Shown: piece by piece, positions 1 to 64,000 of the stretch
How the letters are laid out: every line of letters starts with the position of its first letter
How positions within the stretch are numbered: the stretch's first letter is position 1
Source of the DNA: Glaciozyma antarctica PI12
Lineage: Eukaryota > Basidiomycota > Microbotryomycetes > Kriegeriales > Camptobasidiaceae
Assembly: GCA_002917775.1 (NCBI GenBank)
Contig: KZ627148.1
Location: forward strand, 80,855-144,854
Length of the DNA: 64,000 nucleotides
Direction: 5' to 3'
Position numbers and translations under genes: made by a program
Notes under the pieces: model-generated
What the model was told of the DNA's origin: nothing
The model's database searches: none
Seen by the model: the letters and a program-made list of their open reading frames with translations, nothing else

Positions 1-32
1 AACACCCTCGGTAACCCCACCTCTTCATCGCG

Positions 33-1211
33 CTAGAACGTCGCCAGCTGCGCGTCGTCAAAAGCGAGGAGCGCGACGAGAGAGTTGTAGTTGTGAGAGC
101 GTATGCCGGCGTTGAGGAAGCGGGAGGCGTGGGGTGCGAGAGAGGGGGAGATTTGATGTAGGAGAGAGGTGAGAAGCGGCAGGAATGGGTGGTCGTGGAA
201 GGCGGGGGAGGGGGCGCGGAGTTGAGAGGTCGAAGCGATGGGTCGTTGAGGAGAGGGGGACCTTCCCTGACGCTTGCTGGGCGGGGAGACCTGCTCCTCC
301 TCGTCGAAATCACTCGCCTCCTCCTCCTCCTCCTCGTCGGATTGCGCTTGACCCCCGCTCTTCCGTGTGCCGCGTTTCTGCATGTTCCTTGTTCGGCCGC
401 CACGGCTTGAGCACTTTGGGCTCATGATCATGATCATGACGACCTTGAGCACCTACCAATCTTCCTCGAGTCCATCCTTGTTCACATCGACCGGTCTCGC
501 GTACACCGACGCCGTGCAATGGGGGTACGCAGGTCGAGGACAGCGCAGGATGAGAGGAAGGAGCGAGGGGGCGAGGGTTGGAGAGGTGTAGACGGTGCAG
601 TTGTAGCCTTGAGAATGAAGGGCGAGGGAGAAGGCTGAGTAGAGAGCGTGGCGAGTGGGGAAGATGGTGCCGACGGCAAGGAGGGTGGAGGAGGTCTGCG
701 AGAAGGGAGGGTCAGGCTGCGTACGGCTGGTCTAGAGAAGTACGTACAGGGCTCGGAGCTCTTTCAAAGAAGGCGGTCCTGAACCTCTTTGGAGGAGGAG
801 TCCACGAAGGATCCTGAAGCCTCTCCGCCTCGGCACCATGCGTATGCTCAGCGCGCGCCTTGTCGCCGACGACCCACCCCGCAACTCCCCCACTAGGCTC
901 ACCACAAACGCACAAGTTCCTTCCCGCCTTGCCTCGCCAGAACGAGTTGCCGCGACTGCACCGCGCCGCTCCTCCCTGCTCCCGAGAGTAAAGCACGTCC
1001 ATGTTGATCCCTAGAGCTGCGCGGTTGGCCGCGACGCAGGCGTGGAAGAAGGCGGCTTGAGTGGGGAAGTGCTCTCCCGCTCCTGGAATGCGGGGCTTGG
1101 TGGAGGAGGAGGGGGACTACGTGGGCGGGAGGTCAGTGAGGGAGGATGAGGGGGTGGGGCACGGGAGCTGACCGAGGCCACGGCGTTCTGCCATGCTGAG
1201 ATTGGAGTTGC
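33..1211 (-). pseudogene. FAR1-like tandem zinc-finger family, copy A (decayed)
   Basis: This is a member of the multicopy family that recurs across the window. Module 1 (about 760-1130) opens with GAGEHFPTQAAFFHACVAAN and has a Cys...Cys-x-Cys...W-V...H-T-H pattern. Module 2 (about 420-680) has VGTIFPTRHALYSAFSLALH, RCPRPAYPHC, then a Trp and a HDHDHE cluster. An acidic linker follows, then a C-terminal helical module (33-200) ending ...LLTSLLHQISPSLAPHASRF. Module 2 is broken: after the Trp there is an in-frame TAG, and the HDHDHE motif lies in another frame about 7 nt too close, so a small deletion is inferred. A small exon at about 1173-1211 with good splice sites leads into module 1; anything further upstream is unresolved. 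The function is unknown; the fold suggests DNA binding. I read it as a pseudogene, although indel errors in the assembly could mimic this. Confidence 0.55.
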
Positions 1212-1323
1212 CTGTGAAGTAGAACTAGTTAGCTGTCGTTCCTGGCCCTCTCTCTCCTCCCGCTGCCGCGAACGAGGTGCTCACACCCGTTGTGACCGTT
1301 CCCCCAGATGCTTCTCTCTCCCT

Positions 1324-1857
1324 CTACTGGTCGCCCTTGCTTGGTACGAGGCGATTGCTCGGGGGAGCTGTGCAGAGTCTCCATTGAGGCGTGAGTTTGC
1401 AGGCGACGGGGAGAATGAGAGAAGACGGGAAGAAACAAAGGCGAGCTCGCTGCTCGACTGCCGTCTTCGCCCCGGAAGCGGCTCCCCCTCCCACCTCCTT
1501 CCTCAGTGTCTCCCAGTCGAATCCAAAGCAGGAAATGGGCTGGATGAGGTGTATCGTAAAGATCCCCTGCAAGGCAGCCGCTGGAATGCGCTGCAGCACC
1601 CACAGCGTGGCGAACAAGATGCTTTCGCAGCGTCTCATCTTGACGTCGAGTATGGTGGTACTGAAGCCGTATTTGCGATCTACAGCAGCCAATTTACTCC
1701 TCAAGCTACTCTCCAGCAGCACTGGAGACTGGAAGACTGCTGGGCAGCTTCCTGGAGATAACTCTTTCTGCGAATCTACAAATGCGAGCGTTTCGCTGAG
1801 CGAGATAGACCTCTCTCCGAAGCTGTTCGACATCGAATCGTGGATGACTTGCAACAA
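1324..1857 (-). other. Open but unassigned stretch upstream of copy A
   Basis: About 178 codons are open on the minus strand. I do not recognise the product. It lies directly upstream of the decayed family copy, so it may hold an earlier exon or a badly eroded first module of that gene. No Cys/His pattern is good enough to claim this. The opposite strand is also open over part of the interval, which weakens the case for coding. Confidence 0.2.
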
Positions 1858-1942
1858 TTACGTCCCGTCCTTCCTTGCCCAATAATTCCCTTTCCTTGTC
1901 CCAAGGTATACACAGAGTACAACTCCCTCGAGAGAGAGGTCC

Positions 1943-4201
1943 CTACATGGAGTGGACGTACGAGTCCTTGCTCCATCCTCGGACCTTCTTGCCGTAGAGC
2001 CACAGCAGGATGGATCCTCCGAGCGTGAAGATGATCGTCATGCCCGTGTTGACCATAATAGGAGCGATGAAGCCGCTCTTGAGGATCCACGGGATGAGGA
2101 ACTGGGAGACGCCTGCTCGAAATCCGTCAGACTTGCGAAGACGAGCGAGAGGAGCTAGAGGAGGACTCGCCGTATCCCCACAGGTTTTTGTTGACGGTCA
2201 TGGTAACGAGAAACTCTCCTGAGACGGGCTTGTAGCAGTCGATAGCGTACGCGATCGAAATAGGAGGAAGCGCAGCGACCTGCCATCCAATAGCTCCGTA
2301 CCTGCGAAGAACCTCGTCAGCTTTGCTCCTCACGCACGAAGACGAAACGCAAGGACGTACCCGAGGATGACGATGATCTTCCAGTCCCAAAGCCTGTCGT
2401 AGCCCTGCGAATAAATTAGGTGCATTCAGAGGGAAGAGAGAGGGCGGACGTACGACGGCGACAATGGCGCTACCAAGCGCAAGTATCCCGACGAAGGGCC
2501 ATAGAGCCGGAAGACGCATCTCGGGCTCGCGAATCATGCGGTTCCGCTTGGTCGAGAAGCGACTGAGGAAGTCGCCAGCGGGACCAGCAGTGACGAGTCC
2601 GAGTAGAGCACCTCCAAGGACTTTAGGGAGCGAAATGTCAGCGAGAGCGAGGGCAGCAAGGAGCGAGGTACTGACCAGCCAGGTTCGTGTATCCCACCGA
2701 GGCGGCGCTGAAGTTGTACGGGGGTGCGGCGAAGACGAAGGATTGGGTGAGGTTGAGGATGAGGAAGCAACTCGAACTCCACGAGGTGACGAAAGACGCA
2801 AAGTGAACGATGGGGAAGATAAAGAGGGTCCAGGGGGTGACGATGTCGCGAAGGAACGACTTCTTGGATCCGGTGAACGTAGGGATCGGGCTCATCTGGT
2901 GCTTGTTGGGGCGTCCCTTGCCGAGGTTGTCGTCGACGTGCTTCTCGACGATCACGTCCTCGAACTTCTCCTGCTCCGAGGAATCCTTGAGGCTGGCATC
3001 GACTCCGGCGGGGCCGGCGGGGATGGTCTCGTCGTCGCGGTTCCACTGAAACGTCTCGTTAGCTAGCAGCTCCACTCTGGGAGACAGCGTTGACGCACCT
3101 TGGTCTCGGGGAGGAAGACGAGCATGGCGACGATGAGAGCTCCGAAGAGAGCGACGTTGAGCCACCTGCGATTCGGTGAGCGAAGTTAGCGCCGGTGCAG
3201 AAAATCGAACAAGCGAAAGAGGACGCACCAGAACGAACGCCATCCGTGAGCATCACTGATAGCGCCAGCGACGACGGGTCCGACCATGAGGGAACCGAAG
3301 TACGCCCACCAGTACAAGCCCATCCACGCGCCGCGCTGATCGATGAAGACAACTGCGCGCAGGAATCGTTAGCGACTGCGATCGTTGGCTCAAGAAGAAC
3401 GCTCACGGTCGGCAATAATCATAGGAGGAAGCGTCTCTGCTGGTCCGGCTCCGAAACCGTTGAGGATTGATGCTCCCATGAAGGATGCAGAGTCCTTGGC
3501 CACGGCACGCCAGATCATCGACGCGAGGCAAACGACGCAGGAAATGATAGCACAGGGACGCCTTCCGAATTGCGTTGCGACAGGGACCCAGAACTGTGCG
3601 AAGAGAAGTCAGCGAGATTCGAGGTGCGAAAATGGGGACAATGCACTCACAAAGTTGGAGAAGCCGAGCACAAGAATCGTGACGCCGATATAGTTGATAA
3701 CCTCCTCAACGGTGTCTCCAAACTCGCCGATGTAGTATGGGATCTGGGAGGAGAGCGAGAGAGGACCGAAGCCTGCGTGCGCCAGAAGACGACCTGTCAG
3801 CTCCCACCCTCTCCTCCTCAAAACAACGACGACGACACGAACACACCCTGGATAAATCCGAGAAGAACGGCGCAAGTGAGCGCTCCCGTCTTCCAGAGGG
3901 GAGTCCAGTTGAGTGGGTCGGCGGGGTCGTTCGAGGGCTGAGGCACGAGAACTCCTTGAGATCCCTTGACAAATTCGACTCCTGCAACATCGGTCCTGCG
4001 AGTTAAAGAAGTCGTAAGCTACTTGCGCCCCAACACGTCGGCCACCGCCTGAGCAAGCCTGAGAGAAAGGCGAATCGTTCGCTGTTTCCGCTATGTGGGG
4101 GGAGGTGATGAAGAGGAGACGTACATGACCTCAGTTCCTGGGTAGATGTCAATGCCGAGCTCTGCTTCGAGCCGACGAATGTCGGTGTGCATGTCAGACA
4201 T
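1943..4201 (-). CDS. Major facilitator superfamily transporter (DHA1/HOL1-like)
   Basis: A multi-exon, roughly 12-TM plasma-membrane transporter. The start at 4201 (MSDMHTDIRRLEAELGIDIY) is followed by an intron. The typical fungal DHA1 lead-in LVPQPSNDPADPLNWTPLWK (about 3.9 kb) precedes TM1. The exon at 3.4-3.6 kb reads ATQFGRRPCAIISC, the loop 2-3 motif of the family. A hydrophilic central loop rich in Asp, Glu and Lys (about 2.85-3.05 kb) separates the two halves. The last exons carry CYKPVSGEFLVTMTVNKNLW, typical of HOL1-type and related MFS proteins, then a final TM and the end KDSYVHSM (stop 1943-1945). All exon joins that I followed keep frame. The substrate cannot be read from sequence; polyamine, cation or drug export are possibilities from the family. 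The gene stands alone, with no co-directional partner. Confidence 0.85.
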
Positions 4202-5569
4202 GGTTGCTGCTGAGTGGGGTGGCTGGTGGGGCTCGAGTTGCCGAAGGTCGAAGTGGCTGGCGGCTGGCGAACGAGGAAGACGATAGAGCGCCCAAAGGAG
4301 CTGCGATAGAGTGGTAGAAAGGAGAGAGCGAAGGAGTGGAAGCCAGCGAGTCCAAGAGGGAAGCGGAAGGAGGGGCTCCGCGAATGTGGGGGGAGGGCCG
4401 TGATCCACTCTCACGTTCTCCGGTCGCGCGCGCCCTTCTGACTGCCCTGGGCGCCGGAAGAAGGAAATCCGCGTTCCCCTTCCACGAAAAGAAATTCAGA
4501 GTCTGGCCTGGCCTTCTCTCGGAAGAAATGGCGGTCAAAAAACGGCCGATGGTGGGGCACTCGGGAGGGGGTGGAGAGGTGGGGCTGAGTGCGAGTCGTC
4601 GGTCCTTGTTAATGTAGACCGAGGAACGCAGTAGGCAGGGCAAATCTGGCACGCCGTACGAGCGAAGCACAACTGGAGCGAGCGTCCTCGGCACCCAAGA
4701 CCGTCGGGAAGCGAGTTCCTTTAGTTTTCGCCTGAATTGTTGCCCCGGAAAACGGAGACTGCTCTTGAAGTCTGTCAGCAGAGCTTCCGTGCCTCGGAGA
4801 GGTAGACCGGCTAGTGAATCCGAACTGGGAGGCGCCGGCGCGGGAACACCTGCAGTGAAGGTGAAGCGTGCGGGATCAGTGACCTGAGAGCGCGAGGGGT
4901 TCTGCACGTACGTGGTGAGCTGTTCGTTGGGTGGTGGAACTTGAGCGGTAGAGACAAGGAGAGACGAGGGACTGTGTGGGGGGTTGGGGGACCTGGCTGC
5001 GAAGCCTCTCGCTACGGAGAAATTGAACTTTGGTGGAAGCGTGCTGATCGTCACACTAAGAGAAGCAACAATTAGTGAAGGCCTGAAACTGGCCTGAAGT
5101 ATCTGGTGATTTCTGGTGATTTGAGAAGAGGAAAGCAAAAGCGGTTGTCGAGGTTGTCGCCTCCCGCTACCGGACTCCGACGAAGTCGCTGCTGCCCTTC
5201 GTCTCCGCCTGTGTTCCTCGCAACCGTGGTGGATGAGACTTTTTCGCACATACAACTCATCCACTGCAAGTTTCTCGCCCGCCACCAGACCTCACCCGGC
5301 GATACCCCCTCGCAAGACCCTCACATATCTTTGCTTCCGAGTGAGCTTTTCAAGGTCGCTTGCTCGCTTCTTGTCAAGTACAGTGCTGCACTTAAAGATG
5401 TAAATAGCTCTTTGAAGCCCAACGACAAAAAGGACGAGTGGAAGCCTCTGAAAAGCCCCAGGTACGAAGCGAGCGAGCGAGCACTGGCAGATCTCGCCAG
5501 GTGATTGCTGCTGCCGGCGATGGTATTCCCACCAGCAATGCGTGTCTATCCTCGCCCCTCTCCAGATTC
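4202..5569. other. Intergenic region, no recognised gene
   Basis: This lies between the transporter start and the end of the ferric reductase pseudogene. A long minus-strand open frame (4194-5285) and a 132-codon plus-strand frame (5106-5504) are present. Neither shows a domain, a plausible splice pattern or family similarity. The part next to 4201 presumably holds the transporter promoter and 5' leader. The plus-strand frame ends in Lys/Glu-rich sequence and could be a relic, but I cannot assign it. Confidence 0.4.
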
Positions 5570-7913
5570 TCACCAGTCAAAGTCATCCGTAAACAGCTCG
5601 ACCTCCTCCGCACCCACTCCCCCAGTCCTCCCAAGCATGATGAGCTTCTGCCGCTCAGCAACCGCGTTCCGAACGTCCATCGTAAGGCTCGGTCCTCCGC
5701 AGCTTCCGATTCCGACTGATGATCCTCGCTGGACGCTGGAGAGTGACGAGGTGATGAGGCTGGCGAGGTTGGGCCGGCCGTACGTTACGTTCCAGGGACT
5801 GGTGCTGATAAGAATAGTCAGCGGGAGATGGAGAGCTGAGAGGTCAACGTTCGGATCGAACAGTGGTCGGGAAGATCTCAGCAGCGGCTCAATCTCACAG
5901 GACTCTTCGCTCAGCCGCACTTTCTTGTCTGCACCTGTGACGAAGAGGTGCACGCTGATGGTGCCTGCAGGAACGAGCGATGAGCTAGACGCAATCTGTT
6001 CCTTGAACCAGCTCCTCGCCTCTACCAGCGAGAAAACCCCATCAGCGCCATCTTCGCAACGAGCCAAGAAAAGACGCACCCTCCTCTCGCACGACCCAAA
6101 CCACCTCAACCCTCCTCGTCCTCACTCCCTCATCCCCCCTCCCAATTCCCTCGCACACCTCCTCCAAAAGCGCCGTAACAAAGCTCGCTCCCGCTCCTCC
6201 CGCAAAAAGTAGGACCGTCTCATGCCTCCCAATCCTCGCGCCCGCCAATCCTCCGTATGGCCCTTCCAGAAGAACCGCCGTCAATTTTCCGCTCTCCGCA
6301 AGCCCGAGCAAGCGAGGTCCTAATCCCTCTGCAGGATTGATGCGCAGCAGGACGATCATTGTCCGTTCCTTTGAATCGGCGGAGGGACAATTGGGTGTAG
6401 GGGTGGGATTCGAGAGGGAGGGCGGAGAGAAAGTTGAGGAAGTAGTGCTGGCCTGCGGTCCAGCGGTGTGAGGTGAGGGAGGGAATGGTGAGGCGGACGG
6501 CGCCGCAGGGGAGGGCGACGAGGGTGCCGCGAGGCCCAGAGGTATTCCCTGCGTGGGAGTTAGCGAGGGAGACCGAAGAGGTCAAAGAACGGACCAGGAG
6601 GTGAGAAGCTGCAAACAGTGTGTGAGCGGAGGTACATCGGTTGTTCGGGTGAGTGCGTACGTTCTGGCAGTGATAGTAGAAGAAGCCCGAGAAAATGATG
6701 GCTGAGACAACGTGCAGAATCTTGAAGGTCTCGTAAAAGCGATTTCGGAAGGCCGCAAACGACCCCCAGCAGAGCCACACGAGGGGTACGAGCGCTGCGA
6801 ATCCTGACCAGAAGTACTGCACAAGTGCATAAGTCCTCTGCGTCAAACGCGGAAGAACGAACGCACCGGCACGCCCCGCACAATCCAGGTGAAGTAGAAC
6901 TGAGAGTAGCCGTCCGGGTTCAGCCCATCAGTGTTGGGACGGATCTCGCGGGTTCCCTGTATGACGAAAGGAATCGTATGTATGAGGGAGAGCAGGACTT
7001 CCGAGAGGGGATCAGCCGAAACGCCTGCTGCGAAGGAGGGAGAAACTCACAAAAGAGGTGCGAGACCCATTGATGGAAGACCTGCAGCTTCTCGTGCGAG
7101 TATCTAATGACGAAGGTAACAAGGTTCCATTTTGAGCCGAACGCCCTAAGAAAAACAAGCATTAGCGAGGAAGCAAATTAAGGGAGGAGAAAAGTGCGGC
7201 GCACAGGACGAAGGGGAAGCAGGCCACTGCGAAGAGGCCTGAACGATCGTTCAGCGAGCTGCTGGCTTCTGTTGAAATCGGGAAAACCTACCCGCTCGAA
7301 GTGCCAACGGCGACCAGCCGACATCCCACCTCGAGCGATAGTAAGGCTGAACAGAGAACAACCAACCTGCGCACAGAGGATCAGCTTCCTGCTCACCCTC
7401 AAGCTCTCCACTCTCCAATGTTCAGCACTACGCACCACCGATGAAGAGCCACAGCGCAGTGACGAGGAGGATAACGCCGAGGGTCGGAAAGCGGATGAAC
7501 CCGACCGCGCGCGGCTGGGAGCAGGCGAGATAGCGCACGGCGGCGGTTGCGCGGCGAGAGAGCGCTTTCGAAGCTATGTGAGCTCCTACTCTGCGATATG
7601 GATGTTCAGATCAGCTCAAGATCCGGCGGAAAACGCGTGGAAGCTTACCTGGTCCGGCGAAGGCGCGTGAGGAGGTTGCTCAAGCCGAACTAGGCGATCC
7701 CTCCGAAGAAGAAGTAGAGACCTCCCCGCGCGTCTGGAGAAGGTCGCGGCTAGTCAGCACGCGTCTGCGATGGTCCTGGCGCGAGGAGAAGCGTCGTGGA
7801 GACAGCGGGAGAGAAAACTTGCACTCGGGCGCCTCCCACCAGGGATCGACGAGCTGCTCTGCCCTCTCGGCGTCGGTGAGGCCGCCGGCAACGAGGAAGA
7901 CGAGCGTCGACAT
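5570..7913 (-). pseudogene. Ferric-chelate reductase (FRE family), inactivated copy
   Basis: A paralogue of the intact reductase at 9413-11875, with the same exon order. It starts at 7913 (MSTLVFLVAGGLTDAERAEQ) and ends with EEVELFTDDFDW. Three lesions show against the intact copy. (1) In the first TM exon, GGIA is followed by TAG at 7690-7692 where the paralogue has Leu. (2) Near 6531, about 74 bp are missing between the EYLWA and RGTL blocks, which deletes the last TM helix and shifts frame. (3) About 17 bp are missing after ESHPYT (near 6362-6395), shifting frame again. The heme-His helices (KLQVFHQWVSHLF; FKILHVVSAIIFSGFFYYHC), the FAD motif HPYT, the NADPH motif FAGGAGASFV and the SCG motif are still recognisable, so the decay looks recent. 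Several independent lesions make assembly error an unlikely sole cause. Confidence 0.85.
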
Positions 7914-8147
7914 GCGCACGTCGAAGCAGCTTCTCAAAGAGCAGAACCGTTCGGATCTAATCTTTGAACGGACGGGAGAACACTGCCGGCGCAGTGCCTT
8001 GGCGTCGCATGGCCGTCGACGACGACGAGCTCGAACTCGAACGAAAGGCAAGGTACTATCCAGCACTGCTGAAGCGCACGATGAGCAGTTCAGCGAACTA
8101 CGACGCAGCGAAAGCAACGCACGAAATAACAGCGCTAAATTCCGTTC

Positions 8148-8352
8148 CTACGCGAAGGTCTTCCTCAACTCCCCCACCTTCTTCGCCAACAGCTCCCTCT
8201 GCAGAAGCAGCACTCCCTCCTCCTCCAACACCTTGCGTAAGCGCTCCTCGGGAAGGAGAAGGAACGCCACGAAACTACTGCGGCTTTGCAGCCCCCGAGC
8301 GTGCAGGAGGGGAGCGAGGTTGGCGAAGGAAGGGGAGAGGGCGGAGAGGAGG
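8148..8352 (-). pseudogene. C-terminal helical module of the FAR1-like family, orphan fragment
   Basis: The frame reads LSALSPSFANLAPLLHARGL, then a helix with PEERLRKVLEEE, and ends LLAKKVGELRKTFA. This is the same module that closes the family copies at 12.2, 31.7 and 40.2 kb. No zinc-finger modules precede it; upstream on the minus strand the frame runs into five Ns and then MED16-like sequence. A second, degraded copy of its first half follows at about 8440-8544, so the module was partly tandem-duplicated here. It is a fragment and not a gene. Confidence 0.6.
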
Positions 8353-8357
8353 NNNNN
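8353..8357. other. Five-base run of N
   Basis: Unresolved bases exactly at the junction between the family C-terminal module and MED16-like sequence. This suggests the assembler had difficulty joining repeated sequence here. Confidence 0.95.
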
Positions 8358-8440
8358 CTCCCCCCTCGTTCCGACCTCAACTCTCGTCGCCGCCACTCTC
8401 CCCCAATCCTCGCCACCCCACCGACCCCAAACAACACCCC
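8358..8440 (+). repeat. Fragment similar to MED16 coding sequence
   Basis: Directly after the Ns, the first ~40 bases match MED16 sense sequence at about 26.35-26.39 kb (coding SPLVPTSTLVAAT). The match then continues with substitutions and small gaps through the ATPPTP region. It has no start and no splice context, and is interrupted by the second family C-terminal relic. Confidence 0.6.
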
Positions 8441-8544
8441 TCGTAAGGGGGGAAGAAGAAAGGACACCACACAACTACTGCGTCTTTGCCGCCCCCGAGC
8501 GTGCGGAGCGAGGTTGACGAAGGAAGGGGAGAGGGCGGAGAGGA
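8441..8544 (-). pseudogene. Second, degraded half-copy of the family C-terminal module
   Basis: The minus strand reads LSALSPSFVNLAPHARGRQ. This is a close repeat of the 8148-8352 module, lacking two Leu codons and followed by unrelated frame. Its 5' edge coincides with the purine-rich string GGGGAGAGGGCGGAGAGG, which also occurs in MED16 at the position where the next MED16 segment resumes. A microhomology-driven join is a plausible origin. Confidence 0.5.
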
Positions 8545-8706
8545 ATGGATGCTGGGAAGTGGGGGGCGTTTGAGATTGGGTGGGAGGTACGGTGCGCTTG
8601 TGGAGGATTGTGGGTTGCGGAGGGGTAATGGAGAGCTGTTCTTCGGGTTCGTCAAGGGAGAGAGAGGTCCCGTTGCCTGCTCGCTTTGCGAAGCACTCTT
8701 TCGGCA
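8545..8706 (+). repeat. 162-bp exact duplicate of the MED16 3' end
   Basis: By eye, every base matches the reverse complement of 26031-26192. The segment covers the MED16 C-terminal residues from MDAGKWGAFEIGW through RCACGGLW, the TAA stop and the 3' flank up to the edge of the assembly gap. It is in a pseudogene context here, since nothing upstream restores a MED16 frame. The exact identity indicates a recent duplication or an assembly artefact. Confidence 0.85.
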
Positions 8707-9412
8707 CTTTTTTGAGCTGCTCCACTTCCAGTGCCCACAAGATTGCTCTTCTCCTGCTCTTCTCAGTGACTCAGTGGGCGCAGTGCCGTCGTCGCTGGCG
8801 AGGACGTCGTCTGAGCCAAATCTGCTGGCTCCGCAGAAATCGCGCACCGGATCAGAGCCGCCTCGCCTTGCCGCGAAGACTTGGACGCGGGCGCCCGGGC
8901 TGATTTTGCTCGTCTTCCTTCTCCTTTTCCTGCCTGTCGTCTCACCTTTACCGAGCTCTACGCTAGACCTTCGTCCTCGGAGGGCTCACAGCTCCGTACA
9001 GCCGTCAGGACGACCTCCAACAACGTCTGGATCGTGTCCGACACCTCGACGCCGCTCCAGCTTCTCCATCCGAATTCGGTACTTTCTCTCGACCTTCTCT
9101 CGTCGTCTCCTCACTAAAACGATCTCACGAAAGCCTTCCCGACCGTGTGCATACACACAGCTATTGTCTGCTTTGGTGCCTCCCTCGTCGCAGCCTCCCA
9201 ACCTCGCCGTTGCCTGTTCTTCTCCCTCGATGCATTCCTTCTTCTCTCGCGCTTCCCCACTGCTGCCTCGAGCATACCCTCGATACGGCGACTCCTTTTC
9301 TTTCGGCCAAGGGTTCCTAAGTCACCCGGCTAGGGCGCCTAAAGCCCCGCCGCGCGGCCAGGCTCTCCCTCCCTCTCCCCCTCAACCGATCTCGACACTT
9401 CACCACTTCAGG

Positions 9413-11875
9413 ATGGCAGTCTACGACCTTATCAAGCTCGTCGCTCGCCACACGGCAGGTATCGTCTTCACCGACGCTGAGAAGGCAGAGATGCTCGTCG
9501 ATCCGTACGCCGATACCCCCAAGTGTAAGTTTTTCTCCCTAGCAACCGCCTGTCGAGGCCTCCCGCGTGGTCCTCTGCAAGACGTATTATCTGTACAAGT
9601 ACTGACGATGTATTCCGCCCCTTTCAGACGCTCGCGCAGTCCTCTACTTTCTCTGCGGAGGGATCCTCCTGTTCGGTCTGGGCAACCTTCTCACTCGCCT
9701 CCGCCGCACCAAGTGAGCCTTGCACCCTCTCCTAACGTTCTAGCACTCGCCCACTTACACTTTCGCCCGCAGAACTGGATCCCGCATCGCTTCAACTGCT
9801 CCGGCTCGCCGCGCGACCGCTGCTGCCCGCTATCTCGCCTCTTCTCAGCCCCGCGCAGTCGGCTTCATCCGTTTTCCGACAGTGGGAGTCATTCTTCTCA
9901 TTGCAGCGTTCTGGCTTTTCATCGGTAGTGAGTATATCTCTCAGTCGTGGCGAGGAACGGGACTGACGACGCCTTCTTCAGTCTGGAGCTTCGCGCAACA
10001 GCCTTACTATCGCTCACGGTGGAACGTCGGCTCACCGCCGTTGGCTATGCGCACTGGTGATCTTTTCAAAGTCGCTCTTGCTGTGATCCTTCCCACTGAC
10101 GACTCCTCACTACTCAGGTCTCTTCGCACTCGGCTGCTTCCCCTTCATCCTGTGCGTCGGTTCTTCATCGCGCCCGTCCTTTCGCTGAGATTTTCTTCTC
10201 TGCTAGCGCGTTCGGAGCCAAGTGGAACCTCGTCACGTTCGTCACCGGCTACTCGCACGAAAAGCTCCAAGTCTTCCACCAGTGGCTCTCGCACCTCTTC
10301 CGTTCGTTCTTTCGTTTTTCTCGCGTCGATCGCCGCTGACCTTAGGCGCCCAGTAATTCTCCTCCCTCCTTCACACTTTCCCTTTCGTCATCCAGGGCTC
10401 GAGGGAAATCCGACCGAATGCCGATGGACTCAACCCGAACGGCTACTCGCAAATCCACTTCAGCTGGTTCGTCTCGCACAAAGTCGTGCGTTCTCCTTTC
10501 CTCCCTCGTTCTTTCCACACCTTGAGCTAAACGCCTGCTGCAGTACTTCTGGTCGGGCGTCGCGGCGTTGATTCCCCTCGCCTGGCTTTGCTGGGGCTCA
10601 TACGCACCGCTTCGCAATCGCTTCTACGAGATCTTCAAGCTCCTCCACATCATTTCGGCGATCCTCTTCTCGGGATTCTTCTACATCCACTGCAACAACG
10701 TGCGTTCCTCCTTCCTTCTACACCAGGCCCCGCTAACCGATCCTTCTGCAGCTCCTCACCTCCTGGTCCGCTCCTCCTCTCTCGACCCATTTCGCTCCTC
10801 GCTGACACCTCTCTCGCAGGGAGTACTTTTGGGCCACCATCGCCATCTACGGCACCTCCATCCTGATGCGCTTCCTCCTCATCTTCGTCCGCAACGGCCG
10901 CTCCGTCCCTCGCGGAACTCTCACCGCCCTCCCCGCCAACGCCGTCCGCCTCACCATCCCTCTCCCCGCCGGCCATCGCTGGTCCGCTGGCCAGCACTAC
11001 TTCCTCAACTTCATCTCCGCCTCACCCTTCGAGTCCCACCCCTACACGATAGCGAACGCGCCGTACCTTCATCCGAATTCCGAGGCGCCGGAACGGACGA
11101 TGGTCGTCGTGCTGAGGGTTAATCCTGCGAAGGGGCTCGGGCCGAAGTTGCTGGGATTGGCGGCGAGCGGGAGGTCGACGGCCGTGCTGCTCGATGGCCC
11201 GTACGGAGGACTTGGGAACGCTCAGATCGGGAGGCACGAGACGGTGCTCCTCCTCGCTGGCGGTGCGGGAGCGAGTTTCGTGGCGGCGTTGTTGGAAGAG
11301 GTGTGCGAGGGGATTAGGAGGAAGGTCGTTGGGGTTGCGACGAGGAAGGTGGAGCTGATTTGGGCTGTGAGGGACGAAGGTGCGTTTTGCGTCTTGCGGT
11401 GTGCGAAGTCGAGCTGATGGGATTTGTGTCGAGTAGCTGCGAAGGAGTGGTTCGAGGATCAAATCGCTTCCAGCATCGCGCTCGTTCCTGAAGGTACCGT
11501 CAACGTTCGCATCTTCGTCACCGGCGGGAACGATGAGAAGCTCAGCAACGAGAAGAGCTCGGTCTCGTCGTCCTTGGACCTATCTCGGTGTGTTCTTTCG
11601 CTCTTCTCTTCAGGCCTCGTCTGACCGTACTGCTCATTAGAGCGACCGAATGGACGACCTCGTACGACCGCCCCAACCTCGCCTCGATCGTCACCGCCGC
11701 TCTCGCTGCCGTCCCCGCCGGGACGTCCGTCGGAGTTGGGAGCTGCGGACCTGCGAGCTTCACGCTCGACGTTAGGAACGCCGTCGCTGCTAGGCAGAAG
11801 CTTATCATGCTGGGGAAAACGGGATGTGTGGGTGCGGAGGAGGTCGAGCTGTTCACCGAAGAGTTCGACTGGTGA
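9413..11875 (+). CDS. Ferric-chelate reductase (FRE/NOX-type flavocytochrome b)
   Basis: An integral-membrane metalloreductase passing electrons from cytosolic NADPH via FAD and two hemes to extracellular Fe3+ or Cu2+. It starts at 9413 (MAVYDLIKLVARHTAG). About a dozen introns join cleanly by hand. N-terminal TM exons give YFLCGGILLFGLGNLLTRLR. The heme-ligand helices are SHEKLQVFHQWLSHLF and FKLLHIISAILFSGFFYIHC. After the last TM helix come the FAD-binding motif HPYT (about 11.04 kb), the nucleotide-binding LLAGGAGASFV (about 11.25 kb) and the C-terminal VGVGSCGP with Cys-Gly. The end is EEVELFTEEFDW. Its inverted paralogue at 5570-7913 is inactivated, so this copy presumably supplies the function. 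Iron regulation is expected of the family, but I did not identify a regulatory site. Confidence 0.92.
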
Positions 11876-12165
11876 GGTTGGGGAGGGTCGGGAGGCAGGT
11901 CTTGTACAGCCTTTCGCAATCAGTAACTCGTTTAGCTCGCAGAAGAAGAGCTTCAGTTTCCGAAGAGAGGTCCGCTCACTACTCTCCTCTCGTTCATTGG
12001 AAAAGAACGAGCCGAACAGCTGGAGGGTGTTTGGTGAGGACTTAAGAGTTGCTCGCGATCGTCTACGAATTTCCTAAGCTCGCTACCGAAGGCACATCTG
12101 AATCCATTCGCACGCTATTCACCACAAACAAGCACCTCCCTCCGATCCTCTTCGTCGCTCGCTCC

Positions 12166-13656
12166 TCATCCTCCGAACCTCTCCCTCAACTCGCCGATCT
12201 TCTTCACCAGAATCACCCTCGCAAGCTTCGTAAGTCCCTGCTTCTCGAGCTCCTCCAGCATCGCGACGAGCATCGACTCGGGGAGCAAGACCATCCTGAT
12301 AAGGCCTCGCTCGCTTCAGATCCCGTGCTGGTGAAGGAGGGGAGCGAGCGAGGCGAGGCTGGGGGAGAGGGACGCGAGGATTCGACCGAGGTTGTCGACG
12401 GAGAGAGTTTGGGGCGACGACGTCCGGAAAGCGAGGGGCGGCGGGTGGCGAGAAGGGAACGGAGGGAGTCGCTTTCGAGGCCGAGGATCGAAGCTTCTTC
12501 GGCGCCGGACCGCCTTGAGCGACCTTCGAGCGAGTAGCCTTCGACGACGACGGCATTCGATCCTTCGCATCGTGGTTCTTCTTCTTGATCCTCCTCCTCT
12601 CCTCCACCTCGTCGTTCGAGCTGTCCTCCTCGCTCGAGCTGTCCACGTCGTTCGACGTCGCCGACGATTCCGACTCCGATTCCGGCTTCGCAAGTCGACT
12701 TCGCCGCGGCATAGGAAGAACCCAGCGTCCAAGGTGCTTGTCCTTCTTGTGGTTGTGCTCCTCGCAGCTCTGGTAGACGACCCAGTCTCCATCGAGGTTG
12801 CTGCGGTCGACAGGCTTGAGCGAGATGCGGGCCGGGCAGTAGTCGGGTCGATCCTTGGGCGCGTTCCTTCGGCAGCCGACGGTGAAGTAGGGGCTGCGAG
12901 GGTGGCCGCTCTGGAGGATGCAGGTCTTGTATCCGCGAGCGTGCCATGCGTACGAGGCGGCGACGTAGGCGACTCGATGGGCTGAAAAGACTTGGCCGAT
13001 TTGAGGCATCGTGAGGTTCTGCGGAGGACGCTGTTTAAGCTCGAATCTCGTTCGAAATCGCATGGAAGCGTCGTACCTTAGTCGAAATCGTCTGATAAGG
13101 AGTCGAAATAGTCTGAGCAAGGGTCGATCTGGTCCACTTCCTCCTGCTCCTCGCTCCCCTTCCTCCTCCTGTGACTGTCCTCGTCTTCGCTCCCCGAACC
13201 GTAGCTCTCCTCCGATTCGACAGCCATCTTGCGCTTGCCCCTAGTCTCCTCCTCGCTCGCAGCTCCACGATTGTGCTCCCAGCGACATTTCGCATCGTCC
13301 ACCGTCCAGCCCGACTCGCCTTCGAACATGGTCACAACGACGACAGCGGGGCAGTAGGGCTTCGTCTTGCTCTTCGCGCAGCGCATGCGAATCGTCGAAT
13401 CGCTCGTCGTGTTTTCCGTTCGCTGCATCTTGATTCCTAGCGTGGCGAGCGAGGCGGCGACGCAAGCGGATTCGAAATCTGCGACGGATTCGAAGTGGTC
13501 TCCGGGAGCGGGCATTTGGAGTGTAGAGACCTGCAGAAATTCTGTGAACAGAACTACTTGTTGAGACTGGGGCGTGCTGCTGACCGGCGATTCGTAGAGA
13601 ACTTCAGCTGGGGAGCTGGGTTCGGCCTTGACGTTCGTGTGGTGACTAGGCTGCAC
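12166..13656 (-). pseudogene. FAR1-like tandem zinc-finger family, copy B (frameshifted)
   Basis: Module 1 (13.2-13.5 kb): PAPGDHFESVADFESACVAA, then RMRCAKSKTKPYC and GWTVDDAKCRWEHN. Module 2 (12.7-13.0 kb): QIGQVFSAHRVAYVAASYAW, VGCRRNAPKDRPDYC and SCEEHNHKKDKHLGRW. A Ser/Glu-rich and then basic linker follows, and then the helical module ISLDNLG-like with LASLSPSLASLAPLLHQHGI ending KKIGELRERFGG (stop 12166-12168). There are three problems. A TAA sits next to a donor at about 13079, so module 1 does not join module 2 in frame there. A frameshift lies before the helical module (about 12.4 kb). An in-frame TGA follows HQHGI (about 12.32 kb). It may continue upstream into the 13.67-14.17 kb exons. 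I infer a pseudogene; two typical DNA-binding-like modules remain readable. Confidence 0.7.
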
Positions 13657-13669
13657 CTGCCTCGGATCA

Positions 13670-14173
13670 TCAGCGTCTATTCCTCCTCAATCGCCCAGTC
13701 GTGCTCACCATATTCTCATCCAGCTTCCCCCCGACCCAAAGGCCCCTCTGCTCCTTCTCCCTCCCCGGCATCGTCGCTGAATGCTCGCGCGCAGCGAGGG
13801 GTGCGTGCAGAAAAGTCTCCTGCTCAAAGCAGATCTTTAGCAAGCTCGAATCAAGGAGATCTGTGAGAACAACCGACCTCGACGACGTGACGAGCGGGGC
13901 CAGTCGACGGCGTCTCACCGAGGGGGACGACCTCCTCGTGCTCAGACTCCTCCTGCGCACCCCCTCCCCGTCAGCTCTCCTCCTCCCTCCCAATAGAACC
14001 GAACTCACCTTTAACTGCTCTCCAAAACCCGGGCCTCCCGCGACCTCCTCTCCCTCCGCCACCGGAGCCGCCTTGCTCGCCGAGCTCGCAACGCCGTTGA
14101 CCCACGCCTCGACGTCGATGCGGCCGTCCTCCAATCGCGGCGCAGTATAGCACTTGGCCGGTACTTCGTCCAT
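13670..14173 (-). CDS. Unassigned exons, possibly the 5' part of copy B
   Basis: Starting at ATG 14173 (MDEVPAKCYTAPRLEDGRID), three exons splice in frame with good GTGAGT/GTCGGT donors and acceptors: a ~54-residue exon, a 25-residue acidic exon (EESEHEEVVPLGETP), and one containing ICFEQETFLHAPLAAREHS ending GGKLDENM. The last donor joins in phase to the exon that begins copy B at 13656. So either this is the N-terminus of that family member or a short separate gene whose end has been lost. I do not recognise the domain. Confidence 0.4.
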   Translation of the reverse strand: MDEVPAKCYTAPRLEDGRIDVEAWVNGVASSASKAAPVAEGEEVAGGPGFGEQLKVSSVLLGGRRRADGEGVRRRSLSTRRSSPSVRRRRLAPLVTSSRSVVLTDLLDSSLLKICFEQETFLHAPLAAREHSATMPGREKEQRGLWVGGKLDENMVSTTGRLRRNRR

Positions 14174-14483
14174 GAGTGAGTTGAGCGCGAGAGCTGAAGA
14201 TCGAAGTGGAACGGAGCTGTCCGGAGAGAAACGAGTCAGCGAGCTTTCGCGCTGGAGGGCCTCGAGGCGTTTGAGGCTGGGGGACTGACTGTGGGGGAAT
14301 GCTCGTCGACGGCTGTAATTCTGCTTGTTGTACGAAGGCGGGGTGGCGGTAGGAGCGAGAGCTGCAGCAAAGCTCGAAAGTCGTCGTCTCGCTCGACCCC
14401 CGCTTCCTTCAAGGACTCCGCGGTTAAGACACTCAGCGCAGACGACAGGGAGAGAACAACATCATTACAGGAAGGCCAGCCTT

Positions 14484-16466
<1,983 letters not shown>

Positions 16467-16665
16467 CGTGGCGGCAGGGAGAGACGTGTGGAGGTGGCGG
16501 TGTGAGACCAAGAAGAGCCGAATCTCGCCAAGTCGTTCCTCCCTCCTTCTCCTCCCCTACTTCTCTCAGCGCAAGAAATGAACAAACGAACTCTCTAAAC
16601 TAAAAATTGCACGCCTGCCCCGCGTCGCACCTCTCACAACACCACAAAAAATCGTCGGAACCGCT

Positions 16666-19600
16666 TTAGAGCGCCTTCTCCAGAGGGGACGAGATGGCGT
16701 GTCCGAGCTTCTTGTAGTACGCGATGACGACTTCGGACTTGTCGGCGATGTCTGCGTGCGTGCGAGTTGTCAGCATTATAACTAAAGGTCAAAGGTCCGG
16801 CGGGAGCGAGAAGGGGTGGAGGGGGCGGCGAGACGGCGGCGACGACTGAAAGGAGTGATGGAGGCGAGGAAGAGGACTCACTGGATCCAGTAAGGCCAAA
16901 CTTGTTGTACACCAAAGGTGCGGGCGCCGAAGCTCCGAACGAGTTGATCCCAATCGACTCGTGCGCGTACTTGCCCCATCCAAGAGTCTGCACTCCCAAC
17001 GTATCAGTCCCAGCAAAGACTCAAGAGAAGAAATAGGAACGCACAGTGTAAGCCTCAATACTGAGCACGGGCGCACCAGCAGGAAGGACGCTAAGGCGGT
17101 ACTCGAGACTCTGCTGATCAAAGACCTCAAAGCAAGGGATCGAAGCGACGCGCGCCTCGACTCCTTTCGTCTTGAGGATCTCTGCTGCCTCGAGAGCGAT
17201 CGACACCTCGGAACCGGTAGCGACGAGGGTGATGTGCGCAGGGGTGGCGGTCTCGTAGGCGACGTATCCTCCCTTGTTGGCGAGCTCGATGGAGGAGTTG
17301 GCGAGCTGGGGCAGGTTCTGGCGGGTGAGGCTGTGCGGGAGAGGTTAGCGAGGTGCGGGGAGGCGAGTGGAGGGATGGGGTGTGGAGGGACGAAAGCAAA
17401 GGGGAGGGACGTACCAGATGATAGAAGGAGTGTGAGTCGAGGTCATGGCCATGTAGTACGCCGCGCTAGTCTCGTTTCCATCTGCGCGCGCATCATCAGC
17501 TCCTACACGAACCTCCGAGAGAGCGAAATGAACGCACCAGCAGGACGCCAGACGTTGCAGTTGGGCATGGCGCGGAAGTGAGCGACAGTCTCGATAGGCT
17601 GGTGCGTAGGTCCATCCTGTCAACGCTCGTCAGATCTAGCTCGTCAGACGCCTGCTTTTGAAGCTCACCTCTCCAAGTCCGATCGAGTCGTGGGTCTGGT
17701 CGTGGAAGCGTCAGCTCTGCGCCTCGAACTCAGAGCGAAAACAACGTACGGCGACCCAGATGACACGGAGATGAGAGAGCGCAGCAAGGCGAACAGCTCC
17801 AGCAGCGTACGAGACAAAGTTGAGGAAAGTTCCTGCGCCACTTCGTCAGCTCTCCTCGAAAAGGACGACGACGAAAGACCGTACCAGCGGCGGGGATGAC
17901 GAGGTTAGGACCGTAGGCGGCGAGACCGTTCATGATAGCGCCCATGCCGTGCTCGCGGACACCGTAACGAATGTAGCGACCCGAGTAGTCTCCGAGTCCG
18001 GTACTAGGAGCCTGGAAGTCGACGGCGGCCTTCCACCTCGTCAAGTTGCTGCATCGCTCATCAGTCCCGCTCTTCCGCCCGAGGAGAGGAGAACGCACGA
18101 AGGAGTGAGATCGGCGGATCCGGAAACGAGCTCAGGAACGACCTCGCTGATCTTGGCGAGGAGGCTCTCAGAGAGCTTGCGGGTAGCAACAGCCTCGTCG
18201 GTAACCTTGAACGAGGGGAGAGCCTTCTCCCATCCCGCAGGGAGCTTGCCGCTGATACGACGCTTGATGTCGGCCGCCTCAGCGGGGTACTTCTGCCCGT
18301 ACTCGACAAAGTTGGCCTCCCACTTGGCCTCGGCGGCAGCGCCGCGAGCGCCGATGGCGGCGTAGATCTCCTTGGTCTCGTCGGGGACGGCGAAGAAGGC
18401 CTCGGGGTCGAAACCGAACTGCTTCTTGATGTTGATCGTGTCGTCCTTTTTGAGAGGGTTGCCGTGGACGCCGTGAGTTCCCTGGTCCTTGGAGCCGAAT
18501 CCGATGGTGGTCCTGCACGGTAGTGTGGTTAGCTGCGGGTCGGAGAGAGCGACGAGCGGGCGGGAACGTACTGGAGACGAATGAGGGTAGGCTTGGTGGT
18601 CTCGGCCTTTCCAGCAGCGATAGCCTCGTAGATGTCCTTGAGTCCATCATCTCCATCGTCAACACTGCCAAAGAAGGCCATCAGCTCTTTCCCTAACTCG
18701 CTCAGCAAGATGCGAAAACGCACATGAGCACCTGCCAGTCGTAAGACTCGAAGCGCTTAGCGACGTCCTCGGTGAAGGCGATCGAAGTGGATCCGTCGAT
18801 GGAAATGTGGTTGTCGTCGTAGACAGCGATGAGGTTACCGAGCTTGAGGTGACTGTCGAACGCAAAAACGGGGTTAGCGGGTGATCCTTCAGTCCTGCGA
18901 GCGGAAGACGAGCCCGGCGAGGGAAGCAGCCTCAGAGGAGATGCCCTCCATGAGGCATCCATCACCGAGGAACATGTAGCTACGTTCGTGCGTTAGCTTA
19001 AGCGTGATGAGAGGTGGCAGAGGAGAGCGCACGTGAAGTTGTCGAAGAGGGGGAAGCCGTCCTTGTTGAAGGTAGCTCCGAGGTGAGCCTGCGCCATGGC
19101 GAGTCCGACGGCGTTGGCGAATCCTGCATACACGTGTGAGCTGAGAATGCGGCTGAGATAGGAACGGACGGACCCTGTCCAAGAGGTCCGGTGGTAACCT
19201 CGATACCCTCCGTGACGCCGACTTCGGGGTGTCCAGGCGTGATGGAGTCGAGTTGACGGAACTGCTCCTCGTTAGCTGTCATCCCTCCATCGCAGTGAAA
19301 AGGAACGCACGCTCTTGAGATCCTCGATAGAGACCTTGTAGCCAAGGAGGTGAAGGAGGACATACTGGAGCGCGCAGGCGTGTCCGTTCGAGAGGACGAA
19401 CCGATCACGGTTGATCCATTGAGGGTTGGCAGGGTTGCAGTTCATGAAGCGACTCCAGAGGACGTGGGCCGCAGGGGCCATGCCCATGGGGGCTCCAGGG
19501 TCTGCGGGAGAGAACGCAGGTTAGCGACGGTGGTGGGGCGGCGTTTCCGAGGTGGACGTACGGCCAGAGTTAGCCTGCGTGCACGGAGGTGGTTAGCTGG

Positions 19601-19961
19601 ACTCTGGCGGAGGCTGGAACGGAGCGGACCTTGTTGACGGTGCTGAGTGAGGTTGGATCAGTCAGGATCTTGGGGGGCGAGAGAGCTGAGAGTTGAGCTC
19701 ACTCGAGAGCAAGAGTGCGGATCGTGTTGATCGCCTTGAAGTCGTTAACATCTGCTACAAAGGAAGACCTGCGGTGGTGAAGAGCTGTTGGGTGTGGCTG
19801 GGTTAACTGTGGCCAGAGAACACGGCGGAAGGTAACTTGCCCGAGGTTGGGGCGGGATGAGATTGCGTTTTGAGCGAGAGTCGTAGTGAGTGGAGTGTAG
19901 GGGGTCGTGGTGGCTGCTGTCAGTCACTGTTCAGATCTCAAGGCTGTTGCTGTGCTCACAT
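16666..19961 (-). CDS. TKL1: Transketolase
   Basis: Thiamine-diphosphate enzyme of the non-oxidative pentose phosphate pathway, about 680 residues. The start codon is split: AT at 19961-19960, a 191-nt intron, then G at 19768. This gives [20 protein letters not shown], which fits the family start exactly. Signature blocks are [13 protein letters not shown] (about 19.5 kb), [18 protein letters not shown] (ThDP/Mg motif, about 18.95 kb), [16 protein letters not shown] with the catalytic Glu (about 17.95 kb), [17 protein letters not shown] (about 17.7 kb), and the C-terminal domain ending [12 protein letters not shown]. More than ten introns are present, most within the first half of the gene. 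A very secure call. Confidence 0.96.
19769..19959 (-). other. Intron splitting the transketolase start codon (AT^G)
   Basis: The donor GTGAGC follows AT at 19960 and the acceptor CACCGCAG precedes the G at 19768. At 191 nt it is about three times longer than the typical intron in this window. No other upstream ATG gives the conserved transketolase N-terminus. Confidence 0.75.
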
Positions 19962-20344
19962 GATTGCGAGAAGGGGAGGAAGAGGGGGAGGAGGAGAAGA
20001 GACTTAGGCGCCAAACGATGATGACCCGACCATTTAATTTTCTACCCCCCTTGCTAAACTAAGTCGATTTTAATTCTCGGAGATCTCGGTGCGAGTCTCG
20101 CGCACCGAGAGAGTACTTTCAGAGAGAGATCCAGGCTGGAGAGATCTATGCCGAACTCACAGCCAAATCCCAGCGAGAACAGCCCACATCCCACTCCTCC
20201 AACGCCCCATCTCCACGATGAACAGTCGACGAACGTGTTCCCGACCGGCATCCGCACCGGGGCTCTCAATCTCTCTCTCACTCCAAGCAAAGAAGAGCGA
20301 TGCTCCATGTATTAATTAGAGGTACCAGTCTAGGAGCGAGAAAT
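19962..20344. other. Intergenic region
   Basis: The transketolase upstream region, with a CT/GA-rich stretch at 19.96-20.0 kb and an AT-richer segment at about 20.03-20.08 kb. The downstream end of the neighbouring transporter gene is also here. No gene was seen. Confidence 0.5.
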
Positions 20345-21465
20345 CTAAAGCTCCTTCTCCTTGGGCGCCAAATCAAGGAGAACGGGCAACCGGAACGTGC
20401 TCGACTCCTTGGTGAGTAGCGAGCCGAGAGTCGCGTACCAACAGACGCTGCGATCCTCGTCAGTGCGTCTTCGCATTGAGGAGGGAGGAGAGGACGTACA
20501 AGGACGAGAGGATGGCGAAAGCTCCGCCGGCGGTGAGGAGGTGCGTGTTGGTGGGGTAGTAGTATGCTGCGAGCGTGGTCGTTAGTCCAGCGAAAGGTGA
20601 GGGGGCGAGAGAGAGGACACACCGAGTCCGAGGAAGAGGAACGCAAAGTCGAGGAGGACGAAGAAGAGGATCAATCCGCCTGACGAGCGATGCGCCGCGA
20701 CCGTAAAAATGATACTGCGTCGCGTGTTGATCAGCTACCTCGATCCTTCTCCAAACACGAACGAACGCACCTCGTGATCATCCAGGAGAAGAAGTAGAGC
20801 GCCAAAGCCGTCTGGAACTCGCTCACATCGGTGTAGCTCGTCGAGATCTGTGCCCAAGGCGATAGGATAAGAGCGAGCGAGGTAAGGAACCCCGAATCTA
20901 CTCGACTCATCAGCTTGTACGCAAGGTACGGTAGAGGACGAACGCACAAGCTGTGAACACTGTCGCTGCGAAGGTGTTTCCGGTGGGGAACTCCCCTGCG
21001 TTTCCTCGCTTTAGCTCAGGTGCGGACGGAGAGAGTGAAGGAACGTACAGATCCCAGCGACGAGGAGCGCGAAACTACCATAGCCCAGCGCGACCGATAC
21101 GACGATACTGAGCGACGTCAATCCCTTCGTGCCGAGCGCGACGATACCGATGAGGAAGAGCGAGGTAGCGAGTGCGGAGAACTGCGATTCAATAGCGTCA
21201 GTTGGCTATGGCGGAGGGAGAGAAGAAGGAACGCACGGCGAGGGGAGAGGGGTTGGCGTATTTGCGGTGGAAGATGGGGAGGAAGGGCTGGTCCGAGACG
21301 CGGCGGTCGAGCTCTGCCTCTCGTGATGAGCCTGCGAGAATGTGAAGATTAGTTCGGGCTTCTGCAGAGGAAGAATTGAGAGAACGAACGGTGGATGGAG
21401 TCTCCGCGGTGGACGACGGTCTCGGCGTCACGCTCAGTGTCGGCGTGCTTCTGTGATTGACTCAT
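20345..21465 (-). CDS. Acetate/ammonium transporter homologue (GPR1/FUN34/YaaH family)
   Basis: A small six-TM plasma-membrane protein. It starts at 21465 (MSQSQKHADTERDAETVVHR). The family signature NPSPLA opens TM1 (about 21.25 kb), followed by SVALGYGSFALLVAG and EFPTGNTFAATVFTA (about 20.97-21.07 kb). Further TM exons read FGVPYLALALILSPWAQIS, ALALYFFSWMI and LDFAFLFLGLAYYY. The end is DLAPKEKEL (stop 20345-20347). Six or so short introns are present. The related yeast Ato/Ady2 proteins transport acetate/succinate; the substrate here is inferred from the family only. Confidence 0.85.
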
Positions 21466-21646
21466 GGTGTTGTTGCGTTGGGATGAATCGGCGGTAGAGC
21501 TGGTTGAAGAAGAAAGAGCAGCTGGAGCTGCGAAGGATGAAGCACAGAGCTGGAAGCCGAGCTGCTCGCCTTCCGCGGTTGTTGCGCTCCTCCCCAAGGC
21601 CGCTTCTGAGAAGAACGGAGAACGAAGCCTCAGAACGGCGTCCGGA

Positions 21647-22332
21647 TCAGACCGTTCGGTCTCTCGTAGTGCAGGACAAAAGCCGTAGCTCGGAAGGCGG
21701 CAGAAGGTGGAGGAGCAGTCGTTCGGTGGCGAGAAGGGCGGGAGCTTGGTGAGAGCTAAGCTGGCGCTTGGTGGGGTAGCCTCGGTGTGGGAGGGAGCAG
21801 AGAAAGCGTTCGGGCCGAGAGAGCGAGGCAGAAGCAGCGGCGGCCAGGAGATTCCACACCAGTTCCCAGTTCAAGGAAGCACGATTCTCGTCGACCTCAG
21901 TCCTGCTCTCCCAAAGTCGGCTCAGCCCTACTCAGAAGTAGTCAGCACAATACGTACTTGCCACTCTCCCAGCGCCAGCCCCTGCTCCTCCAACTCTTCC
22001 AGCCTCGCGCGCGCCGTCGTCGAAAGCTGCTTTCGCAGGGAGGTGAGGGAGGATTTGGTCGCAGTGGGATGAAGCATTTGGTTGTCGTACAAGGTGAGGT
22101 GCTTCAGGGCTGCGAAACCCCTCAAGGTCAAGGTGCTGGTCGACTTGCGGACTTGCTCGCGTGCGGAAGGCTGAGTGGGGTATGGAGCGAGATTGCTGGG
22201 GAGAGCGGAGCTTTGGGGGGCTGGGACGGAGCGGCGTGGAAGAATCGGAGAGATTGAGAGAACTTGGAGACGAGCGCGCAGAGTCTCGCTTCCGATGTGT
22301 CCTCTGCCCCCTTCAATTCTCCCCTCTCCCAC
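21647..22332 (-). CDS. Hypothetical protein, unrecognised
   Basis: Two open stretches on the minus strand can be linked: an upstream one rich in Ser, Leu and Arg, with TLRGFAALKHLTLYDNQM and a short coiled-coil-like RARLEELEEQG, and a downstream one beginning around NWELVWNLLAAAA. A donor GTACGT at about 21.95 kb is good, but the acceptor that would keep frame is not the strongest one available. I recognise no domain. It could be spurious. Confidence 0.25.
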
Positions 22333-25085
22333 TTGCGACAGCCGATGACTGTAACAAACGAAGAAGTAAAAGCTTTATTCCAGCATCCAGCAAGGTTCCG
22401 AGGCCCTCCCAAAAGAGCGCGTCTCCGTCGCCTCGCCTTCACCGCCGTCCCTCTCCCCCATCGATGCCGGACCCGAATGAGAAAATGGCGGGCGGTTGTG
22501 AAGTGCCCCTTCGCTTCGCTCGACGATCCCCGAAGGAACCGGAGGAAGCACCTGAGAGGCGCACCAAAAAAACCACTCCAGAATAGGCCCAGCTCGATGA
22601 GTTGAGCCCGCTTTGCTCTTCGCTACGCCTTCACGCCCTCCGTACGTGGGTATCACCGCAAGCGGCTTGGTTGGGAGGGTATAGGGGGAAGCGATGGGAC
22701 GGGAAGGAACGTAGTCGTCGTTGTGGGGGAGGGGACGTCGCGAGGGAGCCACGCTGCAAAGAAGCCGCGCCACGAAAGAGCAAAGGTAATGCGCATGCTC
22801 GTAGGAAGCAGCAGCCGTAGGTTGGGAGGGGGGGTCAGCTGCCGCAGCGCCCATTACTCCCTCGACACCATCTGGACGCGAAAAACTTCCGTCTCCATGT
22901 TCGTCCGCGCCAGTGTCGGTGCCGAGCTGCACAGCTGCACGCAGGAGCTTCGAGGAGGACACGGTAGTCCTCTGTTGCTGCGCCAACGAGGTGGGAGAGG
23001 GGAGGGAGAGTCGTTTCGCGAGAAGAAGGGGCCTGGCGTTCGGCGAGGAGGGATTGTTCGTGGTCGGCCGGAGCGGTGAAGCGACGGAGCAGGTCGTGTA
23101 GCGCGTACCAGAGCGCGTTCTCGTAGAGCACTGAACCGGAAGTCGAAGTCGAGTGGCGTGGGGGAGGCCAAGGAGTTACGAGCGAAGAAAACTTCAACTG
23201 CAGCTCCAGTGGGGTTGCCAGACCTCAGCCGGCTTGGGAGCGCGTAGATGCCTTCAGCGTATCTAGCCTTGCAGTTGAGCTTGCGAGATCCGTTCCCCCC
23301 AAATCCTCGCTCGAACACTGCTCCGTTCGTGCGTCCTCTCGTCGAGCTAACTACCCTCGCCACGGCTACTGCACGCCGAGCTATTCCACGTCACTCATCC
23401 CTCCATCGTTCGTCTACTTCGCACGCGCCATCACTCCGACGCGCACTCGCCGACCCGCTCTCACCGGCCCCTGCAAGCTCCTGCGGCCTACCTCCCCCTC
23501 CACCGGATCTTCGCCGAGCTGGATTCCATGTAGCTGCTGAAGGAGCGGTTTATCGAGTACGTACGACCAGGCTGTCAGGGTTTGCGAAAGCGGGGGGAGC
23601 GGGACGCAGTTGATTTAAATGTGCTGGAGTCGCAGCAGGGAGGCGAGGCCGGAGACCATGAGCAGTAGTAGCCAGGAATCGTAGTGCGTGAAGGACCGGC
23701 GAGAGAACCTGCATGAGAGGTCAGAGTGAGAGCGGAGAGCGAAGAGCAGAGAGCAGAGATCAAGAGCAGGGGGATTCGCGCCGGAAACGCTGCTGAATTC
23801 CACCGAATCGATCTGCTTCATCTGTGTGACGACAAGCCTCGCGCCGCATTCGGTGTTGCCCGCCCGCCTTCAGTTTCTGCGTGAATTAATCCCCCCGTCA
23901 GCTCCGAAAGGCCGGAATGCGCTGCAGAACACAGAAGACAATCCTTGCGCTCCTCCTCAAGCCCCGCTCGCGTTCTTTGCGGCTTTGCGTAAACCCGAGG
24001 GCGTCTCCAGCTTGGGCGACTTGGGGAGGACCGCGAAGATTTCGGCTTCCGAGTGCTCGCTCCTGAAGTGGCGAAAAGGGGTACAGCGTGGGAGGAAGGG
24101 GGTGAGGAGCTTCGTTCCGTAGAACAGTGTGCGCTGAAGCTCTGTTCCGGGCTGCTAAAAGAGCTCAAAGTACAGTTTTATTCAGCGTGACGATGAGAAG
24201 AGGGAGGAAGAGGAGAAGGTTGCTGCCAGGACAGAGCTTCCAAGTTCCTCGTGTGTCCGTTTCCGCGCGCTTCATCATCCGTACCTCTATACGAACGTTG
24301 ATACTTCTTAAATAAAGCGGGACTTTACTCGTGGCCGAGAAGCACTTGATATCTGGTGTGTAGCACATTCCGCCACACTTCACCTCAGGATTTCACCTCG
24401 TCTTCACCTGTCCGTGCTCTAAGCTGAAGCAGCACTGCCGCTCTTGCTAGAAAATAATCAACTCCCGTTTTCTGCTCTGCGGCAGCTTAACACAAGCGTA
24501 CAAGGGGTGTGGAGCAAATTCCTCAAGACCATCTCGGCAGCGAGATTGACTTGACTTGCGAGAGCTCCTCTTCCTGCATTTCGACTCACAAGCCAACAGC
24601 AACTCTTGAGCAGGTACAAACTACCTCGGTGAACATTCCGAAAACCACTGAGGTGATCAACTCCAAGATTCACAAATCATCGGGAGCTGCAGCGCAGTCC
24701 TCGGAAGAGTGTTAGGTGCGGAACACTTCTTGTCCTTTGCCTGCCATTCAGAGTAACTAGCCCCTCGACGTACCTAACCTCCCTCACCTTACTTGTCATC
24801 AATGATCACCTCATGCCGCCGCCCCTCCAATCAACCACAGCACCTATGGATCAACCTTCGCAACCGCCACCCGAGCTTCTCAAAGTCCCCTTTCTCACCC
24901 TCGTCCCTCGTTCCTCCTGCTTCACAACTCAACCTCCCTAGCCTCCGGAACTCCATCCTGTGATCTGCCGTCCGTCACTCTCTTGGCACAAGGGAAGCCC
25001 TGCTGCTGAGTCCACCAACCGCGCCGCGTCGCCAAAGCCTGGCCCCATTTAAAAACAGTTTTCTGCATGTGCAAAGTGTTACTTT
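22333..25085. other. Gene-poor stretch
   Basis: Open frames occur on both strands (for example about 22854-23363 minus), but none has a domain, a convincing splice pattern or similarity to the zinc-finger family. Base composition becomes more AT-rich towards 24.2-25.1 kb than in the flanking genes. I see nothing that I can name. Confidence 0.4.
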
Positions 25086-25168
25086 GCCCCTTTAACATAG
25101 TGGTCAATGTATTACGCTTGTATTTTTCGTGAACGTAAAGATCCCGTGTTCAAATCACGGAGGGGGCC
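25086..25168 (+). tRNA. tRNA-Thr (anticodon UGU) with a 10-nt intron
   Basis: A full cloverleaf can be drawn. Acceptor stem GCCCCTT pairs with AGGGGGC (one G-U pair). D-arm ACAT/ATGT has the loop AGTGGTCA. Anticodon stem is TTACG/CGTAA. T-arm CCGTG-TTCAAAT-CACGG is perfect. The 17-nt anticodon region reads as CTTGTA + TTTTTCGTGA + A. That is the usual Thr loop CTTGTAA with a 10-nt intron after position 37 (25123-25132). The discriminator base would be C, which is unusual for Thr. No other tRNA was found. Confidence 0.75.
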
Positions 25169-25683
25169 ACGTTTCTTTTTTGGATGCTTTTGCGAGAGCG
25201 TTTTTTTTGGGGTTGGCGCACGACAGGGCATGAGACGTGTGCAAACCCCTGCTCGTAGGCTACACAGAATCACGGCTAGCATTTGGAGCCTTGTTAATTC
25301 AGAGAGTTGAAGGAGGGTGGAGGGAACAGGAGGTGAACGGCAGCCAAGTCAATTTATAGCGGACGCTGGCAGCTCAGTGAACTACGGCTTTGAAGACGTT
25401 CCGCCGAAGGAAGTTAAGTAGACGAGAACGGGGCCGCAAAATGAGTGCGAGGCAAAAATGAGTGCGAGGCGCCCCACTGCCTCGCTAGCGAGGTCCAGAT
25501 TATGATACCTGCATTCTGACCAAGTCGTTGGGAGGGCTTCAAAGGGCGAGGAAACGCGGCTGCTAAGCCTAAGCTTCTCAAAAGCGAATTTCTTCCTAGA
25601 ACCTGAAGCCTGCGCCAACCTGGGAGGCGGGAGCTGACTCTCCCTGCCCGTTGCTCGCTTTTGTGGCAAGCGTCTTTGAGGTC
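25169..25683. other. Intergenic region
   Basis: Sequence between the tRNA and the duplicated segment that borders the assembly gap. No gene was recognised. A short direct repeat of AAAATGAGTGCGAGGC occurs at about 25438-25470. Confidence 0.4.
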
Positions 25684-25745
25684 CTAAGGTACGACGCTTC
25701 CATGCGATTTCGAACGAGATTCGAGCTTAAACAGCGTCCTCCGCA
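25684..25745 (+). repeat. 62-bp exact copy of an intron region of family copy B
   Basis: Identical by eye to the reverse complement of 13020-13081: CTAAG, then the donor GTACGACG, and onward to CCTCCGCA one base short of the AG acceptor. The match starts at the donor side of the intron and is cut by the run of N. The sequence before 25684 is unrelated to copy B, so only the intron and a few flanking bases are shared. Confidence 0.85.
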
Positions 25746-26030
25746 NNNNNNNNNNNNNNNNNNNNNNNNNNNNNNNNNNNNNNNNNNNNNNNNNNNNNNN
25801 NNNNNNNNNNNNNNNNNNNNNNNNNNNNNNNNNNNNNNNNNNNNNNNNNNNNNNNNNNNNNNNNNNNNNNNNNNNNNNNNNNNNNNNNNNNNNNNNNNNN
25901 NNNNNNNNNNNNNNNNNNNNNNNNNNNNNNNNNNNNNNNNNNNNNNNNNNNNNNNNNNNNNNNNNNNNNNNNNNNNNNNNNNNNNNNNNNNNNNNNNNNN
26001 NNNNNNNNNNNNNNNNNNNNNNNNNNNNNN
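25746..26030. other. Assembly gap (285 N)
   Basis: Unsequenced. The left flank duplicates 13020-13081 and the right flank duplicates 8545-8706, both in inverted orientation. The gap is therefore probably repeat-induced, and its true size and content are unknown. Confidence 0.98.
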
Positions 26031-26108
26031 TGCCGAAAGAGTGCTTCGCAAAGCGAGCAGGCAACGGGACCTCTCTCTCCCTTGACGAACCCGAAGAACA
26101 GCTCTCCA

Positions 26109-29100
26109 TTACCCCTCCGCAACCCACAATCCTCCACAAGCGCACCGTACCTCCCACCCAATCTCAAACGCCCCCCACTTCCCAGCATCCATCTCCTCCC
26201 TCCTCTCCGCCCTCTCCCCACACTTCGTACACGTCCGAAACCTCCCTTTCTCAGGCAGGAGACCCCGGCGGATGATGTCGAGTGCTGGAGAGACGGATTG
26301 AGGGGCTGCGGGTGGGGTCGGTGGGGTGGCGAGGAAGAGGGTTGGGGAGGAGAGAGTGGCGGCGACGAGAGTTGAGGTCGGAACGAGGGGGGAGGGGATC
26401 GAAAGCGTATCGAGCAGATCTTGTAGAGGCGCCGAACCTGTGGAATCTCGTCAGCGAAGCCGGAAGGAACGAAGCGGCGACGCACCTTCGTTCAGACCCT
26501 CCATCGCGCCGATCCTAAGTAGCGTGTCCCGCCATTCTCGCAGCACGAGCCCGTTGTAATCTACCGCGTCGTCAAGAACTGTTCGCGAGAGGTCGACAGT
26601 AATGTTCGAGAGCGGTGGGAACGCTTGAAGGAAGCCTTGAAGACCGAGGATGAAGTCGAGGATTCGGAGGAGGTGAGTGCGAGGGAAAGGGTGCAGCAGG
26701 AGGGCTAGTCGAGGGGAGGGTTCTGCGCTCGTTCGTCAGTAACGGATCTTGGGGGTTGGAAGGACGACGTACCTGCGGAAGGAGTCCCACATTCGCGCGC
26801 CAATTCGTGACAGAAATCGCAGTACCACTTGACGTAGCCGATCAACGGCCAAACAGCATCTGCAGTAACACCCATCAGCTGCAGCTTAAAACCAAGCGCA
26901 CAGCCCAGACTCACCGGATTCGCACCGGTATCCTGTTTCCAGAGATCCACGATCCCGCTTCTCGCACTTCCGGAACGCACGTACGCAAGTGGCGAGCTGA
27001 ACAATATCGTACGCCATCATTCCTCTGAGTCTGAGTCCCGGCGAAGCCCTGGATTCTGCGTCAATACATATACGAAAAAGGCAGGACGAACGACGCACGA
27101 GTAGAGTGTCGAAGTGACCCCGAGGAGCTCGAGCTGCAGAGGTGTGTTCTGGAGCTGTCGAGGAGGTGGCAGCATCCCTTGGAGAGTCGACTGGACCGTG
27201 CGAACGGTAGAAAGAGTTGCGGCTGCATCGATGATCGAATCAGCGAGATGCGACGGAGCGAAGATGAGCCACTCACCCTCGTCGCGAAAGCCGATCACGC
27301 GCCCGACGATGTCTGAAGTATCGACCTGCCTAATCAGGGCAATCGCTAGCTGCGTCCCAAGAGCAGTCAATAGATCTGCACAGCGAATCAGCTTCCTCCC
27401 AACTCGCCCCGAGGTAGACACAACACACCTCCCTCGAGCGCCATCGGCGCAGCCGCCATGACTGGCTTCCCCGCTCCAGCTCCACCAAACGCGGTAACGC
27501 ACAGCAGCGCGCGATTAGAGGATATTTGAGCGTGTGAGTAGACTGCCGAAGATTTAGCAGCAGAACCCGAGCAAGCGGGAGAGCACACACGCGATGAGGC
27601 TGGGAGGAGGGTCTCCCCGAGTGAAGTGATGGGTTCGAGAGTCAATCTGGAGAGGCGTAAGAAAAACGCGGCGGTATAGGAAGGAGAGGACGCACGAGTT
27701 TAGAGCTGTTACGCGCGTGGAAGCCTTGCCGTCTGCATCTGAAGAACCGGTCTCGCCGACGACGAAGGACGAGAAAGGTACGCCGAGTCGCGGAACGACG
27801 AAGCTCAATAGTCCGTCGGTCGTGCGGGAGGCGCTTCGTCGTGCACTCTGAGGGTGTAATTGATCAGTACGGCGATCACATAATCGAGGCGGTGAGACTC
27901 ACCCATTCTCGCTCCCCAGTAACGGCGTCCGATTTCTTGCACTCGAGCCCAGCAAAAGCTTCCGAAAGTGCGTACGGCTCATTCGATAGGGACCAAGTCG
28001 AGAGAGTCGATCGCAGTCCGCTCTTCTCGGAAGCTGCGAAAACGCCACATCAGCGTTGTGGACGGAGACGAACGGCGAGAACAAACCTCTCGCAGTGACA
28101 GCCAGAAGTCGCAGATCTACTGAATTCTCCGATCCCACCTCCAGAGAAGGATTTGAGGGCAGCGCGACGTCTTCGAGCCACTCGAGGTGGGTCAAAGTCC
28201 CCGGAGCGTCCTGGTCGTGGTCCGTCGAATCGGAGAGATGAACCGGCGAAAGCGGGCGAATCGACAGGCCTACGTGAACGCAATCTATCAGCAAGCTTTT
28301 CACCTCGTCCGAGAGAAAAGGAACGCACGAGGACCCTCCTGCGCCGTCATTTCGATCCTCAACTCGCTCAACTCAATCCTCCGCTCCCCGCTCTCGCCAC
28401 CTTCCCGAACCACGTCCTCAGCAACGGCGGAGAGGATGTCAGGCTTTTTCTCCGGACTCGCGACACCGCCGAACGCCTCGTCCAGGGCGCTGAAGTCCGT
28501 CATGCCGAAATCCATCGAATCGGGGTTCTCCGTTCGTCCTCGTCCCACTACCCCGAGCGCATTCAGCACTGCTTCGTCCGAGATAGGTGGTATGAGAGGA
28601 AGAGGGAAGGAGGGATCATCTTGTCGAATCGCCGCAATGATGAACGTCGTCTGCCCGAGCTCCGCCTCTGCACCAGCATCGTTAGTCACATCCCCGTCAA
28701 TCGCAGAAAACCGAGCGTACTCTGACTCCCTCTCGCTGCTCCCACTGCCGCTCTAACCACCCTCCCCCGCTCCTGGGACTTGCTCCTCTCCGCCGCTCTC
28801 AGCTCCTCCTTCATCGCTCCCATCCCCGTCTTCCCCCCGTCCTCCGCCAGTCCCAATGCTCCAACCACTACGCTGGGGCTAGGCCCGTCGGCCGGCATCC
28901 CATCTACGAGATTTGCAACGAGGTTGTCGATCGTGTTTTGTGGAGAAGTCGTTGGAGCGGTGGAGAGGTAGTTAGGAGTGGTGGAGGGCGGTGGGCGGTG
29001 AGAAGAGAAGAGAGCGGGAGAACGAGGGTGAGGGGTAGTAGGGGAAGGCAGCGCGGGAGGTGGACGAAGAGGATCTGTGTTGGGGCGTTAGCGGGGTGCG

Positions 29101-29945
29101 GAAAGAGAAAGAGGGGCGGACCTCGGAGGTGGAGAGCACGAGGACAAAGGCAGATCCGACGAGGGTTGGAGAGCGATGAGGAGCGCAGAAGAGAGGCCGG
29201 GAAGGTGATTCCAGGGTCGAGGGAGTCGCGTACCACTGCTCGCGGTCAGCTCGATGCGTCGCGGGAGGATAAAGGAGACTCACCTTCCTGGATTCACCCA
29301 GCCAGCGGACACTAACGACCTGCTTCCCTCCCTCTCCGCCTTCCCCAAAGTTACCCACTCGCTCGTGCCACGCTACATCCCACTCGTTGATGCATCCTCG
29401 TCGCTGCTCGAACACCGTCATGACGTCCTCGCCTTCGCTCCTCACGACCGCGAGAAGGTGTCCTCCGCACGGTGCGAAAGAAAGGAGTGAGATGGTGCTT
29501 CCTGCAGGCGATGGGGGTAGTGAGAGGGCGAAGGAGAGGCGTGAGGTAGCCTTGCCCTTCGAGCTGCCGAGGGGTGTGCCGGCAAAGTGGGTGAGGGTGA
29601 CGGATAGCGGTGCGGGAGGAGAGTAGGTGTGAGGAGGTCCTAGTAGCGATGGCGAGGGCGGAAGAGGAGGAGTAGGGAGGGCGAGGAGGTTGGTGCAAGA
29701 CCAGGCGGGGGTGCTGCAGTTGCGCGTGCTGGTTAGCGAGAGTCTCCAGGCTCGAGGAGACAAGCGTACCAGCCTGAACCAGCTTCCAAGCTCTCCACCA
29801 AAGCTGCCATCTCCATCTTGCGCCGGACTGGGTTCATCGGGTAGTCGTCCGCTGCTGGCTCAGAGGGAGGGAGGGCGACACGAGCTGTCTGGCGGGGGCG
29901 TGAGGGACCAGCGACGGGTGATGAGCCTTCCCTCTTGGTTGCCAT
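26109..29945 (-). CDS. MED16: Mediator complex subunit 16
   Basis: A tail-module subunit of Mediator linking activators to RNA polymerase II. It starts at 29945 (MATKREGSSPVAGPSRPRQT). The N-terminal half (28.9-29.9 kb) has beta-propeller-like blocks such as TISLLSFAPCGGHLLAVVRS and VVSVRWLGESRK. The middle exons are helical (STVRTVQSTLQGMLPPPRQL; TADAVWPLIGYVKWYCDFCH). The C-terminus carries the characteristic Cys pair motif: FRTCTKCGERAE, a Trp-rich spacer, then RCACGGLWVAEG and TAA at 26109-26111. About ten introns are present. The stop lies 79 bp from the assembly gap. The last 84 coding bases (including the stop codon) plus the 3' flank are duplicated at 8545-8706. The call rests on overall architecture plus the C-terminal zinc-binding motif. 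Confidence 0.75.
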
Positions 29946-29984
29946 GGTGGGTCTCGTCGTCTTGCCGGTGTTGTAGTCCTAGCG
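29946..29984. promoter_or_regulatory. Very short divergent spacer between MED16 and the PP2C phosphatase
   Basis: Only 39 bp separate the two start codons if the upstream ATG of the phosphatase is used. Either transcription starts lie within the opposite gene or the phosphatase starts further downstream (ATG 30073). No element was recognised. Confidence 0.4.
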
Positions 29985-31512
29985 ATGGAGCTCCTGGAGG
30001 CAGGCGGAGGTGTTGGGACGACGCGACCTTGCCAGGTCGTTTCGGGGTCGACTGAGCTGGTTCGAGTGGGTATGGATTTTCTGAGCGTACGGCCTAGCCT
30101 GGGTACTGGTGAAGAGCGCTGCGGGAGTGGTTGCTTGCGTGCGGGGAGGCGGTTGGGGTCAAGCCAGCAGACGCCGACTTCCCTCCGCCTGGGTTGGCCT
30201 CCTACCACACTCTCCAGCAGCCCAAAGGCCCTCGCCAAGCTGGTCTTCCTTCGCCCGACTCTCCTCCCCAGGGAGCTCCTCGCCCTTCCCCTCCGCGCCT
30301 CCGTCCCCCGCTCCTCCTTCCGCCGGCACCTCAACACCGCTCCTCCCGCCTCTCCCAAGAAGCCCTCCTTCTCCTTCCTCGTCGGCACCTCCTTCCACGG
30401 CAAGCCCGTCTCTCCTGAAGAGCCCGAATCACCCGATCAGCGTCGGCGTCGGCCGAAGAAGCTCTTGCAGGGATTCGCCCCGGATTCGCCTATTGCGCTT
30501 TGGAGGGACGAGCAGCTGAGGGAGGCGCCGTGGGGTGCTGGACACGATTGGTTCTTTGTGGAGAAGCGTGTTGGGGAGGAGGGAGTGGTGCTCGGGATCG
30601 CGGATGGAGTGGGAGGATGGGAGGACAGCGGAGTGGACCCGAGCCATTTCTCCCAGGCGCTCATGTATTATTGTGCGGAGGCGGTACGGGGAACCAGGGC
30701 TGGAGAGGCTGGACCGAGAGATGTGCTCGAGGAGGGATTCGTGGGCGTTACGGGAGAGAAGGGTGTGCTGGCTGGTGAGTTACTGTTTTCGATGGTGTTG
30801 AACGAGAGCTGACGGGCGTTCGCAGGATCCAGCACGGCGTGCATCGTGGCCCTCGACGCGCAAACAGGTGTTCTCCGAGCAGCCAAGTGCGTTTTTCAAA
30901 TCCTCGTCGAGGCCTCGCTGACCGAAGACCTCTGCAGCCTGGGCGACTCGACCTTCCTCCTCGTCCGCTCCTCAAAGGTCATCCACGCACAAAAGGCGCA
31001 GACGCACTACTTCAACGCTCCTCGCCAGCTCTCCAAGCTCCCCAAGGGCAGCACCACCGACGGAGCCTTCATGGATTTCCCGAAGCACGCAGATCTATAC
31101 CAGACCACCCTCCAGTGCGTCCCCCCATTCCACTTCGAGATCCTCGCTAACTCGCTCTGCAGAGACGGCGACATCCTCCTCCTCACGACCGACGGGTTCA
31201 GCGACAACGTCTGGCCCCGCGAGCTCGAACAGCTCCTCTCCCTCGTCATCTCGGACGCCAAATCCACCTCGTCCACCGACGCTGAGCTCGTACAGAAGAT
31301 CGCAGCGGCGTGCTGCAACTTTGCTAGTATCTGCAGCTTCAAGGTGCGTTGCGTTCGGGGTGGTTCGGGGTGCTGAGGCGCGAGGCTGATGAGGTCTGCA
31401 GGAGAACAAGGAGAGTCCGTTTGAGGCGGAGGCGAGGACGCATGGGCTGGATTATCGAGGAGGCAAGGTCGACGACGTGTGTGTGATTGCGGTGCTGGTC
31501 GTCAAGCCGTAA
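29985..31512 (+). CDS. PTC7: PP2C-type protein phosphatase, PTC7-like
   Basis: Mn2+/Mg2+-dependent Ser/Thr phosphatase. The yeast homologue acts in mitochondria on the coenzyme Q machinery. The start at 29985 gives a long basic, Ser/Pro/Leu-rich leader compatible with a mitochondrial presequence; a second Met at 30073 is an alternative. The catalytic core shows GIADGVGGWEDSGVDPSHFS (metal Asp, about 30.6 kb), GSSTACIVALD across an intron, NLGDSTFLLV, PFHFEIL-type sequence, DGDILLLTTDGFSDNVW (about 31.17 kb) and the closing DDVCVIAVLVVKP. All exons join in phase. Length fits the PTC7/azoospermia-like subgroup. Confidence 0.9.
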
Positions 31513-31671
31513 TTATCTATTACAGACTTGCTCCCCAATTCGTGGCGCGTCTTCTTCGCTCTGCTAATTATGCTCTCGTTCCTTACTGCTTCCATCGCGC
31601 ACATCAACAAAATCATTCGCACATTAACCCTCAAGCGCGGTACAGACACCTTCCCCTCCACCCCCCGCTCC
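31513..31671. other. Intergenic region
   Basis: A short convergent spacer between the phosphatase end and the end of family copy C. No terminator-like feature was recognised. Confidence 0.4.
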
Positions 31672-33030
31672 TCAAGCGAACCCCTCCCTCACCTCCCTAA
31701 CCTTCATCCCCAAAATCTTCCTCGCAACTAGGGTTGACTCCAATCTCCCCCAGAGCTTTAGCGAGCATCGTTTCGGGGAGGAAGAACATCGACAGGACGC
31801 TGTTGGTGCTTTGCAGGCCGTGTTGGTGGAGGAGGGGAGCGAGGGTGCCGAGGGAGGGGGAGAGGGAGGTGAGGAGGGTGGCGACCGAGGAGATGGAGAG
31901 AGGACGGGAAGGCGGGTACGGGAGGAGGGACGATGAGGTTCGTGGGCGGGGGGAGGGAGCGGTGTTGGCTGGCGTCGTCGAGGTAGAGATGGATTGGCGA
32001 GGGGGAGGGGGAGGAAGGCGAGCTGTCGAAGCGGAGGTGGATTGGCGAGGATGCGGGCGAGACGTCGTTTGCTGCTGCTTGCGCCGAACGAACACCTGCT
32101 TGCTCTTCGCCGCTGTGTCGTCGTCGTCATCGCTCGAATCCCATTCTGAGGAGGAGCTCGTCCCGCTCAAATCCGAACTCTGCGACGGTTTCCTCGCCTT
32201 GAGAGTGCATCCAGCACCTTTCCTCGGAGGCATCCATGAGCCCAGATCTTCTTCAAGCGGATGGTTGTGCTCCTCGTGAACCGTAAACACGCGCCACGGT
32301 CCGTCCCAGTCGTCTTCGACTACGGGCTTGAGGTAGATCTTCGCGGGGCAGACGTCGAGGCGTTTGAGAGGAGCGTGGCGCTTGCAGCCGAAAATGTAGC
32401 GCCCAATGTGGTTGTAGCTGGGGTTCTGACTGGTGACGGTGTGGTATCCTCGCGAGTGCCAGACGTAGGAAGCGGCGATGAAAGCGGCTCGGCGGGAAGG
32501 GAATTCCTCGTTGGTTCTTGGCATCTCGAGGTCCTGTCAGAGCTGAACGTCAGAAACTCGGGACTGAGACGCGAGAGAGGAGCTGTGGCACCTTGAGCAA
32601 GATCCCCTCGTCGGTCTTTCGCTCGCCCTGGTCGAACGCGCACGACTCCTCCTCCGATTCGAGGTCCGAACCGGCATTGTCCTCGCTTCCCTTCGACGAC
32701 GAGTCGACGATTCGACGGCGCTTCCCCTTCGGATCCGGTGTCTCGGCGTGGACGTGCTCCCAAACGCTCTTCGCATCGTCGATAGTCCATCCCGACTCTC
32801 CTTTGACGACGCTCGCGGCGATCGAAAACTTGCAAGAGCCAGCCGGGTTGTACTGGTTCCGCTGAGAGCAGCGGATGCGAATCGTCTTGAGGGAGTCCGT
32901 GTTCCCTTGTCGATGGAGCTTTGTGCCAGTCGTTGCGAGGCAGGCGTCGATGCAGGTTAACAAGAGGTATCGAGCGATGGAGAGAGCAGATCTAGCAGCT
33001 AAATCGCCAGAGGTGCGGCGGCCGGAGGAG
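31672..33030 (-). pseudogene. FAR1-like tandem zinc-finger family, copy C (nearly intact)
   Basis: Module 1 (32.75-32.97 kb): CIDACLATTGTKLHR, IRIRCSQRNQYNPAGSCKF, GWTIDDAKSVWEHV. An intron after GILLK joins in phase to DLEMPRTNEEF. Module 2 (32.26-32.5 kb): SRRAAFIAASYVWHSRGYHT, FGCKRHAPLKRLDVCPAKI, VHEEHNHPLEEDLGSW. A Ser/Asp and Ser/Pro/Thr linker leads to the helical module SVATLLTSLSPSLGTLAPLL. The usual module end (ARKILGMKVREVREGFA, stop 31672-31674) is in the next frame: one surplus base near 31741-31746 diverts translation to a short alternative end at 31697. The N-terminal exon is not resolved. This is the best-preserved copy with this architecture, and it may still be expressed with an altered tail. 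Confidence 0.65.
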
Positions 33031-33230
33031 TGAGGAGGAGCGACGAGGAGGAGAAGGCGCAGAATCGTCGTCGCTTCGCAGCGAAAACCAGAGCGTCTGC
33101 AAAGCAGATTAGGGCCGCCAAGGAGCGGCAAAGATTCCTTTAGAGACCGTCCAGACAGCGAAACGAAACGAGGCGATCGCGCGCCCCTCCTCCGGCAGAA
33201 TACATCCACGTTTCCTTCGGATGTTGCGCG

Positions 33231-35825
33231 CTACACAGCTCCTCCTGCGGGAGTCGACGGGATGCTAGATTCACCGCTGGCTGATTGCCGAGATGGTTGA
33301 GTGGGCTCCGGCGGCGCAAGATCGGTACGGGCTTGGTGAAGTTCGCCTTCGCCGATGGTGACCTTGTAGCGAGACGATACGGTCTCGCCGAGGACTTGAC
33401 GAGGGGGAATCTTAGCGCTGGAATGATACGAAGGGAAGTCGACGAACCGGAAAGAAGGAACGTCTGCGACAACGGTCAGCGAGCTGCAGAAAGCTGAGGG
33501 TAGAGGACTCACCATGGTCGCGACGCCGAGCAAAGCGAAGGGCACTAAGAACCCTCGACCGACACTAAGGAGCAAATTCAGCTTCGTGTGAGCCTCTTTG
33601 AGGAAGAAAGCGCACGCAGTCTTGGGAGCAAAGTCGCCGTATCCGATGGCTGGAGGAAGTCAGCGAGCAGCTCCCGCAACGAGAGGAGGGTCGTACTCAT
33701 GAAGCATCTGTGGGAGAGGAAAGATGAGCGACTTCCTAAATCTCCTCTGAGAAAACCTCACATGTAACAGAAGTAGAGTGCCTCGCCGAACGTCCAGTCT
33801 GCGAGAGCACTCGGTCAGCGAGCTGCGCAGGGAACGACTAGTCGCCTACCCTCCACGAAATGGTACACCATCGCTCCGGTCTGGTGTGGTTACGCAGTCA
33901 GAAAAACAAAACCGAGTCAAAGCACCTCGACGCACCATCCACAAGGAGAGAAACAAAAGGAGCGAGACCCCAGTCTGAATCGCAAACTCCCTCCTCCGCA
34001 CGTCCTTCATCTCCTTCTTCAAATGCTGCTCCTCCATCACCAAACTTTCCATCGGGGTCCTCCCCACCCCGTGCTCAGAATCCTCCCTCCTACGTCCACC
34101 TCTACCCCCCCTCCACCACCGCTTCTTCGCCTCAGCCTCCGCCTCCCTCTTTGTCGCAAGAATCATCGCTCCCCCAGCCTCCTCCCTCCTATTCCCCGGC
34201 TCCCTCGCCCTCCGACGAAGCTCCCTCCGTTCCCGAAGCCTCCGCACCAGCGCATCCCTCCTCCTTGCGAACGACGCCTCGAAGCTTTCGATAATGGTAT
34301 CGCGCGCTACCGAGATACTGAACGCGAGGGTGATGATGCCAATTGGGTCGTAGAAGCCTGAGAAGACGCGTGCGGAGACCGTGGTGGGGGTTATGTCTGC
34401 CTGATGGGGTTAGCGGAGGAGGAGGCGCGAGGGGTGGAGACGAACCGCCCTGCAGTCGAAGTACGTTAGTAATGGAGTACGAGCGAGGGGAGTAGACGTA
34501 CGAAGCCGATGGTTGTTAGGGTGACGACGGTGAAGTCTGTGCGCGCAGTTAAAGATCGAGCTCTAGAGTGCTGGCAAGCTCCGAAAACGCACAGAGGGAG
34601 TCAATGTCTGTGAAAGCGAGTCAGTCGGGAAGGCATCGAGGATTGGAGAGCTCGCACAAGTTATTCGCGGTTCGATCAAGCGCGAAAATACGAGAGATCC
34701 GAGGCCGAGGTAGCAGAGGAACACTATCACGGCGATCAGGAGCCGAGCGTGCCTTGGTCGTCAGGCCAGATCCTGGGTGAGGAGCGACGTGAGTCCGCTT
34801 TCCGCCCTCCGCAGGCTGACTGGCGACACACCATTCTTGTTGAAGTCCTTAGTTCGCGCAAGATCGATGATGAGGGTGATGGCGCAGAAGAATGAGGTGA
34901 TAGTTGCGGCTACTGTCATCCAGTGAGCGGGTCCGTAGTCCTGCGAAGGAGCTCAGCGCGAGCGAGATCGAGCCGAGCCGAGATAGTTACGAAGGCGCCC
35001 GGATTGGAGCGTTGCACAACGCGAAAGATTATGATGGCGGTGATACTGATGAGATCTAAGGAGCTTTCGTGTTCGTCATCTGTTGCGGGCTGGTGCGCAG
35101 AACAGCCACTTACCTTGGGCGAGAAGCGCGACGATAGCAGTCCAAGTCGTACGCAACGGTGATCTCTGCGAATGATAGATAGGTGCTGTTTGGGTAGAGC
35201 TACAGTCTCGTGGAAGAACGCACTTGAAGGAACCGTAGGATCAACGCAATGTTTGCGAGGACAGCAAGCGCCATCGCAGTTCCGAGCGCGGCTCTCAGTA
35301 CTGAACAGTCGGTTAGACGACGCAGAAGCCTGCCCAAATCAAATCCTAACACCAGGGGTTTCGTTGAGTTTCAACCACGACGTTGTTCGAGGTTCGTACG
35401 AGCCACTGCGTGCAAAGTGAGGACGCCAACGCCGTAGGGGGAGGGGAGACGTACGTTTTGAGTCAATGCAGGGATCTGGGAGGCCGGGTTCAGCACGTCT
35501 CCCTGATAAGTTGTAGACCTCTTACCTCCAGCAGAATGGTGAACGGGCACAGCAGGCCGGCGACGACGGGGAGATGGCGAGTCGTGGGCTCCGGAAAGTC
35601 CTCTGGGGGACAGTCCTGCGGTACGCCCTCCTTCAAGCTCCTGCCTGCACTTGTCTTGCGCTCCTCGGCTTCTGCTGTCCGCTTCTCGTCCACGCGGCGA
35701 CGCGAGAAGAGAAGGCGGGGCGAGCGTAACGAGCAGGATGGCGTCGCTGGCGGTCTTAGCGGGAGAGGAGCAAGATCGGGAGCTGGAGAAGGATCCTGAA
35801 GGAAGGAGAGGCGGTCCAGTGGCAT
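33231..35825 (-). CDS. TOK1: Outward-rectifier two-pore potassium channel, TOK1-type
   Basis: A plasma-membrane K+ channel with eight expected TM helices and two pore loops. An acceptor CAG sits directly before the start ATG at 35825 (MPLDRLSFLQDPSPAPDLAP), implying a leader intron. TM exons run through 35.5-34.7 kb (HLPVVAGLLCPFTILLE; MTVAATITSFFCAITLII). Pore 1 reads FTVVTLTTIGF, continued by a 4-nt exon (34446-34449) to GDITPTTVSARVFSGF. Pore 2 reads CFITIGYGDFAP (33.64-33.75 kb). A long charged loop (EEAGGAMILATKREAEAEAK) lies between them. The tail after FALLGVATM is cytoplasmic and ends at 33231-33233. More than twelve introns are present. Family assignment is secure from the paired TIGFGD/TIGYGD filters. 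Confidence 0.9.
34446..34449 (-). other. 4-nt microexon inside the TOK1 selectivity filter
   Basis: GGCG lies between a 52-nt intron (34450-34501; donor GTACGT, branch ACTAAC, acceptor CTGCAG) and a 49-nt intron (34397-34445; donor GTTCGT, branch GCTAAC, acceptor GGCAG). Including it turns ...TTIGF / ACATAACC... into TTIGFGDITP, the required K+ filter. Skipping it destroys both the filter and the frame. Confidence 0.75.
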
Positions 35826-36073
35826 CTGGAGAGCAGTTGGTGCTCAGAGGAGGAGGAGGAGGGAGAAAGCTCTCGGTGCGCGAGATTCGCTCACCCCGAC
35901 GGCACTCTCAGCTGGGAATGGCTCCTTCGAGTACAGAAAGCGTAGGTAGGAGCTGTCTAACCAGATCAAGTTCGACTCCCCGTGCTCAACTGGTAGACCC
36001 AGGTGCTGAGGCGCAAGCCGCGCTGTTCGTCTTGCTTCCGCTGCTCTTCCTCCGACACTCAACCCAGAGCACC

Positions 36074-36855
36074 ATGTCCTCCGCCCTCCGCCTAGCCCGC
36101 CCGCGCCTTGCGCCTACGCGCCTGCCCCATTCCTCTCCTCTCTCGACCCGCCCTACTCCTCCCCCGAACCAGCTCGACTGGCCGACGTACCTGGCCCTTC
36201 GCCGATCTCAACGGCGGTACGGCCTCCTCGCTTCGATCCCCACCACCCTGGCTGGCTTCACGCTCGGCGCGGGACACTTTGCGAGCATCGAAGCGGAGCC
36301 TACGGACCTCATCATGGGTATCGAGCCGATTTACGCGTGAGTCGGGGTCGGAGGCGGGAGGTGAACGGCAGCTGATGAAGGTGGTGCGCAGGTATGCGGC
36401 GGCGACGTTCGCGTGTGTGGGACTGGGGTGGCTGGCGGGTCCGTTGGTCGGGAACCAGATCTGGAGGTTGACGCATCGGAAGGTGCTGGGGAGCATGGAG
36501 ACGAGGGACCGAGGTGGATTGCTCTCTGTGCGCCTGAAGAGGATGAAGTTGACGATGGTGCAGAGTTCTACAACCACATTCTCAAGAACCGGGTGGATCC
36601 TAGCAGGCAGAGCGTGAGCAACCCTGTGCCGGACTACTATTGCGAGAAGGTGCGTTCCGCCTTCGGACTACGGGAAGAGACGAGGGAGCTAACGAAGGGA
36701 GTAGGTGGGGAACCTCAAGCAGTACCGGCAATGGTGCGTTCCTCTCGCTGGGGTTGCAGTGAGGCTGGAGCTGACAACCGGAGTGCAGGCTGAGGGACCA
36801 GAGTGCGTACCGGCGGAAAGCGCAGTTTGGAGAGGGAAGCGACCAGGCATTCTAG
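36074..36855 (+). CDS. PAM17: Presequence translocase-associated motor subunit PAM17
   Basis: A mitochondrial inner-membrane component of the TIM23 import motor. It starts at 36074 (MSSALRLARPRLAPTRLPHS), a basic presequence. The conserved core follows: LDWPTYLALRRSQRRYGLLA, TM1 around TTLAGFTLGAGHFASIE, then across an intron IYAYAAATFACVGLGWLAGP (TM2) and GNQIWRLTH. The next exon reads EFYNHILKNRVDPSRQS, and the final exons give VGNLKQYRQWLRDQSAYRRK and the end SDQAF. Four introns join in phase. Length (about 200 residues) matches the family. Confidence 0.95.
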
Positions 36856-37533
36856 AGCTGCAGGTGGGACTGTTATCATCTTCGCCGCTCAGTGGACGGG
36901 GAGGCGTGGATTACTGCTCGAGATCGGCTGTGCGGGGGTCTGCTCTGCGCGAAGCTGGCTAATCGTTCTGCGTGTGCTGTTCTCAGCTGTCTCTTCCTAC
37001 TGCTTCAGATCTACTCCTCTGCCTTTTCTCATCTTCGTCGGGTCCTCGGCGTGGCCAGGCCAGCCATTCCTGAGGTCGACGTCGCAGGGGCTCGCTGCTC
37101 AATTCACTAGTCTCCTTCCGCCGTCGCGCGGGTCCCGACACTAGTCGACGAATCTTTGCCAAAAGCGCCCCCTGCTTCTTGCGCCCACGTCGACTGCTGT
37201 CTTCCCCCCTCTTGGAGAGGCTGCTCCGCATCGAACGCTGCGCCTGCTCTCTCGGGAGTTCTTCATTTTTTTCGGTACGACTGGGATCCTCCTCGAATCG
37301 TTTATTCACTCTCCTTGCGCGTAAAGGACAAGGACAGAGAGTCAGAAAGAGCAAACACACCAGAGCAGCCGTCGACTTGGCTTGGCTCGTTTCGAAACCT
37401 TGTGCTGCTTCTTCACCGCGACGCAACGCCTCTCCGCCCAGCTCACCAGACAGCACAACAGCAGCAACTACTGCCTAAGCAGCCCACCTGAGCACGCTCC
37501 TTTCGACCCGCCACGCGCAGACGCCCAGGCGCG
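36856..37533. other. Intergenic region
   Basis: Sequence downstream of PAM17 and the leader/promoter region of the CRH-type gene. No gene was recognised. Confidence 0.5.
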
Positions 37534-39930
37534 ATGAAGACCCCCGGACTTGTCCTTCCCATCGCTCCTCTCCTAGCCCTCCTCCCCCTCCTCCTCCTCT
37601 TCAGCCCCATCCAATCCACGGCCCAACAGGTCGCCGGTTCGGCCGGAACAATCACGACTGGATCTTGTGGTTGGGCATCTTTGTGTCGTGCTGATCAGCC
37701 TTGTTGCTCCGTACGTTCTCAGTGGGGGACGAGAGGGGCGGACGCTGATGCCGGCGGAATGGGATAGGAATTTGGCTTCTGTGCGAGCGGAGGCGCGTGC
37801 TTGAGTGGCTGCAACCCTTCTGGGAGTACCGATGAGGGATTCTGTGCTCCTGTTCCCGTCTGTCGGAGCAGCAACGTGAGTTCCTTCGTGCGCCGAGGTC
37901 AGGGGAGAGAGCTGATACAACCACACGATAGTACACGTTCCCAGACACGTCGAGGATCGAGATGAACCTCACCAACTACAAGGTGTGTTGAGCGATTCGA
38001 AGCGGGGCACTGCAGGAGCTGATCTCGTGCACAGGGTGACGCCGACGCCCACGACTGGACTGTCGACCACCGTGCGTACTTATCCACCCACTCCAAAGAC
38101 GGCGCTGACTTTGACTTTCTTTCAACGCAGTGGACAACGAAGTCACCTCCATCGTCCAGAACAACGAGCTCGTCCTCCTCCTCACCGAAGAAGGTGGAGG
38201 AACGCGCCTCTCCTCGACCCACAGCCTGCTGTACGGTACCGTCACGGCGAGCATGCGTACCGTTGGAGCCGTCGGAATCGTCACCGCTTTCATCACGATG
38301 GTGCGTACACAACGGGTAGCGGGAATGGGAGGGAGCTGACCTGGCTTCTGGGTGCGCAGAGTGGAGTCAAAGACGAGATCGACTTTGAGTGGACTGGCGA
38401 CGATAACGACGAGGTGCAGACGAACTTTTTCTGGCAGGGCGACCTGAATAATTGTGCGTATCGTCGTGCGGAGGACGAACAACTCGCTAACGCTGCTGTC
38501 TCTGGCAGACGAGAACGGTGGGGAAGGCGCGGCGAGGAATCGCGACACGCAGTACCACGTCTACGGCATTCTTTGGACGCCCAACCAGCTCCAGTGGTGC
38601 GTTCCGCTCTCATTCTGTCGTTCTCCCTCACGCGCTGATTCCTTCCCTCCCGCAGGACCGTCGACGGCCGAGTCATTCGCACCCTCACCAGGGCCTCAAC
38701 GCTCGACCCCAGCAGCGGGCTCTACAAGTTCCCTCAAACGCCCTCTCGCATCCAGCTCTCCGTTTGGCCCGCTGGCATTCCCGGAGCCTCTCAGGGCGTA
38801 CGTCGTTCCCTTCCTTCGCCGTTTGCAAGCTGACGCCTCGCGCAGACGGTCGATTGGGCCGGTGGAATGATCGACTGGACCGATAGGACGTACGTCTCGC
38901 AAGGATACTTTGCGGCGTACGTCCAGTGGGTAAACGTCGTTTGCGACGACACTTCGGATCTACCGTTTATCAGCGGGAACTCGACGAAGAGCAGACTGGG
39001 CAAGCGTCAGCAGACGATTAACTCGTACATCTGGGGCAGTGCGTTCTTTCTCTCGGATTTGAGGTGGAGTTGGAGCTGACGATGGGAGCAGAGAACAACA
39101 CGGAGGGACAGGTGCAGGTCATGGCGAGTGATGCGTCGACGGTCATCAACAGCGCGTCGTCGACTGGGAAGCAGAGTACGTCCTTTTTCAGCCTTCTCGT
39201 ACGCGCGACGCTGATGAGCGACGCAGTGATCCTCACCGGCAAGAAAGCAGGGACGTCAGGCAACGGATCCGTGCTGGGCGATACTGCTGTCGGCAACTGG
39301 TGGTCGAAGCTCGGTACCGCAGCTGTGAGTTGTCTTCTCCTGCCCAGATACGTCGAGGATGAAGCTGATAGCTCCTCACAGCGCGTCGGAATCATCGTCG
39401 GCTGCGTCGCCGCCTTCCTTATCCTCCTCATCCTCACTTGTACCTGCTGTACGTCCGTCCCACCCCCTCCCTCGCTCCCACTCACTCCTCCCACAGTCGC
39501 CCGCCGAAACGACAAGAAGAAGCAAGCCAAGTACGCCGCCGTCGGCGGCGCCACCACCAAGGACTCTATCCCGCTCGTCTCGTCCAAATTCACCTCCGAG
39601 AAGCCGACGGGCGCGACGCCTTCCTGGACTGCTCAGCAAGCCCGCGACTCGCCCGCCCCTCCTCGGCGCCAGCAGCAGTATGGATCGCAGGACCCATATG
39701 CTCAGCAAGACCAGTACGCGCAACGGGAACAGTACGCACAACGGGAGCAGTACGCGCAGAGGGGGCAGCAGGCTTGGGCGCCGCAGGCGCCGCAGACGCC
39801 TCAGACGCCGCAGTACAGTCCTGGGTACGGACAGTACCAGCCGCAGGAGGGGTATGGAGCGCAGTATGGTGGACAGGGCTATGGAGGGTACCAGGAGGGC
39901 GGGTATGGAGCGAGGCGAGAGAGGTATTAG
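37534..39930 (+). CDS. GH16 cell-wall transglycosylase, CRH family, with TM anchor
   Basis: Probably links chitin to beta-glucan in the cell wall. The signal peptide is MKTPGLVLPIAPLLALLPLL. A Cys-rich N-terminal segment (CGWASLCRADQPCCS; FGFCASGGACLSGC) resembles a chitin-binding module. The GH16 core has VVDNEVTSIVQNNELVLLL-type sequence, LLYGTVTASMRT, the catalytic DEIDFEWTG (about 38.38 kb), NFFWQGDLNN, YHVYGILWTPNQLQW and VDWAGGMIDW. After a Ser/Gly region comes a TM helix (RVGIIVGCVAAFLILLILTC) and a cytoplasmic tail with basic residues, then tandem QYAQREQYAQREQYAQR and Gly/Tyr/Gln-rich sequence. Twelve or so introns are present. The CRH family is usually GPI-anchored, so the TM plus long tail is notable. 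Confidence 0.88.
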
Positions 39931-40206
39931 GGTCGAGAATGGTGTATTTCTTGTTGTTCTCGAGGAGAGGCTTGAATTGCAGTACGTATTGTTTCGATAG
40001 CTTCCTGCGCGGGATTGGTATCGCTGCTCGTTCTTGAGTCGATGGTGCGAGGACTTTTGCGTCGGAGAGGAGGAAGAGCGGGCGAGCGAGCCTTCGTGGA
40101 GCTCGCTGCAGGTCCGTGTCTCTCAAACTGGCGCTCTCTCGCAGAGCTCACGAAAGTTCTTTGCACAGAAGCTACAAACGCCGCCTCAACCGATTCCCAG
40201 CACACC
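39931..40206. other. Intergenic region
   Basis: The 3' flank of the CRH-type gene up to the first family fragment. No gene was seen. Confidence 0.4.
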
Positions 40207-40518
40207 TCACCCCTCCCACCCCGCCCTCAGCTCCCCAAGCTTCTTCGCCAGGATCCGCCTCTGCAACCCCGGCAGCCCCTCCTGCTCCAAACTCTTCAGA
40301 ATGTCGACCAGAGCGTCTTCCGATGTGACGACCAGCACGACGAAGCTCTCGGTCGAGCGGAGTCCGTGCGAGTGGAAGAGCGGCGCGAAGGTCGCTAGCG
40401 AGGGGGAGAGCGAGGCGAGAATGTTGGCGAGGTCTTCAATGGAGATTGGGGAAGGCTGGAGAGTGGAGTGCGAAGTGGAGGGGGGAGGGTTGGGCTGGAG
40501 GAGCTCCCGCCGTCCCAT
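40207..40518 (-). pseudogene. C-terminal helical module of the FAR1-like family (fragment D)
   Basis: The frame reads SIEDLANILASLSPSLATFA, then FHSHGLRSTESFVVLVVTSE and ends ILAKKLGELRAGWEG. The module is complete and unbroken here (about 80 residues) and gives the clearest view of it. It has a short Ser/Pro-rich lead-in starting MGRRELLQPNPP. No zinc-finger module is directly attached: the next sequence upstream on this strand is the end of another family C-terminus at 40540. It could be a last exon or an orphan fragment. Confidence 0.55.
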
Positions 40519-40539
40519 CTCCTCCTATCCATCACCCCC

Positions 40540-40953
40540 CTACTCCCTCAACTCCTCCTGCGCCCTCTCCACTCCCGCCCTAAACGCCACCCTCTGGAAC
40601 GCCGGCATTCCTTTGAAGTCGTCAATCCCCGCGTCCAGCTCCTTGATGTACGCCTCGAGGCAGATGGGCCCGAGGCTGAGGAGGCGGACGAGGGCGGAGG
40701 AGGAGGTGAGGCCGGATGCGATAAGGAGAGGCGCGTAGGGTGGGAGTGACGAGGAGAGGTGGCGGAGGAAGGCGGTGAGGGAGGGTGGGCGGGCGGAAGG
40801 GAAGGTCGAGGACGGTGTCGAAATTGGCTGATGGCGAAGGGAGGAGCTCGCCTGGGGAGGAGCTGGAGGCGAGTAGCTGTGCGAGGGTGCGGAATCGCGC
40901 GAGGTGGAGGCGTGGGAGGAGGGATAGATAAATAGATAGATAGATATCTTCAT
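40540..40953 (-). pseudogene. C-terminal module of the FAR1-like family, second type (fragment E)
   Basis: The frame reads SLTAFLRHLSSSLPPYAPLL, IASGLTSSSALVRLLSLGP, CLEAYIKELDAGI, then MPAFQRVAFRAGVERAQEEL and stops. It is colinear with the C-terminus of copy H at 57.3-57.56 kb, including the preceding PPAPPQASSS stretch. Its upstream part runs into a TAGA simple repeat, so the rest of the gene was lost or displaced. Confidence 0.55.
40924..40948. repeat. Simple repeat (TAGA/GATA)n
   Basis: About 25 bases of imperfect TAGA repeats, at the point where similarity of fragment E to copy H ends. Confidence 0.8.
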
Positions 40954-41265
40954 TTCTAGTCATGTCGAGCTATGCCCATGTAGACCACCAGTATGTGGGA
41001 GAGACCAAAGGCGAGGAGAGGGGGGAGTACGGGGTGTGGAGCGAGTCCTATAGTGTCCAGATACTTGAAACGCAATGTAGTGTAAACAGAAATACCTCCC
41101 CCCGTCGCGCCGCCAGCTCCTAGCCCCATCCCAGCGCCGCCGCGCTCATCACCAACCATCCTCGCTCCTCCCGTCCGCCCTCATCCCTCCACTCCAATGC
41201 CCTCTCCACTCACACCTCCGAGTACCCTCCCCCGGCATACTCCTCCTGGACTGGCGCCTCCCCGC
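40954..41265. other. Spacer between family fragments
   Basis: No recognisable module. It lies between fragment E and the end of copy F. Confidence 0.3.
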
Positions 41266-43257
41266 TCAGCCCTTACCCTTTCGCACACCCTTCCCTCGCG
41301 CCTTAAGCCTCGCCTTGAGCTCCTCGTGGTACCTCGGAAAGCGACCGGTGTTGGTGACGAAAGCGAGCGTGTGAGGCACGACCTTCGGGTTGCTGAGGAG
41401 GGAGGAGAGGTCGTAGGCGTCCGGTCCGACGGCGTGGACGAGTCGGGATAGGAGCGACCCTTTAACGGTCCTGGAGCTCGCTGAGAGGAGGGCGACGAGG
41501 TGTCGCGAGGAGAAGGGTGAGGGACGTGTCGAGGAGGGGGACGAGCTGCTGGCGCTTTGTGCGAGCGACGGGACGAGGGCTGAGCTGGAGGGATGGTCCG
41601 GTGAAGGGAGGGGCTCGGGTCTTGGTGTCGCGAGCGAGCCGCTTTGGGAGACCTGTCGAAGTCGTCCCGTTCGTCGGTCGAGTCCTTACGCGAGCGCCGC
41701 TTGCCCTTGGTCTTCTCCGCCGCCTGCTCCCACCGCGGCTCCTCCGACTCCTGCTCGATCGGCGCTGGTCACAAGTAGAAATCGTTCAGCGCACGGTCGT
41801 CCTCCATGTCGTCCTGCGAAGACCGCTCATCACGGTCGACCTCCTCGTCCCTCGCCAAGTCCGACTTTGACGGATGCTGAGCTCGACCGAAATCGAAGTT
41901 GAAAGGGTCCGCTTCGTTCTGCTCGGAAGCGTCCAGCGAAGCGCCGTTCTCGCTCCCCGCGACGTCCCCCGAATCCTGCTCCCACCACTGCCCCAGCCGC
42001 TCCGCGTAATCGACCACCCTCCCCTCGCGATCGTTCTGCCGCTCTGTCTCGTCGAATTCGTCGTCTCCGAGGTCGCTCTACGCGACGTCGTACTCCTCTG
42101 GGATGTCTCCAGCGTCGCGCGTGCCAAGCGCTGCCTCCGGGCGGTCAACTTCGTCGAAGGTGCGATGCTCGGCGGGGATTTGCGACGATGCTCGTCGACG
42201 ACGCAGGGGAGGAGGAGAGGGGGAACCGAGACTGCGCTCAGAGTCGGAGAGGGACGTGAGGCTTGACGAGTACTGCGATCCTCGTTCGCCAGACTCGGCC
42301 TCGCTCGACTCCTCCTTGAACCTCCCGGTATCACCAGAGACTTCGTCGACGCTGCCCGATCCGCGATGGTTGTGCCCTCCTCGCAGGTCGGCAGCGATCC
42401 AGCGCTCGACTCCATCGACGTCATGTCGTTCTACTCGCAGCAAGAACGGACATCCGGCGCCAGAACGGTCGTGCGGGACGCACCGCAGGTCGAATCGCCT
42501 TTCCGCCATCTTTCCCTTGCGTACCGTGCTGTTAACGTGGAGCACGAAGGAGCGTTGCTGGGCGGCGGCGCAGGCATAGATTCGGAAGAGCTCGTGTGAG
42601 GGCGCCGAATAGCCGTTCGACGGGGTGGGGAAAGTGAGAGGTGGTCCCTGACGAGAGGGAATTCAGCAGCTGTCGTAAGAGGAAGGAGGGAGCGAGACCA
42701 ACCTCGGCGAGACTAGTGACTCGAGAGCGAAGCCTCAGACCGTGGTGCTGCTTGATGTACGGGAGTCGCGCCGAGATTGGCTCTGCTACCTCCTCCTGCG
42801 GCTCCTCCGCCTGCGACGACGAATCCGAGTCGACCGCGACCGTGTGGCTGAACCGCGCCGCACGAGCTTCTCGCCGAGCGCCTGCTCGTTGCTCCGCCTC
42901 CACCGTCTCCTTCAAAGCAAGGAGGACCGCCGGATCTTCCTCTGAGAGTGCGTGCGGGTGCGTGAGGCGAGAGAGGGTGATCTTGATCGTCGAAGAGTTC
43001 GAATGAGGCCGCGTAGCTTCGATACGGAACGGACAGCGGCCGTCGAGTTGCGGGCAGTTGAAGATGATCTGCTGGGCGTACCGAGTCGAGTTCTCGACAG
43101 TGAGAGAGTATCGGCGAGATACTGGAGGGCAGAGACGTTAGCCTGGGGAGAGGGACCCGCCGCGGAGGGACGCACGAGCGGCGGCGAGGACTGCAGCCTT
43201 GAAGTGAGCGTTGCTCCGCCATTCACTGCCGAGCTCTGGAAACGCCGACTCCTCCAT
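41266..43257 (-). pseudogene. FAR1-like tandem zinc-finger family, copy F (in-frame stops)
   Basis: It starts at 43257 (MEESAFPELGSEWRSNAHFK). Module 1 continues after an intron: YSLTVENSTRYAQQIIFNCP, QLDGRCPFRIEATR, TLSRLTHPHA. After a Gln/Glu linker and a second intron, module 2 reads PLTFPTPSNGYSAPSHELFR, DLRCVPHDRSGAGCPFLLRV, RWIAADLRGGHNHRG. The acidic tail ends EEYDVA and TAG (42078-42080). The same frame then continues through YAERLGQWWEQDSGDV to TGA at 41769-41771, and on through KRRSRKDSTDERDDFDRSPK. In another frame a C-terminal helical-looking segment (LLSRLVHAVGPDAYDLSSLL) ends at 41266. If translation ends at the TAG, this is a two-module protein of about 350 residues. Confidence 0.65.
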
Positions 43258-43354
43258 CGTGAAGCGGCGAGAGGAAGGGAACACGTCGCGGCGGAACTCG
43301 TGGTCTCCTCACGGGGCCCCAGCGCGGCGGAGGCCCTCCCTTTGTTCGTTAAAA

Positions 43355-43480
43355 CGTATCTCGGGGGACCACAGCATGTTTCGAGGCCAATGAGATTGAC
43401 GAGGCTAGTCCGGGAGGTAACTCGGGAGGCAATGAGGAGAGGTGCGTAGGGAGAGAGGGAGGGGGAGAGCGTAAAAGGAT
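43355..43480 (-). pseudogene. Relic of a family C-terminal module
   Basis: The frame reads TLSPSLSPYAPLLIASRVTS and SLVNLIGLE, matching the module of copy H. It lies just beyond the stop of copy G and an AT-rich stretch, so it is probably the severed C-terminus of copy G. It breaks off after about 40 residues. Confidence 0.55.
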
Positions 43481-43515
43481 ACACTCGCATGCACAAACAC
43501 CTATCTGACGAAAAC

Positions 43516-45444
43516 TTATAAGAGTATGACAATAACAATATATCTATATAGGTATGCCGTCCCGCAAAGCTGTTGGGCTGGCCACACCGCCGCATCCTCC
43601 TCGACGGCGATCTCCATCTGCTCCTCCCGTATCCGTCGCTCCTCCTTTCGGTCGCCCGCGAACGACTGCCCGAATCCCTCCTCATCCGACGCCTCGTAAT
43701 TCACAGCGAAGTAATCCCTCGCAGCCGGCGCCTCCTCAGGCTTGGGTTCAGCAGCAGCGACGGCCTGCTCGCTCCCGACCTCGCGCTCATCCACCACCGC
43801 CGCCTCGCACCTGACCTCCGCAAGGAAAGCTGTCGTGCCGGGCGCCAATGAGGGAGTTGAGATAGGAAGTTGAGGAGGAGGGGAGGATGACTGCCGCTCA
43901 TCATCCGACGGCGACGAAAGGCTCGACATCTCCGTCAACTCGCGCCTCCCCCTCTCCTCCTCCACCCGCCCAGCTCCCACCTCATGATTATGCTCACCGT
44001 GTAGCTCCACGACCTTCCACTCATCCACCTCCCCCACCTCCTCACACTCGACCAGCACCCAGAACTGGCAATTCGACCTGTCCTTCCCGCGCCCGTACTC
44101 GCTGCACACGAGCTCGAACTGGTCGAGCTTGGGCTTGCGAGTGTCGTAGAGACGGAGGGAGAAGGATTGCTGGAGAGCGGCGGCGCCGGCGTGGATGCGG
44201 AAGGCGGTCGAAGTGAGTGCGGAGAAGCCATTGGTGGAGGAGGGGAAGGAGAGGGGACCGAGCTAGTGAAGAGGTTAGCGCTGGAAGAGAAAGAGGGAGA
44301 AGGAAGCGGACGTTGGAGAGTGCTAGGATGGGGTCGACGAGGTCGCGGCCGTGTACGAGGTTCGGAGTGTCGGCGGGAGTGGCGTCGGGGGGTAAGGAGG
44401 CGTGAGTTGAGGGGAAGGCGCGGATGGTCGGGGCGGATCGTTTGCGCGGCACGAGCTGCAATCAAACGTTAAAATCAACTTCTGTCGATGGGTCGAGCAC
44501 GAAGAGCAGGCGCACCTTGGGACGACTGCTCGAGGCCACCGCGATGGGAGGTGCTCGCACCGAGGTCTCGGCGACTGTGATACGGCTTCGCGAATCACAG
44601 GAATGCTCGAGCGTGCTGTCCGCCATTTGCCATTTCCCATCTCGTTCCTCAACGCCGACGAAGAAGGAGCAGACGCCGAGTACGCCGTGTCGCAAGGGGT
44701 TGCCGCACTCGAAATGGGCCGAGTCCTTGTTGGCGCTGAGACTCGAGAGGAGGAGAGGAAACTTGTCGAACCGGGCAGCGGCGTGCAGGCGGATGAGGAT
44801 GGCGCGGAAGGTCGGAAAGGGGAGGTTCGAGGCGGGAGTTGGGAAGGAAGGTGCAGTCTGAGGCGAAGCACGTTAGCTGAGTCTCCGGGAGAAGTGAGGG
44901 ATACCCCACCTTCAGAAGCTGCAATACCTCCTTCTCCATGCTCTGCGCGGAAGGGAACCTCGCGTCTTTCGATGACCCCAAGCTAGCCAGCCCAGAGTCG
45001 CGTGCCGCCGTTCTTGTGGAGAGGCACCTGGCCCGCAGACGCTCCTCCTCCTCCTGCTCCGCCTTGTCCATCATTTCCTTCCCTTTTTCTTTAACTGGAG
45101 CCAGCTCCTTCCCCGCCGTCGCTTCGTGCGAATGCCTGAGTTCCCGCTGAACGACGCGGAAAGGAGGACGCGCTGCCGGTGCCTTCTCGCACCGCGTCGA
45201 GGATGAACGGACAGGCCATAGTGTAGGAGCAGACAAGAGTGATGCGGTCGTCTGTTACTGGGAGTCGAGAACCGATGAAGGTCTGTTGCGAGGCTGGGAG
45301 AGCGAGTTGGCTCGAGCGTTGGGGGGGGAGGGGGGGAAGGTGGGCAGAGCAAAGCTTACCCGCTGCTGCGTAGGCGGTTAGTTCCCAGAATACCCCGGTG
45401 TTGCTCCAGGTACTCCCCAGGGCGGGGAAGCTCAAGTTGTTCAT
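43516..45444 (-). pseudogene. FAR1-like zinc-finger family, copy G (three modules, one frameshift)
   Basis: It starts at 45444 (MNNLSFPALGSTWSNTGVFW). Module 1 continues over an intron: VTDDRITLVCSYTMACPFIL and FRVVQRELRHSHEATAG. One surplus T in TCCTTTCC (about 45.16 kb) puts the two halves in different frames. A charged coiled-coil-like stretch EKGKEMMDKAEQEEEERLRA follows. Module 2 (44.6-44.9 kb): FPTFRAILIRLHAAARFDKF, FECGNPLRHGVLGVCSFFVG, TLEHSC. Module 3 (43.95-44.27 kb): STNGFSALTSTAFRIHAGAA, LVCSEYGRGKDRSNCQFWVL, LHGEHNHEVGAG. An acidic Ser-rich tail ends in an atypical hydrophobic sequence (YLYRYIVIVILL) read from an AT-rich stretch, and the expected C-terminal module lies beyond the stop. 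All introns otherwise join in phase. Confidence 0.65.
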
Positions 45445-45523
45445 GGCGGCGGCGAAGGGGGAGCAAAAAGAGAGGCGAGAACGCAACCACTGCCTCTTGA
45501 CCTTCGACCACTCGCTCGCCTCA
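45445..45523. promoter_or_regulatory. Short divergent spacer between copy G and the LYC1-like gene
   Basis: 79 bp separate the two divergent start codons. It may act as a shared promoter. No specific element was recognised. Confidence 0.35.
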
Positions 45524-46689
45524 ATGAACACCGACTGGATTCTTGTCGGAGCTACTCCAGAGCAGTACCTTGTCAGCCTAAGGCGCCAGGTCGTGGAGTG
45601 GGGTGGCGGGCTCTCGTTGGAGGACTTCATCGCGCGAGAGCAGTTGTTGCGGAGCACAACCTTCGGGCAGGCCCTTCGCTGCTGGTACGCCACGTCCAGG
45701 GAGTCTTACCGGGTGCTAGCTGACACGGGAGCAGGGCTCTGGTCCCCGTCAACGACACGACCACGCTCGACTTCCCCTGCAGCTGCGAGACATATCGCCG
45801 ACCAGTCTACCTCCGCACTCCCACCTCCCCCGACCCCTTCTTCGCCGTATCCTACTCTATCGCCTCCGTCTTTACCGCACCCGAGCACCGGAATCAGGGC
45901 CATGCGAACCGGATGATGACCATGCTGCACACGGCAATCGGCCTTCCCTCGTCTCCCTCGATTGGGAGCTCGTCTGCGGTCAAACGAGTCGACGAGGAAT
46001 GGCAAGGAGGAGCAGACGGGACTCTCTCGTTCCTCTACTCGGACGTAGGCGACTTTTACGCGCGTTGCGGTCCCGGATGGCACACCCACTCGCCCACGAC
46101 GACCACCTGGACTCTCTCCTCCCTCCCCCTCCTCAGCCTCACTCCCTCCCCCTTCTGCGCCCCCATCTCTATGTCCGACCTTCACTCTCTCGCCGCAGCC
46201 GACGCCGTTCTCCTCCAAGCCGACCTCGCCAAGAACGGCAAGGAAACCGCATTCACGGTCGAGCCCTCGGGCGCCAACTACATCTGGAGGATCATGCGTT
46301 CGGCGTACCATGGTTCCAAGATGGGGATTAAGACGCCGTCTTCGTGGGGGGCCGAGATTGGATCGCACTGGACGCCAGAGGACTGGAGCATGATCCTGTA
46401 CGCGATCGACTACCCGAAGAAGGTCCTCAAGATCCTTCGCGTGCGAGCGAACGCTGCGACGGTCGGGGAGCTGCTCAAGGTTGCGTTCGAGGCGGCGAGG
46501 GAGAATGGGTGCGAAAAGGTCATCGTGTGGAACTTGGACGAGAAGCTCGAGAAGACGGTCTTTGGAGTTGTGGAGGGGTGGAGGGGTGAGAGGAAGGGGG
46601 AGCTGAGTGCGGTGGCGTGGTACGGGGAAGGTGCGGTGGGTGGCAAGGAGCTGGACTGGAGGATGAACGAGGGGTACGCGTGGTGTTGA
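45524..46689 (+). CDS. LYC1: GNAT-type N-acetyltransferase, LYC1-like (lysine acetyltransferase)
   Basis: LYC1 in Yarrowia acetylates free lysine in lysine catabolism; this function is inferred. It starts at 45524 (MNTDWILVGATPEQYLVSLR), followed by the family lead-in VEWGGGLSLEDFIAREQLLR. One intron (about 45.69-45.75 kb) leads to LVPVNDTTTLDFPCSCETYR and YSIASVFTAPEHRNQGHANR, the acetyl-CoA-binding motif. The C-terminal domain has LSFLYSDVGDFYARCGPGWH, GANYIWRIMRS and MNEGYAWC at the end. Length, about 370 residues, fits LYC1. It is divergently arranged with zinc-finger copy G. Confidence 0.82.
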
Positions 46690-46924
46690 GCAGGGAGCGC
46701 GTCCTCGCAGGTTGATCTGGTAGACCAACGCCCTCGCTGTAAGGACACACTGTGGAATAGAGCATTCTGCACTCAGAGACAGCCTCGCCGTCCCCGTCGT
46801 CGTTGACTGAGAGAGCACGGCGAACCACCGCTCGCCGCAAAACAGGCGCCAAACAACTCAGTCGCCCTTCTCCCTTCAACCACACCGCCGACACCCCGCC
46901 AACCACCACCACCTGCCGCCCAGC
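46690..46924. other. Intergenic region
   Basis: A tandem-gene spacer upstream of the TOG-domain gene, with CCAC-rich sequence just before its start. No gene was seen. Confidence 0.5.
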
Positions 46925-49900
46925 ATGGACGGCGCTCCACCCGGCGACGAGAACTTTGACCTTATGAGCTTGGAAGACCGGCTCGCGCATAAGGTCCGTC
47001 CTCCCCTTCCTCACCCAACATCCACTCACCTCCTCTCTCTCACAGTCCTGGAAAGCCCGCCTAAGCGCCTACACAACTCTTATCACTTCCTTCCGCCAGA
47101 CCGTCTCCGAGTCGGACCCGACTTTCAAGCCGTATGTCAACAACCCCGGAGCGGTGCGCGAGTGGGTGAGGGACGGGAACGCCGTGAGCCAGGAGAAGGG
47201 CGTGGAAGCGGCCGTGGCGCTCGTGGAGTGGGGTGGGAAGGCGGCGGGAAAGTGAGTGCGTTTGCAGAGCGAGGGGGCGAGTGCTGATAAGAGCTTGCAG
47301 GACGAGTCGTGACGTCTTGCCGTCTGTTGTTGAGAAGTGTTTGGGATCCGCGAGGGTGCGTAGCGTGTCAGTACGTGCTGTGGTCGTGCAGGGAGCTAAC
47401 TAGAGCTGTAGGCTGGCACGCGATCAAAGGCGGTCGAGCTGTGTTTACTCTATGTCGAGGTGGAGGAGGACCAAGGCGAGGGGGTCATCGTACGTCCCCT
47501 CCTCTCCTCGTTCAGCTCAAGCTAACCCTCGTACAGTCATGTATCATCCCCGGGCTGGACGTCAAGCAACCCAAAGTCGTCGCCGGCAGCGTAACCGTCC
47601 TCAAGGAGCTCGTTCGGTGCGTCTCCCTCCTCCCCTCCCCGCCCAGCTAACCCTCTACGTGCAGCCTCTTCGGCCCCAAGACTATCACGACCCCTCCCAT
47701 CCTCCGCGTCCTCCCCAAGATCTTCGCTCACGCCGACAAGACTGTCCGCGCCGAAGGCACCCTCCTCGCCCTCGCGCTCCACTCGTTCCTAGGCCCGGGA
47801 CTCACGCCGCACCTGGCCGACCTCAAGCCTGTGCAGCAGAAGGAGCTGGGAGAGGCATTTAAGGAGGCGGATGAGCGGGGAGAAGGCTTCGGGAAGGGCG
47901 CGCAGACGAGGTGGACGAGGAAGCAGCAGCGCGAGAGGGATGTCAAGGAGGCTGAGGGGGCGCTAGAAGGGAAGGGAGCTGAGGGTACGCGTGTTTTTTC
48001 TTTCCTTCTCTGGCCCGGCTGATCCCCAGCGACAGAGGAGGCGGAAGTCGAGGAAGCGGCCGCAGATCCGTTCGAGTTCGTACCGCCCGCACCGATCCTC
48101 TCAGCCCTTCCCAACGACTTCTACACGCACCTCTCCTCCTCGAAATGGAAGGATCGCAAGGAACTTGCTCTCGAACCCCTCCTCTCCCTCCTCCAAGCCC
48201 CGCGCCTCGAGAACGGCAACTACGACGAGCTCACGCGCGCACTGGCGGCGCGGATGACGGATGCGAATGTCGTGTGCGTGCAATTGGCGGCGGGGTGCTT
48301 GGAGCAACTGGCAAAGGGGCTTAGGGACGAGTTCGCCAAGTACCGAGGGGCGGTGGTCGCCCCTGTGCTGGCGCGGACGAAGGAGAAGAAGGCGAGCGTG
48401 CTGGATGCTCTTGGAGGCGCGCTGGACGCACTCTTCCTCTCGGTGAGTTCAGCCGAACCTATAGTGGAGTAAGGACTGACGAGGCCCGCAGGCTACGATC
48501 GGAGAGATCACGGAGGACGTCGTCACGTATGCAAAGGACAAGAACCCCTCCGTCAAGGCCGAAACGATCAAGTGGCTCGTCCGCTCTCTCAAAGTCGCCA
48601 CCTCTCCTCCTCCCAAAGCCGAGCTCGCCTCCCTCGTCGAAGTCCTCGTCAAGGCGCTCGAGGATTCGGGAGAGCCCGTCCGCGTCGCTGCGGCTGAGGG
48701 GCTGGGAACGCTCATGAAGGTCGTCGGGGAGCGCGCGCTCGGGGGACAGATTGAGGGGTTGGACGAGCTGAGGAAGACGAAGGTTATGGAGGCGTTCGAG
48801 AAGGCCGAGGTCAGGTGCAAGCCTGGAGCTCCTTCGCGAGCTGCGCCTCCGCCTGCTGCTGCGCCAGTCGCAAAGTCCAAGCCGGTGAGTTCCCGTGATC
48901 CCTTGGTTAGCGAAGCCGGAGCTGATGTGTTTTTGATTCACAGAAGCCAGTAGCTGCTCCTGCTGCCGCAGCACCGCCGACGCCAAAAGCCGCTCCCAAG
49001 GCAGCCCCACCGCCTCGCCTCGTCGTACGTTCCTTCCTCGCGCTCTTAAAAACCTACTGAACTCTACCTTTGTGTAGGCCAAGAAACCTCCCGTCGCGTC
49101 AACCTCCGCCGCACCTCCGCCGAAGAAGATCGCTCCCCCCGGCGGTGGCGCCCCCTCGAAAGCTGCTCCCGCCAAAGCCATCGAGCCGGTCAAGTACAAG
49201 TTCTTGCAGGAGGATGCCGAGGAACGCGCGGAGGGGATTCTTCCCCCTGCGGTTGTTGCTGGACTGGCCGACTCAAACTGGAAGCAGAGGCTCGAGGCGG
49301 TCACATGCCTGTACGACTGGCTGAGCGGGGGAGAGGTGGAGAGCGTGGAGAGCGAGCTGGTGGTGCGGTATTTATCGAAGAAGCCGGGGTGGAAGGAGAG
49401 CAACTTCCAGGTGCGCCTGTTCTCTTCTTTCGGCGGTGAATGGTGCTGACGCTGTTGTCGCAGGTCGGGAGCAAGATGTTCGGAGTCTTTCAGCTCCTTG
49501 CGGAGCAGTCACCGTCCTTCTCAAAGGCCTCTGCGGCGCTTTCGATCCCAGCGCTTTCGGACAAGCTTGGCGACATGAAGCTCAAGAAGTCTGCCGGAGA
49601 CGCTCTCACTGCCTACGCCGAGAAGTCCTCGCTCCAGTTTGTCCTGAGCCAAGGTTCGTTCTCATCGCACTCGTTTGAACCCCTTGCTCACCGCTCCGCT
49701 TTCTCTCGCAGCCTACGAACCTATGACGAAGCAGAAGGCACCGAAGGCGCAGGCCGACTCGCTCGTTTGGGTCGAGCAGGCGATTCGCGACTTTGGCATC
49801 GGCGGTCTCTCCGTGCGCGAGTTGATCGACTTCCTCATCTCGGCCCTCAAGAGCACGAATGCTGCCGTTCGAACGAGCGCTACGAAGACCCTCGTCACGC

Positions 49901-52900
49901 TCAAGCTCTACGTCGGATCCAGTGCGTTGCTCCTCTCTCCGTTTTCGCTCGTGCCTGACTTCTCCGCATCGCAGGCATCTCTTCATTCCTCCAAGATCTC
50001 AACCCCGCCCTTCTCACAACGATCGAGTCCGAGTTCGACAAGGTCGCTGCCGACTCCCCTCCTCCGCCGACTCGCACCGCCGCCGACACCGCTGTCGCCG
50101 CTGCTCCTGCCGCAGGTGGCAAAGGCGGCAAGGGCAAAGCGACCGACGACGACCCTCTCGACGAACTGTTCCCTCGAGTCGATCTTGACAGGCTCGTCTC
50201 GTCCGCCAACGCCAACGCCTGCAACGACGCGAACTGGAAGACGCGCAAGGAGGCGCTGGAGAACATTCAGTCGATCCTCGAGACGAACACGCGACTCAAG
50301 CCGAGCAACCTCTGTGAGTTCTTCTCAGAACTCGAGCGCTGCGTTCCTTCTGCTGACGCCTCACCTCCCAGCCGACCTCGCAACCGTTCTCAAGCTTCGC
50401 ATGACCGACAGCAACAAGGTCGTTCAGGGCCTCGCACTCGATGTCGTGGCCCGAATCGCCACCGGGATGGGCAAGCCGTTCGACAAGCACGCACGCATCT
50501 TCGCAGGACCCGTCGCAGGCGTCCTTGCCGACCAGAAGACCAACATTCGCGCCGCAGGAGTCGTAGCTCTCGCCGCAATGGCCGATGCAGCAGGACTCGA
50601 CTCTCTCATCTCCGGCTTCGACAAACCCCTCGAGGCGCAGAACCCGATCCTTCGGAAGGAGCTCCTCGCCTGGCTCGAGAGCCGCTTCGAGGACGAGGAA
50701 GTGGTCGCCACCCTCGACCTCACCCACATCGCCGGCGCCATCATCTCCTGCCTCGAGGACCGCAACGCCGACGTGCGCAAGTCGGCAACGGCTCTCCTCC
50801 CCATCGTCATCGCCCGCGCAGGCTACGCCTTCGTCATAGACCAGACGTCGAAGCTCAAGCCCGCTTCGAGGAGCACCGTCGTACCTCTCATCGAGGCTGC
50901 GCGAGGATCGGGACCTCCCGCCGCCGCGTCGAAGGCGCCAGCTCCCGCTGCCTCGAAGCCCTCGGCTGCAGGAGCGCGTCCCACCGCCAAAGTCCTTCGA
51001 GCCGCCCCTCCCGCTTTCGCACCTCCCGTCGACGACGAGCCCCCTTCGCGACCAGCGTCGGCGCGATCCCTTCCTTCGCTCAGCAGAGGCAAGACCCCCG
51101 CTCATCAGAGGCAACTCCTCCCTCATCAAGCACTCCCTCGGCTCGCGAAGCTCCCTTCAAGATGTCGGATCCTCACCCCAAGCAAGTCCGCGCGTCGAAG
51201 GAGACGGGATCGCTCAAGTGGATCGTCGAAGGCAACCCTCGGCCGGATCAGGTCGACGCCCTTCTCCAGCAGATGACCCCCAACACCTCCGCCGACCTCG
51301 TCGCACTCCTCTTCAGCAAGGACCACAACGCCGAACGCGACTTTGCCGCTGCTCTCACGCTGATCGACGATTGCGCGAACAAGCCCGGGACCGCCGACGC
51401 CTACGACCTCAGTGCGGAGGAGATGCGCGCGCGGCTCGTTGCGAACGTGGACGTCATCTTCAAGTACATCACCCTCCGTATCAGCCTCTCGAGCACGACG
51501 ATTACCGTCAAGTGCCTCGATGTCGTCGAGCACCTCATCCCTGTCCTCGATGAGCAGCAACACAAGCTCTCCGACTATGAGACAACGGCGCTCCTCATCA
51601 GTCTCATCAGCAAGGTGAGCTCATTCGCTCCCTATATTTCTCGTAGAGGCTGATTGCAGCAATCAACAGGTGGGCGACGGCAAGGAGACGATTCGCCAGC
51701 GAGTTCGGCACATCTTCAAGATCCTCTGCAGCGTCTACCCGTACAGCAAGGTCTTCAACGCCATCCTTGAGCACGGCCTTCTCTCCAAGAACTCGAGGAC
51801 GCGAGCAGAGTGCGCCGACGAACTCGGGAGCATCTACCAGCGCTACGGCGTCGATCCCGTCTCCATCAACAAGGCCCTCCCCCTCATCGCCAAGCTCATC
51901 AGCGACCGCGACCCGACAGCTCGTACAGCAGCGCTAAACGCCATCGGATCGGCGTACAGCATCGTCGGCGGAGACGCCGTCTGGAAAGCGGTCGGCTCGA
52001 TCCCTGCGAAGGAGCGGTCGATGCTCGAGGAGCGCCTCAAGCGAACAAAGCCTGCACCCGGCGTCGCCGCAGCATCGAGCCTTCGGTTAGCTACGCCCGT
52101 CTCGCGAACAGCAACCCCCGTCCAAGTCGAGGAACCCGCCCCCGCTCCCTCTTCGCCAGCAGCCACACCTCGTGCTGCGAAGATGCAGTCGGTCCGTCCT
52201 CCAGCCGCCGCAGCTCCGCGCCCTCAAATCCCTCGACCCGCCAGCACCCTCCTCCCTCCCGCACCTTCTCTCCTCAAGCCGTCAGGACTCAAGCCGCGAG
52301 GAACCCCTCGAGCTTCTGCCTCGACCGCCTCCTCGAGCCGGACCGCCTCGGGTGGTACTTCGACCACCTCCTTATACGACGAGGAGAACGACCTCTCCTC
52401 TCCCTCCTCGATCGCCTCCATCCCCGACCTCATCGCCTCGGCTGTCACAAGCGACCTCGCTCGCAGCGCCGAGATCTTCAAGCGGCTTCAAGCCAAGATC
52501 ACCAGCAGCCCCGACGCCCTCGTCTCCGAAGCCGACCACCTCATCGAAGTGATTGTCGAGCAGATGGGCGTCGCCTTCTCCGACATCGGGAAGAACACGC
52601 CTCAATCGAAGCTGCGCCTCTGCAAGCACCTCATGCAGACGCTCTCCGCTTTCTTCGAGCACAAGGCGCTCGGGCACGCCGTTTCGGCCGACTTCCTCAC
52701 CCTCCTCCTCGCCGAACTCACCGGACGCCTTCTCGATACCTCGGAGAACACCGAGTCGGAGGCGATCTCGAGCTTGTCGAAGGTCCTCAACATGGTTTTG
52801 ATTCGCATCTTCCATCACGCCGACCAGACGGCAGTCTTCAGGTTCGTCTTCTCCATCCTGCGCATGGCACCTCACTGACGACCTCTCCCGGCAGCGCGCT

Positions 52901-54143
52901 CTTTGCTGTTCTTCAAGACGCGACTTTGGATCTGCGAGAGTTGCGCGGTGCCGAGTTGACGGATCGAGCAAAGTATGCAGAGCTCGTGATGAAGGCAAGT
53001 TCTTCTTATACTGTCACGCTGAGTGCGTTCGCTAACTATCCTCGTCGACAGTGCCTCTGGAAGGTCTCGAAGACGGTCAAGGAAAGCCTCGAGAACGAGC
53101 AACTCTCCGCCTCCCGCCTCCTCCGCGACATCAACGTCTTCCTCGTCGCCATCGCTCCCGCCGAATGGCGTCGCCGATCAGTAGACGGAATTCCACTCGC
53201 CGACATGCCTCTCCGAACGGTCAAGACGATCCTGCAGCAAGTCGTCTCGGTCTACGGCGAGCAAGTCTTTGACGCGCTCGACGAGATTGATTCGGCCGAG
53301 AACTCGTTCGTCTACCAGTACCTCTACCGCCTCGCCAGTACACCCGCTGCTTCCGGACGCGTGGGCTCCGATTCGACGGGACGGGCTTCGACGGTTTCGC
53401 ATAGAGCTTCGTCGTCGTCGGTCGGATCGATGGCTCGCGAACCAGTAAGGGCAGTGGCGCCGGAGAGCCCTGTGAGGAGGAGTCGGGTGATGAATGGCGA
53501 GGCGTCGTCTCCGGCGGTGGGTGGATCAAGAGGAGCGGAGGATATCGAGGCGAACCAGTGGCTCAAGGAGATCTTTGACTTGATTGGGGATCCGGTCAAG
53601 TCGCGCGATGTGAGTTTCTCGTAGTTCTGCTCGGTGTGGCACGTCGCTGACGAGCGAACGGCTGCAGGGTATCGCTGCGCTGTACGAGTTCCAGAAGAGC
53701 CATCCCGAACTCGAGTCTCGCGTTACCGGCTGGTCAGTCCTTTCGTAGTTTCTTTCGTTTGGGCGAACTGACGCTCGCTCGGTTAACAGGATGTCAAAGA
53801 CGGGCGCCTACTTCCAAACGTACCTCCGTCGTGCTCTCGACAATCTCAAGACCGCCGACGAAGAGCGTTCCGGCGTCGCGCCCGATAGCCCATCCCGTGC
53901 GTCCCTCCTCCCCATCCTCATCCCCTTCTAACCCCTCCCACAGACACTCGACCAACCTTCACCAGCACAACTCCCTCTCGCCTCAGCGCGAGCAACGCCA
54001 CCAGTCCTCGTTCCTCGCGCCAATCGCTCGGTTCAGCGACGAACGGAGCGGGAGAAGATCCGGCGCAAGCGGCCAAGTTGGCGGAACTGCAGTCGATGTT
54101 TGGGTTTAGTGCAGCGGGGGCTGAGACGGGGAGGATGGATTGA
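46925..54143 (+). CDS. STU2: XMAP215/Dis1/Stu2 family microtubule polymerase (TOG repeats)
   Basis: Binds tubulin and promotes microtubule growth at plus ends, spindle poles and kinetochores. It starts at 46925 (MDGAPPGDENFDLMSLEDRL). TOG1: SWKARLSAYTTLITSFRQTV. TOG2: SSKWKDRKELALEPLLSLLQ. An Ala/Pro/Lys-rich linker follows (48.9-49.15 kb). TOG3: DSNWKQRLEAVTCLYDWLSG. TOG4: NDANWKTRKEALENIQSILE. A further HEAT array begins ETGSLKWIVEGNPRPDQVDA, followed by a Ser/Pro/Arg basic linker and a helical C-terminus with NQWLKEIFDLIGDPVKSRD, ending at 54141-54143. Five or more TOG-like repeats resemble animal XMAP215 more than yeast Stu2. The frame changes between about 51.02 and 51.16 kb; a 56-nt intron (GTCGACG...TTCGCTCAG) would repair it. 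About 15-20 introns are present. Confidence 0.9.
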
Positions 54144-54265
54144 GTTGGGAGGCGTGTAGAGGTTTTGAGTCGGAAGTCATCGCATGTTATCGTGTCTCTC
54201 CCAGGTGCTCGTTCTCCCGCTCGCTTATGAACACCTCCCAAGCTCCGTATTCCCCAGTCGTAGAG

Positions 54266-55187
54266 CTACGCGTGGCGTCCAAGCTGGTAGACGTGCTCGC
54301 AGACCTGCGTCCATTCCTCCAACTCGGTCCTCCCCTGAACGGCCCTCTCCGCTGCGTTGAAACCTCATCAACTCGTTCATCCTCTCCTCAGTAGACAGTG
54401 CTCACCTTTCGGAATCTTCAGTAAGCCCGTCGCGGCTTCGTACTCCCACCCATTGTTCTTCACGACTTCGAGCGTGTGCTCCTCGTCCGCCGTCCCAAAA
54501 CGCCGCATGAACTCCTTCAACGGGATACAGCTGAACCCGCGCCTGACAGCTTGAATCACCTGATACCTAAATTGCTCTGTTCTAGCTCAGCTCGACCCTG
54601 CCTCTTCCTAACTAAACCGACTTACGAGCGAGCTCCCCGAGGTAGAACTCAACCTTGTTCTTCCACGCCTCCTCGATGGGGCGGGTAGTGCTTCCGAGGC
54701 TCTTGCGGATCGCCTTGTAGGTCGTGAAGAAAGTATCGGCTTCGAGCGTGCGGTAGGCGTTGCAGAGAGTGAGGACTGGGGAGAGGGCCTGGAGAGTGGC
54801 GCGGGAGAGACGGAGAGCGAAGTGCGTGGCGAAGTTCCTCAATTACGCGATCAGCTCAGGTTAGAAGTCGGCAGTGCGGTAAGTGGACGTACCTGTTGAA
54901 AAGAGTCCCGAGGAGGAGGAGAGGGAAGTAGAGCGAGGGGAGGCTCGCCTGGTCGCTCAAGAGGACGGCCTGCGGTCACGGACGTGGGTCAGATCGATGG
55001 TGGCTCTGGAGAGCGTTCAGACTCACGGGTGAAAGCTCCAGCTCCTTGAGACGGCGCAGGATCCTCCAGTCCGAAGGGTTCGTGTCCTCCGCGGTGAAGT
55101 GGAAAGCTTTGGTGACCAGCTCCAGGAGCGTGGGCTGGTGGAAAGACTGCGTAGGGGCGTCGGAGGAGGCTCCTGGATCCTTCATGG
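54266..55187 (-). CDS. PCI-type subunit, CSN8/PSMD8/EIF3K family (probably COP9 signalosome subunit 8)
   Basis: It starts at 55187 (MKDPGASSDAPTQSFHQPTL). Helical exons follow: AVLLSDQASLPSLYFPLLLL, ALSPVLTLCNAYRTLEADTF, AWKNKVEFYLGELARK. Then comes a winged-helix-like segment: VIQAVRRGFSCIPLKEFMRR and TLEVVKNNGWEYEAATGLLK, which matches the end of the CSN8/PSD8/EIF3K domain. The last exon, GFNAAERAVQGRTELEEWTQ, ends at 54266-54268. About 210 residues and four or five introns. CSN8 is preferred by size and by the divergent sequence; EIF3K or a proteasome Rpn12-like role cannot be excluded without a profile search. It is convergent with the TOG-protein gene, 122 bp apart. Confidence 0.6.
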
Positions 55188-55456
55188 TGCGAGAGGAGTG
55201 AACAAAGGAGAGTTGAAGGGTGAAGACTGAGCCCAAGACTTGCTCCGCGGCGATGTCTCCTCGTCCGATTTTTAAGGGTCAGTTTTCCAGGGAAGGAGAC
55301 CTTAGCTGGAGTGGAGCTCTGAATTCCCCGTCAGTTTATTCAAGTATTCAGAGGGAGCAACGCTTTCGAGCGAGAGAGGACCTGGCGCAGGAGCTCGACA
55401 GCGGAATCCACGCTGTTTTCCTCTCTTGCCCTCCTCCCACCGACTCGGGCAGCACA

Positions 55457-57562
55457 ATGGACGAACACCCATTCCCAGAGCTCGGGAGTGACTGGCTCAG
55501 CAACTCCCACTTAAAGCTCGCCGTCTTTCAAGCTGCACGCAAGTCCTGTCTTCCCCAACGCGCACCGTCCGACTCGGCTCACCAAGCTCTCGCGGTTACA
55601 CTCTCAACTTCCAATATACCAACCGCTCCGCACAGTACATCAGCTTCGTCTGTCCTCAACTCGATGGCCGCTGCACCTTCCGCATTTATGCGACTCGACA
55701 TGATTACAGGGCGTCGAAAGCTTCGGTCACCGGCTGCCAGTCCAGAAGGGCCGACAAGTTGAAGAGGCGGCGGAGAGACCAAAGCGGATCCACGGCGGGG
55801 AATACCACCACGGCGGACAAGGTCCTCGAGCGGAGCTGGAGCAGCGGATCCCGAGCTGAAAGACCTCCGTCGAGGGGAGCCAGGCGGCCCTCAAATTCCC
55901 ACCTCTCGAGCGAATTCACTACAGCGTCCTTCGTCCCAGAATCATCGCTCTCGCCGCTGTTCGTCTTTCTCAAGTTCCGAGTACTCGTCTTCTGAGAGCT
56001 GACGACTTTCTTGCGCGACGCAGTCCGAACCACTCACCTTTCCCACCCCAACCAACGGAATCTCAGCCCCCTCCTACGAGACTTTCCGCGTCCTCGCGTG
56101 CGCATCAGCTCTCCAGCACTCCGTCACCCTCCTCCTCAGTGATATCCCTCTCGTCGGCCGAATGGCGAACCAGCGCTTCAGCCTTCGCTGCAACTCGAAG
56201 GACAAGGGCTGCCTCTTCCGCCTCCGAGTCGATCGCGTCGATGAGGTCAAGAGCTTCGAGCGTTGGGTCGCGACGAAGTTGAGGAAGGATCACAACCATT
56301 CCGGACCGACGGACGTGGAGGAACGCGCTGGAATCACCGACGCAAATGGAGCTCCCCAGCCTTCGAGCGGCGCGCTAGGCGGGCGGGCCCCGACTTCTTA
56401 GCAACGCCTTCTCCCCTCCGTCATCTCTCTCCAGCGTAGGAATGTCGACGAGCCCGACCGCGGACCAGAAGCGAATCGCGCAGGAGCGAGTTCGAACGGA
56501 TCGGTCGAGTAGAGCGAGCTCGGCGCGGATGGGACCGAGGAGAGGGAGCGGCGCCGGAGCGGAGAAGGGGTGGAGGCGGAGTACGTCGGGCGATTGGGGC
56601 AGTGGTGGGAGGAGGAGTCGATGGACGTTACTAGGAGCGAAGAGCGCGACGATGGGCGACAGTTCGGTCGGCAGCGAGCTTCGAGGGACGCCATCGAGCG
56701 GAACGAGGCGCAAGAGGTTGGCGTTGGCGAAAGGCGAGGTCGGCGAGTGCCAAAGGCGAGTGAGTCAAAGACGGAGAGGGAGAGTGGCGCGAGGGTCAAG
56801 CAGGAGACCGGCGTGGTCGACTCGCAGGAGCAGCAGGACCACGACGACCGCGAAGTTGGCGAGCAGACGAGGATCAGGAGCAAGCACCGCTCGAGGGAGG
56901 ATTCGTTCGACGGGAGGGACGACGTTGAATGACCACCTAAGGCTCCTCGCCACGATCCCGTTCCTCAGCAGCAAGTCGCTCGCCCGCACCACCGCCGCAT
57001 CAGCTCCCCGGTCGACCAGTACCTCCCTCCTCCTCCCCCCTCTACTCGCCGCTCCCACAACCTTCCTCAACCTTTTCCCGCATTTCGCCGCTCCAGCAAC
57101 CTCCCTCCAACTCAAGCTTCGCACCACTCGACGTCTTCGCACCAAGCTCAGCATTTCCCGAGGGACCGCTCCGACTCGGCCACCGGTACCGCCGCCTCTC
57201 CCAGCTTCGCCACCGCTCAGCACTACCTCACCCCAGCTCCTCCCCAAGCCAGCTCCTCCCATCGCCGTCAGCGCACCTCGACCCCAGCGCCTTCCTCTCC
57301 CTCCTCCCACCCCTTCCTCCCCTCCCTTGCCGCCTTTCTCCACACCCTCTCCTCCGCCCTCAACTCCTACGCGCCCCTCCTCATCGCCTCCGGCCTCACC
57401 TCCTCCGCCGCCCTTGTCAATCCCATCGGTCTCGAACCGCACCACCTCGAGGCGTACGTCGACGCGTTTGGAGGGGGGATTGGAGTAATTGGAGGGATGC
57501 CAGCGTTCCAGAGGAGGAAGCTGAGGGTGGGGGTGGAGAGGGCGCGGGAGGAGTTGTTGTAG
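55457..57562 (+). pseudogene. FAR1-like tandem zinc-finger family, copy H (in-frame stops)
   Basis: It starts at 55457 (MDEHPFPELGSDWLSNSHLK). After an intron, module 1 reads YTLNFQYTNRSAQYISFVCP, QLDGRCTFRIYATR. After a second intron (donor GTACTC, acceptor GACGCAG) comes module 2: PLTFPTPTNGISAPSYETFR, FSLRCNSKDKGCLFRLRVDR, KLRKDHNHSG. The frame meets TAG at 56399-56401 and TAG at 56510-56512, then is open through YVGRLGQWWEEESMDV to TGA at 56931-56933 (Arg in copy F). It runs open again into SLAAFLHTLSSALNSYAPLL, IASGLTSSAALVNPIGLE and the end VERAREELL at 57560-57562. The whole second half is thus one frame with three stops. It is the closest relative of copy F. Confidence 0.7.
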
Positions 57563-57918
57563 CTGGCGAAGCGGAGGAGGCGGGAGGCTTTGAGTAGGGT
57601 TCTGTTTGCGCGAGGGGAACAGCTTGATATCAGTGGTACGTTACGCAGTGCTCAAGAGCGTCCAGAGAGGACCACAGACGCTGGGGAGATGGTCGGAGAG
57701 CAACCAGCTTCGTCGGCGACGAGGTCGATTCGAGCGCCTCCCTCTTGCCTCCTACCAACCCTCACGGCCAGCAGCTCCAGATGCCCACTCCTACGGCTCC
57801 AGGCGCCGTTCCCCTCAGCTCCAATCCGCGAAGCTGAGGACGAGAAGGTCAACGAAAGACCGACCTCCCAGGCTCCGTCATCGTTCGTTCTTCTCCTCCT
57901 CCCTTTCCTCCCACCAAA
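57563..57918. other. Intergenic region
   Basis: Between copy H and the small membrane protein; the end is CT-rich. No gene was recognised. Confidence 0.4.
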
Positions 57919-58155
57919 ATGCCCCACAAATTCAACCCCAAGAACCTCCAAGCCCCCATTGCCGCCTTCACCATGGCAGCGATGGTACTCCTCTGTACGT
58001 CCTCCCCTTCTTCCGCCGTTCGAAGCTCATGTGTGAACGCAGACGTGAGGACTGCGATTGGGCATGCGAGAGGGGATGCGGAGCTTAACAGGAGGGGATT
58101 GGCGCCGCCTGGGAAGGGGTGGGAGGGGGTACTGGCGGGTGGGAAGAGGTTGTGA
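57919..58155 (+). CDS. Small single-TM protein (62 aa), function unknown
   Basis: Two exons: MPHKFNPKNLQAPIAAFTMA begins exon 1, and a phase-1 intron (donor GTACGT at about 57995, acceptor GAACGCAG) joins AMVLL to YVRTAIGHARGDAELNRRGL. The end is GWEGVLAGGKRL. A hydrophobic segment (residues about 12-27) is followed by a basic, Gly-rich tail, the pattern of small mitochondrial or ER membrane proteins. A CT-rich tract directly precedes the ATG. I do not recognise the family. Confidence 0.6.
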   Translation: MPHKFNPKNLQAPIAAFTMAAMVLLCTSSPSSAVRSSCVNADVRTAIGHARGDAELNRRGLAPPGKGWEGVLAGGKRL

Positions 58156-60927
58156 TGAGGGCGGCAGAGTGGTGGAGGGTGCGCACGCCGGCGCGGAGGG
58201 AGAGGGAGCCCGGACGGTTGATAGCTGGGTGAGTGCGGTCTTGCGTGGGGGAGGGGAGGGAGCTGATTAGGTGCTGCAGCAGCTCCGATGGCACGATCGC
58301 ACGATCGCACGTACTCCTCGCCAGCTCAGCCCACGCCGGGTACTGTACGCTGCGTAGCGACACCTCAAAATCTGCAGCTGGCATCTCACACGCTTTGGCA
58401 AGCCGCCGATCTCCAGGATCTCGAACAGCGCGGACGAGGATGCTGGGAAGCGGCGTCGCGGACCTTGAGGAAGCAGGTGGCTGTCACGAGCGGGCGGAGA
58501 GGAGGAGGAGTGTATTGAGAATCTGGTAATGCAATGCCCAGTTGAGAGCTATCGAAGGACGCTGGAAAGAGGGAGGCGAGGAGCTCTGATCGTCGTCCTC
58601 GCTCAGTGTTTCTGTCTGCGTACTCCTTCGAGCGAGCTGAGCTTCATGGAGCAGGCCGACCCAGATGGGTGAGAGTTGGGCCGGGTAGACAGCTGAAGAT
58701 ACTTCTTGAGCAGTCGCTGCAGGGCCTGCACAGAGCGCAGGCGGGACGGGCTCCTCTCGCGCGAGCTCCGAGATGGTGACGTTGCTCTCACGTAGCAGCG
58801 TTCAAGAAGAAGCTTCCGACTGATGCTAGCTTCCCTTGCAGTCGATTGATATGGGGTAGGAGCGCTTTTGGAACGCTCGAGGACCCGACCTCGCCAGGAA
58901 TGCTCGCCCGCTCGCTCCGAACGGCACGCTCCTTCACCAGTCTTTCGCTCCTGCAGCTCCTGAAATGCCTCAGGATCGCAGAACGTCCCCTGCTCTCCAT
59001 CCGCGAGAGCTTCCCCTCCGTCATGCCCTCCAAACCGCCATCTCCTGTGCTCGGCCACCGCACCGGCGTCACGAACACAAGCGGCGAAGGCACCATCTAC
59101 GCCGGCTGCCTCCAAAACCGACTCCGCGACTCAGATCCTGCATATTGCGCTTTCGGATCGGATGGTGGAGTGAGAAGAGAAGGCGGAGGAGCGAGTTGAA
59201 GCGCCTTGTTTGCGTCTTTTGCGGGTCTTCGTGCGATTGAACGTCTGCGCCGATCCCATTCTTCGCTCTCCTCTACTCTCGCCCGTGTGCGCACCATAAA
59301 AATCCTTGCTCGCCTGTCTCCACACCCATCTATATCCCAAACAGTGCCAACGTCGCTCGGCCAAACCTCAGAGCAGTCTCGCAAGGTGGAAGCTCCCTTC
59401 GCAGCGGCGTCCCCAACTCCTAAACCCCCAGCACCATTCTCCTCCATCTCTTCCACCCTCCCACTCCTCCGCCACAAGCAACCTTGCGTCCGACCCACGC
59501 GAAGCCGTCGTCAATCCTCTCGCGCCTCTTCCGGAACGAGCAAGCGAGGGAACAGGAGAGGAGTTTCGCAGGAGGACCGGAGCTGCTGACGATCCTCTCT
59601 GGGGAAGCGTTTGATTTGGCGGGATCGACGAGGAGAAGCGTGCGGTGGTGAGCGGATTCCGGAGGGGTAGGGGCTAAGACGCTCCTTCACAGCTGGAGTT
59701 TCCGGTGTTGGCGCTGAGCTGGGGAGCTCAGCGATGCCGAGCGTCGATTCAGAAAGCGTTTAGTGAGAAGGCGTGCCAGCACCTCCTTTGCCCATGGAAA
59801 CCTACATGGGAGGAATCAAGACAACACGAGGAAGTAGAGAACTCCTGAATTTGGGATCGAAGCGACGGAAGCGAGGAGAAAGGGAGAAGAGGTGTGTGCG
59901 AAGGGGACCGGTGGTTCGCCGTTCGTGTTCGTGCGGGGGTGTCGTTCGAGAAGCCGGGCGAAAAAAGTTGGGGACGTGAAAGAGGGAGCGTGGGTAGGAG
60001 AGTCAGCTGAACGCCGAGGAATGCTGTCGGTGGAAGTTTGCGTTCGCCTGCGAAGAGGAGAAAGGGAGTTTTCAGACGCTTTTCGCAAGTTGTTGTTGGT
60101 TGTTGAGCTGCTTGATAGAGAACGCCCTGAGCAGCTACCGCCATCTCACGAGCGATAAGCGCTTTGGGCACATCTCAGAGGCGCAGGTGGTCAAAACGCA
60201 TCTGGGGTTGTCGAGCTGCCTGTTTTTCGCTGCTTCTCTCGGACGTTTCTCCTGCTGCTCCGACAACGAAGACGACACCATCGACAGCGGGTTAAGAAGG
60301 CCTGGCGTTCTGGCTAGACTCGATTCGGGGAGAGGCCGGGGACGAGATTGGATGAGAAAGTGAAGTGGTTTCACGAAGTCAGGGTTGGGTTGGATACGAT
60401 GCTGACGGGAAGGGAACGAAGCTATACAGAATCTGCTCGCGTTGCTTCTCTTGAACAGCAACTACATCCTCAGCTTGAACTCAGCAGGAAGAACTCGAAG
60501 AAGCGACCCTTCGAAGCGGACAGCGCGGACTTGCTCACACCGCCCTCTTTCAGCTCTGGCCTCTCCCTCTTTGACCTCCCTCTCCGCCCCATCCCTCAAA
60601 CATCTTCAGAACCGACCCTCTCCCCGGCCTGTTCACGCGCACACCTATCGCGAGCACCACTCGTGAGTCCCTCCGCCATTCTCCTTCCCTTCCCCTCCTC
60701 GGCGCGCGGGGTCGGCGCCGTCTGGAAATCCGACGTCTCACCGCCTAGTCTACCACCCACGAGCACAAGGAGACCTCCTTCAGAGCGACGCTAGCTAACC
60801 CCCAGCTCTCCCTACCTCAGTCCACCTCTCTCCGACACCCCTTCACTTCCTCATCAGAACCTTCTCGCTCGCCCCGACCCACGCGGCCGACCTTCCCAAC
60901 CGTTTGATAACTCCCCAACGACTGCAA
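58156..60927. other. Gene-poor stretch with a family relic
   Basis: Open frames exist on both strands but none is convincing. At 58965-59200 (+) a weak echo of the zinc-finger family is visible: ELPLRHALQTAISCA resembles the SRHALQVTTSYAW module start, and AGCLQNRLRDSDPAYCAFGS in another frame resembles the Cys-Cys core. The 60.4-60.9 kb part probably includes the leader of the C2H2 gene. Confidence 0.35.
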
Positions 60928-62915
60928 ATGGCTCCCTCTACTCGCCCCTCGAACAAGGAACGGCGCTTCAGTGCCGCCGCCGATTCGCCCTCCGAGCATT
61001 CGGACAACGACGATCAAGACGACGCGTATTTCGACGAGGAGGAGGAAGACGAGCCTCGCCAGCGGTATCATCCTCCTCAGCAGCACTCCCAGTATCGGCC
61101 GCAGCAGATGGACATTCTTGAACTCGTTCATCGTGCGGATTCCGCGTCGGGAGGAGGAGAGAAGGTGGAAGTCGCGCGGCCGTTTGGGTGCGAGGAGCCG
61201 GGCTGTGAGAAGGCGTTTGCGAGGAGGAGTGATCTCGTTAGGCACGCGAGGATTCACACCAACGAAAGGTGAGCTTCGTTTCAAATCGTCGCAGTGGAGG
61301 ATCGAGGGAACGATAGCTGACTTGCGCGTCTCCCCCTCTTCTGCAGGCCGTTCGTTTGCCCGTACCCCGTCTGCCGCAAGTCCTTCATCCAGCGCAGCGC
61401 GTTGACCGTCCACATTCGCGTACAGTGAGTGTCTTTTCGTCGCCTCGGCCCTCCTCGGAGCTAACTCCATCGCTCCTCAGCACCGGAGAACGCCCTCACT
61501 CGTGCGAAATCTGCCAACGCTCTTTCAGCGACTCGAGCTCGTTGGCTAGGCATCGTCGTGTTCAGTGAGTCCGGTTTGACCACTTTCGAGGAACGCGTTC
61601 TAACTGCGCCTTCTCCCTTCTTAGCACCGGCAAGCGTCCCTACAAGTGCAACGCGGACGAGTGCGGCAAGACGTGCGTGCTTCTCCTCCTTCCATTCTTT
61701 TCCCTTGACTTACTCGACTCGCTCACCAGCTTCTGCCGCAAGACGACGCTCACGAAGCACATCAAACGACAGCACCCGGACGCCGACCCCGCAGCGACCC
61801 CCGGTTACGACCACGGACCTCTCACTCACTCACCCGCCCTATCCTACCACTCGGGCTCCTCTCGCGGTGGCATGCCTCCCCACTCCCACTCTCCTCACCC
61901 CTCGCACCACGAGTGGCGCCACGAGTCTAACGTCCTCGCTCCTCTCCATTACCCTCCCTCTCCGCACGCCTCGCACTCGATGAACCGATCGCAATCGCTC
62001 CCGACCTACCCTTCCGACGGCCAGACCTACTCTTTTCCCTCGTCGGACGAGTACGGCCCTCCTCACCCCGCGCACCACCACCACGCCCACGAATCTCGCA
62101 GCGACCCAACGGGGAGGAGTCCGAGCCCTCCTGCTCACGGTTTGTCGATCCCAGCACGGTCATTCGCCCCTCCCGCGATCTACGATTCGCACGGGGACGC
62201 CGTCCAGGCGAGCTACACGCACGAAACGCCTTCGAACGGACCGTACGGACCGCCGACTCACACGCCGCACATGTACCACCCCCACCCGCAGTACTCGCAC
62301 CGCCCTACCTCTCCTCAACGCCACCACTTCCACCACAATCCTCCTCCGCAAGCGTACGCCGCTCAGCCCGTCCAGTACGGCTCTTCGTCGCACGGCAGCA
62401 GTCGATCGCATTCCAGCTCCCTCTCCCACCCCTCCAACCACACGCTCCTCCTCCCCTCGAAGCCTCAAATCCACCCGCCCTACCCTCCCCACTACTCTCC
62501 CCCGCCTTCCCACTACCCCCCGCCTCACCCGTCGCACGCCAGTCCTCGAACGTACTACGCCACTCCCACGCAAGCGGCTTACGCGGGGATTAACTATGGA
62601 ACGCCGTACCCTAGTGCCACCTCGCCGGCGACGACGTTTCAGGCGGGGAGTCCGAACAGGTTTTATGAGGACGAGTATGAGAGGAAGCCCGTCATTGGCT
62701 CTAGGAGTCCTGAGGCTCTAGGAGTCCTGAGGGTCGAGGATCTATGCTTGAGAGGTGGTTTTCGATTTCCCCAGTTTGTGATACATACCCTCACTCTCCC
62801 GTTCGCACGATCCCCCTCGGTTCTCGTTCCACCCCGTCGTCCTCGTCGTCGAGCTGATTCTCACCCCATTCTATACAGTTGTAGTTTAGCAGTATCGTAC
62901 GCACCGTCTTCTTAG
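60928..62915 (+). CDS. C2H2 zinc-finger transcription factor
   Basis: A nuclear DNA-binding protein with four or five C2H2 fingers split over short introns. It starts at 60928 (MAPSTRPSNKERRFSAAADS). An acidic stretch DDAYFDEEEEDEPRQR precedes finger 1 FGCEEPGCEKAFARRSDLVR...HTNER. Finger 2 is FVCPYPVCRKSFIQRSALTV. Finger 3 is HSCEICQRSFSDSSSLARH with the linker HTGERP. Finger 4 is YKCNADECGKT^FCRKTTLTKHIKRQH. The C-terminal 370 residues are His/Pro/Ser/Tyr-rich low complexity. A 17-bp tandem duplication at 62698-62731 shifts the last ~60 codons. Without it the frame would end in a poly-Ser tail. Upstream exons near 60.44-60.67 kb are possible but unproven. Confidence 0.85.
62698..62731 (+). 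repeat. 17-bp tandem duplication in the C2H2 gene
   Basis: GCTCTAGGAGTCCTGAG occurs twice head to tail. Because 17 is not a multiple of three, the reading frame after it differs from that of a single-copy allele. Confidence 0.9.
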
Positions 62916-63539
62916 TCTTGCATTAGTAGCCTCGCTTGCAAACAATCGTTCGCACGCTCTTTCGTTCGTTGAAGCGAGAACGGGCGTTTTTCGCGATGGC
63001 TGCGATGGCGAGCTGGATTCGCGAGAGATGTCGAGAGACACGCCTGGATACAGCTGCAAACACCTTTCACACTCGTCCAACAAATAGCGCGGCCGGGAGA
63101 ACCTGCTCAGAACGAGAATCAACAAAATTCGCGCCTCGGCCAGCGAGATCTCCTCCTTTCAATTTTTCTCCCATAGCCCGCTCCGCTGGTCTATGCGATC
63201 GGTGTGATGATTTCAGGCTTTTGTACTTCGGGGAAGCGGGAGGAGAGAAGAGCTCAGGGTGGATTATCAAGGAGGACGCCACCTGGGCTTGGGTGTCCCG
63301 GGAGGTGAGCTGCACGAGAGAGACCTTTCGAGAGACGCAGATAGTCTAGCTCTTTCGGTTACCTCCTCCTTACGTTCTTAAGACTGAACTGACGGTCTGG
63401 AGAAACGAGTTAAGCTCGCCTCCGCTGCCTGCGCGAAAGAACACCTGAGTGACTTCGGTTCTCCCCTCTCTCTTCCTGAGATCGTTCCTCTTCATCCGCA
63501 GAGCTCCCAAGCCACGCTAAAGTGACTACGAAATGAGGG
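62916..63539. other. Intergenic region
   Basis: Sequence downstream of the C2H2 gene. No gene was recognised. Confidence 0.4.
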
Positions 63540-63889
63540 AGGAGAGGAAAAAGTACCTGCGGCGACCTGGCTGCAAGAGCGGAGTCACGTAAATCCGCGA
63601 GGAGTCTTCTCGACCTCGCTGCTCGCCTTTCTTCCTCTCACACCCAACTCGAAATGCAAGGCTTTGATCCTGCGCTGTTCGGGCCGAGCTGGTGCCAGGC
63701 GTACGAGGTTGTGACTTGGAGAGCGTGGCGGGAGGGGAAGGTGTCGCCGACGGAAGGTATCTGGAAGGTCTGTACGGGGGAAGGGTAGTCAGTCGGGCAG
63801 CCAAGTAGGACCAGGAGAGAGGATGTGGCAAGGAGACTGGCGTACCGTCTTGAGCTTGCGAGCAAGAGCTGCATGAGACATTCCCCCAA
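63540..63889 (-). pseudogene. FAR1-like zinc-finger family, copy I (relic at window edge)
   Basis: The minus strand reads IPSVGDTFPSRHALQVTTSY and AWHQLG, the start of a family module. In the next frame it continues SLAFRVGCERKKGEQRGRED and RIYVTP, equivalent to the Cys core of module 2 in copy B, with the second Cys missing. A frameshift therefore separates the two halves. More of this copy may lie beyond the window edge. Confidence 0.5.
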
Positions 63890-64000
63890 CCGACTGCCTC
63901 TTGTCGAGCTGGTCCTTCAACGCCGGGCTTCCATCAGCTCCCATTCACTTTAGTGAGCCGTGCCTGCCAATCCAACGCACCTCGTCCTCGCGCTCCCTCT

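Follow-up and report, generated by a model that had tools for sequence, protein, structure and literature searches.

Copies of the gene family in the window

The window, by which we mean the whole 64-kb stretch of DNA analysed here, carries members of a gene family located near a chromosome end; these genes are old, have diverged, are in part decayed and encode probable DNA-binding zinc-finger proteins (Table 1). A pair of modules followed by a C-terminal helical module (the tail) was found at 0–1.1, 12.2–13.5, 31.7–33.0, 41.3–43.1, 43.3–44.9 and 55.5–57.6 kb. C-terminal modules also stand alone, at 8.1 kb and, as two adjoining ones, at 40.2 and 40.5–40.8 kb. The piece at 63.6 kb matches a fuller copy at 174.4 kb on contig C3 (99% over 319 nt).

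Table 1. Positions of family modules and tails in the 64-kb window
Feature	Position	Strand	Basis or remark
Copy A module 1 (first module of type I, on a long branch)	817..1095	-	profile, module tree
Copy A module 2	456..698	-	plausible 52-nt intron to module 1
Copy A C-terminal helical module, 5' part	36..215	-	tail profile
Lone C-terminal module	8154..8351	-	tail profile
Lone C-terminal module, second, partial, adjoining 8154..8351	8444..8557	-	
Copy B module 1	13252..13515	-	
Copy B module 2	12731..13009	-	
Copy B C-terminal module, decayed, interrupted by an in-frame stop	12175..12405	-	
Copy C module 1	32736..33011	-	
Copy C module 2; one open frame with linker and tail of copy C	32246..32527	-	
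Copy C C-terminal module; last helix in a different frame (by eye)	31700..31924	-	
Lone C-terminal module D, similar to tails of B and C	40210..40479	-	
Lone C-terminal module E, 61% identity to tail of H	40543..40821	-	
Copy F module 1, partial	42913..43137	-	
Copy F module 2	42366..42662	-	
Copy F putative divergent C-terminal module	41269..41580	-	by eye only, tail profile silent
Copy G module 1	44582..44851	-	
Copy G module 2; top Pfam FAR1 match, E 9.6e-5; 3D model made	43966..44262	-	
Copy G C-terminal module, partial	43341..43478	-	
Copy H module 1, partial	55549..55761	+	
Copy H module 2	56003..56308	+	
Copy H C-terminal helical module; 3D model made	57305..57559	+	
Module start, truncated recent duplicate of gene at C3:174.4 kb	63682..63760	-	

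A sequence-only reading of the window had named ten places, and family sequence was present at all of them. A profile of 12 window modules recovered 11 further module matches outside the training set at E < 0.1, and a tail profile recovered 12 tail matches outside its training set. Because reversed open frames score no better than E = 2.3 (modules) and E = 3.2 (tails), the repeated modules and tails are beyond chance. The reading described two or three modules per copy; copies usually have two, and inspection by eye alone points to a suspected third in the C4 copy (profile E = 6.8) and in that at 28 kb. The C-terminal module of copy F at 41.3 kb was likewise matched only by eye.

Predicted fold of the modules and of the C-terminal tail

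Identification of the modules as zinc fingers of the WRKY-GCM1 type is supported by lines of evidence that are not fully independent: (i) Pfam matches, (ii) a profile search of the PDB, (iii) the predicted fold and (iv) the positions of Cys, Cys and His. FAR1, AFT and WRKY domains belong to this one superfamily grouping. Pfam FAR1 (PF03101) matched 9 of the 20 modules (best 23.5 bits, E = 9.6e-5), none of the 20 reaching the curated cut-off of 28.1 bits; further matches were to DBD_Tnp_Mut (one module, E = 0.023) and AFT (PF08731; one module, E = 0.077, below cut-off). Six-frame searches of the genome with Pfam FAR1 and with Pfam AFT gave no match, and the controls were silent too. When a profile of the 20 modules was compared with the PDB, the sole sequence match up to E = 10, at E = 0.056, was AFT2, a DNA-binding activator of yeast, which was aligned across the CPF...W...H-H stretch in a search with 12 modules. 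Among the candidate ligands, the first Cys is conserved in 20/20 modules, the second in 19/20 (the remaining row ends before it) and HxH in 13/20.

The second module of copy G is predicted to fold (pLDDT 86.9) as H18-31 E36-39 E48-53 E68-76 E79-88, a helix and a four-stranded sheet; with the conserved Cys and His positions as putative C-C-H-H/C zinc ligands, these are the features by which the WRKY-GCM1 type is recognized. In a Foldseek comparison of this model with the PDB, the AFT2–DNA complex (4lmg_B) had the highest probability among the best 50 of 491 matches (0.96; query TM 0.54, E = 0.26) and the AtWRKY18–DNA complex ranked ninth among the same 50; the lowest E was 0.14. No significant match was obtained in a viral fold library. 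The FAR1/WRKY-GCM1 assignment of the sequence-only reading is supported on these four lines, with Pfam scores below the curated cut-off and fold matches all at E of 0.1 or above. It is very improbable that the modules retain this fold but contact protein or RNA instead of reading DNA: although their likeness to proven DNA binders is weak, the biologically sensible fold neighbours, AFT2 and AtWRKY18, are DNA complexes. The lower-probability rows among the best 50 of 491 matches include non-DNA binders.

The tail had no match among known families. Its model from copy H has six helices (pLDDT 74, fold uncertain) and no significant match in the PDB; the top TM scores among its 21 fold matches (0.46/0.49) are those with the LEAFY oligomerisation domain 4ude (E = 8.5, probability 0.14), which has a SAM fold; SAM domains are bundles of five helices. 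A SAM-like tail is a weak lead, and Pfam SAM gave 0 matches in 15 tails.

Genomic distribution, decay and constraint

About 17 loci, fragments included, lie on contig C3 at 28–175 kb from the telomere in a genome of about 20 million bases; one locus on C4 and one on C13 are outliers, giving a total of about 19, again with fragments included and with the C3:543.5 kb match and weak genome matches at E = 0.2 or worse left out. The term 'dispersed multicopy family', used for the window by the sequence-only reading, is apt inside it, whereas at genome scale the copies are clustered in the left subtelomere of C3, apart from the two known outliers. The match at C3:543.5 kb is weak (E = 0.02) and contains two stops. 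Eleven weak-match loci (C1, C3, C8, C13, C14, C16) were searched on both strands with module and tail profiles, with a best E of 22; among them are the matches at C14:955 kb and C1:1041 kb (both - strand). The match at C3:1603 kb is another gene. The module tree indicates that multi-module units were duplicated as wholes.

The copies might be non-autonomous or domesticated Mutator-like derivatives, i.e. the DNA-binding part of a MULE transposase minus its catalytic core, moved as a short element. The FAR1 matches and the one MuDR-type match (DBD_Tnp_Mut) favour this origin, as does the occurrence of the WRKY-GCM1-type fold in MULE transposases. However, a genome search for the catalytic domain (PF10551) at E = 0.001 yielded no match (the control was positive in 3/14 genomes), and inverted repeats around 13 copies, sought without gaps in 1.5-kb flanks, were not above those of 26 mismatched-flank pairs (own maximum 14, null maximum 17). 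In a self-comparison of the sequence (E 1e-6), between-copy matches were confined to genes or local segmental duplicates, and clustering in one subtelomere would be unlike the dispersal of an element. We regard this origin as improbable; the earlier statement that neither a transposase catalytic domain nor terminal inverted repeats are evident is borne out by the genome-wide domain search and the flank comparison, and the domesticated transposon derivative proposed beside it found no backing in either, though for an old origin from a transposon the two results weigh neither way.

Several copies are truncated, frameshifted, stopped or left as a lone tail, and most look partly broken or dependent on putative splicing. 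In-frame stops interrupt the tail of B and one module each of the copies on C4 and at 28 kb (the latter by eye), and the tail of copy C shows a frame change (by eye). No single intron of 35–259 nt was found that joins the modules of copy F or H. Modules and tail share one open frame in the copies at C3:76.8–78.0 and C3:174.2–175.3 kb. Open-frame length was discarded as evidence: a 418-codon frame is uninformative by length alone because the median longest open frame in 100 random runs of 64 kb with the same triplet make-up was also 418 codons. For 14 of 15 domain pairs, in-frame pN/pS was lower than the value from either shifted frame, and for the remaining pair it was tied; dN/dS ranged from 0.20 to 0.85 (0.75–0.85 in 4/15 pairs), with the reservation that the module pairs are almost saturated at synonymous sites and that protein-based pair alignment favours low dN. 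These comparisons suggest purifying selection on many domains.

A dead or dying subtelomeric family, in which a former regulator has become mostly neutral debris through local duplication and has no present function, is a minority reading that deserves some weight. The many truncated or lone pieces, the stops and frame changes, a surrounding region rich in local duplications of other genes and four domain pairs out of 15 that are only weakly constrained speak for it. It accords less well with the in-frame constraint between most old paralogues, with retention of the first Cys in every module and with the two single-frame copies on C3, though random DNA of this make-up also yields frames of 418 codons.

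Proposed role and relation to known systems

We consider it fairly probable that the clustered genes, subject to subtelomeric birth and death, encode nuclear regulators that bind specific DNA sequences and are particular to this lineage. We infer DNA binding, a nuclear role, activation and oligomerisation and, from the fold, a role as sequence-specific transcription factors. A fuller member would have a tandem pair of WRKY-GCM1-type zinc fingers, FAR1/AFT-like and each made of one helix and four strands with C-C-H-H ligands. The fingers may read DNA in the manner of AFT2 and WRKY factors, which place the beta-sheet in the major groove, and the two together could recognize a longer or bipartite site. 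The linker, basic and acidic/serine in character, may provide nuclear import and coactivator contact; among the eight frames examined, acidic runs were present in four and clusters of at least three K/R in six, one of these within a tail. By eye, the linkers at 28 and 42 kb seemed to contain SUMO-interaction motifs, and a simple pattern found none in 8 other frames. The C-terminal helical module could serve self-association or partner docking, and genes would be gained and lost by local segmental and inverted duplication within one subtelomere. With its paired modules and unclassified helical tail, the cluster looks like a gene regulator of a familiar kind that has newly expanded at one place.

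An iron regulon was suspected because of the likeness to AFT2 and of a neighbouring inverted pair of ferric reductase genes (5.5–7.9 and 9.4–11.9 kb). Iron regulation was not retained: the Aft-type site YRCACCC occurs 0 times at 7901–9400 against about 0.9 expected, which is a weak test. A bolder and rather unlikely proposal is that an undescribed architecture, tandem WRKY-GCM1 fingers with a new helical oligomerisation module, is diversifying in the subtelomere as a toolkit for an arms race or niche adaptation, in which every paralogue would recognize a different DNA site and might silence or switch mobile DNA or genes of the subtelomere, comparable to the TLO genes or to the KRAB zinc fingers of vertebrates.

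Zinc fingers like these would escape cut-off-based annotation: none of the 20 modules reaches the FAR1 threshold, yet some 19 loci, counting fragments, are present. If functional, they would offer a small natural set of paralogues that read DNA, all within one subtelomere, and a test case for re-use of the WRKY-GCM1 fold without a transposase. Genes typical of subtelomeres encode transporters and proteins that are secreted or at the cell surface, and transcription factors are less familiar there. The TLO genes of Candida albicans, subtelomeric multicopy transcription regulators whose products are Mediator subunits, are alike in setting, whereas their proteins are unrelated to the family described here. 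The FAR1/FHY3/FRS and FRF proteins of plants (PF03101) have the same N-terminal zinc-finger type, by the sub-threshold matches in 9/20 modules, and FRF proteins are not known to carry a transposase core. PMC10847358 describes FRF proteins as truncated FRS. The family differs from these plant proteins in its tandem modules and helical tail, and the MULE domain was not found in the genome. The FAR1 of PMC5604158 is a different protein. FAR1-domain proteins also occur in rust fungi, the Pfam FAR1 counts being 14 in Melampsora larici-populina, 4 in Puccinia graminis and 0 in the three Microbotryomycetes tabulated (Table 3, PMC4469406). AFT1/AFT2, the iron-regulated activators of budding yeasts (4lmg, PF08731; background on AFT in PMC4161868), provide the closest solved structure, both by the 20-module profile and by Foldseek probability among the best 50 of 491 matches, with a CPF...W...HxH stretch common to both; in contrast to them, the family here has at least two tandem modules and an extra C-terminal helical module.

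Detection and genomic distribution of the family

The zinc-finger modules (WRKY-GCM1-type units) of a sequence-only reading appear in six-frame translation at the places it named, and profiles of six window modules and five tails (the C-terminal helical modules) recovered more members in the window. Alignments of 12 window modules and 7 tails were used as profiles on C3:1-204,500 (the contig of the window) and C4:486,001-516,000. The module profile listed 29 rows, 23 of them with E<0.1 (12 training rows and 11 outside training), and the tail profile 27, of which 19 had E<0.1 (7 and 12, respectively). In a control on reversed open frames from this DNA, the profiles yielded 5 module rows (best E=2.3) and 7 tail rows (best E=3.2). 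The gene family is real and under-annotated.

The genome comprises 19.98 Mb in 18 contigs; its size, short introns and gene content suggest a fungus. C3 starts with (CCCTAA)n, and the window spans C3:80,855-144,854. The family had been described as dispersed and multicopy; several copies do lie in the window, but genome-wide all E<0.001 matches are confined to C3:27.9-175.3 kb, C4:506.9-508.4 kb and C13:1,037.2 kb (eight queries from the family, searched as protein exon by exon; counts are lower bounds). About 17 loci, fragments and lone tails included, were grouped on C3; neither profile gave an E<0.1 row in C3:1-27 kb or 176-204 kb. Telomere repeats cap C4 at either end, so its copy is internal. 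The C13 module, picked up by only one of the eight queries, has a profile E of 2.9e-11, both cysteines and HNH in the 300 bases read. Weaker matches also occur elsewhere; eleven of these loci were checked with the profiles in both orientations, and no locus was upheld (best E 22); additional outlier loci may occur elsewhere in the genome. Telomere-type repeats were also seen inside contig C1 (77.1 and 777.7 kb), marking either an old fusion or a misjoin.

Family loci on C3, grouped by eye from profile rows
Position (kb)	Copy	Part of C3
28		before window
41-42		before window
42.6		before window
53-55		before window
56-57		before window
77-78		before window
79-80.6		before window
81-82	A	in window
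89		in window
93-94	B	in window
112.5-114	C	in window
121	D/E	in window
122-124	F	in window
124-126	G	in window
136-138	H	in window
144.5		in window
174-175		after window

Gene architecture and duplication

Each full copy had been read as two or three modules, a linker and a C-terminal module; module-module-linker-tail is the usual layout. A 418-codon frame at C3:76,752-78,005 runs through the two modules and the linker into the tail, of which it holds a part, and a 344-codon frame at C3:174,242-175,273 holds one module, linker and tail. The modules can be joined by an intron in copy A (52 nt, consensus donor and branch site), copy G (253 nt, with branch site) and copy C (58 nt, branch site present, donor poor); intron candidates in copy B are all poor, and for copies F and H no single-intron solution was found at 35-259 nt. 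In-frame stops lie inside the tail of copy B, a C4 module (TAA) and, by eye, a 28-kb module, and the tail of copy C shifts frame near its end (by eye). In two diverged modules (C4:507.5 kb and ~C3:28.6 kb) an in-frame stop was seen by eye at the same place, two residues past the second Cys, which is probably coincidence. Acidic linker stretches resembling SUMO-interaction motifs were likewise noted at ~C3:28.8 kb (DSDVEILEP) and ~C3:42.1 kb (DSDIQILES).

The module tree (20 rows; 17 inner branches, 2 starred and 7 open) groups the second modules of copies A, B and C with the 174-kb one (99/98) and the first modules F0 and H0 (100/96). Less-supported groups unite the first modules A1 (on a long branch), B1, C1 and those at 53 and 56 kb; the 28- and 41-kb modules; and the F, G, H, 77-kb and C4 modules. 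By these groupings, duplication probably copied multi-module genes whole, within about three subfamilies. Across 15 domain pairs, overlapping and aligned as protein, dN/dS was 0.20-0.85, with synonymous sites of module pairs near saturation; pN/pS in frame was below both shifted frames in 14 pairs and tied in one.

Self-comparison of the region revealed many local duplicates besides the family genes, inverted ferric reductase genes among them, and a 99% inverted copy shared by C3:144.5 and 174.2 kb. A tandem triplicate lies at C3:48.8-51.2 kb (DNA identity 70-85%; one frame tested, no Pfam match). At window ~25.7-26.4 kb, adjoining an N run, inverted copies, exact or nearly so, of short pieces at window 8.4-8.7 kb and in copy B (at 13.0 kb) lie together, the result of either a rearranged duplication or a faulty assembly.

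Neighbouring genes, transposon tests and the tail

Among 20 window frames, Pfam named ferric reductases and XMAP215/CLASP TOG domains in two frames each, and a transketolase and a LYC1-type acetyltransferase domain in one frame each. The two ferric reductase-like genes (window 5500-7900 and 9400-11900) are inverted, with pieces roughly 66-87% alike, and lone family tails sit between them. Among twenty frames outside the window, Pfam recognised a PHD-like finger as well as BAR/PH, CLP1-type and Mrp51 proteins, each lying on the telomere-distal side of the window; the nine frames examined in C3:1-80 kb, the 77-kb family member included, had no match at E 0.001.

A transposon origin, from a Mutator-like element (MULE), is one possibility for the family. 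The MULE domain had zero matches in the genome and the flanks of 13 copies held no inverted repeats above background, which upholds the earlier impression that neither a transposase catalytic domain nor terminal inverted repeats are evident.

The tail model has six helices (pLDDT 74). Pfam gave two weak, scattered matches on 15 tails, a profile search of the PDB no convincing relative and a fold search no significant match; the LEAFY oligomerisation domain had the top TM scores of 21 fold matches, yet with E 8.5. We call the tail a helical module; its likeness to SAM is no more than a lead.

Identity of the zinc-finger module

FAR1 was matched by Pfam in 3 of ten larger window frames in a first scan and in 9 of 20 modules (best E 9.6e-5, the cut-off not being reached); DBD_Tnp_Mut and four unrelated families were met in one module each. 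In a 2015 table of Pfam counts (PMC4469406), FAR1 has a count of 0 in each of three Microbotryomycetes and of 1 in both Mixia and Ustilago maydis, against 4 in Puccinia graminis and 14 in Melampsora larici-populina. Searches on WRKY-GCM1, FAR1 and subtelomeric fungal families covered few subscription journals, and some match sets comprised the best 15 of 25, 12 of 96, 40 of 53 or 15 of 198; among the matches listed, no title or abstract opening describes a fungal subtelomeric family with tandem FAR1-like modules. Fungal expansions may well be described in the superfamily's founding survey, reportedly that of Babu et al. in 2006.

The first Cys is conserved in 20/20 rows, the second in 19/20 (one row is cut before it) and HxH in 13/20. 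An AlphaFold2 model from the 12-row window alignment shows a helix and four strands (pLDDT 86.9, pTM 0.78). None of the 491 PDB matches that Foldseek returned up to E 10 had an E below 0.1; AtWRKY18 with DNA ranked ninth (E 0.37, probability 0.47), and the AFT2-DNA complex (4lmg_B) fourth (E 0.26), with the top probability (0.96) and top query TM (0.54) among the best 50. A profile of 12 modules found 5 PDB entries up to E 10, among which AFT2 came second (E 0.13) to an unrelated viral spike construct (E 0.056, its two repeats E 39 each); with 20 modules AFT2 was the sole match up to E 10 (E 0.056). We regard the fold assignment of the modules as very probable and a predicted role of the family as DNA-binding regulators as somewhat favoured. 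The Pfam AFT family was matched in one of the 20 modules; PDB profile and Foldseek both liken the module to AFT2.
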